A program made the translations under genes and the position numbers. The notes under the pieces are model-generated. The model had not been told where the DNA came from, did no database searches, and saw nothing but the letters and a program-made list of their open reading frames with translations. From NCBI GenBank assembly GCA_947184155.2, contig CAMXCT020000468.1, positions 183,565-247,564 on the forward strand: 64,000 nt of DNA, in the 5' to 3' direction. Of this stretch, positions 1-64,000 are shown in pieces. Position 1 is the stretch's first letter; every line of letters starts with the position of its first letter. This DNA is from Cladocopium goreaui. Lineage: Eukaryota; Sar; Dinophyceae; Suessiales; Symbiodiniaceae.

Positions 1-3000
1 TGTCTAATCCAACTACGTCCTAGTAGGAGTTCAGTTGCTGCCGCCCGTAGCATTTGAAGATCTTCCGTGGCAGCACCAAAATAGGATGTAGTATATAGTA
101 CAACACTTTGTGCGAACGTGTTGAAGGCAATACTCTTAGAGACAACAGAGGGGATTGGCTGCCGAAAAAGCCTGAGCCGATGTATAAACTTTTCGGCAGC
201 TTTAGGATTGATTTGTTTCAGGGTAGTAGGATGTGTAGTTACTGCCCATAAGTCACGATCGGATAATTGGGCACGCCCCAGCAGTAATAGCCCGAGTGAG
301 GTCGCAACACCTTGGATGCAGTGTGCTCCGAATCCAGACTGATCCAACTGACGGAGCACCCAGCTTGGAAGCGGGCTATTGATTACTAGAGCTGTTTTGC
401 ACCTACAATTACACTCTAATGCCAGCAATGAGCATATGGGTGTGTAGTCAGTTCCGTTGAGGATACGGCAAGCTTCTCGAGGGGTCAGCCCAATACACTT
501 TTCGGCTCGTGCAAGTATGAGTGTCTTTTGTGAGAGGATAGCCGATAAGATCGCTGCTCGTGCGGTTGGGTATGTCTTCTGCCGGAGGATAGCTTCACTT
601 TCGATCCGCCCAGGCAGTGATTGGAATGAAAAAGGAGGACAGTCAGTGCTAATAGCTTGCCAACAAGCATGCTGGTCAATTTGAAAACCTGCCGACCAGC
701 AACATTGATAGCACTTGTGGACTCTACTTACCCAGGTGATGTCATGTCCTGGTCCTGCAATCGTGTTGTCGTCAATATACCCCTGAACGCTAATGACCCG
801 GGGAATACGATTCATATAATGATATATCGGGTCCATCGCCAAACAGAAAAGGAATACTGAGAAAGACCTTCCCATGTCTACTCCCACATGCACCGCCCTA
901 GGCGGCAGAAGTCTGCCTTGAACTTTATGGCGGATGAGCCTTCCAAATAGGATGTATTTGGCATAATTACATACCCATGTCGGGGCGTTGCGCATTCGCA
1001 GTATATGTAAGATCCAATAGGGATTAACCCGCTCAAAGGCCTTTGATAGATCGACTAGTAGCGCAGCCATGGGAGTATTGCTGTCCAGTAAGGCTTGTAT
1101 GGCATGGACTGCGTGCTGTGGTTCTTTAAAGCAATTCATGACTACTTGCGAGGGATGCATATATGCACAAGTTGCTTTCATGACTACAGCAGCAATGGTG
1201 CCATCAACAAGCTTATCGCACGTATTGGGCATTCCTAATGGCCTGAAGTAGTCCGCAGTCGGACCTATTTTTGCCTTGGGTATCCAGACCCCTACCTGTA
1301 CAGGTGCAGCTCGCAGTCCTGCTAGCATTTTCATCATTAGCTGATCTAAGACTGGGTAGCTATCTTCAGGGGAGAGCCTCCATGCAGAGTAGGGGATCCC
1401 ATCCGGGCCAGGGGCTGAATCTTTAGTGCCAAGGAGTGTATGGAGAAAGTCCTGTTTCTGGGGGAGTTCAATAGTTGGCCACGGCGAGGCAGTTTGGTAT
1501 TCCCGTAAAATGGGTTCCCATTCTTGAAGAGAGTCTTGAGGCTTAACAAACCAAAAGTTCCGCGTGTCCAGCATGGCTTCGTCCAGCATCTGGGAAGTGG
1601 TGCACTGTTCTCCCTGCTGATTGAGGATCGGCCCATTGTAGATAACACCCTTGGGGCAAATAGATCGTAACCGATTCCAAAACGTAATGTTATTGCCGAT
1701 ACCTCTGGCTTGTTGGTTAACCTGCTCAAGAGCGGGATATTGCCGAGTCACCGTGATCTGATCTAGAAAGTCAAAAATTTGTTTCAACAGATCACTTCGA
1801 ATAGTTATTTTTCCTGGATATAGCTCACTAACCACGTTAGAAGCAAATATATGGTAAGTGGCGGTCTGAAGTGCATGGAATTGTTTTGCTGGTACGTGTA
1901 GCACTTCAGCTCGCATTTTAAGGAATTTCCGCAGAAGTTCATGCTCGGGAATGCGAGGATGATCAGATGGAATAGGTTGTTGTCTCCACCACGACCAGAG
2001 GGTGGACACAAACTCAACTTCATCTGTTTGGGGTAGTCTTTGAATCCTTCTTATCAGCTCTTGTAGGTCGTTAGGAACCATATAGGGGTTGGCCTCGTTC
2101 TTTCCAGGGCAAAACACGTTAGTCGGGATGGTCTGATGGATTGGGTCTTTCATGTCACTTTTGACTCTTGGTCGAACTACAAAGGTCGCGGTGAGTTGGT
2201 AATGCCCACTTAGGTGATGTCGCCTATTGGCTGCTACCATCACATCTATTTGGGCCGCAGCTATATAATCAGTGGGACATAGTACTCTATCGAGTGCTGA
2301 ACTTCCAGTAGGGCTTTCAAAGGTGTGAAGTTGTGGATGCGTGTCGAGAACTTGCGCGTGGACTAATAATTCATTCCAAAGGTCCGGGCAACTGGCATCA
2401 ACCTGGTTAAAGTCTCCCCCCATATAGAGGGGAAAGTCTACTCGACTGGTCTTGACCCAGGCGATTAATTCTTTCAGCTCAGCGACCTTGGTTTGTGGAT
2501 GTAGATACACTGACAAGAGTCCGATGGTAGAGTATCTGTCTTGAATTACCGCAAGGACAATGCGACCTGGTATGACAACTTCTGTTCGGTCAAGTTTCCA
2601 CCCAGGTGGAATTAGGGCTGCCGAACCACCCGACACACCACCTCTTTCTGTTAATAACCCTTGGGTGTGTGCAACTTGAATACCTGGTATATTATGGTGC
2701 AAGACCTGATGGGTCTCAGCATGCCATCTGGTTTCTTGTAATAGAACCGGGCCTGTTCGTAGCAATCGCTTTATGAGTCGCATTTTGGCATCCCCTGCTC
2801 TAGTTGCAAGTGTCCACCCTGATACATTCCACACGTGTAATCGTTTGAGCCTAAATGGAAGATCTTGTCTGATAGCTTTTCGGTATTCGAGAATGCCTCT
2901 TCCTATTTCTTCTACTGCAAGAGAAGGTAATGTCCGCGAGTCACACATAAGTTGCTGATAAAACTCATCAATACCCTGATGGAAAAGTGCGGCAACATGT

Positions 3001-3191
3001 TGCAGGGTTAGCTTCCACCATGGTGTTCGGACATGGAGTATATTGGGCAATATTGATAGGTCACGTATCTTTGATAAATATGGCGGGCATGGGGTCCCTG
3101 TTTCGTATAAATAAGTCGTTTTGACACATCTCATAAGCATCTTGAGCATGGTACGGAGCAGTGGAGCAGGCAGGTTCCGCAAAATCATCAT
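1..3191 (-). CDS. LINE ORF2, endonuclease-reverse transcriptase (partial, 5' part of the gene)
   Basis: First ~1063 codons of the LINE replicase. The start is the double ATG at 3191, 19 nt after the ORF1 stop, at the same place as in copy B. No in-frame stop occurs before the window edge. By comparison with copy B it holds an APE-type endonuclease (about residues 118-340, with catalytic-type QETRW, GGDFNQ, DRV and SGHY motifs) and the reverse transcriptase (about 575-830, with DLSKAF and the YIDD box). The endonuclease nicks target DNA and the RT primes on the nick. The zinc-finger and RNase H parts seen in copy B would lie beyond the window. Only substitutions, no net indels, separate it from copy B. 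Confidence 0.85.
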   Translation of the reverse strand, partial: MMILRNLPAPLLRTMLKMLMRCVKTTYLYETGTPCPPYLSKIRDLSILPNILHVRTPWWKLTLQHVAALFHQGIDEFYQQLMCDSRTLPSLAVEEIGRGILEYRKAIRQDLPFRLKRLHVWNVSGWTLATRAGDAKMRLIKRLLRTGPVLLQETRWHAETHQVLHHNIPGIQVAHTQGLLTERGGVSGGSAALIPPGWKLDRTEVVIPGRIVLAVIQDRYSTIGLLSVYLHPQTKVAELKELIAWVKTSRVDFPLYMGGDFNQVDASCPDLWNELLVHAQVLDTHPQLHTFESPTGSSALDRVLCPTDYIAAAQIDVMVAANRRHHLSGHYQLTATFVVRPRVKSDMKDPIHQTIPTNVFCPGKNEANPYMVPNDLQELIRRIQRLPQTDEVEFVSTLWSWWRQQPIPSDHPRIPEHELLRKFLKMRAEVLHVPAKQFHALQTATYHIFASNVVSELYPGKITIRSDLLKQIFDFLDQITVTRQYPALEQVNQQARGIGNNITFWNRLRSICPKGVIYNGPILNQQGEQCTTSQMLDEAMLDTRNFWFVKPQDSLQEWEPILREYQTASPWPTIELPQKQDFLHTLLGTKDSAPGPDGIPYSAWRLSPEDSYPVLDQLMMKMLAGLRAAPVQVGVWIPKAKIGPTADYFRPLGMPNTCDKLVDGTIAAVVMKATCAYMHPSQVVMNCFKEPQHAVHAIQALLDSNTPMAALLVDLSKAFERVNPYWILHILRMRNAPTWVCNYAKYILFGRLIRHKVQGRLLPPRAVHVGVDMGRSFSVFLFCLAMDPIYHYMNRIPRVISVQGYIDDNTIAGPGHDITWVSRVHKCYQCCWSAGFQIDQHACWQAISTDCPPFSFQSLPGRIESEAILRQKTYPTARAAILSAILSQKTLILARAEKCIGLTPREACRILNGTDYTPICSLLALECNCRCKTALVINSPLPSWVLRQLDQSGFGAHCIQGVATSLGLLLLGRAQLSDRDLWAVTTHPTTLKQINPKAAEKFIHRLRLFRQPIPSVVSKSIAFNTFAQSVVLYTTSYFGAATEDLQMLRAAATELLLGRSWIR

Positions 3192-3209
3192 TATTTCGAG
3201 TGAAAAAGT

Positions 3210-5990
3210 TCAATTTACTCCCTCCGTTGGGGCTTCTCCCAGTGCGAAGAGCAGCCTGCTCCACTCCTCCGTACTTGCCGAGATAAGATATTCTCCTGAT
3301 GGGTCCAGTGTATGCGATTGTATGATTCGAGTTCCAAGTTGCCTGGGCATTCGTCGCATGGACGATGACTGCGTATACCACATTGGTGACCATACTAAGG
3401 GGGTGGCAACTTTATACGCAACAATTAACTCAGAGTCTACAATAGCTCGAACTTGGTGATTGTCAACCACATGTATGACAATCCATTGTGGAGTGGCACC
3501 ACTGACATCTGGGGCTAATACACCTATAATACTTAGGCCTCCCGTGCCATCCAATCCACCAAGCAAATGGATGACAGTGCTAGCGGGCGAGGCGTTGTGC
3601 ATAAAGCACTGCGGGGCACCAAGTGTGTGCAAATAACACAAAGCACAGAAAGGGCACTGTAAAGCCGCAAATTCACTCAGATGTATATAGTGTTGTCCAT
3701 CATCAATTCGCGCAAGTATCGGGTAAGTCGTAAATGTATGGTAGGAAACTTGCACTACATCAGCAAATATCTTTGGCATGTTGGCATGAATGAGAAGGTC
3801 TTTACTCTGACGATAGTCAAAGGCGACCGTTCCAAAGCGAAACGGTTGATCAGGCTCATAAGAAAGCAACAGGAATAAAAGGCAAGGTCGCTGCACCCCT
3901 ACATAAATAAGGGGAGGTTGCATAAGTTTAGGTGCCCAAATGATAAAACCGTAGGGAAATTGGTGCTTTACACTAAGCGTTGCAATCTGGAAAACAACAA
4001 AAAGTTGTTTGATAGCAGTAAGTTGCTCAACACCAGTATATTCTTTCAATAGTCCAATATGCTTAGCTTTGATCTCTTGAGCTTCAGAATGAAATCCAAT
4101 ACCATTTTTAACAGCCAAGTTCATCATGTGCGCTGATAGGGTAACATTTTCATATGTGCTTGACGACTCTCGCAACCAATCAATCCCAATTTGGGTCATG
4201 ATATTGCTCAACTCTTTGTCTCCAAAGGGGGGGTCGTTCTCACTGTGGGTTCCGTGACACTTTGGAGGTTTGGATCCTTGTAGAAACGCGAAGACTGTCG
4301 GCTGGTGCACTACTGGGGGGCGAGTTGATTCAACGGTGTCATTAAGAGAGTAGTGCCGCCATTTCGCTTCAAAATCCACTTTGTCAGCTCTGAGTTGGAC
4401 TCCTCGTGCGGCTGCTTGTTCCGATACCAGCTTCAGCAGGTCTTGGTATTTCGAATAAACTTCTTGGATACTCGGTAGGTCTCTGCGGCACGGCTGCGCA
4501 TCATTGTTTCCCTCAACCCACTGTTGTAATTGATCATCGGTACCAAGTGCCGCACTGATGAGAGATGGATGAAAACTATTTCCACAAAAGTCACGAATCA
4601 CTTTATCCGTGAGAAGGGAAGGCCCATGTCTTTCTGTCGTTAAGATATTCTCAAGTCCTGCTAATTTGCGTACTTCTTGGACCGTCAGAATTCTCATTGG
4701 CAGTACAATGTTTGGGTTATGAAAGATAGGGGCAAGTTGTTCAATGAGTTCGTCTTTTTTGGATGTAGTTGCTCTGTCTGTTTGAAGCGTGATAAGGAAA
4801 CTTTTCCAAATAGGGAGAAAGTGGGCAGGGATGAAGCTTGCCCATGGCAGGTTTGGGACTCTAGCTCCCTCAGCCATTTGGTTTAATAACATGAAGGATT
4901 TCCTCCCTCCAAAAAAGGAATAATCCCATAGAAGTGCACTGGGTTGGTAACCTGTCCAGGAAAGCTTCAAGATTCCACTGCTTGAAAATCCTCTTGTTCG
5001 GAGTAATGGAGCCAATGGTAAGTTTTCACCTTTCAGAGTCACTAGTGGGCCCCATCCATCGAGAAATGTAAGTGGAACAATAGCAAGCTCCTCTGTGTCC
5101 ATGTGACTCCGTAGAAATACCCTTCTTCGCTGGATGCCATAGTAAGGACTGGTGTCCCAAACCCACCGGTTGGTTGGTTGCTTGCTAGGGAGTCCAAGAC
5201 AGTATAGAAACATTTGGAAGTGTTCCGACTGCTCGAGGCGCTGCATAGCTTTAGGTTTGCGGTCAGTTTGTACAATTTGCATGCTTCCAGCATTCTCTGT
5301 TAAGTATCGAATTGATTCAGTTCCAAACAGCTTCTGGAGGTGCAGAATAACAAGGTATACTACGAAGAAGAGCATACTTCGCTGACCTGTCAGCCCAAGA
5401 AATCCATTTAGATAGCCTGCATAAGTGAGATCTTGACAGGGAGATCCTGCGACAACAATCCACTTGATTGTAGGGTGCATTGCTTTGGCTTGACGAAGGA
5501 TCAGAGAGTCACGGGCAACTAAAGCCCAGACATCTTTAACGTAGATGGTAGCAACCCCTTCAATCGTATATCCCCACTGTTGGTCTTCGCGCAGTCCTAT
5601 TTCAGCAGCGACAAGCCGACGCAGAACAGGATCGATTTCTGCCGCGATGAAAATAGTAGGGGGTTTACCTAGTTTTTTCTTAATGATGTGATAGACAGAT
5701 CCAACTCCATCAAACATCGAGATAACACCAATGTTGGCCAGCGTTCCATGTGCGATGATCCTAGGTAATCCTTCAGGGCCGATCTCTTCAACCGTACCCT
5801 CATTCTTGCCATCTTTAGGGGGTCCGTGCCTTGTCGCCCTCGCCTTCTTCTTGCTTGACTTGGCTTTAGCATCGTGCTTGCATGAAGGGTGAGAAAGCTG
5901 AGAGGATCGTGTTCTTTTCTGCTTCCGAGGCGATTTGAGAAAGCCTTTGACAACCTTTAGTTGTTTTCTGCGATACTGAGCAACTTCACC
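3210..5990 (-). CDS. LINE ORF1, C-terminal part: cytosine-5 DNA methyltransferase (copy A)
   Basis: Continuation of ORF1 after a frameshift. The first in-frame ATG is at 5717, but the frame is open from about 5990 and homology to copy B includes a basic linker before that ATG. Counting from 5717, residues 1-390 hold the C5-methyltransferase core: FDGVGS (motif I), GSPCQDL with catalytic Cys94 (IV), ENA at 141-143 (VI), RRR at 197-199 (VIII) and GNSFHP at 379-384 (X). The spacing GSPCxDL...GQRSMLFF resembles DNMT3-type enzymes (inference). All key residues are present, so the domain looks catalytically competent. Residues ~390-835 are of unknown function and include a CPFCALC cluster that may bind metal. 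The enzyme would methylate DNA, possibly the element's own cDNA. Confidence 0.85.
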   Translation of the reverse strand, partial: GEVAQYRRKQLKVVKGFLKSPRKQKRTRSSQLSHPSCKHDAKAKSSKKKARATRHGPPKDGKNEGTVEEIGPEGLPRIIAHGTLANIGVISMFDGVGSVYHIIKKKLGKPPTIFIAAEIDPVLRRLVAAEIGLREDQQWGYTIEGVATIYVKDVWALVARDSLILRQAKAMHPTIKWIVVAGSPCQDLTYAGYLNGFLGLTGQRSMLFFVVYLVILHLQKLFGTESIRYLTENAGSMQIVQTDRKPKAMQRLEQSEHFQMFLYCLGLPSKQPTNRWVWDTSPYYGIQRRRVFLRSHMDTEELAIVPLTFLDGWGPLVTLKGENLPLAPLLRTRGFSSSGILKLSWTGYQPSALLWDYSFFGGRKSFMLLNQMAEGARVPNLPWASFIPAHFLPIWKSFLITLQTDRATTSKKDELIEQLAPIFHNPNIVLPMRILTVQEVRKLAGLENILTTERHGPSLLTDKVIRDFCGNSFHPSLISAALGTDDQLQQWVEGNNDAQPCRRDLPSIQEVYSKYQDLLKLVSEQAAARGVQLRADKVDFEAKWRHYSLNDTVESTRPPVVHQPTVFAFLQGSKPPKCHGTHSENDPPFGDKELSNIMTQIGIDWLRESSSTYENVTLSAHMMNLAVKNGIGFHSEAQEIKAKHIGLLKEYTGVEQLTAIKQLFVVFQIATLSVKHQFPYGFIIWAPKLMQPPLIYVGVQRPCLLFLLLSYEPDQPFRFGTVAFDYRQSKDLLIHANMPKIFADVVQVSYHTFTTYPILARIDDGQHYIHLSEFAALQCPFCALCYLHTLGAPQCFMHNASPASTVIHLLGGLDGTGGLSIIGVLAPDVSGATPQWIVIHVVDNHQVRAIVDSELIVAYKVATPLVWSPMWYTQSSSMRRMPRQLGTRIIQSHTLDPSGEYLISASTEEWSRLLFALGEAPTEGVN

Positions 5991-6041
5991 CCCCCTGCTG
6001 CTTCAGAAAGTTGCTTTGTCATTAGGATTGCTTTGGGTGAT

Positions 6042-9000
6042 TTAACTGGCAGTATGACAAGCCCACTGATGAAGGAGCTTCCCACTGACAAGCTTGCTGT
6101 CCACAACTCGTATACCGTTGTTATGGTCGTACATACTTATCATTCCAGGCTGACTAGTATGAAGGACCAAAAGCTGGCTGTCAACGTCAAATCTAGTAGT
6201 GGCTATGAGGCACTGGATTTCGTACTCTCTTTCTTGGAACATAAATTTGTGCCCGAGTGGGAGTCGTTCTTCCTCGAACTTAGGAAAGGAAACTCCAGGA
6301 GGTGCTTTGAGTCGAACAATGGTCAAAGGGCCTAGTTTGCCACATTTCCACTTGGCTTTGGCAACGTCTAGACATGGACAAGCTTGACATTCTGTCAATT
6401 CATCAATATTCCAGATTGGAACTAACAAATCACAAAGTTCATCTATACTTGTATTAGGCTTGATTGTCGCTGTGAAAGTGTCAATTGGTATTGCGCTAGA
6501 CCGTAAACACGCCTGACATTGTAACACAAATCTCGAGAAAAGAAAACTACGAGTACTCTGACTGAGGTTTGCGCATACAATTGAATACAGGTCATACACT
6601 GCATCATTTTGTGTAGTGCTGTTAGGGGGAATGATACTGAGTGTAGCTAAAGACAGGCAGGCGTCAAAACATGTAAACGGAAAAACCGTGGGTACTTGAT
6701 GGACCCAGCTCCACCCTACACCTACTGCTGCAAGGGCTGCCTGTCTAACATGTATGCTAACATGTGTTGGGATCCAAGGCCCTCTTGATAGGAGATACAA
6801 TGCAATATTCATGCTAGACATGTGACCACAGTTGATCGCAATGTCTTGGGCTTTGTTAGCTAAGGCAGCAATCAAGGTAGCATCAAAGGTAGGGAACCAT
6901 TTACGGCTAGATTCAGCGAAAGGGGAAAGGGAGGCAAATCGGAGTTGCAGGGATTGACTTTGAGTCTCACGTTCAAAGGATGGCTGGGTGAGGTCAATTT
7001 GCTCGGTGTTGTCTTCCCCAGTGATATCAATGCACACGCGCGTTTTGTCATTAGCCGGGAGGATAGAACTTCTTTTAAGGGCAGCCTGGATAGGGGGCAA
7101 TGCTTCTCCTTGATGTAAGGAAGAAACCTGGGACGACTTGGTCTTCACAGGGGTTGCGATGTCAGGGGGATCTTTAGCGATTTCGACGACAAAAGAGTCA
7201 TCAGGTAGCAATGGCTGCTTTTCTAGTGATTGATCATTTCCAATAGGGGCCTTAGAGGCAGTGTCAGGAGGATGGCATTGGCTTGGAGGTGTGAGTTCTA
7301 TGGGGTCACTGTTATCAGGTTTCTCATTGTCATCTTGTAAGGGAGAGGAGACACCGGGTAGGGAGGACGGAGTGATAATAGGGTCAGAAGGTTCGTTAGA
7401 CAGTCTGTCTTTACTTGCAAACCCACCTTTTCCATCTCTAAAAGTAGATTTGTGCTCTTGTAAGCTAGTTTTCTGACTGCTAAGAGCTTCTCCTTCACAT
7501 GTAGGAAGTTTCTTGAGGGGGGTGGAAAGATGTGCAGGTTGGGAAGGTAGCATTTCTTTATCTTCCTCCCCTATTTTACGTATATTATCTCTATGATGGT
7601 CTTGATCAACAACCATGTTAGTAATTGGTTGCTCACTGGTGCCGTCTGGATGACTAGCAGGTAGGTTGGTCCATGGGATGGTTGGGCTGACAGTAGGGGG
7701 GTCATTGCGTGCATCACCAGGTGCTAAGTGCCCTTCTGGAACTTTACAAGCGCGCTGAGCACCTTTGGGTTCACCACGACTGCTTAACCGCACTGCAGTT
7801 GGCCTCACAGTGTCATGGACGCTTGCTCCAGCGACAGCGTCAGTGAGGGGGGGACTGTTTTGATAGGGGTTAACATGTTGGGAGGGCGGAGTTGGCAGGG
7901 GGGTGGTGCCTAACGCTGCATAAGCCGGAAGCTGATCGATTTCTTTCTTGCTGCTGGGGGGGACAGACGGGGTTCTAGGCGGTTTAGCACAATGGTCAGT
8001 TCGTTTGTCCTTCGTAAGAGGCTGGTGTTGTGTGGAGCTTGTAGGGGGCACCGTAGTAGTTTTTCTATTGGTACCGCTGTTGTTGAGTGTACTAAATTTC
8101 CATGCAGCAATAGCTTCAACTTTGGTATCAGCAGTTAGCATGGCACTGAAGTCAAAGTGGGGAGGCACCAGCATAACAAGATAACAAGCTTTGAAAGGAT
8201 ATATTTGTAGAGCATCGACCTTAGTGAGGTATAATGAGCTTTCAAGGCCATCAACTCGATTGATTTGACATTGCTTCCCTGACGGTATTTCAAACATCAT
8301 AATTCTGGTAAAATTGGACACTTGCTCAAATCTGAGGGAGCTTTGCTTGCAGAAATCTCCTTTAGCACTATTCACTGATTCAAAATGACTGAAATGTGTC
8401 AAAAAGGTATCTAGTGTATTTCTTTCAGGTATAAAGTCGAGGAAGAGAATCCACGGATAGATCTCTTCAGAATACGTGTATGATACCTGTTGAGTCTGCA
8501 AGTCAACTGCTGAGTCCTTAAGAAGTCCAAACCGTCGCTTCTGTGAAGCATTCTGGGTGCTGACAGGGGCGATGACCGTGAGTCTGTTTTTGAAGCTTGG
8601 ATTGCACTTTTCGCCAATTCTGCGCCAATGCTCCCCTTTGGTTTCGTGCCTGGGTGGTTCACCCGGTGCACCAGTTTGTGGCAGTATGTTTCCACAATGT
8701 TCTATAGTGAAAACATTGCTGTTTCCTCTTCTGTCCTTAACTGAGAAAGAACATGGGAAGTTCTGCTTAACTTCATGAGGGATCCAAAAGGTGAGCATAG
8801 TGATGTTGACATTGTCTTCATTAACGATTGTTTGAAATTCAAATTTCGAGGCTGAAAACGCATTAATGAGTGCAAAGCCGAGATCTGAGTCAATGACTGC
8901 TACATCATTTTCCAAGAGTGGGATGATGCTACTTTTTGCAATTTGAAGTGGTATAAAAGGCACACTGCCTATTGGTGAATATCTTACTTCAATTCGGTAC

Positions 9001-10010
9001 CAGTTGCCACCAGTGGCAGTCACTTGACTAAGCACAAATTGTGTCGATTGCTGTCGTTGCCCAAAGGGCAAGTATGTTGTTGAACAATGCAATAAATTGC
9101 GGAGCACTTCAATTTCAATGCCTTCTAATTTCAGCATTACTTGAGCTTTAGATAGAAAGAAATACTTTATTCTAAAAGACATGAGCTCCAGCGCCAGAGC
9201 ATTTCGTTCTTGATCACTTAAGTGCCGAGTGGACATGACAGTGAAAACAGCAGCCTCCCGCAGTTTATGTAAACGAATCCAGTCAGTGCCTTCTTTGATC
9301 TGGAACTGGGTATCTTGTGCTGTGTTGATTTCCTTCTGTAATGATTCAATCGCTTCACGGATTTTGGTTCTCTGTAAGCACGAGTTCTTTTCATATTTGA
9401 TAGTAAGCGGCACGCTTCCTTTTGACTTGTCAGAATTATAGCAGCCGTTTGGTGACGTACTGGTCTCACTGACCCCTGGGTATTGCCCTTGTCGCAATTC
9501 TTTGCCAACAAAGTTTTCAAAGGCAATACGAGCAGGCATAATCAGCTCATCATATATCGTGTCAGAAATTTGCCATTCAATTACTGACGGACTACTTGAC
9601 AGACTATCCATTTTGACTAGATATAGTACAGTGGGATATTTTTGATACCTGAGGGTTCCAGTGAGCTGCTTAATTTCTCGTATGGCTGCCAGATGCCTAT
9701 GGCAGGTGTCAAAGACTTTTGCAGCTATTTCCACTGGGCCAGTGTTGGCATGACACTCATAGATAAATATGACAGTCTGTTGCATCGTTGCCAGTGTTCG
9801 CATAGCACTTTGAGCAGCTCCAAAAGAGGGAAACGCATAAGCAGTCGTCTCCTGCTTCGCTATCTGTGAATGCAGCTGATCATAGGTGGTCAAAAGTATG
9901 CCTTCAGGTGCTTTGATTTTGCTCGGAAAATGAACCATGAGAGTGGCATTCAGTCCAAGTGCACCGAGACCTTCTGCCGCAGCTTGTTGAGCCTCGATGT
10001 GCTCAGACAT
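6042..10010 (-). CDS. LINE ORF1, N-terminal part with USP-like domain (copy A, frameshifted at 3' end)
   Basis: 1322-codon reading frame beginning at the ATG at 10010, 99 nt after the nearest leader hairpin. Residues 1-~560 match no family I recognise. About 560-1000 is Pro/Ser/Thr-rich and probably disordered. About 1030-1310 resembles a ubiquitin-specific protease: NCGHMSSMNIALYLL aligns with the USP cysteine box, but Ser replaces the catalytic Cys, two Cys pairs (CQAC, CQACPC) resemble the USP zinc fingers, and the GHY histidine box is missing. Copy B shows that the true protein continues into the methyltransferase. Here one extra base near 6071-6075 shifts the frame into a stop at 6042, and one missing C in the run at 5989-5995 restores it. 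ORF1 is therefore broken, unless these are sequencing errors. Confidence 0.8.
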   Translation of the reverse strand: MSEHIEAQQAAAEGLGALGLNATLMVHFPSKIKAPEGILLTTYDQLHSQIAKQETTAYAFPSFGAAQSAMRTLATMQQTVIFIYECHANTGPVEIAAKVFDTCHRHLAAIREIKQLTGTLRYQKYPTVLYLVKMDSLSSSPSVIEWQISDTIYDELIMPARIAFENFVGKELRQGQYPGVSETSTSPNGCYNSDKSKGSVPLTIKYEKNSCLQRTKIREAIESLQKEINTAQDTQFQIKEGTDWIRLHKLREAAVFTVMSTRHLSDQERNALALELMSFRIKYFFLSKAQVMLKLEGIEIEVLRNLLHCSTTYLPFGQRQQSTQFVLSQVTATGGNWYRIEVRYSPIGSVPFIPLQIAKSSIIPLLENDVAVIDSDLGFALINAFSASKFEFQTIVNEDNVNITMLTFWIPHEVKQNFPCSFSVKDRRGNSNVFTIEHCGNILPQTGAPGEPPRHETKGEHWRRIGEKCNPSFKNRLTVIAPVSTQNASQKRRFGLLKDSAVDLQTQQVSYTYSEEIYPWILFLDFIPERNTLDTFLTHFSHFESVNSAKGDFCKQSSLRFEQVSNFTRIMMFEIPSGKQCQINRVDGLESSLYLTKVDALQIYPFKACYLVMLVPPHFDFSAMLTADTKVEAIAAWKFSTLNNSGTNRKTTTVPPTSSTQHQPLTKDKRTDHCAKPPRTPSVPPSSKKEIDQLPAYAALGTTPLPTPPSQHVNPYQNSPPLTDAVAGASVHDTVRPTAVRLSSRGEPKGAQRACKVPEGHLAPGDARNDPPTVSPTIPWTNLPASHPDGTSEQPITNMVVDQDHHRDNIRKIGEEDKEMLPSQPAHLSTPLKKLPTCEGEALSSQKTSLQEHKSTFRDGKGGFASKDRLSNEPSDPIITPSSLPGVSSPLQDDNEKPDNSDPIELTPPSQCHPPDTASKAPIGNDQSLEKQPLLPDDSFVVEIAKDPPDIATPVKTKSSQVSSLHQGEALPPIQAALKRSSILPANDKTRVCIDITGEDNTEQIDLTQPSFERETQSQSLQLRFASLSPFAESSRKWFPTFDATLIAALANKAQDIAINCGHMSSMNIALYLLSRGPWIPTHVSIHVRQAALAAVGVGWSWVHQVPTVFPFTCFDACLSLATLSIIPPNSTTQNDAVYDLYSIVCANLSQSTRSFLFSRFVLQCQACLRSSAIPIDTFTATIKPNTSIDELCDLLVPIWNIDELTECQACPCLDVAKAKWKCGKLGPLTIVRLKAPPGVSFPKFEEERLPLGHKFMFQEREYEIQCLIATTRFDVDSQLLVLHTSQPGMISMYDHNNGIRVVDSKLVSGKLLHQWACHTAS

Positions 10011-10108
10011 TCTGGCTTTGTCTTCACAAATGGAGAGGGTTGGTGTGTGAGAGGTATGACAGGATACTCAAGATTGACAAAGGGGGAGAAAGAATGAGAG
10101 AGGTGTAC

Positions 10109-10857
10109 CTGCCACGTCTTTGGACAGATAACCCGTAAAGTTGAAAGGGGGAACCCAAACCAAATTTAACAAAAAAGGAGAGAGAGACGGGGGAAAAGAG
10201 GGGGACAAAGAAGAGGAGGAGGGCAAACAAAAACGGAGGGGATCAATGAAAGGAACAGGGTGAGGTGAGTAGGTGACAATGCACCTGTCACGTCTTTGGA
10301 CAGACACACTGTGAAGCCAACAAAGATAACAGCAGAAAAAGAACAGTGAAAGATAGCAATGGAGCAATCCGAAAACAGGCAAAGACGTGCAGAAAAGAGC
10401 AGAAAACAACCAAAAAGCAGAATGTGAGTGATCTGAACCTGAGTGGGGGGGAGACAGAGCACCTGCCACGTCTTTGGACAGATACACTGTGCAATTAAAA
10501 GTGAAAAGTAATCACGAAATAGATCAAAGATAAAAGAGCGGATCCACGAAAAATGGAAAAAATTGTACCTTAGTAGAGCAGGCAGGGATGAAACAGTGAC
10601 CTGTCACGTCTTTGGACAGACACACTGTGTAAAAGCAGCGAAAATCGAGAAAGAGAAACAGTGCACCTGTCACGTCTTTGGACAGACACACAGTTAGAAT
10701 GAATCACTAAAAAGAGATGCGAAGGGGTTGTGTAAGGTGCCTGTCACGTCTTTGGACAGACACACAAGACACAAATCAAAAAGGGCCTTAGTAAGATTAA
10801 ATCACTCGAAAGAGATGCGGAGGGGTTGCGCGAGGTGCCTGTCACGTCTTTGGACAG
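10109..10857 (-). promoter_or_regulatory. LINE copy A leader: seven covarying hairpins in pyrimidine-rich sequence
   Basis: Seven hairpins at 10109-10127, 10285-10303, 10463-10481, 10601-10619, 10667-10685, 10741-10759 and 10839-10857. Each has inner stem CTGTC/GACAG (CTGCC at 10109 and 10463) around the loop ACGTCTTTG on the plus strand. Most also have an outer stem: ACAGTG/CACTGT at 10601, AACAGTG/CACAGTT at 10667 and TTGTGT/ACACAA at 10741. In gene sense the segments between hairpins are rich in C and T, mainly next to ORF1. The tandem arrangement recalls promoter monomers in the 5' UTR of mammalian L1, but the function here is unknown. Confidence 0.7.
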
Positions 10858-11206
10858 ACACACAAGCCACAAATCAAAAAGGACCTTAGGTAGTTAAGCA
10901 CGAAGCGAGTCACTAAGTGAACAAATAACTAAACAACGATTTAGGGGTGGCACAGCAGACAGAGAAGGGGTATCTCTGAAGCTGGGCAGTATCAAGAAAG
11001 AAACCAAAAGGTCACAGAGACGAATTTCAATCTTAACACCTTCACAAAAAACCAGGGTTTTCACTCACGGCAGGGAGGATCGAGCACGGCACCTTTAGAC
11101 ACCCCAGTGCAAAGGAACCCCCTACAACCCGATCTGCTACACCTGCAGCTGGCACTCACCCCCACTACTTGTGAGTGTGGCTACCAACTGTTTGAACCGA
11201 GAGGGG

Positions 11207-11226
11207 CTTGAGCCAAAGGGCTACGG
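11207..11226 (-). other. Spliced-leader relic at the 5' tip of LINE copy A
   Basis: Minus strand reads CCGTAGCCCTTTGGCTCAAG. This is the dinoflagellate spliced leader (CCGTAGCCATTTTGGCTCAAG) with AT replaced by C, so one base shorter. Copy B has an equivalent relic at its 5' tip, followed in both copies by related sequence ending in CGGTTCAA. Sequence upstream of the relics is unrelated between copies. The element's RNA was therefore probably trans-spliced, or begins with an SL copy, and was reverse transcribed to its end. Confidence 0.75.
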
Positions 11227-13900
11227 AGCATCCAGAAACCACCTTGACTGTCACGCAAGCTCTCAGAAAATTTGGCAAAGCAGAAGTAGCTGTATAGCAC
11301 AGCTGGTGCCCATTGCCATTCTCATTGTCAATGTTATCCTGTAATGGTCAGCGTAGTTGGAATCCTGTCTCTGGAGTAAGATACTGCCGCAATAGCGATG
11401 TGACTCAATACCCCCCTCAAGGGGGGGTAGGTATTGACAGCCTGTAGGTCATGCAAGACTATAACTGTAACTCATCACAGATGCCGTCATACCGTAGGAA
11501 GCCAAGAGGACCTGGAAAGGTGCCAATGGTACACGAATTCCGCAAAAAACTGATTCCCTCCGTAAGGTCATTGCAGATGAATAAGATAAACTCGTGCAGA
11601 GGGTAGGCTCAAGCAAAGAAAGATTGCTACTAGCGACCTGTACACAATTGCGCCGCTCTCGCATGGCAGTCGTGCTCAAGCCACAAACTTGAAAGGGTGA
11701 CTCGGTTCGCTGTACCAGCACCAGATTGACTAGCAGGATTCACTTTTTTTTTCCCCCGGTTTGGCCGATTCGCACTAGGCACGGTCCTTACACTTGCGTA
11801 AGCGGTGAAAAGCAGTAATGTAGAGGACACGTGTGGTCCAAAAACTCTGGCAAATCATCACTAGGAACAAAACAAACAAAACAAAACGACAACCAAAAAC
11901 GACCCGCAAATCCCCCAGCCAGATTTGCGTTTCGCCACAAAGCAAAACAGCGAAGCAACAAAGAAAGGGGCAGGGCCCAACAAAAACCAAACCAAAAAAC
12001 TTGAGATTTGCCTTGGATACAGTGACCTAAGCCACTGTATCATCCTCAAAAACATGCAAACTAATTAATTGCGGCAGTGCATGGAGTATAGTACACGATC
12101 GCCCCGACTGTCTTGCCTGAGAAAAGAGAATCCAGTATTGCAGGCAGACTGATGTGTAGCACGACAAAGGCCGCCTGTATGGACGTCTTGTCAATATAGC
12201 AACTTCGCATCGCTGCTGTTCACCCTGTATCGTCAGCGTATGCACGGCAGCCTGTTCCTGTCAATATGCACCACCGCAAGGGATTGTAATCTATTTCCCC
12301 CCCTAGGTGGGGAGGAGAGCACTGACAGCCTGCAAAATGGTGTGAGCACTCGCAGGAACCGTCATATTGCAATGGGCCCAAGACCCTAAGGCCGTGGGTA
12401 AAAAGGTGGCTAAAGGCCTGACCGGCACAATACGGCCATGACAGACAGATGAAGCTTCCGACCATAGCATGGGCTCGTGAGCACTTCCAGTATGATACTG
12501 CCGCTATGTATGCAAAAGTCGCATTCGCATTGCTGTCAAACTCGTTCCCCTAAACTATGAAGGTTGAAGTGGTTCACTGCGCCAGCACCAGATTCTCAAA
12601 CAGGAGTCACTAGGCGTCATCGTCCCAGCAAGTCCTGCGGAGAGGACCAGATGCACCGTACGTTAGCTGTGTATTCCAGACCAGGCCACTCTCCCACCGA
12701 GTGGGCCATTGCCAGGGCATTACAGAACATCCGCACAACGAACCATGTGGGCAGGCTTTGCTGCACTCGGGCGCTCCAGACTGAACTGCAGGAAGCACAA
12801 CTGGACAGCGCCAGTAGAGCTCACTGCAGTGCAGCCTAGTCCATGGCTCTACCGGGAATCTACCGCCCCTCTCGGAAAAAACGCAGAAACAACACAGAGC
12901 GAGAAGGGCCCTTCCCAATACAGCCAAAGAAAAAGCCACATGACTCAAACAAACCTAACACAAAACGAATTCAAAGGGGGAACAAGGAGAGGGGGGGACG
13001 GTGAACCAAAAACTGCCCCACCTCGGACGAATCCTTAGTCACTACCAGATGAGACCAATGTAGCTATGGTGAAACGACAGAGCTATTATGCAGAGCGGTA
13101 ACCTCGGTATCCAGGCAATAGATGAAGCAATCAGCACAAAACCAACCAACAGAAACCTGCCATCATGGGGGGAAGCAGAAAGGGGGGAGCGGCCAAAGCA
13201 CAACACACACAACACCACAAGCCACACAGAAGAAGCGAGGAGAGGAGCCAGGAGGCAGCAGAGGACAGAGTGAGAAAGGACACACACGCACCAGAAGGGG
13301 TACGAACGTGCCTTAGCGGAGTCCAAAAAGGGGCCAAGGATCATACGATGATGAATACCTCAGTGAGGGAGCACACTGCACCCCAAATACACAGGAAGCA
13401 TGGTGTAGAGGGAAAGATCCCCACACAGGGCCAAAGGCCTTTGTTGCCATGAGACACAATGAAGAGGGGAGACAATGCGCAACAAACACTCCACGCACAG
13501 AGGCAAGGCAACCAGGCCGTCGCCGGAAGCAACGATACCCAGAGGGAGGGACCAGTAAAACCTGGGCCAAGGCGCCAAAGAGGACCATCCGAGGGGGGAG
13601 GGAGGGCCACGTCAGGCAGGGAACAGGCAACAAAAACAGAACCAAAAAACAAGGCACCAACACCTAATGTAGCTCTGCTAAGGGCAAAACCTAGGGATGA
13701 GTCAACGAATTCAGATACCTTAACTAGTGGGAAGGGTGGGAGAGTGGGTGTCTCGTCAATACTAAGTCTGGGGATAATAACAACAGTTTCATTACCCATC
13801 GATGATTGTCAGGCAGAGGCTGCGAGAGCGTGCGCGCGTGCAATAGGCTTCATGGTGGAGGCGACCTTAGTATAATCTAAGCTCTTGACTGGACAGCACA
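11227..13900. other. Non-coding spacer with diverged internal duplications
   Basis: No supportable gene. Short open frames here are low-complexity and unlike the genes around them. Two segments resemble each other: 11705-11750 and 12572-12612 share GCCAGCACCAGATT-type sequence followed by AGGA(T/G)TCACT. The stretches near 11395-11450 and 12290-12340 both have a short C/G palindrome followed by GACAGCCTG. A-rich, pyrimidine-poor stretches occur at 11850-12000 and 12880-13660. This may be decayed transposon sequence. Confidence 0.4.
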
Positions 13901-13904
13901 TTCT

Positions 13905-14031
13905 AAACACTAGTGCAAAGAGAAAGCATGCTGCCCGATCTGTTATGCCTAAGCTGGCACTCGCACACAACGCCAAATGTGGCTACCAACTGTTGGAGAG
14001 ATCTGAATAGGTAGGAGCCAGGCATGTACCG
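13905..14031 (-). repeat. Fragment related to the LINE leader, with possible SL remnant
   Basis: 13905-13997 resembles the LINE copy A leader at 11112-11193. Shared blocks include CCCGATCTG, GCTGGCACTC and TGTGGCTACCAACTGTT. Just beyond it, 14015-14031 reads GAGCCAGGCATGTACCG, which is compatible with a worn SL complement. It is probably a remnant of another LINE 5' end. Confidence 0.4.
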
Positions 14032-14093
14032 CATGATGAACCTGACAATTATAAATGAGGAAGAGCTGTGTCCCCTACTGCATACCAGTGCAC

Positions 14094-14112
14094 CTGTCAC
14101 GTCTTTGGACAG
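14094..14112 (-). promoter_or_regulatory. Isolated covarying hairpin
   Basis: Inner stem CTGTC/GACAG with the ACGTCTTTG loop. The outer stem is unusually good: CATACC/GGTATG (14080-14085 with 14118-14123) plus GTG/CAC. Unlike the other hairpins it has no convincing minus-strand ORF just downstream. It lies 210 bp past the end of the helicase gene and close to the LINE-leader fragment at 13905-14031. Confidence 0.6.
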
Positions 14113-14323
14113 ACACACCGGTATGGACAGTAACCTTAAGTAGAAGTGACGAAAGGACCAAATAGATATTTAAGGCAACTCCCACCACCATTGTTGATGA
14201 AACAAAAGCCAAATACTGTGTGAGGGACAATGCGGAGTGAAACAGAAATGAGAAAAAGAGGAAGGGGGAGAAGGGGTGGACACAGAAAGGGTAAAAGTGA
14301 TGCGAAAAGGGGTGAGCTGGGGA

Positions 14324-17300
14324 TTATGTCATACCTCTCGCGAAATGTTCCAAATAATGCTTTTTATCCGATGTAATAGTGTCGTTCCATTCGTTGGTGA
14401 GTCCAAACGAAACTGGGTTCACTCCTTGCTGAGCAATAGCACGCTGATGAAGCGCTCGGATCGCCCTTTGATGTTCGTCCAGATCTTCCGGAGGGACTCT
14501 CCTGCGGACTTTCCTGTCTGGGAAGTTTCGTTCCCGCAGGTTGGTTTGCAAGGCATGTCCCGCTACATAAACTGCAGGTTGCTGGAATAAAACACGCTCT
14601 GCAAATCTGTGGAGATGCACTGTCCACTCAGCAAACATATGGCTGTGTGACAGTTGATTCCTGAGTCGCGCTTCCGTTTGATGAAGGCTCCCATTGGTAT
14701 GCCACAATCGCAAAAGACTGTAGTTGGAAGGCCAATCAAGGGGGCACAGTGTGGCTGTTTCTTTCCACTTTTCAGGTGTAAGCCCTGCTTGAGAGGGTAT
14801 GATCACTTCCAGAGTAGTACGATTCGGTCCCAGTGGTTGGAGACCTCGCATCATGGATGGTTCAACGAGCCCTGTGGTATATCCATGGATGAGCTCCTGG
14901 AAACATCCAGCCATTTGAAAGTCTTCATCCAATCCAAGGCGAAAACCAGGCATGTTTTTGGCAGCAAATTTAACTGCCTGGAGCAGCTGCTTTGCTCCCT
15001 CCACTGGAGTCTCGTCACAGGAACGTTTCGGGCACGTGATGTTAATTTCTTGTGGTTTCTGCGCATTCTCAGGAGCATTCTCGAGAAGTTTGGGAGCAAT
15101 TTTGCTGGCCCAGCTAGCCGGGAACCATGCCAGTAGGGCAGAGGCACCACTCGTAAGGTCCACTAACCCAGTAGTGCGTCGATGCGGCCGATCTGTGACC
15201 AGGACTTTAACTGGGCCACTCGGCGCTCGACTCCGATTCACCTCAGAGCTCTCTCGGGCCGAGCCAATGAGTTCAGACAGGATGGGCCGAAACCAGTAAG
15301 TGGCATACAACAGGCATTCAGTTTCTGGAGTCACCATGGATTCAGCCAATCTCATCAACGAGCTCATCGCCTGGGCGAGCTTCTCTGCCAATCGAATTGT
15401 GAGAGCCCTTGCCGTCTGCAGGAGGACATCCTCCACACTGGCAATTTGCCCGCGCAACCACAGTTCACAGGCCACACTAAGCAAGGTGCGCGCAAACTTT
15501 TCTTGGATGGCAGTCAAAGACAACGTCAATCTCGCCTGTAGCCACAGCGGCGGGAGAATTCCAAGGTTTTCGGGTATGCAAAAAGGGTTTCCGTTAGGTT
15601 GGACATTAGTAATCAGGATTGCTAGCTTGTCAGCTGCACTCACAATCTCGTCTTCAGAGGGATCTTCAGCTGCATCAGGTATGGGTGGGCACCACGCAAC
15701 TGTAGGGTCCTCTGGATCACTCTCGTCATCGGTAGAGGCTGCTTCCTCATCCGAGGAGGGGTCATTCACTGTGTCTCCTGCACCCTCGGGGCTTGCGAGT
15801 TTCATAGACCCTGGATCAAATTGGCGATCCAATGTGGCCAAGAGGTCCGGTTGCAACCGATGAGCATCGAAGTAATGGATACCCGGGATTACGACGAGTT
15901 GTCGATCCTGTATACCCACGTGAAAGAAGACCTTGTGGCCTCTATGTCGATGAACAAGTGCTGGGGACTCATTATAGGCTGCACATAGCCAGAGAGGAGA
16001 TCTGTAACCATCAGCAGCATAACCATACAAGTATTCACGATCAATCGAGCAGGGGAAAAACCCGCTGGTCGTCAGCACATGGTCACGTGTGCGGGACTCT
16101 AGCGCTGCAAGGACATCAGGGGGAAGACGTAGCTTGTCTTTGCATGCCACAACCAGCCGATATCGTCTCCACGCTCGCGTGCCATTGATGGTCACTATCA
16201 TGGCAATAGCAAGAGGGGGTTTGTCTTGGGGAATAAAAGGTGCCCCTAATCCCCAGTCCAGTATGGCAATTTTGTCGCTCGGGTAGGTTGTGGGGCCATG
16301 GTACTGGATCTCCCTACCTTTGAGCGTGAAGTACCCATAGTGGTACACCCCTAATGTCTGTGCCATCCCAATCATGCCTGCCATGTCGAGAGGCGAGACA
16401 ATATAGGTATGTTCAATGGCTCTTGTGAGCGCTACAGTTGCTCTTCCATAGCAGTCCTCACGCTCGTCTGCTGTTGCATCCCTACGTCCTCCACTGAGAA
16501 ACCCGACACCTGTTTGAACAATGACCGCAATGCGTGCTGTCGCCCCTGCAGCAGAGGAAGTGGTGGAAACTCTCAGCCCGCCATACCACGCTGACTGAAA
16601 GCCATGTTGGAGTAGCAAGTTGTGCACCGCCGTACGGTTGCATAAGACAAGCAGCTGCGAGGTCGCTCCCTGTTGCAAGTTGCGATAATAATTCTTCAGG
16701 TAGGTGCAGAAGGCAACCACATCCTCAACAGCTGCTCGTAGATCTTTAGGTGCATTCCACAGTACTGTACGGAAACCTCCTTGTGCCACAGTGGACTCAT
16801 GTGGCACGAAGTGTCCAATGTAGATGTGATTGGGCTCATGGAGGACTAACTCAGGATATCGAACTGCAACGATAGCTTGGTAGGTCAGCATTGAGACCCG
16901 CGAGCTGTTAGGGAGAATGATACCCCACCGGTGAGGACCACATAGCCCGGCTGCTTCAAGGGTTGTGGTGCACTCAGGTACCCCAAATTCCTCTGGTGCT
17001 GTGGCAATCAATAGGACTGCTAGAGCTGCTGCAATTAGGCTGCTGTGTGCATCCAGCTGGCACGATATGCGGCAGTGAAACACACGCCCCAGAGCGGTAG
17101 GCAGCTCGTAGTCTTGCGGAGTGGATGTCCATGGGCCACTATGCGACTTGTTTGCAAGTCTCAGCAGATTAAAGAGATCAGACTCCGGATCTTGGCTCGC
17201 ATCAGGCCAAAGCTGAGCTACAAGGGCTGCCATTCGTGCCGGCGGAAGATAGTCTCCTGGCTTATCAAGCGCTCGGAGCCCTAACGGCCGTTTCAACAGT

Positions 17301-17431
17301 TTGCGTCGATTGACAGCCGCTGCTCGGCCTTTGGACAGCCCTCCTGGAGTTTGCCTGTGATCTCCAATGAAGACAGTAAGGGTTGGTTGTTGAATGGCAG
17401 CGAGAGCTGCAATCTCATGGTAATTGCCATA
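14324..17431 (-). CDS. SF1 helicase, C-terminal part (after an in-frame stop)
   Basis: Same reading frame as the 17432-21763 part, separated only by one TAG codon at 17432-17434. The first ATG after it is at 17296 (990 codons), but the 45 codons before that are open and contain GDHRQTPGG, the helicase motif III (GDxxQ) expected just after the DESQ box. From the ATG at 17296, residues 281-300 contain CYGRATVALTRA, the motif VI of UPF1/DNA2-like superfamily 1 helicases. An acidic stretch lies near residues 515-560. The remaining ~430 residues are unrecognised. With the upstream part it forms a protein of ~2480 codons. If TAG is not read through or edited, the helicase core is cut in half. Confidence 0.75.
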   Translation of the reverse strand, partial: YGNYHEIAALAAIQQPTLTVFIGDHRQTPGGLSKGRAAAVNRRKLLKRPLGLRALDKPGDYLPPARMAALVAQLWPDASQDPESDLFNLLRLANKSHSGPWTSTPQDYELPTALGRVFHCRISCQLDAHSSLIAAALAVLLIATAPEEFGVPECTTTLEAAGLCGPHRWGIILPNSSRVSMLTYQAIVAVRYPELVLHEPNHIYIGHFVPHESTVAQGGFRTVLWNAPKDLRAAVEDVVAFCTYLKNYYRNLQQGATSQLLVLCNRTAVHNLLLQHGFQSAWYGGLRVSTTSSAAGATARIAVIVQTGVGFLSGGRRDATADEREDCYGRATVALTRAIEHTYIVSPLDMAGMIGMAQTLGVYHYGYFTLKGREIQYHGPTTYPSDKIAILDWGLGAPFIPQDKPPLAIAMIVTINGTRAWRRYRLVVACKDKLRLPPDVLAALESRTRDHVLTTSGFFPCSIDREYLYGYAADGYRSPLWLCAAYNESPALVHRHRGHKVFFHVGIQDRQLVVIPGIHYFDAHRLQPDLLATLDRQFDPGSMKLASPEGAGDTVNDPSSDEEAASTDDESDPEDPTVAWCPPIPDAAEDPSEDEIVSAADKLAILITNVQPNGNPFCIPENLGILPPLWLQARLTLSLTAIQEKFARTLLSVACELWLRGQIASVEDVLLQTARALTIRLAEKLAQAMSSLMRLAESMVTPETECLLYATYWFRPILSELIGSARESSEVNRSRAPSGPVKVLVTDRPHRRTTGLVDLTSGASALLAWFPASWASKIAPKLLENAPENAQKPQEINITCPKRSCDETPVEGAKQLLQAVKFAAKNMPGFRLGLDEDFQMAGCFQELIHGYTTGLVEPSMMRGLQPLGPNRTTLEVIIPSQAGLTPEKWKETATLCPLDWPSNYSLLRLWHTNGSLHQTEARLRNQLSHSHMFAEWTVHLHRFAERVLFQQPAVYVAGHALQTNLRERNFPDRKVRRRVPPEDLDEHQRAIRALHQRAIAQQGVNPVSFGLTNEWNDTITSDKKHYLEHFARGMT

Positions 17432-20400
17432 CTATTGACTTTCGTCCATGAAAGCAAGCCAGGTGCGAGAGATCCAATGGCCAAAAGTGGAATAGCGCAT
17501 TGCCATTTCCGCCGTGGCTGAGCCACCTGTTGCAATGAGTACATTCTTGTGAGCGATGATTCTATTACGGTCACTGCATCGGACGTCAATTTTGGAGGCA
17601 TATGCTTCTCCTTTACCTTCCTCCATGCGACCAATTAGCCTACCGAAGCTCCTGATTGTGGGGGGCGCGAGATCACTTAATTGATCCGCAAGTGCTTTGG
17701 CAGCTACATTTTCTTTCGTATAGATGATCGCAACAAAGTCCTTGAGTTCGCAGCTCAGGGCAATGAGCAAGACCGCAAGGGACCGCGTTTTGCCAGCACC
17801 AAAGACCCCTGCAATACATAAGTCAGATCTTCCTGTCAGAATGGCCAGCAACAGTGCAATTGAGACTGTCAAGACATGTCCATCACCGTGGGCTGCTAGA
17901 GGAAGGAGATGCTCACGGTAGTAACTGTCATGGGCCCCATCCATCGAGATCGTGGCTGGTGTCAAAAACCGGCTCAAGATTCTGACTAATGCATCAGTCA
18001 GCTGCGTTTTGCGCTCGCTGGCCATACGGCGAACAGGTATATGCGGCTGCACGATGCCCATTGCCAATGGTAGGCGCGACTGGTTAGCTTGTGCAAACAC
18101 TAAGAGTTCATGGCGGCTGCGTGTGTCTCCCAGAAAGGCTAGCTCCTCCCACACTACGGCCATGGACACGTGGTCTTCGATGGGTTTCGGCCAGTCCTGT
18201 GCAGGATCAAAGTAACTCATTGTTTTGAGATACTGGTCCAAAAGTCGCCCACAAAAGGTCCGAGCAATGGGTAGCGAGACGATAACAAGCTCCAGCAACT
18301 TCGGGGCAATGCGCTTGAGCGCTCGCTGAGCAGGGTTCTTGCTGGTTCCGCTCGGCATCACTTTTTCATGTACCAGTAATATGACACACCGCTGCTGAGT
18401 GTCTGGCAACTGGAGTACTCCCAGTAGTGCTCTGCCCGCCATCACGTTGGCTTCCAAGTTGCCTAGATTCCCAGCTTCACAGAGAGCACGCGGCGAGGTC
18501 ATTGGAACATCCGAAGGTGCACTAAAGAGCAGGAGCGGGGCACCGTCAGTATGTAGGTGAATGACATGAAAACCAGCATACGCCTCATATTGGTAGGTGA
18601 CCTGTAACCGTGTTCCCGTTTGTCCTCGCTTCTTCTGCTGAGCTAGTTCTACACTGACCCAGGGCTGGAGATGTTGGAGCTGCCGTCCCGCATGATAAGC
18701 GTCTAGTTGCGGAAGCACCATGTCCAGTAGGAAGATGAGGGTACGTAATGAAAAACCACGCAGGAATTCCGCCAGTAAGTTGCGAACCAGCAACCCTCCC
18801 TCATCATGGGATCCTCCCGGTGTGGGAATCATCGCAATCAGAGCTGCTTGTAGTTCAGCTTCCGTATCAGGCTGACCATCCCGAATGTCCCGTCCGACAA
18901 TGGGTACTGTTTGTAGCTCAGTGTTCCCCTCTCCTGCTGCTACTAACAGAGCACTTAGAGTCGTCTTGAGGTGTTCAGGAAGGTCAAAGCTAACCCATGA
19001 AAGTACACGCAGCAATCCCTCGCACTGTAACCCATGTGGAATGACTTGAGGGGTGGTGATTTGTAATCTTTGGACTTCATGGACCCCTTCATCAAGGTCA
19101 ATGAAGAGCAAGTGGCCATAGGAGTGTTTGGCACGCCCACTCCATGTGGGGTGCCCTTCTATAAGAACAACCTGATAATTGAATTCTGTCAGAGAGTCAG
19201 GTTTCCACACACATAGCCGGTCCTCCAGGCAGTGCACCAGTGTGACTCTGCGTTCGCCAGTGGCAAGTCGCATCATCTCTGGCGGCGTCGCAATCGCAGC
19301 AACTTTGGTGAGGCCAGGGAACGCAGCAAATTCACTCAGGATCTCGTGGACTGCAAGGCCCGTATAGGACCCTGCCGAGAACCCATAAACGTTGATGTCC
19401 CTGACACCTCCTGTATCCGCTGTAGTGACTAAGTGTGGAAAACATGACTTCAGAAATAGATGTTTACCTTGCGGATGGTAGCAACGAAAGATCTGCATAA
19501 TTGCTGTTGACCAGGTCGGGTGTGGTGGCCTGGCATGGGCTGGCCGGATATTCGCGGCCTCAATGAGGCGAATCGCTCTCGTGAGCAGCAGTTGTTGATC
19601 GGAGAACTGTTCAGGGAGGAAATCTCGCCAAGCTGTCCATCCTTCTGCAGTGGAGAGTAGCTGGTATACCGCATATTCGTGCACTGTTTTGGTGAGGCCC
19701 AATTGGGTGACATGTGCTTCCCAATCATCTGTCATCGCAAGCGATGGGCCATACACCTTTGTTTGCGCAAGATTTTGCAGGAAAATATCATAGTCGTGTT
19801 CGCCACTAAGTAGGCCACCCCCTAATCCACTGCAATGCACTTCAAGGGGTCGGTCTTGCATTGGGGCGTCATCTTGCCAGACTTCTGAGAGGGAAAGGAC
19901 CCAGGAGGCCCACTCGGCAGAGCCTTTGAGCGCTACGGGCAGCGCAGCTTCAGGTTGTCTTCCAATGTAGTTTTGTTTGGACACCTCTCCAACATCTATG
20001 GCCTGCTCATTGACAGTGACTTCCCACTTAGCCATCTCTCTGAAAGGTAACGGAAGACCAAAATTTAGGAGAGCTGCTTGCTGCAGCGATGTACATGAGG
20101 GTTCCGATTGTTCCTTCCGTTGCCACAGTCCACACAGCAAAATTAGTTGAGCTTGGGAGAGAGGAGGAGGAGGCACTTTGGCATGCAGTCGCAGACCAAC
20201 CACTGGAAGGAAATTGTGATGCAGCCATTGGGGCTTCCATTCTTGTGTACCAAATAAAGCCGCGGCCAGCGGCAACCAGCCGAATTGGGCAAGGTCAGCG
20301 AGACTGCTAGGCATTCTTTTCTTGGCATTGGTGCCAAACCCATGCAGAATAGCAGGCCGCATGTAATGTGGCTCGATTGCCATGGCTTGGTACATCTTGT

Positions 20401-21763
20401 CTCCTGGTAGCACGCGTACACTGACCTCACCTGGCAGCAGGCTAAGGGTCGGAAGGGCACCTTGCTCGTAGGCAGGCCGAGCCCATTTATGGAAGTTCGG
20501 TTGTCTGCCTTGGTAGCCATCAAGGATCCTCCGTAAATGACCATGGCGCGGCCAGACTCCAGAGGCTGGGGCCGGAAAAGTGACTAATCCAGACCACTGG
20601 CCTAACAAACTCCACGCATGGCACCAATCTGCAGTAACACGGGTGGACGTGCCAAGCAGAGGAGAGCCAAGTAATCCACTAGCGACTGCTTGCTCAACGT
20701 CTGCAGGTGGATATGTAGTAGCAAGGTAGGCTTCGACATGTCTATGGTAAGCACTGGTAATAACGTGGGCTATTTCATCAGGATCCGTATCCAAGTCCTC
20801 CAAGGCAGTGACAGGTACAGGACTCACATGACCCGAAGCTAATACAATGACCAGACCCGCGTTGATTTCAGTGAATGCCTCACTCACAAGGATGACTCCT
20901 TTGGGCCTACGCGCAGTGGCAGTTTCATCCACGGCTGCTTTGTCCTTCTGGGTAGGTTTGGTTGACCCAGCCGGGGAAGAGTCATCGCTGCTGGACGTCG
21001 CCCGACGAGACATGCGGGGACTCGGGTCTGGCGAATCACCATAGTCAACTTCGTCTGCCAAATTGGCACCGTAGGTGAGCGGAGGGGCTCGTAGTGGATC
21101 AGCTGTTCGGACAGCAATATGGTCCGCACTATGCGATCTAGATAGCTTCGATGGTGGACCAGGCTGCTGCATGTCCCTTCCCGTGTCCACAGAACGCGCA
21201 CGTTTGTGCGATGACGCAATGGGGCTTGACAGTTTGCTCTTTGCAGCTTTGCTTGATGTAGCTGGGCGGGTTGGGTCAGTGCTCGCTAGCCAAAGTTCTC
21301 GTATCTCAAAGAGGGTCACTGGCACACAATCGCTGTCAATCAGTGCAAAATTGATGGTCGGAAAGAGGAACACACAAGCATCAAGGATGTACGTCCCTGC
21401 CCATGTCGGGTGTACCTTATGAAGACCAGTGTCAGTTGAAATGTGGACAAAGACAACTGTGGTGAGTTCTCCATATGGACCGACATAGCGTAACCGTTCT
21501 TTCCACCAAGCAGCGACCATTGGCCAATGGCTGAGTCCAGGCACAGACTTGACCTTGTCCGACTGCAAATCACGATTGTCCGTCACCAAATGCCGTGTGG
21601 TAAGGCAAGAAAGCAGAGCTTTGACTAACCAACCATCGGTACAACTTGTGCCAGTCAGGTCCAGGTAAGGTTTCGCTCCCGTTGACCATTGCAATTTCAT
21701 AGTCATGTCGATCAGGTGCAGCTGTCTTCTTATGGGGGTCTCCAAATCGCCAGTGCTGTTCAA
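17432..21763 (-). CDS. Giant protein with alpha/beta-hydrolase-like domain and SF1 helicase Walker motifs (N-terminal part)
   Basis: 1443 codons from the ATG at 21763. Residues ~170-290 are Ser/Pro-rich and disordered. Around residue 796 is VYGFSAGSYTG, a GxSxG nucleophile elbow typical of alpha/beta hydrolases, followed by plausible acid (LEDRLCVW) and histidine (HSYGH) positions. Near the C-terminus are the Walker A motif GVFGAGKTRS (Lys1325) and LAFMDESQ, the start of the DEAQ box, where a TAG stop interrupts the frame. An alternative N-terminus exists in another frame (ATG at 21899, 109 codons to 21570), and a frameshift near 21700 probably joins the two. Four hairpins lie upstream. A damaged second copy is on the plus strand at 48083-49936. 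Nucleic-acid unwinding is likely; the hydrolase role is inferred. Confidence 0.75.
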   Translation of the reverse strand: MNSTGDLETPIRRQLHLIDMTMKLQWSTGAKPYLDLTGTSCTDGWLVKALLSCLTTRHLVTDNRDLQSDKVKSVPGLSHWPMVAAWWKERLRYVGPYGELTTVVFVHISTDTGLHKVHPTWAGTYILDACVFLFPTINFALIDSDCVPVTLFEIRELWLASTDPTRPATSSKAAKSKLSSPIASSHKRARSVDTGRDMQQPGPPSKLSRSHSADHIAVRTADPLRAPPLTYGANLADEVDYGDSPDPSPRMSRRATSSSDDSSPAGSTKPTQKDKAAVDETATARRPKGVILVSEAFTEINAGLVIVLASGHVSPVPVTALEDLDTDPDEIAHVITSAYHRHVEAYLATTYPPADVEQAVASGLLGSPLLGTSTRVTADWCHAWSLLGQWSGLVTFPAPASGVWPRHGHLRRILDGYQGRQPNFHKWARPAYEQGALPTLSLLPGEVSVRVLPGDKMYQAMAIEPHYMRPAILHGFGTNAKKRMPSSLADLAQFGWLPLAAALFGTQEWKPQWLHHNFLPVVGLRLHAKVPPPPLSQAQLILLCGLWQRKEQSEPSCTSLQQAALLNFGLPLPFREMAKWEVTVNEQAIDVGEVSKQNYIGRQPEAALPVALKGSAEWASWVLSLSEVWQDDAPMQDRPLEVHCSGLGGGLLSGEHDYDIFLQNLAQTKVYGPSLAMTDDWEAHVTQLGLTKTVHEYAVYQLLSTAEGWTAWRDFLPEQFSDQQLLLTRAIRLIEAANIRPAHARPPHPTWSTAIMQIFRCYHPQGKHLFLKSCFPHLVTTADTGGVRDINVYGFSAGSYTGLAVHEILSEFAAFPGLTKVAAIATPPEMMRLATGERRVTLVHCLEDRLCVWKPDSLTEFNYQVVLIEGHPTWSGRAKHSYGHLLFIDLDEGVHEVQRLQITTPQVIPHGLQCEGLLRVLSWVSFDLPEHLKTTLSALLVAAGEGNTELQTVPIVGRDIRDGQPDTEAELQAALIAMIPTPGGSHDEGGLLVRNLLAEFLRGFSLRTLIFLLDMVLPQLDAYHAGRQLQHLQPWVSVELAQQKKRGQTGTRLQVTYQYEAYAGFHVIHLHTDGAPLLLFSAPSDVPMTSPRALCEAGNLGNLEANVMAGRALLGVLQLPDTQQRCVILLVHEKVMPSGTSKNPAQRALKRIAPKLLELVIVSLPIARTFCGRLLDQYLKTMSYFDPAQDWPKPIEDHVSMAVVWEELAFLGDTRSRHELLVFAQANQSRLPLAMGIVQPHIPVRRMASERKTQLTDALVRILSRFLTPATISMDGAHDSYYREHLLPLAAHGDGHVLTVSIALLLAILTGRSDLCIAGVFGAGKTRSLAVLLIALSCELKDFVAIIYTKENVAAKALADQLSDLAPPTIRSFGRLIGRMEEGKGEAYASKIDVRCSDRNRIIAHKNVLIATGGSATAEMAMRYSTFGHWISRTWLAFMDESQ

Positions 21764-21899
21764 TTGATAGATTCAGCCCGTACTCAGTCGAAATGCTCTT
21801 GTGCTGTTCAAGTGCGTAGAGCAAGTCAAAGAAGCTGATGGCAGGGTTCTTTGCGTACCAGGACTTCACAACTTGTTCCCTGGAAAGCAGAGACATCAC
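21570..21899 (-). CDS. Probable true N-terminus of the helicase protein, in a shifted frame
   Basis: 109 codons beginning MMSLLSREQ and overlapping the start of the 1443-codon frame by ~190 nt in another frame. It starts 73 nt after the nearest leader hairpin (21972-21990), the usual distance in this cluster, and its residue composition looks protein-like until about residue 70. A one-base indel near 21700 would join it to the main frame. It could instead be a separate short upstream ORF. No domain recognised. Confidence 0.45.
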   Translation of the reverse strand: MMSLLSREQVVKSWYAKNPAISFFDLLYALEQHKSISTEYGLNLSIEQHWRFGDPHKKTAAPDRHDYEIAMVNGSETLPGPDWHKLYRWLVSQSSAFLPYHTAFGDGQS

Positions 21900-21971
21900 A
21901 CTGTGCAGTTCCTGTGTAGCTAATTTGGGTGTAAAAGTTATAAAGGGGGAGGGTGGGAGGTGTTGAGAATC

Positions 21972-22491
21972 CTGACACGTCTTTGGTCAGAAGACTCAAG
22001 CACTCCAGTCAGTATCGAAAGTCAAAAACAGCGAAAGAAGGGAAGACCAAAGCAAGACCAACAAAACAGACAACAACCAGAAAAGGCCAAGAGCAACAAA
22101 AACTAAAGAAAAAAAGGGGGGGAGGGGGCAAGTGTTGAAAAACCTGACACGTCTTTGGCCAGGCAGTTCAAGCACCTTAACAGGAAACAAGAGGAATCAA
22201 CAAAAACCCAACACTCAAAATATTAAGACACGACAGCACAACCGAGGCGGCGCACAAGGCAGTGAGGGAGATAAGTGAAATCAGGGGGGGAAGGAACGGG
22301 ACAAGAGAAGCTGGAAGCCCTGACAGTCTTTAGTCAGAGAATCCAGGCACGAGAGTGAAAAGGAGAAAGAGAGGGAAAGGGAGGGAGCAGACCACAAGGA
22401 CGAGTCAAAGAACAAAAGAGGAGAGGAGAGAACAAAAGAAAGAGAGGGGTGGTGAGAGAGGCGCTGGTAGCCCTGGCACGTCTTTGGCCAG
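21972..22491 (-). promoter_or_regulatory. Helicase leader: four covarying hairpins
   Basis: Hairpins at 21972-21990 (CTGAC/GTCAG), 22144-22162 (CTGAC/GCCAG), 22320-22337 (CTGAC/GTCAG with the shorter loop AGTCTTTA) and 22473-22491 (CTGGC/GCCAG). Each has its own outer stem: TTGAG/CTCAA with GTG/CAC, TTGAA/TTCAA with GTG/CAC, TGGA/TCCA, and CTGGT/ACCAG with GGC/GCC. Intervening sequence is purine-rich on the plus strand, so pyrimidine-rich in gene sense. Confidence 0.7.
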
Positions 22492-22755
22492 AAAAACCAG
22501 AAGCCAAATGGAAAGGAGAGAAAGGAGTCAGGTGAAAAGAGATAACGCAATGAGGGGCACTATCGTGGAATAAGGTCCCAATGCACGAAAGATCAAGGTG
22601 TAATCTGTTGTATGACAAAACAAGACTGTAGTAATACCCTTCGCCCAATCACCGGAAAGGTTTGTTATATCGATCCCTCACCGAGGTAAGGAGGCACTAT
22701 ATATTTCCCGTTTCTGGAACTAAGCTGAGGCAGCAGGTCTGTCTACTGCTGTACT

Positions 22756-22772
22756 TTGAGCCGATAGGATCG
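22756..22772 (-). other. SL-like sequence upstream of the helicase leader
   Basis: Plus strand TTGAGCCGATAGGATCG. The TTGAGCC block matches the complement of the dinoflagellate SL 3' end, and the following GATAG resembles the better relic at 29546-29563. The first hairpin of the helicase leader follows 265 nt later in gene sense. Confidence 0.3.
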
Positions 22773-22961
22773 CAGGGAGCGGTAGCTACATGTAACAGAG
22801 CACACGATACTTGTGTAATTAAGGACATCATGGTTCAAATGAAAGATGTGACTAATGTGTACTGCTCTTTTCGTTTTTTCCTAGGATCACAAGCAGGCCA
22901 GAATTCAGCCTTTACCTGGTGCCAGCCTCTCACTGGGAGAGTGTTCATCTGGAGCACACAA

Positions 22962-24080
22962 TTAGTCGACTTGGTGCAGGAATGTTTCTTCCCGGTTGAA
23001 TACCGGGGGTGATTGCAGCTCATTTCGTATTCGTACTGGTAAATACAGTCCTTCGAGTATTCTGCGCCATCGGAACGTAGCGAAATTTGTCTGTCGAGAC
23101 TGTTTTTCAATGATATGTTGGTATTTCCACACAGTTTGATTCATGATAGTGGTGGCCCTATCTGTCAGAGCTGTGGGTTTCACTCGCGCCAGAGAAGATT
23201 GCTCACTTCTCACCACGTCTGTTGCGCTACGGAATTGCTGTAGCATGTCAATGACCGTGTCTTCAGCACTCTGCGCAGCAGCAGCTTGTACAGCGTTGAA
23301 GACTTCTTTACGGGCAGGGTGACCGTGCCATTGCAGTGAATGGCAAAGCACGGAGGCAATCGCAATCTCCTGCCACGGGTCCGCTTGTGCGTCTAGGAGC
23401 AGCTGTACATTTGTCCTGTGCCGATGGAGGACAGCAAGGAAGAGGGGTGGTAGCGCTCCTTTCACGGGTATCACCGAGGCACCAGCCTCAAGCAAAGTTT
23501 GAACAAGCTGCGAGCTGCCCAACTCAACTGCTAATTCCAACATGGTGGTAGGTTGCGTTTTGGGCGGGATGATATTGGGGTCAGCTTGGGCTTGTAACAA
23601 TAGATAAGTTAAACTGGCCCCATGTCGAGGGAAGCAGTGGCCAGCAGTAGGCTGGTAAGCATACGGATCAGCAGAGTGGTCTCGAAGGATAGCAGAGGCT
23701 ACTAATGTGCTGATATGCCCTCCCTCCGTCGTCACGTCCATAAGGCCTACGCCCCTGCCAAGAAGATAGCTTACATCAATCGCGTCTTTGTGATAAATGG
23801 CAGTTATAAGGTCTTGATATTGCTGTGCTGACGGGACTTGCAATGACTGCACTATATAGCATAATGTTGCCTCATTTGTATCAGTGTCGAATTGAACAGC
23901 CCTCAATGGAGATTGGATTACTGACGAGCTGTCTGCGTAGAGGACCACTTGGAAGGGTGAGTCCAACCTAAGCATCATCGCCGTCTGTTTCATAATATCC
24001 CATCCGAGAGTTGTCCGTTCCAAGACGTCCATCGTCAGGGCTGTTTCGCCAAGGATTCCATGGCGCACACGGAGTCGCAT
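22962..24080 (-). CDS. Ankyrin-repeat protein
   Basis: 372 codons from the ATG at 24080. An ATG further upstream (24158) is also in frame, but it would place the leader hairpin inside the coding region, so the downstream start is preferred. Residues ~91-116, 179-204 and 211-235 fit ankyrin repeats, for example TMLELAVELGSSQLVQTLLEAGA and PPLFLAVLHRHRTNVQLLLDAQADP. The N-terminal ~90 residues and the basic C-terminus are not recognised. Ankyrin repeats bind other proteins; the partner is unknown. The stop lies 190 nt before the SL-like element of the helicase unit, so spacing is tight. Confidence 0.7.
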   Translation of the reverse strand: MRLRVRHGILGETALTMDVLERTTLGWDIMKQTAMMLRLDSPFQVVLYADSSSVIQSPLRAVQFDTDTNEATLCYIVQSLQVPSAQQYQDLITAIYHKDAIDVSYLLGRGVGLMDVTTEGGHISTLVASAILRDHSADPYAYQPTAGHCFPRHGASLTYLLLQAQADPNIIPPKTQPTTMLELAVELGSSQLVQTLLEAGASVIPVKGALPPLFLAVLHRHRTNVQLLLDAQADPWQEIAIASVLCHSLQWHGHPARKEVFNAVQAAAAQSAEDTVIDMLQQFRSATDVVRSEQSSLARVKPTALTDRATTIMNQTVWKYQHIIEKQSRQTNFATFRWRRILEGLYLPVRIRNELQSPPVFNREETFLHQVD

Positions 24081-24111
24081 ACTTGCCCTGTAAAAAGAAG
24101 CGGAGGCAACC

Positions 24112-24129
24112 CTGACAGTCTTTAGCCAG
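24112..24129 (-). promoter_or_regulatory. Hairpin in ankyrin gene leader
   Basis: Inner stem CTGAC/GCCAG with shortened loop AGTCTTTA; outer stem GCG-AGGC/GCCT-CGC with one bulged G. It ends 32 nt before the chosen ATG at 24080. Confidence 0.65.
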
Positions 24130-24242
24130 AGAGGCCTCGCACTTATGACTGCAACCACAAAACTCGTATAGGTAAGGGCTAGGAAGGATACTGAGGGGTA
24201 TGTCTGGAAGTGTAAAAAGTCAACAAAGTCTGACCATCTATA

Positions 24243-24262
24243 TTTGAGCCAGAATTGCTTTG
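24243..24262 (-). other. SL-like sequence upstream of ankyrin gene
   Basis: Plus strand TTTGAGCCAGAATTGCTTTG matches the complement of the dinoflagellate SL at about 15 of 21 positions, including TTGAGCCA and AAT. It sits 113 nt upstream of the hairpin. Confidence 0.35.
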
Positions 24263-24763
24263 CAGATCAAAAAGGGAAACATGGCTACACGGTCTCATGG
24301 ACATGCAAGACAACACATTGTATACATAACAGCAGGTCAGATGCTACAGGCGCGCGCTGTATAGCCTGTCTGTGATAACATAGGTCTAAAAGATACGGCA
24401 ATCTAGTTAGTATGAGACTTGACTTGTATCAGGAAACGTTGGTGATGATCAGAAATCCAGTGCTTTTATTTGAGCTAAAAATGTTGCAGGCCCTCTATCG
24501 AGCAGCGTGGCAAAAGGCTTCATGCTCACCAAAGACACCTCCTGCATGAGTGCAATGGAAAATTACCGCAAACAATGTTTTATATGCATTCTTAGATGTT
24601 GCACTCTAATCGACTTTCACTGATCTATCAGCAGGCATACCATCTAGTGCAATTACTACCATCTTTTCACGTCCTGCATCCTCGGGGTGAGGAAAGGGCC
24701 ACAGTCTTCGCTGCGGTTCCTTCGGACTGTATACAGCATGCAAATGTCAAAATCTAATGTCGC

Positions 24764-25927
24764 TCAGTTTTGACTTCCCTCTGTAGCTGGATCTGTGCAG
24801 GATTCAGTCGGAGCAGCTGAAGCAGCTTGCACCAAATCTTCCTCTTTAGCCGTGGCTTGTTCGTGCTCGATCTGCACTAAATTGCTCACAACTTCTTCCA
24901 TTTGGGTGGCTGCCTCCATGACAAAAGTTAATAGAGTGCGTGCATAAGCCAGCTGTTTAGCAGCCCGGGCCCGGCCCTCTGCCGCAGGTCCTAGTGGCGG
25001 TACCTCACCATGCCGCCACATTGTGACTTTGCTGGTTGTATGGGTTGGCATTGCAGCTGATTTAGTCTCAGACTGATCCGCAAAGGTCGCATGGAGTTTT
25101 TGCAGATCACGTGCACTGTAATTCCCAGACGGGTCAAGCTGTTGAGTACTTGTTTGTCCCGAGGGGTCAGAGTACTTTCTCTTGCCATGTAGGTTCTCTT
25201 CTCTTCGCGGCATAGACTTCATGGCACTCTTGTGTTCAAAGCCAGTCTTGAAAGTTTCGTGAACTGCTGAATTACAGCGGGATTCTCTGTTCAGGGCGAC
25301 GGTTTTGTCCGTCACCTTGCCTGAGCTATTGGTCAGTTCAGTGAAAGGCCAGCACGGTGTGCGATTTGCCAGGATATTATGTTCATGCATCCTGTCGACA
25401 TAGAAATGATTCAATTTCTCATTGTGTTGGTGGTTCGTGATGACAGCAAATCTTCTGGGACTAACCCAAATCCATAAATCTTCCTGAAAGGACTCTGTGG
25501 CATAGAAGGGCCATATCTGTCGGCCTCCCATTTCCACAAACCAGAAGTTGGTATAGATGTCATCACTGGCCTCAGTATCTATGTGACAGAAATCATGCGA
25601 CAATTTGGCGGAGCTGGACCCTGGATAGGCCCAGTCCGGCGGGCTCTTCATGTCGTCATTGAGGATAATATTCCAGCATTCTCCATTGATGCACATTCTA
25701 TATTCATAGAAAGACCACGCATGGAGCTGCTTGGCGTGCTCATAACAGCCCTGCTGCCGATAGACCTGGATGCCATCGTATTCCGTAATGTAGGACTCTT
25801 TGTACTCAGGTCGCTGGTATTCACTGTGAGCCTCAGTATCATTATTGCCTCCAGCTGGGCCCTCTTGGTCAGGCCCAGTCAGTGGGCCTGCCTTCAGCGT
25901 GACCTTATCACCGATCCAGTGCGCCAT
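24764..25927 (-). CDS. Uncharacterised protein, paralogue 1 (387 codons)
   Basis: Not a family I recognise. The central part (residues ~70-230) is clearly related to the broken gene at 28563-29373: NGECWNI aligns with NGEKWNI, WVSPRRFAV with WANSRRFAI, HEHNILANR with HAYNILGNR, and RCNSAVHE with RINSAVHE. It is rich in aromatic residues. After ~240 comes a basic, Ser/Gln-rich linker, and the last ~80 residues (AKQLAYARTLLTFVMEAATQMEEVV...) look like an amphipathic helix or coiled coil. A hairpin and an SL-like sequence lie upstream. The gene is intact, with no frameshift seen. Function unknown. Confidence 0.65.
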   Translation of the reverse strand: MAHWIGDKVTLKAGPLTGPDQEGPAGGNNDTEAHSEYQRPEYKESYITEYDGIQVYRQQGCYEHAKQLHAWSFYEYRMCINGECWNIILNDDMKSPPDWAYPGSSSAKLSHDFCHIDTEASDDIYTNFWFVEMGGRQIWPFYATESFQEDLWIWVSPRRFAVITNHQHNEKLNHFYVDRMHEHNILANRTPCWPFTELTNSSGKVTDKTVALNRESRCNSAVHETFKTGFEHKSAMKSMPRREENLHGKRKYSDPSGQTSTQQLDPSGNYSARDLQKLHATFADQSETKSAAMPTHTTSKVTMWRHGEVPPLGPAAEGRARAAKQLAYARTLLTFVMEAATQMEEVVSNLVQIEHEQATAKEEDLVQAASAAPTESCTDPATEGSQN

Positions 25928-26154
25928 GACTGCCCACCGGAGTGCACAAAGGTATGGCAGAAGGAGGGACAGAGAGCAGGAAGGGAGAACGAGGAATCAG
26001 ACACAAATGACGGACAGGGATGGACCAGGGAGCACACTTGAAGTACCAACAGTCACGGTAAGCTGAAGGGGTAGCAGAAAAGGAGACAGCCAAAGGGAGG
26101 GGAAAGATGAAGAAGGCAAATAGAGGGAAGGTAAAATAGAGAGAGGGTACTCCC

Positions 26155-26173
26155 CTGACACGTCTTTAGTCAG
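26155..26173 (-). promoter_or_regulatory. Hairpin in leader of paralogue 1
   Basis: Inner stem CTGAC/GTCAG, loop ACGTCTTTA. The outer stem ACTCC/GGAGT is separated by only one base on each side, so the helix is nearly continuous. It lies 228 nt upstream of the ATG at 25927. Confidence 0.65.
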
Positions 26174-26205
26174 AGGAGTGGGAGCCCTGCACATGGGAGG
26201 GTGGT

Positions 26206-26225
26206 TTGAGCCACGGAAATGCGGC
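26206..26225 (-). other. SL-like sequence upstream of paralogue 1
   Basis: Plus strand TTGAGCCACGGAAATGCGGC. TTGAGCCA and AAATG match the SL complement with a three-base insertion between them. It lies 33 nt upstream of the hairpin. Confidence 0.3.
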
Positions 26226-26421
26226 AGGGTATACAATATCGTTGACAGATCTCAATCTGCAGAACTTGACCAAAGTGGGCAAGTGTACTCATGAGTACCG
26301 CTGCTGATCATGCTCTCTGTCATGACGGAACCTACCACTTCATTTTTGCCAGAATTTTCTCTCATTGCAATATCACCCTTGAGTACGATAGGCAAGCCCC
26401 TGCTTCGAGCCGGTTGATTCA

Positions 26422-26817
26422 TCAGAAACTTGTTAAACAGTGAGTAAGTTCGGTATAACTGTGCTGTACATGAGCCAGGGCTATGTACACCGTAGATGAA
26501 TCTGTGAGGCCTATTCCTTCACGGGAAAGCTGTTCAAGCAGCAATCCATCAAGGCACCCTACCGTCTCTTCTTTGATTGAAAAAACGCAGGGGGTCCTGT
26601 GCATGAGTCCATTGGATATGAGGAGGTAGTCTTGAATTTGTTGTTCTTCAAGTCTGATTACTGCATGTGTAGCAGTGTGTGCAATCCAAGTCGCAGCATC
26701 AGGCATTCGTAGGTGTAATATTAGCAGTTCGATGTTGTCTCCTATAACTCCAGATGGAGGTCTTGCTTCGAGCGATATTGCGCCGATAACTCCATCCACT
26801 ACATCTAAGTGCTTCAT
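26422..26817 (-). CDS. Small uncharacterised protein (131 codons)
   Basis: Open frame from the ATG at 26817 with ordinary protein-like composition and no low-complexity. No domain or membrane segment recognised. It sits between two larger cluster genes in the same direction; an SL-like sequence is 138 nt upstream but no hairpin of the common type was found. It could be a separate gene or the remnant of a larger one. Confidence 0.45.
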   Translation of the reverse strand: MKHLDVVDGVIGAISLEARPPSGVIGDNIELLILHLRMPDAATWIAHTATHAVIRLEEQQIQDYLLISNGLMHRTPCVFSIKEETVGCLDGLLLEQLSREGIGLTDSSTVYIALAHVQHSYTELTHCLTSF

Positions 26818-26954
26818 TTCATCACCATGGCAAGTCAGTGTGCGCTGTCTGGCTATGACTCTATGTCTAGCGTTAATTGCTTGAAAACATCAATTAAACT
26901 CCAAGGATGTATACTGGGTAGTATTTGTGGGAATTGTGTTGTGAGGTAGCCATT

Positions 26955-26976
26955 CTTGAGCACACGATGGCAAGCG
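26955..26976 (-). other. SL-like sequence upstream of the 131-codon gene
   Basis: Plus strand contains CTTGAGC and ATGGC in the order and nearly the spacing of the SL complement (CTTGAGC, CAAA, ATGGC), with five bases instead of four between them. It lies only 86 nt past the stop of the next gene upstream. Confidence 0.3.
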
Positions 26977-27061
26977 AAGGTAATGAGTGGCCCGTAAATC
27001 GTGCAAATTCCACTGATCTGAGATACGGCGACTCTAAAATCCCCAGTCATTTCACTTTTTG

Positions 27062-27808
27062 TTACAGGAGGACGACTTCCGGCGCACTTAACTCTCTGTC
27101 GGGGTTGCGAATGGCCGCAGTGGGCTGATCCTGCACGAGGAGATTAAACCTTATGGCGGGAGCCATCATTCTGGCTACATCCGCTAGGAGCGTGCTTGGT
27201 TGGAGTCTTTGCACTGTTGAATTGGTCCCAGCTGCTATGGTGGTCCAGATGCGGAGATTGGGTGGCAACCCTGACCGTAATAGTAGAAAAGCAACTTCCA
27301 CGACTGTATCAGCTGCTTGCCGCATGGTCCTGCGGTCCAGAAAGCCGCCCAGGGTCGCAGTGATGTGTATTGTCTGAATGATCAGCCGAAATGGTCGGGC
27401 ATCTATTGGTACTGGAGCAAGTCCCGCCTGATCGGTCATGCCTCCATCAGCAGCTGGAACTAAGTATAGGCGGTTGACCCACAAACCTCGTGTAGACGGA
27501 CAACTAAAACCTGCCACTCGGACTATGTCCTCGTACGATGCTGCTAGCGCTGTCAAAAGATGCTGTGTGATGCGCTGTCCGTCCAATTCAACCTGCTGAA
27601 GGTCAGCTTCTAAGGTGTTATATATCAATTGCAATCCATGTGCTTCTTCTGGGAAAAAGGTGACACATCCACACTGTACTAGCCGTACTGTACGCCTGAG
27701 GTCTCGCACAGCCACCATAAGGTCTTGTGCTGCTTCCAAACTATATAGAATCATCTTTACCGGCATAGAGAACTGGTGTTCTTCTCCGCGAAGTCGCACA
27801 TACTCCAT
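27062..27808 (-). CDS. Uncharacterised protein (248 codons)
   Basis: Open frame from the ATG at 27808, 117 nt after a leader hairpin. The sequence is mixed hydrophobic and charged, with no low-complexity tracts or clear membrane segments. I recognise no family. Same strand as its neighbours; its stop is 86 nt from the SL-like sequence of the next unit. Its length and leader architecture favour a real gene. Confidence 0.6.
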   Translation of the reverse strand: MEYVRLRGEEHQFSMPVKMILYSLEAAQDLMVAVRDLRRTVRLVQCGCVTFFPEEAHGLQLIYNTLEADLQQVELDGQRITQHLLTALAASYEDIVRVAGFSCPSTRGLWVNRLYLVPAADGGMTDQAGLAPVPIDARPFRLIIQTIHITATLGGFLDRRTMRQAADTVVEVAFLLLRSGLPPNLRIWTTIAAGTNSTVQRLQPSTLLADVARMMAPAIRFNLLVQDQPTAAIRNPDRELSAPEVVLL

Positions 27809-27924
27809 GGCAGTACGGGCAGAGAGAGTGGAGGCCCACTACATACAGATTGCTAGCTTGCGAATACGGTGAAAGGGACATTAGGATGGCAACTGGTGGA
27901 TGTTGTTGTGGGTCAGTTGCAATC

Positions 27925-27943
27925 CCGACACGTCTTTGGTCGG
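27925..27943 (-). promoter_or_regulatory. Hairpin in leader of 248-codon gene
   Basis: Inner stem CCGAC/GTCGG, a two-sided change from the usual CTGAC/GTCAG. Loop ACGTCTTTG. Outer stem GGTCA-GTTGC/GCAAC-TGACC with a single bulged G. This is one of the clearest cases of the structure. Confidence 0.75.
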
Positions 27944-28351
27944 AAAGGCAACGTGACCGTCATGGTGATCGTATTTCAGGTCAGGACATGTCAAATATTG
28001 GTACATGTTGGTTATGACACTATGATGACTGTCTCGCTGGGGTACCTCAGCCAGTGTGATGGAGAGGATGAAATCAAGTTCCTATCCCGTTGTCGCTGAA
28101 CTACGCTCAAATCTAATCTTCACACCCTTGAACTAGAGAAGAGCCTAGGACACTGAGTGAGTTACCGATTGTGTACGAATTAATACTAGAAAGCAAGTAC
28201 AGACAAGTTAAATACAGGTTGGGGGTCATCCTAAGCCCTTCCTTGAACGTTACGTACAATCGCACTCGTAGAAATGTCATCTAGCTTGCTAGTAGGTATG
28301 CAAGGGATATTGCTTGTTCGGCATGCCAGCTTAGGTAGGATGAAATACCTG

Positions 28352-28366
28352 TGAGCCAACAGGAAA
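28352..28366 (-). other. Weak SL-like sequence upstream of 248-codon gene
   Basis: Plus strand TGAGCCAACAGG matches the SL complement for eight bases and then loosely. A second weak candidate (CTTGAACTAG...GCCTAGG) is at 28125-28147. Neither is convincing alone. Confidence 0.2.
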
Positions 28367-28562
28367 GCATGTTCACACTGCAGTCATCGCCGGCACTGTC
28401 AAGAGGAGGATTGCTGGCCCCTAATAGGTAAGCATGTGGTTCAGTTCACATAAAGTTATTTACAAGACGTGCGAAAATCACCACATGAAAAGCTGCCCAA
28501 GGAGCCCCTCTTTTGATTGCCTGACGATCAACTTCGCTGGACTTCTGCTCACTCATTGTGCC

Positions 28563-29373
28563 TCACAGGTCATTGAAAATGGTTGCATACGCTTCACTTA
28601 AAGCATACCAATTTTGCTGTAGTCGATAAAGTGCTCGGTTGGCTTCTTGTACAAGGTCATTATGTTGCATTTGCAGCACTTGGATGCCTTCACTGAGTTG
28701 GAAGATCCTATCCGCTTCATCTTCATGAGTAGGAAAAAGGCCTGCTATTGCGTTTTGGCACTCTTGCGAGAGCCGAAAATCAAAGCAAGATCGATCATCT
28801 TCATGGACAGCACTGTTGATTCGTGATTGTTCACTCAGTGCGATTCCTTCCAGGGTTGGCTGCAGTGTTTCAATGCGATTGCCTAGTATATTGTAAGCAT
28901 GCATAATTTCTGCAATAATAGCACATTGTTGGGCACTCTTTGCAACTATTGCAAAACGTCTGGAGTTGGCCCAGCATGCATATCCGTTGTGTCGCACCTC
29001 TGCTGCAAAGGGATAAAAACCTCCGTATCCTGCGAATATTCAACCAAGCCTGCAGGTAAACCTCATCACACTCCCGAGGAATGACCTTATGGAATCCATG
29101 GGGCAATGAAGCCCCCATCGTTACTGTCGCCTCCTCCGGGAGCCATGACTCATCCTCAGCCCATAGGATGTTCCATTTTTCGCCGTTGAGCCATGTGCAT
29201 ACTTCCATCAAGTTGAATGCTCGGCACTCTATGTTGACATTGTGACATAGCCTATGGATAGGGTACTTGCCGCGATGTAGATTCGTCAACATATTTGGGG
29301 TGCTCTGAATGGTTTCAACGTTATAGCCTTTCCAATGGTAGTTCCTCAGAAATGTCATGAGCGCAGTCGACAT
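28563..29373 (-). pseudogene. Uncharacterised protein, paralogue 2 (frameshifted)
   Basis: Related to the intact 387-codon protein at 24764-25927 but split over two frames: 29373-28870 (167 codons, good until about residue 110) and a second frame entered near 29040 that continues to 28563. Joined, the homology runs NGEKWNI...FYPFAAE...WANSRRFAI...HAYNILGNR...RINSAVHE. The C-terminal part has a helical stretch (VLQMQHNDLVQEANRALYRLQQ) but lacks the basic linker of paralogue 1. A hairpin lies 35 nt upstream of the ATG at 29373. It is either a recent pseudogene or carries a sequencing indel. Function unknown. Confidence 0.6.
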
Positions 29374-29407
29374 GGCTTCGCAAGTGGAGCGCTTGCCAGG
29401 TGCAGTC

Positions 29408-29426
29408 CCGACACGTCTTTGGTCGG
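29408..29426 (-). promoter_or_regulatory. Hairpin in leader of paralogue 2
   Basis: Inner stem CCGAC/GTCGG, loop ACGTCTTTG, outer stem CCA-GGTGC/GCACC-TGG with a bulged G at the same place as in the 27925 hairpin. The two share the inner stem but have different outer stems. Confidence 0.75.
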
Positions 29427-29545
29427 AAAAGCACCGTGGTTTGGCAGCTGCGGATCACCTATATATTTATGGTGATGTCAGGCAACAATGTGAGCATCAA
29501 TGGAAGTAGCACATCATTAGGTAAGCTGTATTGTCTGAAATCTGT

Positions 29546-29563
29546 TTGAGCCGATAGACTACG
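29546..29563 (-). other. SL-like sequence upstream of paralogue 2
   Basis: Plus strand TTGAGCCGATAGACTACG. Both ends (TTGAGCC and CTACG) match the SL complement, with six instead of seven bases between. It is the best relic within the gene cluster. Confidence 0.45.
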
Positions 29564-29839
29564 TGTGCGATGAAGACTGTGTAAACTTCGTTACCCTGTA
29601 TTGGAAACCTAGTAGCTGACGGCATAGAAAAACTTTGATATAGCCTAACAGTCAAGCTGAAGACACACGTGATCTTGTCTTTTCAATGGCTGAACAAAAC
29701 TGCGCTACGCGCGGCTAAACACGTTGGGACTAGCCAGCCTCTCATGGCTCAGGCAAATTGAGTACAGGGGGCTTATAGGCACCCTGTTATCTTGCTTCTT
29801 TTATAGTGCTAGCACTTCTCATCTTTTGTATGCTCCCTT

Positions 29840-30223
29840 CTAAGGTGAGCGCGGGAAGCAGTTCTCTCTCACATCATGTAGTTCTTCGTCTACACTTGAA
29901 CTGAGCTCAATGCCATCGGGATACACCACTGGGACTAACAGCTCATTTTGAGCATGTTCCATTTCTCGTACGATGTGAGCTTTATAGTCTGCTATCATGT
30001 GAAGTAGAGCAACTTGCGATTGGATGTTCTCATCAAGCTTTTCTGGCATTGGTATGTCGACCCAGAATACTTCCCTGGCCTGTTGCTTCGCCTTGAGCAA
30101 ATGATAGTGGGCGGACTGTAAATTGTCCAGTAAGGTACAGCAAGCCGTGTACTTCTTAATGACACGTTTAATGTGGAGAAGTCGTTCGTCACAGCTTGAT
30201 GCATCCGATGTTGCGCACGCCAT
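29840..30223 (-). CDS. Small uncharacterised helical protein (127 codons)
   Basis: Open frame from the ATG at 30223; an in-frame ATG at 30241 would add six residues. Composition suggests mostly helix (LLHIKRVIKKYTACCTLLDNL, VALLHMIADYKAHIVREMEHA), compatible with a coiled coil. No family recognised. A hairpin is 132 nt upstream and an SL-like stretch further up. Same direction as the cluster. Confidence 0.5.
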   Translation of the reverse strand: MACATSDASSCDERLLHIKRVIKKYTACCTLLDNLQSAHYHLLKAKQQAREVFWVDIPMPEKLDENIQSQVALLHMIADYKAHIVREMEHAQNELLVPVVYPDGIELSSSVDEELHDVRENCFPRSP

Positions 30224-30354
30224 GGCAGGCAACACGATCACTGAACTTGGGTAATTTCTTTCGAATCAAACAAACTGACGCAGCTCATATGAGGGAGAAA
30301 CTCTGTAAGATGGTTGAATTCCCAAAAATACGTAAATGTTTGTGTGAGGGACCC

Positions 30355-30373
30355 CTGTCACGTCTTTGGACAG
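30355..30373 (-). promoter_or_regulatory. Hairpin in leader of 127-codon gene
   Basis: Inner stem CTGTC/GACAG, loop ACGTCTTTG, outer stem AGGG-AC/GT-CCCT with one bulged A. The inner stem type equals that of the LINE leaders. Confidence 0.65.
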
Positions 30374-30549
30374 AAGTACCCTGAGCTATCTTAGAGATGG
30401 AAAGCGACATATACTTCTGATTGACCCCATTGCATAGTTAGGGAGGAAGCTACAACACGTGGACGATTATGGGCAGGAATTGCACTATTTCATGAGGTAA
30501 ATGACATATTCACAGGTTGGGTCATTTACCTCATAATGCCGCCACTGAG

Positions 30550-30566
30550 GAGCCAAAAAAGGAGTC
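30550..30566 (-). other. Weak SL-like or splice-acceptor-like sequence
   Basis: Plus strand GAGCCAAAAAAGGAGTC. In gene sense it is GACTCCTTTTTTGGCTC followed by CTCAG. The nine-base GAGCCAAAA match fits the SL, but a simple polypyrimidine-AG acceptor would look the same. Confidence 0.25.
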
Positions 30567-30878
30567 TGCACAGAATCCTCGACTATATGTACTGCCAATC
30601 AAGTACGTAGTTGGATCGCAGCCCATGGAACAAGGGAGAGCAGACAAGATCAAAACAAGACAAGCACAAACAAGAAAATAGACAAAGAAAAGCGACAGGA
30701 AGGAAGTCAGTAAGTAGAGTACCATTAGAGCCTCGCTACCTAGTATCGAAATCAAAGAGAGAGAGAAGAGTAACTACACAATTGAAAAAACAACAACTAT
30801 ATCAGTTGATAAGTCATTTTGCCCTCTGCGCTGATGACTGTCTTGTGGCACAAACACCATGTGCATAGATAGGTCCGC

Positions 30879-31259
30879 TCATTCCTCGAACTTTCGCTTC
30901 ACAGAACTCTGACTCTGTTGCCTGCCGTGCTTCTCTTGCCTACGACTTGCCTCCCATCTCTGAAAGATTCTTGCTCGATCTATGGCAGTTAAAGCTTTCC
31001 GGTCAGTCTGTTCTTCACTCGATTCTCGTTTTGGGACTCCGTGATTCCCTTCATGGTTTGCCAGGAGTACTAGAGCTTCCTCTAGCGCCCCTAAGGCCAC
31101 TTTCAATTGAGTGACAGCATCCTCCGTTCCCGGGCCGGCTAGGCTCGCATTGGCAGTTGCCTTAACCAGGCCATTTCGCAGCTGAGTGACTTGATGGGAT
31201 AACGGGTTCGCTGAGCATGGCAATGGTTTCTGTCTAGGTCTCTCGGTCTCCGTGCACAT
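30879..31259 (-). CDS. Small uncharacterised protein (126 codons)
   Basis: Open frame from the ATG at 31259. The middle (QVTQLRNGLVKATAN...AVTQLKVALGALEEALVLLAN) looks like a helical hairpin or coiled coil; the C-terminus is strongly basic (RRQEKHGRQQSQSSVKRKFEE). The pattern of helix plus basic tail recalls the C-terminal part of the 387-codon protein, but I would not call them homologous. No leader hairpin of the common type; a weak SL-like stretch (TGAGCAGTAAAACGGCT on the plus strand) is at 31294-31310. First gene of the cluster in transcription order. Confidence 0.45.
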   Translation of the reverse strand: MCTETERPRQKPLPCSANPLSHQVTQLRNGLVKATANASLAGPGTEDAVTQLKVALGALEEALVLLANHEGNHGVPKRESSEEQTDRKALTAIDRARIFQRWEASRRQEKHGRQQSQSSVKRKFEE

Positions 31260-31310
31260 TGGCAGAGATAGGGAGTATAGGATTGACTACCTGTGAGCAG
31301 TAAAACGGCT

Positions 31311-31630
31311 CATGAGTCACAATATTACGCCTTACCTCATAGCAGTAACACAGAGAAAGGTGCTCCAAGAGAAGGAAGTAAAGAATAGGCTCGGATTCTA
31401 CAGCACTTGTCATACTTATTTGGATGGAAAGTTTCCGTGGCTTAGAGTGGGTAGAGACAGATAGGTGCTACGGGTCAGTCGTCATGGCTACTAGCTGTAA
31501 GGTGATACTTTGACTAGCGTAGTCAATGGAGGCGTCTCTCTAGGAAGGGATGGAATCACCATACGCCTGACTAAAAAAAAAGATCATCCAAGCGTAAATG
31601 CCATTAGGCTACAGTACCGAGGATGGGTAT
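31311..31630. other. Spacer between LINE copy B 3' end and the gene cluster
   Basis: Holds the 3' untranslated end of LINE copy B and the start of the cluster. No poly(A) tail was seen in LINE sense: the only run is A9 on the plus strand near 31573, which is T in the element's sense. The exact 3' end of the element cannot be placed. Confidence 0.4.
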
Positions 31631-34600
31631 TTAGGTTGCTCTACGCCGTTTGGCCATGCGTTCTGTAAAGGTATCATAGCCTGATGTTGGTGCTTGTGTG
31701 TTCCACCGAATGGGTCGCGTCCCGAATAGTTCACTTTCGATGCTTCTTTTCCTTTCGGTACGTGGGAGGGGGGAGGGATTTCTGGTCACGTTAACATCAT
31801 CGAGAGTCTGTATAAGAGCCTGAGCATCTGTGGCGAGTTCACGTAAACTGAAAAGGGGGGGATCGCATGAATCCAGCTGTAATTGATGGAGCATTGCCCG
31901 TTCTGCTTCATAAATTAAATGTGGAGAGATTTCTTTTGGGAGCCAGAGTCCGTCATGGAGCCAAATTGCTGATGTTACGTGACACCTTCTCGTTAGCTCC
32001 TTGTAGTAAGAGATCATAATGTGTTCTTCATACCATTCAAGAGTTCGAAAAGCAGCACCTCTGACATGAGCAACATATTGTGGCCTCCTTAAGGGCAGGT
32101 GGTCATTAACAAGCGCTTGTGTTGCTGATTCAATTTGAAAGCTGAGATGATATAAAGCTGGAGGACATGTGATATGGTGTTCCCTTTCTATTTTGGCACA
32201 CGCTTCTCTTGCCCCTGCATTCATTACAATTAGTGGATGTCGCTTAACAACAGCAGACCGCTGATTCAACGATACCAACCCTAGCAGATCAGTAAGTATT
32301 GCTCTAAGATCTACTATATGTGGGAGGTGGCTGCTGCGAAGGAGTCGTCTCATGATTTCATAGAATGCGCCGATCATGTCCACTTCCTGGTGCGTATTTC
32401 CAAATAGGAGTAATCGCACCTTTCGTGGTAGTCTTTGAGCACAGGGACCTCTACCGTACAGTCGGCCCAGACAGTCTGTTGCAGACGCCGTATACTCTAC
32501 TACTCGGGGTTTCGTGAGATTGGCAGTGCCCGCTAGATAGGCCTCCACCTCTTTGAGATATTGCTGGTTTGCAGCTTGCACAATAAATTTATTTACCAAT
32601 TCTATACTTATATTCGGGACCTCGGTAAGTAGTAGGATCGTAACACCTAGAGGCCTCTCTTCCAGTACAACGGCTCCAGATTGCATAGCCAAGTGATAGG
32701 GTGCTTCAACCACGATTTCAGTAGGCTCGCTTACATGAGCTGGGAAGGCCTGGGCCGCTCTGCTAGCCACTCCAGCAAGATAGTCTGCGAGTATATTGGC
32801 TTCTCTTGGACGGTATACCCATTTTCCATGGTCAAAAAACCTCGATTGTTTCCGGCGAATTTGCTGTATAATAGGCTGTAGGTCTATCCTACGAAAGCGT
32901 CCTGCAAAGGCTAAGTGCTTAACGATGGGGAGGATGTCCCCTTGTAGATAGGCCTGGTCGACTGCGTAGCTTCTGTGTACCATTTCCTCACACAAAAGGT
33001 CTGTTGCGAGATTTGCTGACACCGCCTCAGCAAAGATATTGTCTGGGCAACTAGGCAATGCAACAGCCCTCCATTTGAGCAGCGTTAATCCTTCTCGTTG
33101 GAGTTCTAAGAGAGCAGCGCCCGCTCCACCTGTTCCCCTATCAGCATGACAGGACCCGTCAAATTGTACTAGTAGTGTTGTTTTGTCAGACTCAAGATAG
33201 CTGCTGAGCACTTCATCGGTGCCTATAGGCTGCAATGCCGTAATACGGCAATGATAGTCACCACACTCACACTGGAAAGTGGAGAGCGAGACATTGGGGG
33301 AAATTCCTGTTCCAAACTGGATAGTTTGCTGAATTAATTGTAGAGGTTCAGAGCCTAAGGGGACGACCGCAACCGGTTGATTGGCTTTCACTGCTTCACG
33401 CGTAATGCATACCCGAGCTGGTGCAAGGGCGCACGAGATGTGGAGTGGGGGTTTGTCACAGCACCAGAGTAGCGAGTCATCAACAGAACAGTGGGCGGAA
33501 ACCAATTGTGTCCTTACATGCTGCATACGAAGGTCCAGGGGTAGCTCTGTTTGTACTCTTTGCACGAGGTTATGGATCCAGGTATTCATGGGGATAAGGG
33601 GAGCAGAGATTTGATGTCTCATTGCACCAGCTTCCCGTAGTAGCAACCTGAATTGATGTACTACTCGTGAGGCTATTGCTAAGTGCTTAACGCTTTTCCT
33701 TGACCCTTCGGCCAGCGACAGTATTGAATCATCTCCTGTTAGGCTTCGTAGTGCACTGATAGGTACTACGCACCACCGAACCCAATGCCCTACAGTATTG
33801 TCTCCCTTTGTACATGCAACGCATTTTTCCCAGTCTTCACTTACTGGCAATTCTTCTTGCATAGGGAGTTCTCTGTGTGATGCCTCAAGCAGTCTGACAA
33901 GGGAGTCTGTCGTAAAGGCCGTTAACTGTTTGGTTACTATACAGGTTTCACAAATTGCGGTTTGATAGCCGCCGAGTGGGTATGCACGGCCAAAGTTTGC
34001 GCAGAGAGCACATCTTTTTTGCCGGCTTTGGCCACGTCGTGCCAACCACTCATCATCATCCTCATTGACTGCCCAGCGTAGCAAGGTGAACCTAGTAATA
34101 CTAGGAATCCATCGCTTGTTGACCTCGCACGCATGACTGAGCCATGCCCAGCTGACTCCTCCTGTCCATCCTGCTGTTAGCACTTTGTTACGAACATAGT
34201 GAGACGCAAGTTGCATCATGTGATGAAGCACACATTTTTTGACTGCATTTATTCGTTGTTTGATTGTACCACTTCCTGACACAGCTCTTGTTAGGACATC
34301 TTCCCCAACGACACGTGCCCACGCTTGCCATAGTATTCTAACTTCGTGTGTTTGTCTGTTCACTGCCGGTGGACTCTCAACATAAAGTTCATGAACCTTT
34401 CCTCCTTTTCGCAAAAATAGCCCTAATGCAGAAACAAGGATACTTACACCAGGGTCAAGTAGTGGTGCAATTTTACACAATCGAAATACGAAGGCAAGGA
34501 GGTCCTGTCTAATCCAGCTACGTCCTAGTAGGAGTTCAGTTGCTGCTGCCCGTAGCATTTGAAGATCTTCCGTGGCAGCACCAAAATAGGATGTAGTATA

Positions 34601-37600
34601 TAGTACAACACTCTGTGCAAACGTATTGAAGGCAATACTCTTAGAGACAACCGAGAGGATTGGCTGCCTAAACAGCCTGAGCCGATGTATAAACTTTTCG
34701 GCAGCTTTAGGATTGATTTGTTTCAGGGTAGTAGGATGTGTAGTTACTGTCCATAAGTCACGATCAGACAATTGGGCACGCCCCAGCAGTAATAGCCCGA
34801 GTGAAGTCGCAACACCTTGGATGCAGTGTGCTCCGAAACCTGACTGATCTAACTGACGGAGCACCCAGCTTGGAAGCGGACTGTTGATTACTAAAGCTGT
34901 TTTGCACCTACAGTTACACTCCAATGCCAGCAACGAGCATATGGGTGTGTAGTCAGTTCCGTTGAGGATCCGGCAAGCTTCTCGAGGGGTCAACCCAATA
35001 CACTTGTCGGCTCGTGCAATTATGAGTGTCTTTTGTGAAAGGATAGCCGATAAGATCGCTGCTCGTGCGGTTGGGTATGTCTTCTGCCTGAGGATAACTT
35101 CACTTTCGATCCGCCCAGGCAGGGATTGGACTGAAAAGGGGGGACAGTCAGAGCTAATAGCTTGCCAACAAGTATGCTGGTCAATTTGAAAACCTGCCGA
35201 CCAGCAACATTGATAGCACTTGTGGACTCTACTTACCCAGGTAATGTCATGTCCTGGTCCTGCAATCGTGTTGTCGTCAATGTATCCCTGAACGCTAATG
35301 ACCCGGGGGATACGATTCATATAGTGATATATCGGGTCCATTGCCAAACAGAACAGGAATACTGAGAAAGACCTTCCCATGTCTACTCCCACATGCACAG
35401 CCCTAGGCGGCAGAAGTCTGCCTTGAACTTTATGGCGGATGAGCCTTCCAAATAAGATGTATTTGGCATAATTACATACCCATGTCGGGGCGTTGCGCAT
35501 TCGCAGGATATGTAAGATCCAATAGGGATTAACCCGCTCAAAGGCCTTTGATAGATCAACTAGTAGCGCAGCCATGGGAGTATTACTGTCCAGTAAGGCT
35601 TGTATGGCATGGACTGCGTGCTGCGGTTCTTTAAAGCAATTCATGACTACTTGCGAAGGATGCATATATGCACAAGTTGCTTTCATGACTACAGCAGCAA
35701 TGGTGCCATCAACAAGCCTATCACACGTATTGGGCATTCCTAATGGTCTGAAGTAGTCCGCAGTCGGACCTACTTTTGCCTTGGGTATCCAAACCCCTAC
35801 CTGTACAGGTGCAGCTCGCAGGCCTGCTAGCATTTTCATCATTAGCTGATCTAAGACTGGGTAGCTATCTTCAGGGGAGAGCCTCCATGCAGAGTAGGGG
35901 ATTCCATCCGGGCCAGGGGCTGAATCTTTAGTGCCCAGGAGTGTATGGAGAAAGTCCTGTTTCTGGGGGAGTTCAATACTTGGCCACGGCGAGGCAGTTT
36001 GATATTCCCGTAAAATGGGTTCCCATTCTTGAAGAGAGTCTTGAGGCTTAACAAACCAAAAGTTCCGCGTGTCCAGCATGGCTTCGTCCAGCATCTGGGA
36101 AGTGGTGCACTGTTCTCCCTGCTGATTGAGGATCGGCCCATTATAGATGACGCCCTTGGGGCAAATAGATCGTAACCGATTCCAAAACGTAATGTTATTG
36201 CCGATACCTCTGGCTTGTTGATTCACCTGCTCAAGAGCGGGATATTGCCGAGTCATCGTGATCTGATCTAGAAAATCAAAAATCTGTTTCAACAGATCAC
36301 TTCGAATAGTTATTTTTCCTGGATATAGCTCACTAACCACGTTAGAAGTAAAGATATGGTAAGTGGCAGTCTGAAGTGCATGGAATTGTTTTGCAGGTAC
36401 GTGTAACACTTCAGCTCGAATTTTAAGGAATTTCCGCAGAAGTTCATGCTCGGGAATGCGAGGATGATCAGATGGAATAGGTTGTTGTCGCCACCAAGAC
36501 CACAGGGTGGACACAAACTCAACTTCATCTGTTTGGGGTAGTCTTTGAATCCTTCTTATCAGCTCTTGTAGATCGTTGGGAACCATATAGGGGTTAGCCT
36601 CGTTCTTTCCAGGGCAAAACACGTTAGTTGGGATGGTTTGATGGATTGGGTCTTTCATGTCACTTTTGACTCTTGGTCGAACTACAAAGGTCGCGGTGAG
36701 TTGGTAATGCCCACTTAGGTGATGTCGCCTATTGGCTGCTACCATCACATCTATTTGGGCCGCAGCTATATAATCAGTGGGACATAGTACTCTATCAAGT
36801 GCTGAACTTCCAGTAGGGCTTTCAAAGGTGTGAAGTTGTGGATGCGTGTCGAGAACTTGCGCGTGGACTAATAATTCATTCCAAAGGTCCGGACAACTGG
36901 CATCCACCTGGTTAAAGTCTCCCCCCATATAGAGGGGAAAGTCTACTCTACTGGTCTTGACCCAGGCGATTAATTCTTTCAGCTCAACGACCTTGGTTTG
37001 TGGATGTAGATACACTGACAAGAGTCCGATGGTAGAATATCTGTCTTGGATTACCGCAAGGACAATGCGACCTGGTATGACAACTTCTGTTCGGTCAAGT
37101 TTCCACCCAGGTGGAATTAGGGCTGCCGAACCACCCGACACTCCACCTCTTTCTGTTAACAATCCTTGGGTGTGTGCAACTTGAATACCTGGTATATTAT
37201 GGTGCAAGACCTGATGGGTTTCAGCGTGCCATCTGGTTTCTTGTAGTAGAACCGGGCCTGTGCGTAGCAGTCGCTTAATGAGTCGCATTTTGGCATCCCC
37301 TGTTCTAGTTGCAAGTGTCCACCCTGATACATTCCACACATGTAATCGTTTAAGCCTAAATGGAAGATCTTGTCTGATAGCTTTTCGGTATTCGAGAATG
37401 CCTCTTCCTATTTCTTCTACTGCAAGAGAAGGTAATGTTCGTGAGTCACACATAAGTTGCTGATAAAAATCATCAACACCCTGATGGAAAAGTGCGGCAA
37501 CATGTTGCAGGGTTAGCTTCCACCATGGTGTTCGGACATGGAGTATATTGGGCAATATTGATAGGTCACGTATCTTTGATAGATATGGCGGGCATTGAGT

Positions 37601-37696
37601 CCCTGTTTCGTATAGGTAAGTCGTTTTGACACATCGCGTAAGCATCTTGAGCATAGTACGGAGCAGTGGAGCAGGCAGGTTCCGCAGAATCATCAT
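31631..37696 (-). CDS. LINE ORF2: APE endonuclease, reverse transcriptase, RNase H (copy B, intact)
   Basis: 2021 codons from the double ATG at 37696 to a TAA at 31631. Residues ~118-340 are an apurinic-type endonuclease: QETRW (Glu153), GGDFNQ (Asp260), DRV (Asp301) and SGHY (His330). Residues ~575-830 are the reverse transcriptase: APGPDGIP, LLVDLSKAF (Asp714) and GYIDD (Asp807/808). Between RT and RNase H are two Cys-rich patches, CALC...CETC and CVAC...HWVRWC, probably zinc fingers. RNase H motifs are DGS (Asp1513), Glu1557, Asp1587 and Asp1638, so all four catalytic acids are present. The last ~380 residues are unrecognised. The protein makes and integrates element cDNA by target-primed reverse transcription. 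No break seen, so it may be functional. Confidence 0.9.
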   Translation of the reverse strand: MMILRNLPAPLLRTMLKMLTRCVKTTYLYETGTQCPPYLSKIRDLSILPNILHVRTPWWKLTLQHVAALFHQGVDDFYQQLMCDSRTLPSLAVEEIGRGILEYRKAIRQDLPFRLKRLHVWNVSGWTLATRTGDAKMRLIKRLLRTGPVLLQETRWHAETHQVLHHNIPGIQVAHTQGLLTERGGVSGGSAALIPPGWKLDRTEVVIPGRIVLAVIQDRYSTIGLLSVYLHPQTKVVELKELIAWVKTSRVDFPLYMGGDFNQVDASCPDLWNELLVHAQVLDTHPQLHTFESPTGSSALDRVLCPTDYIAAAQIDVMVAANRRHHLSGHYQLTATFVVRPRVKSDMKDPIHQTIPTNVFCPGKNEANPYMVPNDLQELIRRIQRLPQTDEVEFVSTLWSWWRQQPIPSDHPRIPEHELLRKFLKIRAEVLHVPAKQFHALQTATYHIFTSNVVSELYPGKITIRSDLLKQIFDFLDQITMTRQYPALEQVNQQARGIGNNITFWNRLRSICPKGVIYNGPILNQQGEQCTTSQMLDEAMLDTRNFWFVKPQDSLQEWEPILREYQTASPWPSIELPQKQDFLHTLLGTKDSAPGPDGIPYSAWRLSPEDSYPVLDQLMMKMLAGLRAAPVQVGVWIPKAKVGPTADYFRPLGMPNTCDRLVDGTIAAVVMKATCAYMHPSQVVMNCFKEPQHAVHAIQALLDSNTPMAALLVDLSKAFERVNPYWILHILRMRNAPTWVCNYAKYILFGRLIRHKVQGRLLPPRAVHVGVDMGRSFSVFLFCLAMDPIYHYMNRIPRVISVQGYIDDNTIAGPGHDITWVSRVHKCYQCCWSAGFQIDQHTCWQAISSDCPPFSVQSLPGRIESEVILRQKTYPTARAAILSAILSQKTLIIARADKCIGLTPREACRILNGTDYTPICSLLALECNCRCKTALVINSPLPSWVLRQLDQSGFGAHCIQGVATSLGLLLLGRAQLSDRDLWTVTTHPTTLKQINPKAAEKFIHRLRLFRQPILSVVSKSIAFNTFAQSVVLYTTSYFGAATEDLQMLRAAATELLLGRSWIRQDLLAFVFRLCKIAPLLDPGVSILVSALGLFLRKGGKVHELYVESPPAVNRQTHEVRILWQAWARVVGEDVLTRAVSGSGTIKQRINAVKKCVLHHMMQLASHYVRNKVLTAGWTGGVSWAWLSHACEVNKRWIPSITRFTLLRWAVNEDDDEWLARRGQSRQKRCALCANFGRAYPLGGYQTAICETCIVTKQLTAFTTDSLVRLLEASHRELPMQEELPVSEDWEKCVACTKGDNTVGHWVRWCVVPISALRSLTGDDSILSLAEGSRKSVKHLAIASRVVHQFRLLLREAGAMRHQISAPLIPMNTWIHNLVQRVQTELPLDLRMQHVRTQLVSAHCSVDDSLLWCCDKPPLHISCALAPARVCITREAVKANQPVAVVPLGSEPLQLIQQTIQFGTGISPNVSLSTFQCECGDYHCRITALQPIGTDEVLSSYLESDKTTLLVQFDGSCHADRGTGGAGAALLELQREGLTLLKWRAVALPSCPDNIFAEAVSANLATDLLCEEMVHRSYAVDQAYLQGDILPIVKHLAFAGRFRRIDLQPIIQQIRRKQSRFFDHGKWVYRPREANILADYLAGVASRAAQAFPAHVSEPTEIVVEAPYHLAMQSGAVVLEERPLGVTILLLTEVPNISIELVNKFIVQAANQQYLKEVEAYLAGTANLTKPRVVEYTASATDCLGRLYGRGPCAQRLPRKVRLLLFGNTHQEVDMIGAFYEIMRRLLRSSHLPHIVDLRAILTDLLGLVSLNQRSAVVKRHPLIVMNAGAREACAKIEREHHITCPPALYHLSFQIESATQALVNDHLPLRRPQYVAHVRGAAFRTLEWYEEHIMISYYKELTRRCHVTSAIWLHDGLWLPKEISPHLIYEAERAMLHQLQLDSCDPPLFSLRELATDAQALIQTLDDVNVTRNPSPLPRTERKRSIESELFGTRPIRWNTQAPTSGYDTFTERMAKRRRAT

Positions 37697-37714
37697 TATT
37701 TCGAGTGAAAGAGT

Positions 37715-40700
37715 TCAATTTGCTCCCTCCGTTGGGGCTTCTCCAAGTGCGAAAAGCAGCCTGCTCCACTCCTCCGTACTTGCAGAGATAAGATATTCTC
37801 CTGATGGGTCCAGTGTATGGGATTGTATGAGTCGAGTTCCAAGTTGCCTGGGCATTCGTCGCATGGACGATGACTGCGTATACCACATTGGTGACCATAC
37901 GACAGGGGTGGCAACTTTGTACGCAACAAAGGACTCAGAGTCTGCAATAGCTCGAACTTGGTGATTGTCAACCACATGTATGGCGATCCATTGTGGAATG
38001 GCACCACTAACATCTCGTGCTAATACACCTATAATACTTAAGCCGCCTGTGCCATCAAGGCCACCAAGTAAATGAATGACAGTGCTAGCGGGCGAGGCAT
38101 TGTGCATAAAGCACTGCGGGGCACCAAGCGTGTGCAAGTAACACAAAGCACAGAAAGGGCACTGTAAAGCCGCAAATTCACTCAGATGTATATAGTGTTG
38201 TCCATCATCAATTCGAGCAAGTATCGGGTAAGTCGCAAATGTATGATAGGAAACTTGCACCACATCAGCAAATATCTTTGGCATGTTGGCATGAATAAGA
38301 AGATCTTTACTTTGACGATAGTCAAAGGCGACCGTTCCAAAGCGAAACGGTTGATCAGGCTCATGAGAAAGCAACAGGAATAACAGGCAAGGTCGCTGCA
38401 CCCCAACATAGATAAGGGGAGGTTGCATAATTTTCGGTGCCCAAATGATAAAACCGTAGGGAAATTGGTGCTTTACACTAAGCGTTGCAATCTGGAAAAC
38501 AACAAAAAGTTGTTTGATAGCAGTAAGTTGTTCAGCATCAGTATATTCTTTCAACAGTCCAATATGCTTAGCTTTGATCTCTTGAGCTTCAGAATGAAAT
38601 CCAATACCATTTTTAACAGCCAAGTTCATCATGTATGCTGATAGGGGAACATTCTCATATGTGCTTGACGACTCTCGCACCCAATCAATCCTAGTTTGGG
38701 TCATGATGTTGCTCAACTCTTTATCACCAAAGGGGGGGTCGTTCTCACTGTGGGTTCCGTGACACTTTGGAGGTTTGGATCCTTGTAGAAACGCAAAGAC
38801 CGTCGGCTGGTGCACTACTGGGGGGCGAGCTGATTCGACACTATCATTAAGAGAGTAGTGCCGCCATTTCGCTTCAAAATCCACTTTGTCAGCTCTGAGT
38901 TGAACTCCTCGAGCGGCTGCTTGTTCCAATACCAGCTTCAGCAGGTCTTGGTATTTTGAATAAACTTCTTGGATACTCGGTAGGTCTTTACGGCACGGCT
39001 GCGCATCATTGTTTCCCTCAACCCACTGTTGTAATTGATCATCGGTACCGAGGGCCGCACTGATGAGAGATGGATGAAAACTATTTCCACAAAAGTCTCG
39101 AATCACTTTATCCGTGAGAAGGGAAGGCCCATGTCTTTCTGTCGTTAAGATATTCTCAAGTCCTGCTAATTTGCGTACTTCTTGGACCGTCAGGATTCTC
39201 ATTGGCAGTACAATATTTGGGTTATGAAAGATAGGCGCTAGTTGTTCGATGAGTTCGTCTTTTTTGGATGTAGTCGCTCTGTCTGTTTGAAGAGTGATAA
39301 GGAAACTTTTCCAAATAGGGAGAAAGTGAGCAGGAATGAAGCTTGCCCATGGCAGGTTTGGGACTCTATCTCCCTCAGCCATTTGGGTTAATAACATGAA
39401 AGATTTCCTCCCTCCAAAAAAGGAATAATCCCATAGAAGTGCACTGGGTTGGTAGCCTGTCCAGGAGAGCTTCAAGATTCCACTGCTTGACAGTCCTCTT
39501 GTTCGGAGTAATGGAGCCAATGGTAAGTTTTCGCCTTTCAGAGTCACTAATGGGCCCCATTCGTCGAGAAATGTGAGTGGAACAATAGTAAGTTCCTCTG
39601 TGTCCATGTGACTCCGTAGAAATACCCTTTTTCGCTGGATACCATAGTAGGGACTGGTGTCCCAAACCCACCGGTTGGTTGGTTGCTTACTAGGGAGTCC
39701 AAGACAGTATAGAAACATTTGAAAGTGTTCAGACTGCTCGAGGCGCTGCATAGCTTTAGGTTTGCGGTCAGTTTGTACAATTTGCATGCTTCCAGCATTC
39801 TCTGTTAAGTATCGAATCGATTCAGTTCCAAACAGCTTCTGAAGGTGCAGAATAACAAGGTAAACTACAAAGAAGAGCATACTTCGCTGACCTGTCAGCC
39901 CAAGCAATCCATTTAGATAGCCTGCATAAGTGAGATCTTGACAGGGAGATCCTGCGACAACAATCCACTTGATTGTAGGGTGCATTGCCTTGGCTTGACG
40001 AAGGATCAGAGAGTCACGGGCAACTAGCTCCCAGACATCTTTAACGTAGATGGTAGCAACCCCTTCAATCGTATATCCCCACTGTTGGTCTTCGCGCAGT
40101 CCTATTTCAGCAGCGACAAGCCGACGTAGGACAGGATCAATTTCTGCAGCGATGAAAATAGTAGGGGGTTTACCTAGTTTTTTCTTAATGATATGATAGA
40201 CAGATCCAACTCCATCAAACATCGAGATAACACCAATGTTGGCCAGCGTTCCATGTGCGATGATCCTAGGTAATCCTTCAGGGTCGATCTCTTCAACCAT
40301 ACCCTCATTCTTGCCATCTTTAGGGGGTCCATGTCTTGTCGCCTTCGCCTTCTTCTTGCTCGACTTGGTTTTAGCATTGTGCTTGCATGAAGGGTGAGAG
40401 AGCTGCGAGGTTCGTGTTCTTGTTTGCTTCCGAGGCGATTTGAGAAAGCCTTTGACAACCTTTAGTTGTCTTCTGCGATACTGCGCAACTTCACCCCCTC
40501 CTGCTGCTTCAGAAAGTTGCTTTGTCATTAGGATTGCTTTGGGTGATTTAACTGGCAGTATGACAAGCCCACTGATGAGGAGCTTCCCGCTGACAAGCTT
40601 GCTGTCCACAACTCGTATACCATTGTTATGGTCGTACATACTTATCATTCCAGGCTGACTAGTATGAAGGACTATGAGCTGGCTGTCAAAGTCAAGCCTA

Positions 40701-43700
40701 GTGGTGGCTATGAGGCACTGGATTTCGTACTCTCTTTCTTGGAACATAAATTTGTGCCCGAGTGGGAATCGTTCTTCCTCGAGCTTCGGAAAAGAACCTC
40801 CTGGAGGTGCTTTGATTCGAACGATGATCAAAGGGCCTAGTTTGCCACATTTCCACTTGGCTTTGGCAGCGTCTAGACATGGACAAGCTTGACATTCTGT
40901 CAATTCATCAGTATTCCAGATTGGAACTAACAGGTCACAAAGTTCATCGATACTTGTGTTAGGCTTGATTGTTGCTGTGAAGGTGTCAATTGGTATTGCG
41001 CTAGACCGTGAGCACGCCTGACATTGTAACACAAATCTCGAGAAGAGAAAACTACGAGTACTCTGACTAAGGTTTGCGCATACAATTGAATACAGGTCAT
41101 ACACAGCATCATTTTGTGTAGTACTGTTAGGGGGAATGGTACTGAGTGTAGCTAAGGACAGGCAGGCGTCAAAACATGTAAACGGAAAAACCGTGGGTAC
41201 TTGATGGACCCAGCTCCACCCTACACCTACTGCTGCAAGGGCTGCCTGTCGAACATGTATACTAACATGTGTTGGGATCCAAGGCCCTCTTGATAGGAGA
41301 TACAATGCAATATTCATGCTAGACATGTGACCACAGTGGATCGCAATGTCTTGGGCTTTGTTAGCTAGGGCTGCAATAATGGTAGCATCAAGAGTAGGGA
41401 ACCATTTTCGGCTAGATTCAGCGAACGGAGAAAGGGAGGCAAATCGAAGTTGCAGGGATTGACTTTGAGTCTCACGTTCAAAGGATGGCTGGGTGAGGTC
41501 AATTTGCTCGGTGTTGTCATCTTCCCCAGTGATATCAATGCACACACGCGTTTTGTCATTAGCCGGGAGGACAGAACTTCTTTTAAGGGCAGCCTGGATA
41601 GGGGGCAATGCTTCTCCTTGATGTAAGGAGGAAGCCTGGGACGACTTGGTCTTCACAGGGGCTGCGATGCCAGGGGGATCTTTAACGATTTCAACGACAA
41701 AAGAGTCATCAGGTAGCAATGGCTGCCTTTCTGGTAAGCAATCATTTCCAATAGGGGCCTTAGAGGCAGTATCTGGAGGCTGGCATTGACTTGGAGGTGT
41801 GAGCTCAATGGGGTCACTGTTATCAGATTTCGCATTGTCATCTTGTAAGGGAAAGGAGACACCGGGTAGGGAGGACGGAGTGATAATAGGGTCAGAAAGC
41901 TCGTTAGACAGTCTGCCTTTGCTTACAACCCCACCTTTCCCTTCTCCACAAGTAGATTTGTGCTCTTGTAAGCTAGTTTTCTGACTGCTAAGAGCTTCTC
42001 CTTCACATGTAGGAGGTTTTTTGAGGGGGGTGGAGAGATGTGCAGGTTGGGGAGGTAGCATTTCTTTATCTTCCTCCTCTATTTTGCGTATATTGTCTCC
42101 ATGATGGTCTTGATCAACAACCATGTCAGTAATTGGTTGCTCACTGGTGCCAGCTGGGTGACTAGCAGGTAGGTTAGTCCATGGGATGGTTGGGCTGACA
42201 GTAGGGGGGTCAGTGCGTGCATCACCAGGTGCTAAGTGCCCTTCTGGAACTTTACAAGTGCGCTGAGCACCTTTGAGTTCACCTTGACTGCTTAACCGCT
42301 CTGCATTTGACTTCACAGTGTCATGAACGCTTGCTCCAGCGACAGCGTCAGTGAGGGGGGGACTGTTTTGATAGGGGTTGACATGTTGGGAGGGCGGAGT
42401 TGGCGAGGGGGTGGTGCCTAACGCTGCGTAAGCCGGAAGCTGATCGATTTCTTTCTTGCTGCTGGGAGGGACAGACGGGGTCCTAGGCGGTTTAGCACAA
42501 TGGTCAGTTCGTTTGTCCTTCGTAAGCGGCTGGTGCTGTGGAGAGCTTGTAGAAGGCACCGTGGTAGTTTTTCTATTGGTACCACTGTTGTTGAATGTAC
42601 TAAATTTCCATGCAGCAATAGCTTCAACTTTGGTATCAGCAGTTAGCATGGCACTGAAGTCAAAGTGGGGAGGCACCAGCATGACAAGATAACAAGCTTT
42701 GAAAGGATATATTTGTAGAGCATCGACCTTAGTGAGGTATAATGAGCTTTCAAGGCCATCAACTCGGTTGATTTGACATTGCTTCCCTGACGGTATTTCA
42801 AACATCATAATTCTGGTAAATTTTGACACTTGCTCAAACCTAAGGAAGTTTTGCTTGCAGAAGTCTCCTTTCGCACTATTCACTGATTCAAAATGACTGA
42901 AATGTGTCAAAAAAGTATCTAGTGTATCTCTTTCAGGTATAAATTCAAGGAAGAGGATCCACGGGTAGGTCTCTTCAGAATACGTGTATGATACCTGTTG
43001 AGTTTGCAAGTCAACTGCTGAGTCCTTAAGAAGTCCGAACCGTCGCTTCTGTGAAGCATTCTGGGTGCTGACAGGGGCGATGACCGTGAGTCTGTTTTTG
43101 AAGCTTGGATTACACTTTTCGCCAATTCTGCGCCAATGCTCTCCTTTGGTTTCGTGCCTGGGTGGTTCACCCGGTGCACCAGTTTGTGGCAGTATGTTTC
43201 CACAATGTTCTATCGTGAAAACAATGCTGTTTCCTCTTCTGTCCTTGACTGAGAAAGAACATGGGAAATTCTGCTTAACTTCATGAGGGATCCAAAAGGT
43301 GAGCATATTGATATTGACATTGTCTTCATTAACAATTGTTTGAAATTCAAATTTCGAGGCTGAAAACGCATTAATAAGTGCGAAGCCGAGATCTGAGTCA
43401 ATGACTGCTACATCATTTTCCAGGAGTGGGATGATGCTACTTTTTGCAATTTGAAGTGGTATAAAGGGCATACTGCCTATTGGAGCATATCTTACTTCAA
43501 TACGGTACCAGTTGCTACCAATGGCAGTCACTTGACTAAGCACAAATTGTGTCGATTGCTGTCGTTGCCCAAAGGGCAGGTACGTTGTTGAACAATGCAA
43601 TAAATTGCGGAGCATTTCGATTTCCATGCCTTCTAATTTCAGCATTACTTGAGCTTTAGATAGAAAGAAGTACTTTATTCTAAAGGACATGAGCTCCAGC

Positions 43701-44014
43701 GCAAGAGCATTTCGTTCTTGATCACTTAAGTGCCGAGTGGACATGACAGTGAAAACAGCAGCCTCCCGCAGTTTGTGTAAACGAGTCCAGTCAATGCCTT
43801 CTTTGATCTGGAACTGGGTATCTTGTGCTGTGTTGATTTCCTTCTGTAATGATTCAATTGCTTCACGGATTTTGGTTCTTTGTAAGCACGAGTTCTTTTC
43901 ATATTTGATAGTAAGCGGCACGCTTCCTTTTGACTTGTCAGAATTATAGCAGCCGTTTGGTGACGTACTGGTTTCACTGACCCCTGGATATTGCCCTTGT
44001 CGCAGTTCTTTGCC
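37715..44014 (-). CDS. LINE ORF1 main part: USP-like domain and cytosine-5 DNA methyltransferase (copy B)
   Basis: 2068 codons from the first ATG (43921); homology with copy A shows the frame truly continues up to about 44014, where one base is missing. Layout from 43921: unknown region, Pro/Ser/Thr-rich stretch (~450-850), USP-like domain (~880-1140) with Ser in place of the catalytic Cys, a very basic linker, then methyltransferase from ~1225: FDGVGS, GSPCQDL with Cys1327, ENA, RKR, GNSFHP. The C-terminal ~440 residues are unrecognised. Copy B is the unbroken version through the point where copy A has two frameshifts, showing that the methyltransferase belongs to ORF1 and is not a separate gene. 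It ends 18 nt before ORF2. Confidence 0.85.
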   Translation of the reverse strand, partial: GKELRQGQYPGVSETSTSPNGCYNSDKSKGSVPLTIKYEKNSCLQRTKIREAIESLQKEINTAQDTQFQIKEGIDWTRLHKLREAAVFTVMSTRHLSDQERNALALELMSFRIKYFFLSKAQVMLKLEGMEIEMLRNLLHCSTTYLPFGQRQQSTQFVLSQVTAIGSNWYRIEVRYAPIGSMPFIPLQIAKSSIIPLLENDVAVIDSDLGFALINAFSASKFEFQTIVNEDNVNINMLTFWIPHEVKQNFPCSFSVKDRRGNSIVFTIEHCGNILPQTGAPGEPPRHETKGEHWRRIGEKCNPSFKNRLTVIAPVSTQNASQKRRFGLLKDSAVDLQTQQVSYTYSEETYPWILFLEFIPERDTLDTFLTHFSHFESVNSAKGDFCKQNFLRFEQVSKFTRIMMFEIPSGKQCQINRVDGLESSLYLTKVDALQIYPFKACYLVMLVPPHFDFSAMLTADTKVEAIAAWKFSTFNNSGTNRKTTTVPSTSSPQHQPLTKDKRTDHCAKPPRTPSVPPSSKKEIDQLPAYAALGTTPSPTPPSQHVNPYQNSPPLTDAVAGASVHDTVKSNAERLSSQGELKGAQRTCKVPEGHLAPGDARTDPPTVSPTIPWTNLPASHPAGTSEQPITDMVVDQDHHGDNIRKIEEEDKEMLPPQPAHLSTPLKKPPTCEGEALSSQKTSLQEHKSTCGEGKGGVVSKGRLSNELSDPIITPSSLPGVSFPLQDDNAKSDNSDPIELTPPSQCQPPDTASKAPIGNDCLPERQPLLPDDSFVVEIVKDPPGIAAPVKTKSSQASSLHQGEALPPIQAALKRSSVLPANDKTRVCIDITGEDDNTEQIDLTQPSFERETQSQSLQLRFASLSPFAESSRKWFPTLDATIIAALANKAQDIAIHCGHMSSMNIALYLLSRGPWIPTHVSIHVRQAALAAVGVGWSWVHQVPTVFPFTCFDACLSLATLSTIPPNSTTQNDAVYDLYSIVCANLSQSTRSFLFSRFVLQCQACSRSSAIPIDTFTATIKPNTSIDELCDLLVPIWNTDELTECQACPCLDAAKAKWKCGKLGPLIIVRIKAPPGGSFPKLEEERFPLGHKFMFQEREYEIQCLIATTRLDFDSQLIVLHTSQPGMISMYDHNNGIRVVDSKLVSGKLLISGLVILPVKSPKAILMTKQLSEAAGGGEVAQYRRRQLKVVKGFLKSPRKQTRTRTSQLSHPSCKHNAKTKSSKKKAKATRHGPPKDGKNEGMVEEIDPEGLPRIIAHGTLANIGVISMFDGVGSVYHIIKKKLGKPPTIFIAAEIDPVLRRLVAAEIGLREDQQWGYTIEGVATIYVKDVWELVARDSLILRQAKAMHPTIKWIVVAGSPCQDLTYAGYLNGLLGLTGQRSMLFFVVYLVILHLQKLFGTESIRYLTENAGSMQIVQTDRKPKAMQRLEQSEHFQMFLYCLGLPSKQPTNRWVWDTSPYYGIQRKRVFLRSHMDTEELTIVPLTFLDEWGPLVTLKGENLPLAPLLRTRGLSSSGILKLSWTGYQPSALLWDYSFFGGRKSFMLLTQMAEGDRVPNLPWASFIPAHFLPIWKSFLITLQTDRATTSKKDELIEQLAPIFHNPNIVLPMRILTVQEVRKLAGLENILTTERHGPSLLTDKVIRDFCGNSFHPSLISAALGTDDQLQQWVEGNNDAQPCRKDLPSIQEVYSKYQDLLKLVLEQAAARGVQLRADKVDFEAKWRHYSLNDSVESARPPVVHQPTVFAFLQGSKPPKCHGTHSENDPPFGDKELSNIMTQTRIDWVRESSSTYENVPLSAYMMNLAVKNGIGFHSEAQEIKAKHIGLLKEYTDAEQLTAIKQLFVVFQIATLSVKHQFPYGFIIWAPKIMQPPLIYVGVQRPCLLFLLLSHEPDQPFRFGTVAFDYRQSKDLLIHANMPKIFADVVQVSYHTFATYPILARIDDGQHYIHLSEFAALQCPFCALCYLHTLGAPQCFMHNASPASTVIHLLGGLDGTGGLSIIGVLARDVSGAIPQWIAIHVVDNHQVRAIADSESFVAYKVATPVVWSPMWYTQSSSMRRMPRQLGTRLIQSHTLDPSGEYLISASTEEWSRLLFALGEAPTEGAN

Positions 44015-44517
44015 ACAAAATTTTCAAAGGCAATACGAGCAGGCATAATCAGCTCATCAGATATCGTGTCAGAGATTTGCCATTCAATTACCGACGGACT
44101 GCTTGACAGACTATCCATTTTGACTAGATATAGTACTGTAGGATATTTTTGATATTTGAGGGTTCCAGTGAGCTGTTTTATTTCTCGGATGGCTGCCATA
44201 TGCCTATGGCAGGTGTCAAAGACTTTTGCTGCTATTTCCACTGGGCCAGTGTTGGCATGACACTCATAGATAAATATGACAGTCTGTTGCATCGTTGCCA
44301 GTGTTCTCATAGCACTTTGAGCAGCTCCAAAAGAGGGAAACGCATAAACAGTCGTCTCCTGCTTCGCTATCTGTGAATGCAGCTGATCATAGGTGGTCAA
44401 AAGTATGCCTTCAGGTGCTTTGATTTTGCTCGGAAAATGCACCATGAGAGTGGCATTCAATCCAAGTGCACCGAGACCTTCTGCAGCAGCCTGTTGAGCC
44501 TCGATGTGCTCAGACAT
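44015..44517 (-). CDS. LINE ORF1, N-terminal piece (copy B, cut by a one-base deletion)
   Basis: Starts at the ATG at 44517 (MSEHIEAQQAAAEGLG), as in copy A. After about 165 codons a one-base deletion near 44013-44020 (TGCCACAAAATT here, TGCCAACAAAGTT in copy A) moves it into another frame, which stays open to 43726 (263 codons in all). In copy A the frame runs through this point. The full ORF1 would be ~2267 codons. Confidence 0.8.
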
Positions 44518-44604
44518 TATGGCTTTGTCTTCTCAAAAGGAGAAGGTTGGTGTGTGAGAGGTATGACAGGTTACTCAGAGTATGATTGGGAAAGGGGGGA
44601 GTAC

Positions 44605-45273
44605 CTGCCACGTCTTTGGACAGATAAACCCGTAACGCTGGGAGAGAGAACCCAACAAATAAAAAGGGGAAGAGAGAAAGCAGTCTCTCCAATCGGTTCG
44701 CAAAAGAAGTAACTCAAAACAAAAAGAAGAAGGGGGGGGAGGAAAAAGAATCAACTAGGGCGTGAGTGGGGTAGGTAACAGAGCACCTGTCACGTCTTTG
44801 GACAGACACACTGTGAAAACAGAAGAAAGCAGCGGAAAACAGAAGGGGTCAAGCGAAAGATCAAAATAAGAAACAGAGCACCTGTCACGTCTTTGGACAG
44901 ACACACTGTGAAACCAGAAGAAAGCAGCGGAGAAAAGAAGGGGTCTTGCAAGAACAGAACAAGAAACAGAGCACCTGCCACGTCTTTGGACAGACACACT
45001 GTGAAAAGATTGTGGGAAGAAATCCTGAAAGTAAGCAACAATGACAAGATAGATCAGAGCAAACAAGTAAAAATGGACCTTGGTGGAGCAATGCAGAAAA
45101 AAGAACAGTGACCTGTCACGTCTTTGGACAGACACACTGTGTGAAAGCAAAAATTCACAGGGATAAAAAATAATAGTGCGCCTGTCTCGTCTTTGGACAG
45201 ACACCCAATGTAGAAGCAAAAAATTAAAAGGGGTGAGTGAAGGTTGCGGAATGCCTGTCACGTCTTTGGACAG
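44605..45273 (-). promoter_or_regulatory. LINE copy B leader: seven covarying hairpins
   Basis: Hairpins at 44605-44623, 44787-44805, 44882-44900, 44975-44993, 45113-45131, 45182-45200 (loop TCGTCTTTG) and 45255-45273. Inner stem CTGTC/GACAG, with CTGCC at 44605 and 44975. Outer stems include ACAGTG/CACTGT at 45113 and GTTGC-GG/CC-GCAAC at 45255. The number equals copy A but spacing and intervening sequence differ beyond the first ~120 nt from ORF1. Confidence 0.7.
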
Positions 45274-45608
45274 ACACCCCGGCAACAAAGAAATCAAATC
45301 TTAAGATCTGAAGCTCGATGCCAATCACAGACAATTAAGCAAAAAACTGAGACTAAGGTTTGCGCAATCTCTCAAACTGGTGTTCTTTCTAAGGGCCAGA
45401 CGAAAACCAAAAGAGAGCAACAAGACTTAAACACAATCTCAAAGCAACAAAATGGGGGGGGTTCCGGCAGCACAGGAGGAATCGAGCACAGTAAGTCGCC
45501 CCAGCAACAAACTACACAACAAGTCCCTTACCCCTGGGCTAACTACGCAGTTACCAGTACTCTCCTCTGCAACAGGTGTGCTCGGCTACTGGTAACTTGA
45601 ACCGAAAA

Positions 45609-45626
45609 CTTGAGCCAAAGCTACGG
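45609..45626 (-). other. Spliced-leader relic at the 5' tip of LINE copy B
   Basis: Minus strand CCGTAGCTTTGGCTCAAG: the dinoflagellate SL missing three bases (CAT) in its middle. It is followed in sense by TTTTCGGTTCAA, matching the CGGTTCAA after the relic in copy A. Upstream sequence is unrelated to copy A. Confidence 0.7.
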
Positions 45627-45633
45627 ATTTTTT

Positions 45634-45746
45634 GAAGGTACCTTAAGGGAGCTTCGAAGGCTTCGAAGGCACCTTAAGGGGGCTTCGAAGCCTTCCTCAA
45701 CGGACCTTCAAATTCAATTCTCAAGCTCCCCCCTTAAGGTACCTTC
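45634..45746. repeat. Inverted and palindromic repeats next to the LINE B 5' end
   Basis: GAAGGTACCTTAAGGG at 45634-45649 is exactly repeated in inverted form at 45731-45746. Between them are several GGCTTCGAAG(G/C) palindromes. It starts eight bases beyond the LINE boundary. Confidence 0.7.
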
Positions 45747-45798
45747 CTGAAGGGCCTCTCAGCGGAAAACGATCCATGTGCGCAGTCTTTGCTGCTCA

Positions 45799-46169
45799 GC
45801 AGCTATGACCATCTTGAACTTGGCAGGTGGCAGTGGCAGTATTTGAGAAGCAACTATCGCCAGCTTGAACTTGGCGGTAGCAGGCGCAGTGTTTGAGAAG
45901 CAATATGGCCAGCTTGAAGGTGGTAGGTGGCAGAGGCAGTATTTGAGAAGCAACTATGGCCATCTTGAACGTGTCAGGTGGCAGGGCCAGTATTTGAGAA
46001 GCAACTATGGCCATCTTAAACGTGGCAGGTGGCAGGGGCAGTATTTGAGTTGGCAGGCGCAATTTTTGAGAAGGAACTGTAGGTGGAAGGTGATAGAGGC
46101 AGTATTTGAGAAGCAACTATGGCCAGGTTGAACGTGGCAGGCGGCAGGCGCAGTATTTGAGAAGCAACC
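45799..46169 (+). repeat. Minisatellite, ~51-bp unit, about seven imperfect copies
   Basis: Unit pattern: TTGAACGTGGCAGGTGGCAG, then GGGCAGTATTTGAGAAGC, then AACTATGGCCATC. One copy is truncated after its TTTGAG and followed by a variant. Not coding: stop codons and length changes occur between units. Confidence 0.75.
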
Positions 46170-46271
46170 ATGAATGGGTGTGCCCATGCGGTAAGTTGAC
46201 TTCACATGACTTTACATCACTTTAGCTACCTCGGTGGGCTGCTTAAACTCGGCACCGAGGGCACGGGCAAA

Positions 46272-47272
46272 TTTTTTTTCCGTCCAACGCCGTAGGGCTT
46301 CCGCCAGCTCGTTCAACATGTTTCAAAGCATGTTGCATAGGAAATTAATTGGTTAATTAAGTCACGCAAAGGCCGAGACTGTAGTGGCCGCAAAAGGAAA
46401 CTGGTGGAGGACCGATACATAGTCCTATGCACTGTCACGTTCATCAGAAAACAAAAAACACAGCACAAGGAAACAAAAACAACAACAACACAAAAAACAA
46501 AAACAAAACAAAACCAAAAAACAACACACACAAAAAACAAACAAGCACAAACCAACAAGCAGTGACGTGACAGTAACCAGTCTATGGTGAAAAAGATCTA
46601 TTGGGGCAAGAGATGATAGCTTAGTATCATCTCGGCCCTTGCAGATGACAACTTGTGTGCCATGTTGACGCAGGCCCATAAAAATCAACAAAAACAACCA
46701 ACCTCAAAATCACAATGGGCCACTTCAGAGGGTGTAGAAGCAACAAAGCTCGGGGATCCTGGCTGGGGGGATCCCTGGTTTCCGCATTGAGCTTTTTTGC
46801 TTGCACCCTCGGAGTGGCCCTTTGTGATTTTGTTGGCGGTTGATTGTTGTTTGTTTTATTTATGGGCCGGCGAACATGACACATAAGCTGTCATCTGCAT
46901 GTGCCGAGACGATACTAAGCTATCACAACTCGCTTCAACAGAACTGTTTCACCCATAAACTGGAACCCGTCACGTCACTGTGGTGCGTTTGTGTGGTTGT
47001 TTGCGTTTTGTGTGGGTCGTTGTTTTGTTTTTTGTTTGGGTTTGTTTTTGGTGTGTTTTTTGTTGTTTGCTTTCTGTTCTTTGTGTTTCGGTTTTTGCTC
47101 TTGAAATGTGACAAGGGATTTGGACTATGTATCGGTCCTCTACCAGTTTACTTTTGCGGCCATTACAGCTTCGGCCCCTGCACGAGTCAATTAATTAATC
47201 TCATTTGCAACATGCTTGGAAACATGTTGAACGACCTGGCGGAAGCCATAAGGCGTTGGATGGGAAAAAAAA
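46272..47272. mobile_element. Foldback element, ~1 kb, with ~490-bp imperfect inverted arms
   Basis: The left arm (46272 to ~46765) is complementary to the right arm (~46785 to 47272). Examples: CCAACGCC...CTTCCGCCAG...GTTCAACATGTTT at 46280-46325 versus AAACATGTTGAAC...CTGGCGGAAG...GGCGTTGG at 47221-47260, and GACCGATACATAGTCC at 46411 versus GGACTATGTATCGGTCC at 47122. The inner part of the arms is CA-rich on the left and GT-rich on the right. Both ends carry T8/A8 runs. No transposase. The arms are diverged, so it is not recent. Confidence 0.7.
46749..46792. repeat. 44-bp centre segment of the foldback element
   Basis: This segment is repeated exactly in inverted orientation at 47289-47332, just outside the right end of the foldback element. 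Both copies are preceded by GTGTAGAAGCAACAAAG in direct orientation. Confidence 0.75.
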
Positions 47273-47332
47273 GTGTAGAAGCAACAAAGCTCAATGCGGA
47301 AACCAGGGATCCCCCCAGCCAGGATCCCCGAG

Positions 47333-47939
47333 ATCACAAAGAGCAGCCTTCATGGCATAACATTACACCCTGACACTTTGAAGCAAACACCGACAAAGCC
47401 GAGTCGCAACGAAAGTGGTGAGAAAGACTACCGCAGTGAAACAGGAGAGTGAAACATGGTCTAAGGTGAAAAGACAGGAAAGCTACGGCACTCAGGGCAC
47501 ACTCAGAGTCCGCTCAGAAGTGCTTTTCCAATCATCATATTGGCCAGAGTTATCCATGTGTATTGCACGAGGGCTGAAAGACTCTGTGCTCAGTTGTCTT
47601 TTCTTCGCATCAGCATCAAATTGTGGTTCCGGTAATCACCATTATGGTTGCGGTAATCACCACTCTTGCCAATAGTCCTCATAGTATGGGAGATTGTGCT
47701 GACAGACACGGGCAAAAGTACAAGTGCGCCCCAACGCGCGCAAACAAAGACCAAGGATGAGACGCGCTTCAAAACTATGCTCAAGCAGAGGCAAAAAATT
47801 GTCAAAATATGATATCAGGAAACCCCGCCTTTGTGACCCCTAGTTTTGGTCCCCGCTTATGTGCACAGAAAGAGGCAGACCATGTCTGGACAGTAGACTT
47901 CCCAAACGCAGACTCTACACAATATTTCCAGGTCCAAAG
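47333..47939. other. Spacer without a recognisable gene
   Basis: No supported coding region. A short direct repeat, GGTAATCACCA(T/C), occurs twice at about 47630-47660. Nothing else seen. Confidence 0.4.
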
Positions 47940-48085
47940 TTTGCCCTTGCTTTTTTTGTGGTCGGCGCCCGTTGCCTTTCGGCGGGTCGCACTTGAGACT
48001 CCCGAGTGGACCAGCAGGGATTCGAACCACCACCGGCAGTCTGTCAGCGCTGGCAAGACCAACGCCATACCAACTGAGCCATACA
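47940..48085 (-). mobile_element. tRNA-derived SINE-like sequence
   Basis: Minus strand contains an RNA polymerase III A box (TGGCTCAGTTGG, 48081-48070) and B box (GGTTCGAATCC, 48028-48018) in tRNA order. A possible anticodon stem-loop (GCGTTG/CAGCGC around GTCTTGC, anticodon CTT) lies between. The T stem pairs badly and the variable region is too long for a normal Lys tRNA, so a SINE head or tRNA pseudogene is more likely than a working tRNA. It abuts the helicase pseudogene. Confidence 0.5.
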
Positions 48086-49936
48086 AAGGTGTATGGCCCA
48101 TCGCTTGCGATGACAGATAATTGGGAAGAACATATCACCCAATTGGGCCTCACCAAAACAGTGCACGAATATGCGGTATACCAGCTCCTTTCCACTGCTG
48201 ATGGATTGACAGCTTGGCGTGATTTCCTCCCTGAACAGTTCTCTGATCCACAGCTGCTGCTCACGAGAGCGATTCGCCTCATTGAGGCCGCGAACATCCG
48301 GCCAGCCCACGCCAGGCCACCACATCCGACCTGGTCAACAGCAATTATGCAGATCTTCCGTTGCTACCATCCACAAGGGAAACAGCTTTTTCTGAAGTCA
48401 TGTTTTCCACACTTGGTCACTACAGCGGACAACAGAGGTGGCAGGGACATTGACGTGTATGGTTTCTCGGCAGGGTCCTATACGGGCTTAGCAGTCCACG
48501 AGATCCTGAGTGAATTTGCTGCGTTCCCTGGCCTCACTAAAGTTGCTGCGATTGCGACGCCGCCAGAGATGCTGCGACTTGCCACAGGCGAACGCCGAGT
48601 CACACTGGTACACTGCCTGGAGGACCGGCTATGTGTGTGGAGACCTGCTTCTCTGACAGAATTTAACTATCAGGTTGTTCTTATAGAAGGGCACCCCACC
48701 TGGAGTGGGCGTGCCAAACATTCCTATGGCCACTTGCTCTTCATTGACCTTGACGAAGGAGTCCACGAAATCCAGAGGCTACAAATCACCACCCCCCAAG
48801 TTATTCCACATGGGGTACGGTGCGAGGGATTGCTGCGTGTACTCTCATGGGTTAGCTTTGACCTTCCTGAGCACCTCAAGACGACTCTAAGTGCTTTGTT
48901 AGTAGCAGCTGGAGAAGGGAACACGGAGCTACAGAATATACCCATTGGTGGACGGGACATTCGGGATGGTCAGCCTGATACGGAAGCTGACCTACAAGCA
49001 GTTCTGATTGCGATGATTCCCACACCGGGAGGATCCCACGATGAGGGTGGGTTGCTGGTTCGCAACCTACTGGCGGAATTCCTGCGTGGTTTTTCATTAC
49101 GAACCCTCATCTTCCTACTGGACATGGTACTTCCGCAACTAGACGCTTATCATGCGGGACGGCAGCTCCAGCATCTCCAGCCCTGGGTCAGTGTGGAACT
49201 TGCTCAGCAGAAGAAGCGAGGACAAACTGGAACACGTTTGCAGCTCACCTACCAATACGAGGCTTATGCTGGGTTTCATGTCGTTCACCTTATGCTGGGT
49301 TTCATGTCGTTCACCTACATACTGATGGTGCCCCGCTCCTGCTCTTCAGTGCACCTTCGGAAGTTCCAACGACCTCGCCGCGTGCTCTCTGTGAAGCTGG
49401 GAATCTAGGCAACTTGGAAGCCAACGTGATGGCGGGCAGAGCACTACTGGGAGTACTCCAGGTGCCAGACACTCAGCAGCGGTGTGTCATATTACTGGTA
49501 CATGAAAAGGTGATGCCTAGCGGAACCAGCAAGAACCCTGCTCAGCGAGCGCTCAAGCGCATTGCCCCGAAGTTGCTGGAGCTCGTTATCGTCTCGCTAC
49601 CCATTGCTCGGACCTTTTGTGGGCGGCTTTTGGACCAGTATCTCAAAACAATGAGTTACTTTGATCCTGCAAAGGACTGGCCGAAACCCATCGAAGATTA
49701 CGTGTCCATGACCGTTGTATGGGAGGAGCTAGCCTTTCTGGGAGACACACGCAGCCGCCATGAACTCTTAGTGTTTGCGCAAGCTAATCAGTCGCGCCTA
49801 CCATTGGCAATGGGCATCGTGCAGCCGCATATACCTGTTCGCCGCATGGCCAGCGAGCGCAAAACGCAGCTGACGGATGCATTAGTCAGAATTTTGAAAC
49901 GGTTTTAGACACCAGCCACAATATCAATGGATGGGA
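48083..49936 (+). pseudogene. Helicase/alpha-beta-hydrolase protein, truncated second copy
   Basis: Opposite strand to the main gene. It is homologous to about residues 670-1275 of the 17432-21763 frame, starting at TKVYGPSLAMTD and ending at TPATISMDG. The GFSAG nucleophile elbow is retained. A 26-bp tandem duplication (49265-49290 repeated at 49291-49316) shifts the frame, giving stops at 49408; the original frame resumes at 49414 and ends at a TAG at 49906-49908. It lacks the N-terminus and the whole helicase core. Remnant of an older copy, not functional. Confidence 0.85.
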
Positions 49937-50100
49937 ATATCAGGTTTTCTATGATCATCTTTTCGAGTCTGCTGGGCATGCATGCATATCCATCCAATTG
50001 CGCCACCGGCCGCCCGTTTCCAGTAGCCCAGACCTGCCCCTACATATGACCACCGGCAAGTGTTTTCCAACCAGGCAAGGACCGACATGACACCCGACAA

Positions 50101-50748
50101 GTGTGGCCGTCACTCCAATCGCTGGTTCGCCGACTTTGTTTAGTCTCCCAGCCCACATTTGAATCCCTCCAAACATTGTTGTGGCAATGGTGGATGTCTC
50201 TCCCTAAGCGGCCCCGTGACTTCAACACCCTGAGGAAGCATCTCCAATCTGATCGACCACTTCTCAACATCTCTAAACGATTGCTACGAGAGCTCCTGGC
50301 GGCCCTGCCAGGCTTCCGCCCTGCCCTTGATGAATATTGCCAATCATCTACTGTCATTACTGTTCCTCGTACCTTCCTTTGGAAGTGTTTCGAGCTTCTT
50401 GATCTACAGCTACAACAACAACATCTTATCACTAGGAATAGAGATGAATAATGCTCCTTTGTGGCAGAGATTACGAGCTAGCTGCCCGCGAACTGTATTT
50501 TGTAATGGTCCTATTTTGGACGGGGCAGGCAACCAGTGCCAGACTGACCTGGACTTGTCTGCAGCCATGCTCGCTACCCGCAAGTTCTGGTTCCAACCGC
50601 CTGTCACATATGATCCCAAGTGGACAGACTACCTGGAGCAGTATAAATCACAAGTCCAGCCCTGGCCACATGTTCCCCCACCCTGCGCGGAAGACCTCAT
50701 CAGAACTGTCCTTACCACCAACGACTCTTCCCCAGGTCCAGACGGAAT
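50101..50748 (+). pseudogene. Fragment of a related LINE ORF2 (pre-RT and start of RT)
   Basis: Two frames joined by a frameshift near 50410-50440. They align with residues ~375-600 of LINE ORF2: PLWQRLRASCP with TFWNRLRSICP, CNGPILDGAGNQC with YNGPILNQQGEQC, TRKFWF with TRNFWF, and SSPGPDGI with SAPGPDGI. Identity is moderate, so it belongs to a different subfamily from copies A and B. It is cut off at the RT motif PGPDG where the 1.75-kb satellite begins. The preceding 49937-50100 shows nothing recognisable. Confidence 0.75.
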
Positions 50749-51163
50749 ACTGAGGAGGTACACTCATGAGTCTCCAGGATCACAATACTTTCCAAAGCTT
50801 GAATTAGATTCAACGAGCTCCCCCCCCTGCCCCCAAGACCAATGTTGATACAAACATAAACGTGAAAAATCGAACGCGTCGGTGTGCGATCAATCTAAGA
50901 AGCTTCTCGTTTGCACAACATCCAATATTAAAATTCCGGGGCAAGGGGATACACATAGAGTAAAGATGAAATCTGAAGCCAGCAGCCAGACTACTGACGC
51001 AGTAGTTGCTGAATGGCAATCTGCCTGTGAGACACATGGATTTGCCATTCTTTCTCCAACATTGAGGTCTGTGCTAACGCTTCCAGCAACATGAGCAAGC
51101 ATCAACCCGCCCGGAAAAGACTCAAGAAAAGCACGCTGGCTGCCAGTACTCTAACATGCTGTG

Positions 51164-51653
51164 TTTTCATATGTACAAACCTCGAACAAACTCGGAATAC
51201 ACGTCCCATCGGACACTTTACAATGGCAGGAACACTTCAAGTGGCAAAGCTCTGGCATGCTGGTTTTTCATATGTACAAACCTCAAGCAAACCTTGTTCA
51301 AACCTCAAATCTATGGGGCCGGACGATGCCAGCAGGTGCGACAGGATTTTAAAGGAAAGTTCAATTAATTTCTTTTTTTTGCGCGCGGCAAATGTAGGTT
51401 TCGTCCGCTGCCTAGAATTGAGGTTTGATTGGGGTTTGTACATATGAAAACACAGCAGATCGAAGGTGTGGTCATGGCATGGCTTTCTCCAATAGAATGC
51501 GCAGCACAGAGATGTTTTCAAAGTATGCCTGGAGTTTGTACATATGAAAACACAGCACATCGAAGGTGTCACCAAAAAAAGTGCTCATTCCTCAGTGAAA
51601 TGAGCTGCGCGCAGACATTAACAAGGTTTGTTTGGAGTTTGTACATATGAAAA
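51164..51653. repeat. 17-bp motif TTTTCATATGTACAAAC, five copies per satellite unit (first unit shown)
   Basis: Forward at 51164 and 51265; reverse complement (GTTTGTACATATGAAAA) at 51434, 51534 and 51637. Spacing within each orientation is 100-103 bp. The same pattern is present in every unit seen. Forward and reverse copies could pair into long hairpins. Confidence 0.8.
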
Positions 51654-54600
51654 TACAGCAGAAGGAAGAGGAACAAAGCATTGCAAACAAAAACGACAGG
51701 TAAAGAACAGATGATCAAGACGTACGGGGAGCGAGCTGCATGCAGATCCGCCTGCATGGATTTTCGCGGTGCAAGCAACTCCAACTACATAACCTGAAAG
51801 CAAATCCAAATCATTGACACGCTTGTCGCCAAATTTCGTAAAGCCCATGATGCCACGCCACAGCATGACACTTTCAAGACACCAAAACAAGCTTCTCCAA
51901 ACCCAGCAACTTTGGAGACACTTGGAAGTACCTCTGCAGTTCCGCTGCATCGTCTTGAAGCCTAGAAGGCAGCATGTGTCAACTCATGGATACACCATCA
52001 TGGAGCAGCCTGTGGCAAGGGATTTGTTTCAGAGCGAAGCTGCCGGAATCATGCTTGTAGAACCACAGCAGAGCAGCAACAACTCACTCTGCTCGCATCC
52101 TGTCGCGTCCAACACAACTCAATCGGGAATTACCTGCCACAAACGCCAAAAAAGATAGATTTTGGCTCCAAACTCGAAGCCAAAAATTGATCCCAAAAAT
52201 GAAGCCATTTTTGGCTTCGCCTAATGAAACAATAGAAGCGGTCTCCCAGAAATTGAAACTAAAAATGGCCTCTGTCAAAAAGAGACACAAACTGTCCAAA
52301 ACGAAAAGAAATGTTGCGGCGCCAAAAAAAAACTCCCAGTGAATGTGCCCGACAACCCTTTTACAGATGCTCGCACAACCGAGGCGTATGTCTAGCATAA
52401 AGTTCCATTCTTCAACCAGCGAACCACGTGACTCTCTTCATGCGTCATCATGCCAGAATCGAAGATCATACACCGTCTTTTCTGTATCATGTTGACACTG
52501 AGGAGGTACACTCATGAGTCTCCAGGATCACAATACTTTCCAAAGCTTGAATTAGATTCAACGAGCTCCCCCCCCTGCCCCCAAGACCAATGTTGATACA
52601 AACATAAACGTGAAAAATCGAACGCGTCGGTGTGCGATCAATCTAAGAAGCTTCTCGTTTGCACAACATCCAATATTAAAATTCCGGGGCAAGGGGATAC
52701 ACATAGAGTAAAGATGAAATCTAAAGCCAGCAGCCAGACTACTGACGCAGTAGTTGCTGAATGGCAATCTGCCTGTGAGACACATGGATTTGCCATTCTC
52801 TCTCAAACATTGAGGTCTGTGCTAACGCTTCCAGCAACATGAGCAAGCATCAACCCGCCCGGAAAAGACTCAAGAAAAGCACGCTGGCTGCCAGTACTCT
52901 AACATGCTGTGTTTTCATATGTACAAACCTCGAACAAACTCGGAATACACGTCCCATCGGACACTTTACAATGGCAGGAACACTTCAAGTGGCAAAGCTC
53001 TGGCATGCTGGTTTTTCATATGTACAAACCTCAAGCAAACCTTGTTCAAACCTCAAATCTATGGGGCCGGACGATGCCAGCAGGTGCGACAGGATTTTAA
53101 AGGAAAGTTCAATTAATTTCTTTTTTTGCGCGCGGCAACTGTAGGTTTCGTCCGCTGCCTAGAATTGAGGTTTGATTGGGGTTTGTACATATGAAAACAC
53201 AGCAGATCGAAGGTGTGGTCATGGCATGGCTTTCTCCAATAGAATGCGCAGCACAGAGATGTTTTCAAAGTATGCCTGGAGTTTGTACATATGAAAACAC
53301 AGCACATCGAAGGTGTCACCAAAAAAGTGCTCATTCCTCAGTGAAATGAGCTGCGCGCAGACATTAACAAGGTTTGTTTGGAGTTTGTACATATGAAAAT
53401 ACAGCAGAAGGAAGAGGAACAAAGCATTGCAAACAAAAACGACAGGTAAAGAACAGATGATCAAGACGTACGGGGAGCGAGCTGCAGGCAGATCCGCCTG
53501 CATGGATTTTCGCGGTGCTAGCATGCAACTCCAACTACATAACCTGAAAGCAAAGCCAAATCATTGACACGCTTGTCGCCAAATTTCGTAAAGCCCATGA
53601 TGCCACGCCACAGCATGACACTTTCAAGACACCAAAACAAGCTTCTCCAAACTCCAGCAACTTTGGAGACACTTGGAAGTACCTCTGCAGTTCCGCTGCA
53701 TCGTCTTGAAGCCCCTTCTAGGCAGCATGTGTCAACTCATGGATACACCATCATGGAGCAGCCTGTGGCAAGGGATTTGTTTCAGAGCGAAGCTGCCGGA
53801 ATCATGCTTGTAGAACCACAGCAGAGCAGCAACAACTCACTCTGCTCGCATCCTGTCGCGTCCAACACAAGTCAATCGGGAATTACCTGCCACAAACGCC
53901 AAAAAAGATAGATTTTGGCTCCAAACTCGAAGCCAAAAATTGATCCCAAAAATGAAGCCATTTTTGGCTTCGCCTAATGAAACAATAGAAGCGGTCTCCC
54001 AGAAATTGAAACTAAAAATGGCCTCTGTCAAAAGAGACACAAACTGTCCAAAACGAAAAGAAATGTTGCGGCGCCAAAAAAAAAACTCCCAGTGAATGTG
54101 CCCGACAACCCTTTTACAGATGCTCGCACAACCTAGGCGTATGTCTAGCATAAAGTTCCATTCTTCAACCAGCGAAGCACGTGACTCTCTTCATGCGTCA
54201 TCATGCCAGAATCGAAGATCATACACCGTTTTTTCTGTATCATGTTGACACTGAGGAGGTACACTCATGAGTCTCCAGGATCACAATACTTTCCAAAGCT
54301 TGAATTAGATTCAACGAGCTCCCCCCCCTGCCCCCAAGACCAATGTTGATACAAACATAAACGTGAAAAATCGAACGCGTCGGTGTGCGATCAATCTAAG
54401 AAGCTTCTCGTTTGCACAACATCCAATATTAAAATTCCGGGGCAAGGGGATACACATAGAGTAAAGATGAAATCTGAAGCCAGCAGCCAGACTACTGACG
54501 CAGTAGTTGCTGAATGGCAATCTGCCTGTGAGACACATGGATTTGCCATTCTTTCTCCAACATTGAGGTCTGTGCTAACGCTTCCAGCAACATGAGCAAG

Positions 54601-57600
54601 CATCAACCCGCCCGGAAAAGACTCAAGAAAAGCACGCTGGCTGCCAGTACTCTAACATGCTGTGTTTTCATATGTACAAACCTCGAACAAACTCGGAATA
54701 CACGTCCCATCGGACACTTTACAATGGCAGGAACACTTCAAGTGGCAAAGCTCTGGCATGCTGGTTTTTCATATGTACAAACCTCAAGCAAACCTTGTTC
54801 AAACCTCAAATCTATGGGGCCGGACGATGCCAGCAGGTGCGACAGGATTTTAAAGGAAAGTTCAATTAATTTCTTTTTTTGCGCGCGGCAACTGTAGGTT
54901 TCGTCCGCTGCCTAGAATTGAGGTTTGATTGGGGTTTGTACATATGAAAACACAGCAGATCGAAGGTGTGGTCATGGCATGGCTTTCTCCAATAGAATGC
55001 GCAGCACAGAGATGTTTTCAAAGTATGCCTGGAGTTTGTACATATGAAAACACAGCACATCGAAGGTGTCACCAAAAAAGTGCTCATTCCTCAGTGAAAT
55101 GAGCTGCGCGCAGACATTAACAAGGTTTGTTTGGGGTTTGTACATATGAAAATACAGCCGAAGGAAGAGGAACAAAGCATTGCAAACAAAAACGACAGGT
55201 AAAGAACAGATGATCAAGACGTACGGGAAGCGAGCTGCATGCAGATCCGCCTGCATGGATTTTCGCGGTGCAAGCATGCAACTCCAACTACATAACCTGA
55301 AAGCAAATCCAAATCATTGACACGCTTGTCGCCAAATTTCGTAAAGCCCATGATGCCACGCCACAGCATGACACTTTCAAGACACCAAAACAAGCTTCTC
55401 CAAACCCCAGCAACTTTGGAGACACTTGGAAGTACCTCTGCAGTTCCGCTGCATCGTCTTGAAGCCTAGAAGGCAGCATGTGTCAACTCATGGATACACC
55501 ATCATGGAGCAGCCTGTGGCAAGGGATTTGTTTCAGAGCGAAGCTGCCGGAATCATGCTTGTAGAACCACAGCAGAGCAGCAACAACTCACTCTGCTCGC
55601 ATCCTGTCGCGTCCAACACAAGTCAATCGGGAATTACCTGCCACAAACGCCAAAAAAGATAGATTTTGGCTCCAAACTCGAAGCCAAAAATTGATCCCAA
55701 AAATGAAGCCATTTTTGGCTTCGCCTAATGAAACAATAGAAGCGGTCTCCCAGAAATTGAAACTAAAAATGGCCTCTGTCAAAAGAGACACAAACTGTCC
55801 AAAACGAAAAGAAATGTTGCGGCGCCAAAAAAAAAACTCCCAGTGAATGTGCCCGACAACCCTTTTACAGATGCTCGCACAACCTAGGCGTATGTCTAGC
55901 ATAAAGTTCCATTCTTCAACCAGCGAAGCACGTGACTCTCTTCATGCGTCATCATGCCAGAATCGAAGATCATACACCGTTTTTTCTGTATCATGTTGAC
56001 ACTGAGGAGGTACACTCATGAGTCTCCAGGATCACAATACTTTCCAAAGCTTGAATTAGATTCAACGAGCTCCCCCCCCTGCCCCCAAGACCAATGTTGA
56101 TACAAACATAAACGTGAAAAATCGAACGCGCCGGTGTGCGATCAATCTAAGAAGCTTCTCGTTTGCACAACATCCAATATTAAAATTCCGGGGCAAGGGG
56201 ATACACATAGAGTAAAGATGAAATCTAAAGCCAGCAGCCAGACTACTGACGCAGTAGTTGCTGAATGGCAATCTGCCTGTGAGACACATGGATTTGCCAT
56301 TCTCTCTCAAACATTGAGGTCTGTGCTAACGCTTCCGGCAACATGAGCAAGCATCAACCCGCCCGGAAAAGACTCAAGAAAAGCACGCTGGCTGCCAGTA
56401 CTCTAACATGCTGTGTTTTCATATGTACAAACCTCGAACAAACTCGGAATACACGTCCCATCGGACACTTTACAATGGCAGGAACACTTCAAGTGGCAAA
56501 GCTCTGGCATGCTGGTTTTTCATATGTACAAACCTCAAGCAAACCTTGTTCAAACCTCAAATCTATGGGGCCGGACGATGCCAGCAGGTGCGACAGGATT
56601 TTAAAGGAAAGTTCAATTAATTTCTTTTTTTGCGCGCGGCAACTGTAGGTTTCGTCCGCTGCCTAGAATTGAGGTTTGATTGGGGTTTGTACATATGAAA
56701 ACACAGCAGATCAAAGGTGTGGTCATGGCATGGCTTTCTCCAATAGAATGCGCAGCACAGAGATGTTTTCAAAGTATGCCTGGAGTTTGTACATATGAAA
56801 ACACAGCACATCGAAGGTGTCACCAAAAAAGTGTTCATTCCTCAGTGAAATGAGCTGCGCGCAGACATTAACAAGGTTTGTTTGGGGTTTGTACATATGA
56901 AAATACAGCCGAAGGAAGAGGAACAAAGCATTGCAAACAAAAACGACAGGTAAAGAACAGATGATCAAGACGTACGGGGAGCGAGCTGCATGCAGATCCG
57001 CCTGCATGGATTTTCGCGGTGCAACAACTCCAACTACATAACCTGAAAGCAAATCCAAATCATTGACACGCTTGTCGCCAAATTTCGTAAAGCCCATGAT
57101 GCCACGCCACAGCATGACACTTTCAAGACACCAAAACAAGCTTCTCCAAACCCCAGCAACTTTGGAGACACTTGGAAGTACCTCTGCAGTTCCGCTGCAT
57201 CGTCTTGAAGCCTAAAGGCAGCATGTGTCAACTCATGGATACACCATCATGGAGCAGCCTGTGGCAAGGGATTTGTTTCAGAGCGAAGCTGCCGGAATCA
57301 TGCTTGTAGAACCACAGCAGAGCAGCAACAACTCACTCTGCTCGCATCCTGTCGCGTCCAACACAACTCAATCGGGAATTACCTGCCACAAACGCCAAAC
57401 AAGATAGATTTTGGCTCCAAACTCGAAGCCAAAAATTGATCCCAAAAATGAAGCCATTTTTGGCTTCGCCTAATGAAACAATAGAAGCGGTCTCCCAGAA
57501 ATTGAAACTAAAAATGGCCTCTGTCAAAAGAGACACAAACTGTCCAAAACGAATGTTGCGGCGCCCAAAAAAAAAACTCCCAGTGAATGTGCCCGACAAC

Positions 57601-57957
57601 CCTTTTACAGATGCTCGCACAACCTAGGCGTATGTCTAGCATAAAGTTCCATTCTTCAACCAGCGAAGCACGTGACTCTCTTCATGCGTCATCATGCAAG
57701 AATCGAAGATCATACACCGTTTTTTTTGTATCATGTTGACACTGAGGAGGTACACTCATGAGTCTCCAGGATCACAATACTTTCCAAAGCTTGAATTAGA
57801 TTCAACGAGCTCCCCCCCTCTGCCCCCAAGACCAATGTTGATACAAACATAAACGTGAAAAATCGAACGCGCCGGTGTGCGATCAATCCAAGAAGCTTCT
57901 CGTTTGCACAACATCCAATATTAAAATTCCGGGGCAAGGGGATACACATAGAGTAAA

Positions 57958-58260
57958 GATCGGGAAATAATCGGTTAAAAGCAGGCAGCCAGACTAATGA
58001 CTCCGTAGGTTGAATGCATTGCCTGTGACCGACAAGCGCCAGGCGCACAATGTTGCCATTCTCTATCAACCATTGAGGTCTGGCTTAACGCTTCCGGCAA
58101 ATTGAGGCAAGCATCAACCCGCCCGGAAAAGAACTCAAGAAAGAAAAGCACGGCGGCGGCCAGTACACTCTCACATGCTGTCTGATGCTCTCGTGGCCCA
58201 TCGTTGAGTCTATTTCTCGAGGTTGGAGCGGGTGGTTTGTCCTGGCCGTTTTCATATGTA
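57958..58260. repeat. Divergent segment inside satellite unit 5
   Basis: Here unit 5 departs from all the others: sequence corresponding to 56219-56410 of unit 4 is scrambled by many small insertions and substitutions, and ~90 bp of extra sequence (about 58180-58250) is added before the TTTTCATATG motif. Flanking parts of unit 5 are normal. Confidence 0.65.
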
Positions 58261-61200
58261 CAAACCTCGAACAAACTCGGAATACGCGCCCAATCAGCCA
58301 GTTTACAATGGCAGGAACACTTCAAGTGGCAAAGCTCTGGCATGCTGGTTTTTCATATGTACAAACCTCAAGCAAACCTTGTTCAAACCTCAAATCTATG
58401 GGGCCGGACGATGCCAGCAGGTGCGACAGGATTTAAAAGGAAAGTTCAATTAATTTCTTTTTTTGCGCGCGGCAACTGTAGGTTTCGTCCGCTGCCTAGA
58501 ATTGAGGTTTGATTGGGGTTTGTACATATGAAAACACAGCAGATCAAAGGTGTGGTCATGGCATGGCTTTCTCCAATAGAATGCGCAGCACAGAGATGTT
58601 TTCAAAGTATGCCTGGAGTTTGTACATATGAAAACACAGCACATCGAAGGTGTCACCAAAAAAGTGCTCATTCCTCATTTCACTGAGCTGCGCGCAGACA
58701 TTAACAAGGTTTGTTTGGGGTTTGTACATATGAAAATACAGCCGAAGGAAGAGGGACAAAGCATTGCAAACAAAAACGACAGGTAAAGAACTGATGATCA
58801 AGACGTACGGGAAGCGAGCTGCATGCAGATCCGCCTGCATGGATTTTCGCGGTGCAAGCATGCAACTCCAACTACATAACCTGAAAGCAAATCCAAATCA
58901 TTGACACGCTTGTCGCCAAATTTCGTAAAGCCCATGATGCCATGCCACAGCATGACACTTTCAAGACACCAAAACAAGCTTCTCCAAACCCCAGCAACTT
59001 TGGAGACACTTGGAAGTACCTCTGCAGTTCCGCTGCATCGTCTTGAAGCCTAGAAGGCAGCATGTGTCAACTCATGGATACACCATCATGGAGCAGCCTG
59101 TGGCAAGAGAATTTGTTTCAGAGCGAAGCTGCCGGAATCATGCTTGTAGAACCACAGCAGAGCAGCAACAACTCACTCTGCTCGCATCCTGTCGCGTCCA
59201 ACACAAGTCAATCGGGAATTACCTGCCACAAACGCCACAAAGATAGATTTTGGCTCCAAACTCGAAGCCAAAAATTGATCCCAAAAATGAAGCCATTTTT
59301 GGCTTCGCCCAATGAAACAATAGAAGCGGTCTCCCAGAAATTGAAACTAAAAATGGCCTCTGTCAAAAGAGACACAAACTGTCCAAAACGAAAAGAAATG
59401 TTGCGGCGCCAAAAAAAAACTCCCAGTGAATGTGCCCGACAACCCTTGTACAGATGCTCGCACAACCTAGGCGTATGTCTAGCATACAGTTCCATTCTTC
59501 AACCAGCGAAGCACGTGACTCTCTTCATACGTCATCATGCCAGAATCGAAGATCATACACCGTTTTTTCTGTATCATGTTGACACTGAGGAGGTACACTC
59601 ATAAGTCTCCGGGATCACAATACTTTCCAAAGCTTGAATTAGATTCAACGAGTCCCCCCTGCCCCCAAGACCAATGTTGATACAAACATAAACGTGAAAA
59701 ATCGAACGCGCCGGTGTGCGATCAATCTAAGAAGCTTCTCGTTTGCACAACATCCAGTATTAAAATTCCGGGGCAAGGGGATACACATAGAGTAAAGATG
59801 AAATCTAAAGCCAGCAGCCAGACTACTGACGCAGTAGTTGCTGAATGGCAATCTGCCTGTGAGACACATGGATTTGCCATTCTCTCTCAAACATTGAGGT
59901 CTGTGCTAACGCTTCCGGCAACATGAGCAAGCATCAACCTGCCCGGAAAAGACTCAAGAAAAGCACGCTGGCTGCCAGTACACTCTCACATGCTGTGTTT
60001 TCATATGTACAAACCTCGAACAAACTCGGAATACACGTCCCATCGGACACTTTACAATGGCAGGAACACTTCAAGTGGCAAAGCTCTAGCATGCTGGTTT
60101 TTCATATGTACAAACCTCAAGCAAACCTTGTTCAAACCTCAAATCTATGGGGCCGGACGATGCCAGCAGGTGCGACAGGATTTTAAAGGAAAGTTCAATT
60201 AATTTCTTTTTTTGGCGCGCGGCAAATGTAGGTTTCGTCCGCTGCCTAGAATTGAGGTTTGATTGGGGTTTGTACATATGAAAACACAGCAGATCGAAGG
60301 TGTGGTCATGGCATGGCTTTCTCCAATAGACTGCGCAGCACAGAGATGTTTTCAAAGTATGCCTGGAGTTTGTACATATGAAAACACAGCACATCGAAGG
60401 TGTCACCAAAAAAGTGCTCATTCCTCAGTGAAATGAGCTGCGCGCAGACATTAACAAGGTTTGTTTGGGGTTTGTACATATGAAAATACAGCAGAAGGAA
60501 GAGGAACAAAGCATTGCAAACAAAAACGACAGGTAAAGAACAGATGATCAAGACGTACGGGGAGCGAGCTGCATGCAGATCCGCCTGCATGGATTTTTGC
60601 GGTGCAAGCATGCAACTCCAACTACATAACCTGAAAGCAAATCCAAATCATTGACACGATTGTCGCCAAATTTCGTAAAGCCCATGATGCCACGCCACAG
60701 CATGACACTTTCAAGACACCAAAACAAGCTTCTCCAAACCCCAGCAACTTTGGAGACACTTGGAAGTACCTCTGCAGTTCCGCTGCATCGTCTTGAAGCC
60801 TAGAAGGCAGCATGCGTCAACTCATGGATACACCATCATGGAGCAGCCTGTGGCAAGGGATTTGTTTCAGAGCGAAGCTGCCGGAATCATGCTTGTAGAA
60901 CCACAGCAGAGCAGCAACAACTCACTCTGCTCGCATCCTGTCGCGTCCAACACAAGTCAATCGGGATTTACCTGCCACAAACGCCAAAAAAGATAGATTT
61001 TGGCTCCAAACTCGAAGCCAAAAATTGATCCCAAAAATGAAGCCATTTTTGGCTTCGCCTAATGAAACAATAGAAGCGGTCTCCCAGAAATTGAAACTAA
61101 AAATAACCTCTGTCAAAAGAGACACAAACTGTCCAAAACGAAAAGAAATGTTGCGGCGCCAAAAAAAACTCCCAGTGAATGTGCCCGACAACCCTTTTAC

Positions 61201-64000
61201 AGATGCTCGCACAACCTAGGCATATGTCTAGCATAAAGTTCCATTCTTTAACCAGCGAAGCACGTGACTCTCTTCATGCGTCATCATGCCAGAATCGAAG
61301 ATCATACACCGTTTTTTCTGTATCAAGTGAAGACTCTGAGAAGGTACACTCATGAGTCTCCAGGATCACAATACTTTCCAAAGCTTGAATTAGATTCAAC
61401 GAGCTCCCCCCCCTGCCCCCAAGACCAATGTTGATACAAACATAAACGTGAAAAATCGAACGCGCCGGTGGGCGATCAATCTAAGAAGCTTCTCGTTTGC
61501 ACAACATCCAATATTAAAATTCCGGGGCAAGGGGATACACATAGAGTAAAGATGAAATCTAAAGCCAGCAGCCAGACTACTGGCGCAGTAGTTGCTGAAT
61601 GGCAATCTGCCTGTGAGACACATGGATTTGCCATTCTCTCTCAAACATTGAGGTCTGTGCTAACGCTTCCGGCAACATGAGCAAGCATCAACCCGCCCGG
61701 AAAAGACTCACGAAAAGCACGCTGGCTGCCAGTACTCTAACGTGCTGTGTTTTCATATGTACAAACCTCGAACAAACTCGGAATACACGTCCCATCGGAC
61801 ACTTTACAATGGCAGGAACACTTCAAGTGGCAAAGCTCTGGCATGCTGGTTTTTTCATATGTACAAACCTCAAGCAAACCTTGTTCAAACCTCAAATCTA
61901 TGGGGCCGGACGATGCCAGCAGGTGCGACAGGATTTTAAAGGAAAGTTCAATTAATTTCTTTTTTTGCGCGCGGCAACTCTAGGTTTCGTCCGCTGCCTA
62001 GAATTGAGGTTTGATTGGGGTTTGTACATATGAAAACACAGCAGATCAAAGGTGTGGTCATGGCATGGCTTTCTCCAATAGAATGCGCAGCACAGAGATG
62101 TTTTCAAAGTATGCCTGGAGTTTGTACATATGAAAACACAGCACATCGAAGGTGTCACCAAAAAAGTGTTCATTCCTCAGTGAAATGAGCTGCGCGCAGA
62201 CATTAACAAGGTTTGTTTGGGGTTTGTACATATGAAAATACAGCCGAAGGAAGAGGAACAAAGCATTGCAAACAAAAACGACAGGTAAAGAACAGATGAT
62301 CAAGACGTACGGGGAGCGAGCTGCATGCAGATCCGCCTGCATGGATTTTCGCGGTGCAACAACTCCAACTACATAACCTGAAAGCAAATCCAAATCATTG
62401 ACACGCTTGTCGCCAAATTTCGTAAAGCCCATGATGCCACGCCACAGCATGACACTTTCAAGACACCAAAACAAGCTTCTCCAAACCCCAGCAACTTTGG
62501 AGACACTTGGAAGTACCTCTGCAGTTCCGCTGCATCGTCTTGAAGCCTAAAGGCAGCATGTGTCAACTCATGGATACACCATCATGGAGCAGCCTGTGGC
62601 AAGGGATTTGTTTCAGAGCGAAGCTGCCGGAATCATGCTTGTAGAACCACAGCAGAGCAGCAACAACTCACTCTGCTCGCATCCTGTCGCGTCCAACACA
62701 ACTCAATCGGGAATTACCTGCCACAAACGCCAAACAAGATAGATTTTGGCTCCAAACTCGAAGCCAAAAATTGATCCCAAAAATGAAGCCATTTTTGGCT
62801 TCGCCTAATGAAACAATAGAAGCGGTCTCCCAGAAATTGAAACTAAAAATGGCCTCTGTCAAAAGAGACACAAACTGTCCAAAACGAATGTTGCGGCGCC
62901 CAAAAAAAAAACTCCCAGTGAATGTGCCCGACAACCCTTTTACAGATGCTCGCACAACCTAGGCGTATGTCTAGCATAAAGTTCCATTCTTCAACCAGCG
63001 AAGCACGTGACTCTCTTCATGCGTCATCATGCAAGAATCGAAGATCATACACCGTTTTTTTTGTATCATGTTGACACTGAGGAGGTACACTCATGAGTCT
63101 CCAGGATCACAATACTTTCCAAAGCTTGAATTAGATTCAACGAGCTCCCCCCCTCTGCCCCCAAGACCAATGTTGATACAAACATAAACGTGAAAAATCG
63201 AACGCGCCGGTGTGCGATCAATCCAAGAAGCTTCTCGTTTGCACAACATCCAATATTAAAATTCCGGGGCAAGGGGATACACATAGAGTAAAGATGAAAT
63301 CTAAAGCCAGCAGCCAGACTACTGACGCAGTAGTTGCTGAATGGCAATTTGCCTGTGAGACACATGGATTTGCCATTCTCTCTCAAACATTGAGGTCTGT
63401 GCTAACGCTTCCGGCAACATGAGCAAGCATCAACCCGCCCGGAAAAGACTCAAGAAAAGCACGCTGGCTGCCAGTACACTCTCACATGCTGTGTTTTCAT
63501 ATGTACAAACCTCGAACAAACTCGGAATACACGTCCCATCGGACACTTTACAATGGCAGGAACACTTCAAGTGGCAAAGCTCTGGCATGCTGGTTTTTCA
63601 TATGTACAAACCTCAAGCAAACCTTGTTCAAACCTCAAATCTATGGGGCTGGACGATGCCAGCAGGTGCGACAGGATTTTAAAGGAAAGTTCAATTAATT
63701 TCTTTTTTGCGCGCGGCAAAATGTAGGTTTCGTCCGCTGCCTAGAATTGAGGTTTGATTGGGGTTTGTACATATGAAAACACAGCAGATCGAAGGTGTGG
63801 TCATGGCATGGCTTTCTCCAATAGAATACGCAGCACAGAGATGTTTTCAAAGTATGCCTGGAGTTTGTACATATGAAAACACAGCACATCGAAGGTGTCA
63901 CCAAAAAAAGTGCTCATTCCTCAGTGAAATGAGCTGCGCGCAGACATTAACAAGGTTTGTTTGGGGTTTGTACATATGAAAATACAGCCGAAGGAAGAGG

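Follow-up and report, generated by a model that had tools for sequence, protein, structure and literature searches.

The 64,000-nucleotide stretch of Cladocopium goreaui DNA analysed here (contig CAMXCT020000468.1; hereafter the window) carries a family of 24 hairpins with one fixed loop, which raises the question of whether these hairpins are kept by selection on a folded molecule, on which strand that molecule lies, and what it does ahead of the coding regions that follow.

Distribution of the hairpin family

The coordinates given for the 24 hairpins in the initial annotation were exact, each marking the low end of the inner stem-loop. Seven hairpins stand in the leader of LINE copy A, where hairpin 1 (10099–10137) is nearest to the ORF and is followed in the array by hairpins 2 (10275–10313), 3 (10453–10491), 4 (10591–10629), 5 (10657–10695), 6 (10731–10769) and 7 (10829–10867), the sixth being a 98-nt tandem duplicate of the seventh. 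Hairpin 8 (14084–14122) is single and has a continuous 10-bp lower stem; hairpins 9 (21958–22005), 10 (22130–22177), 11 (22306–22352) and 12 (22459–22506) lie in the leader of element C; hairpins 13 (24098–24144), 14 (26145–26183), 15 (27911–27958), 16 (29394–29441) and 17 (30345–30383) each precede an ORF of their own; and the leader of LINE copy B holds hairpins 18 (44595–44633), 19 (44777–44815), 20 (44872–44910), 21 (44965–45003), 22 (45103–45141), 23 (45172–45210, loop CAAAGACGA) and 24 (45245–45283). A covariance model built from the 24 sites and searched across the window placed 24 of 24 on the minus strand, in the one orientation that had been claimed, with E values of 1e-16 to 2e-11. 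As the model comes from the same sites, its informative value is the gap to the next match (41.9 bits vs 12.6 bits, E 0.16). With filters off and E up to 5, the search returned the 24 members and nine others, the best of which was this 12.6-bit match, so that no more diverged members were found in the window, nor any hairpin between the ORFs inside the LINE. The window also contains no tRNAs.

The shared loop was observed on the plus strand as ACGTCTTTG at 20 of the 24 sites, and the remaining four carry close variants, with one mismatch at 26155 and 45182 and an 8-nt loop, AGTCTTTA, at 22320 and 24112. Read on the minus strand, the RNA loop is AAAGAC at all 24 sites. Taken alone, the 9-mer loop is found 28 times across the two strands of the window when one mismatch is allowed, against 13.75 ± 3.46 expected; whole hairpin units, by the E values above, are far beyond chance.

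Neither place nor orientation is random with respect to genes, for besides the common strand, eight of the nine groups have a start codon no more than 230 nt away. The nearest hairpin stands 87 nt before the ATG at 44517 (hairpin 18), ~131 nt before 30223 (hairpin 17), 34 nt before 29373 (hairpin 16), 116 nt before 27808 (hairpin 15), 227 nt before 25927 (hairpin 14) and 31 nt before 24080 (hairpin 13), and 98 and ~75 nt upstream in the other two groups. In the ninth group (14094) a convincing ORF is lacking over that distance, the one that follows, at 13341–13799, being doubtful. The hairpins stand upstream of ATGs and outside the ORFs read here; upstream ATGs occur in some leaders.

Fold, covariation and probable acting strand

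On the minus strand, the predicted fold consists of the hexaloop AAAGAC closed by a C-G pair with a bulged U (C-AAAGAC-G-U), an inner stem CNGNC/GNCNG of five pairs, three of them fixed, a nearly invariant U·G pair beneath this stem, and a site-specific lower stem. In one class of hairpins, namely 9, 10, 11, 12, 13, 15 and 16, the lower stem contains a bulged pyrimidine together with a pyrimidine-rich 2x2 internal loop, with an 8-nt loop in hairpins 11 and 13. The bulged base is C in six and T in one of the seven sites compared. The single bulged base attributed earlier to several hairpins is therefore real, although restricted to this class and to the site at 45255 (hairpin 24), where a C is bulged in the lower stem.

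The pairing arms were found to change together. The covariation score was 0.457 against 0.179 in shuffled alignments (0 of 500 shuffles reach it), with 85.7% of cells paired vs 70.7% after shuffling, for 24 sites (23 distinct) that are not independent cases, since 14 of them lie in the 7 + 7 arrays of the two LINE copies, one homologous array pair. Slid registers, all six, scored at most 0.194. Pairs changed on both sides numbered 9 of 15, a bare count equalled by 41 of 500 shuffles. The two-sided compensation proposed initially is thus upheld by the score, and so is the statement that outer stems differ by site yet still pair: among 15 hand-picked representatives, arms with their own partners scored a mean of 16.5 vs 11.5 ± 0.7 when swapped (0 of 20,000 permutations), although for several arms (44605, 45182, 10109 and others) the own partner is no better than many other partners. 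In the bulged class, 93.5% of cells are paired over seven sites and both sides have changed in 13 of 18 pairs, and pairing falls to 82.3% when the bulge is paired through. With compensatory change above the controls, the sequence comparison supports the hairpin as a structured RNA element that is probably under selection.

A probable strand can also be assigned. The compensating series described for the inner stem holds in that the stems are re-paired, but six of the 24 (10109, 10463, 44605, 44975, 22144 and 24112) have an A-C mismatch on the plus strand and are fully paired, via G-U, on the minus strand only. At every one of the 24 sites the minus strand is predicted to fold more stably than the plus strand (mean -18.5 vs -14.4 kcal/mol), with a different optimum fold predicted at 44787, and these energies, together with the plus-strand mismatches, disfavour the plus strand as the acting fold. 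Over 24 sites and 14 pairs, the minus strand shows 58 G-U against 3 A-C. This excess is partly compositional, as 15 representatives have 31 G-U vs 3 A-C where random pairing of outer-arm bases expects 24.0 vs 8.1; without the fixed column, 17 G-U remain against 3 A-C. Selection on folded "RNA or DNA", as first worded, is consequently supported for the folded form and narrowed to minus-strand RNA, and the most plausible folding molecule is an RNA with the same sense as the downstream ORFs.

Matches to the pattern CNGNCCAAAGACGTGNCNGG elsewhere, comprising 12 viral stretches and at least 117 prokaryote stretches (~120 being expected by chance in 257 billion bases, an estimate for the prokaryote set), were rejected as members: both variable pairs are complementary in 18 of 129, and their outer arms score 7–16 (mean 12.0), near the chance level of 11–11.5 and unlike the 16.5 in the window.

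Genes that follow the hairpins

All coding regions behind the hairpins are on the minus strand. LINE copy A (3210–10010) comprises ORF1 (6042–10010) and a cytosine-methyltransferase-like ORF (3210–6002), whereas in LINE copy B (31631–44517) ORF1 and the methyltransferase-like region lie in frame pieces and are followed by ORF2 with a reverse transcriptase (RVT_1, PF00078, E 1.1e-9; R2 reverse transcriptase chains, E 1.6e-4 to 1.1e-3). The methyltransferase-like assignment rests in copy A on PF00145 at E 0.038, below cut-off, and on a GSPCQ motif seen by eye; the region has no Pfam match in copy B and no PDB match. Between the two copies, one leader block shows changed sites at 1 of 76 core positions, 11 of 78 arm positions and 62 of 166 spacer positions (37%), and one ORF gives pS 0.144 and pN 0.022. 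The intergenic regions have 166 10-mers in common, mostly array homology among the 80 matches listed.

Element C (14324–21896) has an extended coding region split into three frame pieces, in which helicase-like motifs are seen by eye and which Pfam leaves unnamed. Hairpins 13 to 17 are followed by an ankyrin-repeat ORF of a large gene family (22962–24080); an ORF of a large family without known domain (24764–25927); an ORF of a further large family with no known domain above cut-off (27062–27808); a frame-broken region (28563–29373), whose piece 28563–29039 is a distant paralogue of the 24764–25927 family (hhalign 94.3%, E 1e-7); and a putative 127-aa ORF (29840–30223). AlphaFold models of two ORF families are of low confidence (pLDDT 59.7 and 40.8), and no viral contigs with relatives of two ORF families or of LINE ORF2 were found. 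The ORFs are members of large gene families or of a LINE-Dnmt-like element, and look like genes of dinoflagellate mobile elements.

Hairpin 13 can also be recognised in translated form among database relatives of the 24080 gene. Among the 120 clusters listed, 28 read through it: in 25 the reading lies upstream of the ATG, and 24 of these preserve WLKTV, the translated core, amid variable neighbouring residues; three more show the hairpin in another frame. These relatives display the hairpin as protein only, a form in which pairing is not visible. They are open in frame across hairpin 13, and the evidence on the 24080 start codon points both ways.

Known systems and candidate roles

No Rfam 15 family reached its gathering score in the whole window, and none matched up to E 5 in 10050–10950 (one array only); with a limited literature search, this agrees with the earlier view that no element of such form is known to have been described. 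Among protein-bound mRNA hairpins, the iron-responsive element has a hexaloop CAGUGN, a five-pair stem and a bulged C on the 5' side, a plan akin to one hairpin class here; it was set aside, as the loop is AAAGAC in 24 of 24, there is an extra internal loop and Rfam gives no match. In nematode operons, an intercistronic stem-loop and the Ur element serve SL2 trans-splicing, and that stem-loop, like the hairpins here with their candidate acceptors, separates genes of one strand and precedes the splice acceptor, although no loop sequence of this kind is known to us there. Passages on non-trans-spliced C. elegans mRNAs (PMC9984361) describe 5' terminal hairpins where trans-splicing is the rule, akin to the present case, but those arise from each mRNA's local self-complementarity, while the loop and inner stem are common here. 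Introners of Amoebophrya, according to passages of PMC7789003, are likewise dinoflagellate repeated elements with hairpins, yet their inverted repeats join intron ends within genes, unlike the compact, fixed-loop hairpins upstream of ORFs. SymbioLINE-Dnmt of Symbiodinium (PMC5890265) has, as here, a LINE-type reverse transcriptase in ORF2, and its upstream ORF holds a cytosine-methyltransferase-like region, for which the present locus offers a tentative counterpart; the words "hairpin" and "untranslated" occur 0 times in the main text of that paper, and its passages on the element, in contrast to the present locus, contain no leader hairpin array.

A compact element with strong covariation is common here to retroelement and non-retroelement genes; to our knowledge, few cis-acting RNA elements are known in dinoflagellates. 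A review describes dinoflagellate gene control as mostly post-transcriptional and translational (PMC12787238). Judged from sequence, the hairpins are tentatively proposed, with nearly balanced confidence, to act in cis as RNA recognition elements within the 5' leaders of RNAs transcribed from the SymbioLINE-Dnmt-like retroelement and from linked, widely repeated genes. A fixed loop with re-matched stems just before apparent mobile-element genes suggests that a single factor recognises their transcripts. On this view the leader with its hairpins would be part of the transcript, and a single trans-acting protein, encoded by the element or by the host, would recognise the AAAGAC loop, using the stem as a handle. 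Bound RNAs would thereby share one fate, in which a dedicated factor most likely takes charge of the element RNA for RNP assembly, coupled to translation. The repeated hairpins (7, 7 and 4) ahead of the longest coding units may raise occupancy. We infer that the step served is RNP assembly, translation or trans-splicing.

Other roles were weighed against this recognition element. It is conceivable, though somewhat unlikely, that the hairpin sits in an outron and, with a pyrimidine tract and AG, guides the addition of a spliced leader, by which a long same-strand transcript would be divided into mRNAs. Trans-splicing of SL RNA to mRNAs occurs in dinoflagellates, according to passages of PMC12787238, the genes are on one strand, and three of the gene families seem to occur together on contigs elsewhere. 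By eye, a pyrimidine-rich stretch and AG lie between several nearest hairpins and the ATG (CTTCTTTTTACAG for the 24080 gene; a long tract ending CTTCAG for the 25927 gene), but 27925 and 29408 have poor tracts, and the 54–92% pyrimidine in the 48 nt downstream of the 24 sites is almost equalled by upstream flanks (48–90%). Spliced-leader-like stretches are weakly in excess (7 vs 3.3 expected, reached in 2 of 100 shuffles), yet the best differs at 2 of 15 positions, and all seven fall outside the intervals from nearest hairpin to ATG. Leader removal before copying would, moreover, cost retrotransposed LINEs the array, and both copies, if they arose by retrotransposition, keep seven. Control or recruitment of ribosomes by hairpins retained in the mature 5' UTR, needing no factor dedicated to the element, fits stable stems placed 31–227 nt before ATGs; it is nevertheless improbable, as seven stable tandem hairpins would be expected to hinder scanning, some leaders contain upstream ATGs and the strictly fixed loop speaks for a specific reader.

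Self-cleaving ribozymes stand at the 5' ends of some LINEs, and a ribozyme trimming element RNA would suit the position at the head of retroelements and the compact, conserved fold. The absence of Rfam matches over the ranges given above argues against it, and the conserved letters form the terminal loop and one stem while internal loops vary, a pattern unlike the small ribozymes known to us, which makes this role very improbable. Equally improbable is an element acting as DNA (promoter, protein-binding site or cruciform), or the plain spread of repeats: tandem duplication does multiply the units, and the initial contrast with simple repeat spread holds for the compensation but overlooks that the LINE arrays also multiplied in this way; against both stand the re-pairing of site-specific arms, G-U present with A-C rare on one strand (in part compositional), and cores kept while spacers diverged.

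Beyond the recognition element itself, a wider and rather doubtful reading takes the 14–45 kb stretch as one giant multigene mobile element (LINE-Dnmt and at least five further transcription units), in which one hairpin type would punctuate a long same-strand transcript and one loop-reading factor would govern how every unit is processed and used, as an RNA punctuation code. Were a single factor to read all hairpins, it would provide a common handle on mobile elements with methyltransferase-like genes.

Hairpin structure, covariation and folding strand

A covariance model built from 38–39-nt stretches of the 24 sites, with which both strands of the window were scanned with filters off, recovered the same 24 sites at 57.1 to 41.9 bits, the best non-member reaching 12.6 bits (E 0.16). 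All 24 hairpins of the initial annotation (10109..45273, each named by its low-end coordinate) are present at their positions, and all 24 lie on the minus strand, in agreement with the single orientation reported. Twenty sites carry the plus-strand loop ACGTCTTTG, two differ from it by a single mismatch and two have an 8-nt loop. On the minus strand the unit is arranged as lower stem, U, CNGNC, loop (C AAAGAC G U), GNCNG, G and lower stem, in which the fourth inner pair is U-A at 12 sites, A-U at five, U·G at four, G·U at two and G-C at one, and beneath the inner stem comes a pair that is U·G in all sites but one, 23 of the 24, where the exception has C-G. The bulged base holds for a class of seven sites (21972, 22144, 22320, 22473, 24112, 27925 and 29408), where it is always a pyrimidine, six sites having C and one T. 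In addition to a 2x2 internal loop, this class has a second lower stem.

Covariation was assessed on 15 pairs in the 24 sites (23 distinct), with 500 shuffles and slid registers as controls. Paired cells amounted to 85.7% vs 70.7% after shuffling (0/500), cells with two-sided change to 56 vs 20.5 (0/500), and pairs with two-sided change to 9 vs 7.5, with 41/500 shuffles reaching 9. The covariation score was 0.457, compared with 0.179 for shuffled alignments (0/500) and 0.087–0.194 for slid registers, a control that tilts in favour of the structures because these were partly derived from the same sequences. For the seven-site bulged class, 93.5% of cells were paired, two-sided change affected 13 of the 18 pairs (1/500 shuffles) and the score was 0.725 vs 0.275 shuffled (0/500); with the bulge paired through, these values were 82.3% paired and a score of 0.579. 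The arm-swap test, which is alignment-independent and free of that tilt, gave a mean own-partner pairing of 16.5 vs 11.5 with arms of other sites for 15 hand-picked representatives (0/20,000 permutations) and 15.4 vs 11.4 for all 24 sites. No stranger arm scored as well at 5/24 sites, and many array sites, including 10109, 44605 and 45182, do not stand out individually. The two-sided compensation proposed for the stems is upheld by both the covariation score and the arm swap.

The long ORFs of the first 45 kb (1–45 kb) are also on the minus strand. Six G·U inner pairs of this strand are A·C mismatches on the plus strand, and over 14 pair positions in 24 sites the minus strand has 58 G·U vs 3 A·C; in the 15 representatives the counts are 31 vs 3, or 17 vs 3 with the fixed column left out. 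Base composition accounts for part of this excess, since random pairing of outer-arm bases in the 15 representatives predicts 24.0 G·U and 8.1 A·C. The predicted folding energy is lower for the minus strand at 24/24 sites, with a different fold preferred at 44787.

Position of the hairpins and the units behind them

Eight of the nine hairpin groups lie within 230 nt before a start codon, and together with the single strand this is not the random placement relative to genes that the initial annotation had named as contrary evidence. The nearest hairpin is 98 nt from the start codon of LINE copy A (ORFs 3210..10010), 87 nt from that of LINE copy B (31631..44517), about 131 nt for ORF 30223, 34 nt for ORF 29373, 116 nt for ORF 27808, 227 nt for ORF 25927, 31 nt for ORF 24080 and about 75 nt from the first frame piece (21896) of element C (14324..21896); the sole ORF following the ninth group, 14094, is unconvincing. 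The chance of such a position is 2% per site under random placement and strand, giving P about 3e-13 for eight of nine groups, with groups and the 230-nt limit picked after seeing the data. No hairpin between ORFs inside a LINE was detected in the covariance-model scan of the window. Among relatives with an alignable N-terminus, the same methionine is used in 20/31 for ORF 27808 (longer 7, shorter 4), 20/22 for ORF 25927 (shorter 2) and 27/57 for ORF 24080 (longer 28, shorter 2), and the 28 longer relatives make the start codon of the last less clear-cut. They arise because the upstream frame is open in many copies, as in the window, where it is open to 24266 with no ATG in that stretch. Hairpins 27925 and 29408 are 90% alike over 42 nt, yet precede genes of different families, and the gene behind hairpin 26155 (24764–25927) has a distant paralogue in the frame-broken region after 29408 (28563–29373, minus strand); therefore the hairpins are not simply tied to gene family.

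ORF2 of copy B encodes a reverse transcriptase (PF00078, E 1.1e-9) that also matches R2 reverse transcriptases. The LINE resembles SymbioLINE-Dnmt, as outlined in PMC5890265, in having a methyltransferase-like region upstream of the reverse transcriptase ORF, although the cytosine-methyltransferase match is weak here (Pfam E 0.038 in copy A, no Pfam match in copy B). The type of element, and perhaps the 1.75-kb tandem array described below, points to a dinoflagellate source. A weak RNase H match (RVT_3, E 0.023) follows the reverse transcriptase in ORF2 (31631–37696, minus strand), where a SET-type-like stretch was also seen by eye.

The families of 24764–25927, 27062–27808 and 22962–24080 comprise 65, 38 and 167 homologous clusters (the best 120 of the 167 examined), with 353, 244 and 235 member sequences in the largest, sizes that are database-wide and do not give copies per genome. 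Contigs above 5 kb of exactly equal size recur between families 9, 5 and 1 times in the clusters among the matches listed, where jittered lengths predict 0.04, 0.02 and 0.01, so the three families (22962–27838) probably share contigs. With contig identity judged by size, they are probably linked components of an old element or cluster of several genes. Together, the three large families of the minus-strand segment 22962–27838 hint at a multigene mobile element that is so far undescribed.

Conservation of the hairpins in other copies

Copies A (1–10158) and B (34506–44655) are 95% identical, with pS 0.144 and pN 0.022 in the methyltransferase-like ORF. In the one leader block compared, containing four hairpins (10440–10770 vs 44955–45285), differences affect 1/76 positions in the cores (loop and inner stem), 11/78 in the arms and 62/166 in the spacers; the cores have therefore stayed nearly unchanged amid diverging sequence. 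As spacer divergence exceeds the synonymous level, exchange of leaders between subfamilies may have contributed as well.

A segment of the type ISARPL-WLKTV-RVAS precedes the ATG in 25 of 120 clusters of the ORF 24080 family among the matches listed, all close relatives (72–93% identical to the query over the aligned part). WLKTV, which spans the core of hairpin 24112 (window sequence CTGGCTAAAGACTGTC), is unchanged in 24/25, the flanking residues vary (such as SVGSF and QAPHQ), and the segment lies seven or eight residues from the ATG. Clusters P0105, P0136 and P0222 carry the same stretch in another reading frame (EASLAKDCQGCL). Other copies have therefore retained the hairpin at this position, which strengthens the case for its conservation as judged at the protein level, where pairing is not visible. 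Some copies possibly translate this stretch, although the two reading frames and variable spacer length argue against a function as protein. Among the matches listed, the remaining 92 clusters are without it and uninformative, because their predicted proteins, as a rule, end short of the upstream region. Six peptide patterns revealed no equivalent segment in the 25927 and 27808 families.

Possible role and other repeats

Sequence comparison shows that selection maintains the hairpin fold of the coding strand, at the head of mobile or widely repeated genes. The leader containing them would be transcribed and its loop read by a protein, serving the handling of element RNA, putatively RNP assembly coupled to translation. 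This role is favoured because both LINE copies retain arrays; if A and B arose by retrotransposition, the hairpins were within the copied RNA. The main rival is a trans-splicing acceptor module, favoured by the pyrimidine tracts and AGs downstream of several hairpins, but the upstream flanks are nearly as pyrimidine-rich, and a spliced-leader scan returned seven weak matches vs 3.3 expected (2/100 shuffles reach seven). Protein-read leader hairpins are a known kind. No Rfam family matches the hairpins, and no element of this form was found in the searched literature, most subscription papers lying outside the search; what is new is one shared covarying hairpin at the head of retroelement and non-retroelement units alike.

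Other repeats were also observed. In the plus-strand region 50300–64000 a 1.75-kb unit is repeated head to tail about eight times, with segments 61–100% alike, six ORFs without Pfam family matches and no hairpins in the covariance-model scan. An identical short stretch, CTATCGGCTCAAA, was noticed by eye in two intergenic regions (22755–22767 and 29545–29557, minus strand). A 51-nt tandem repeat of about seven copies (45798–46172) precedes the LINE B leader array by some 500 nt. Part of element C (17936–19765, minus strand) recurs as an inverted copy, 93–96% identical, at 48080–49935 (plus strand), adjoined by an imperfect palindrome of about 1 kb (46272–47272) that is 77% identical to its own reverse complement.
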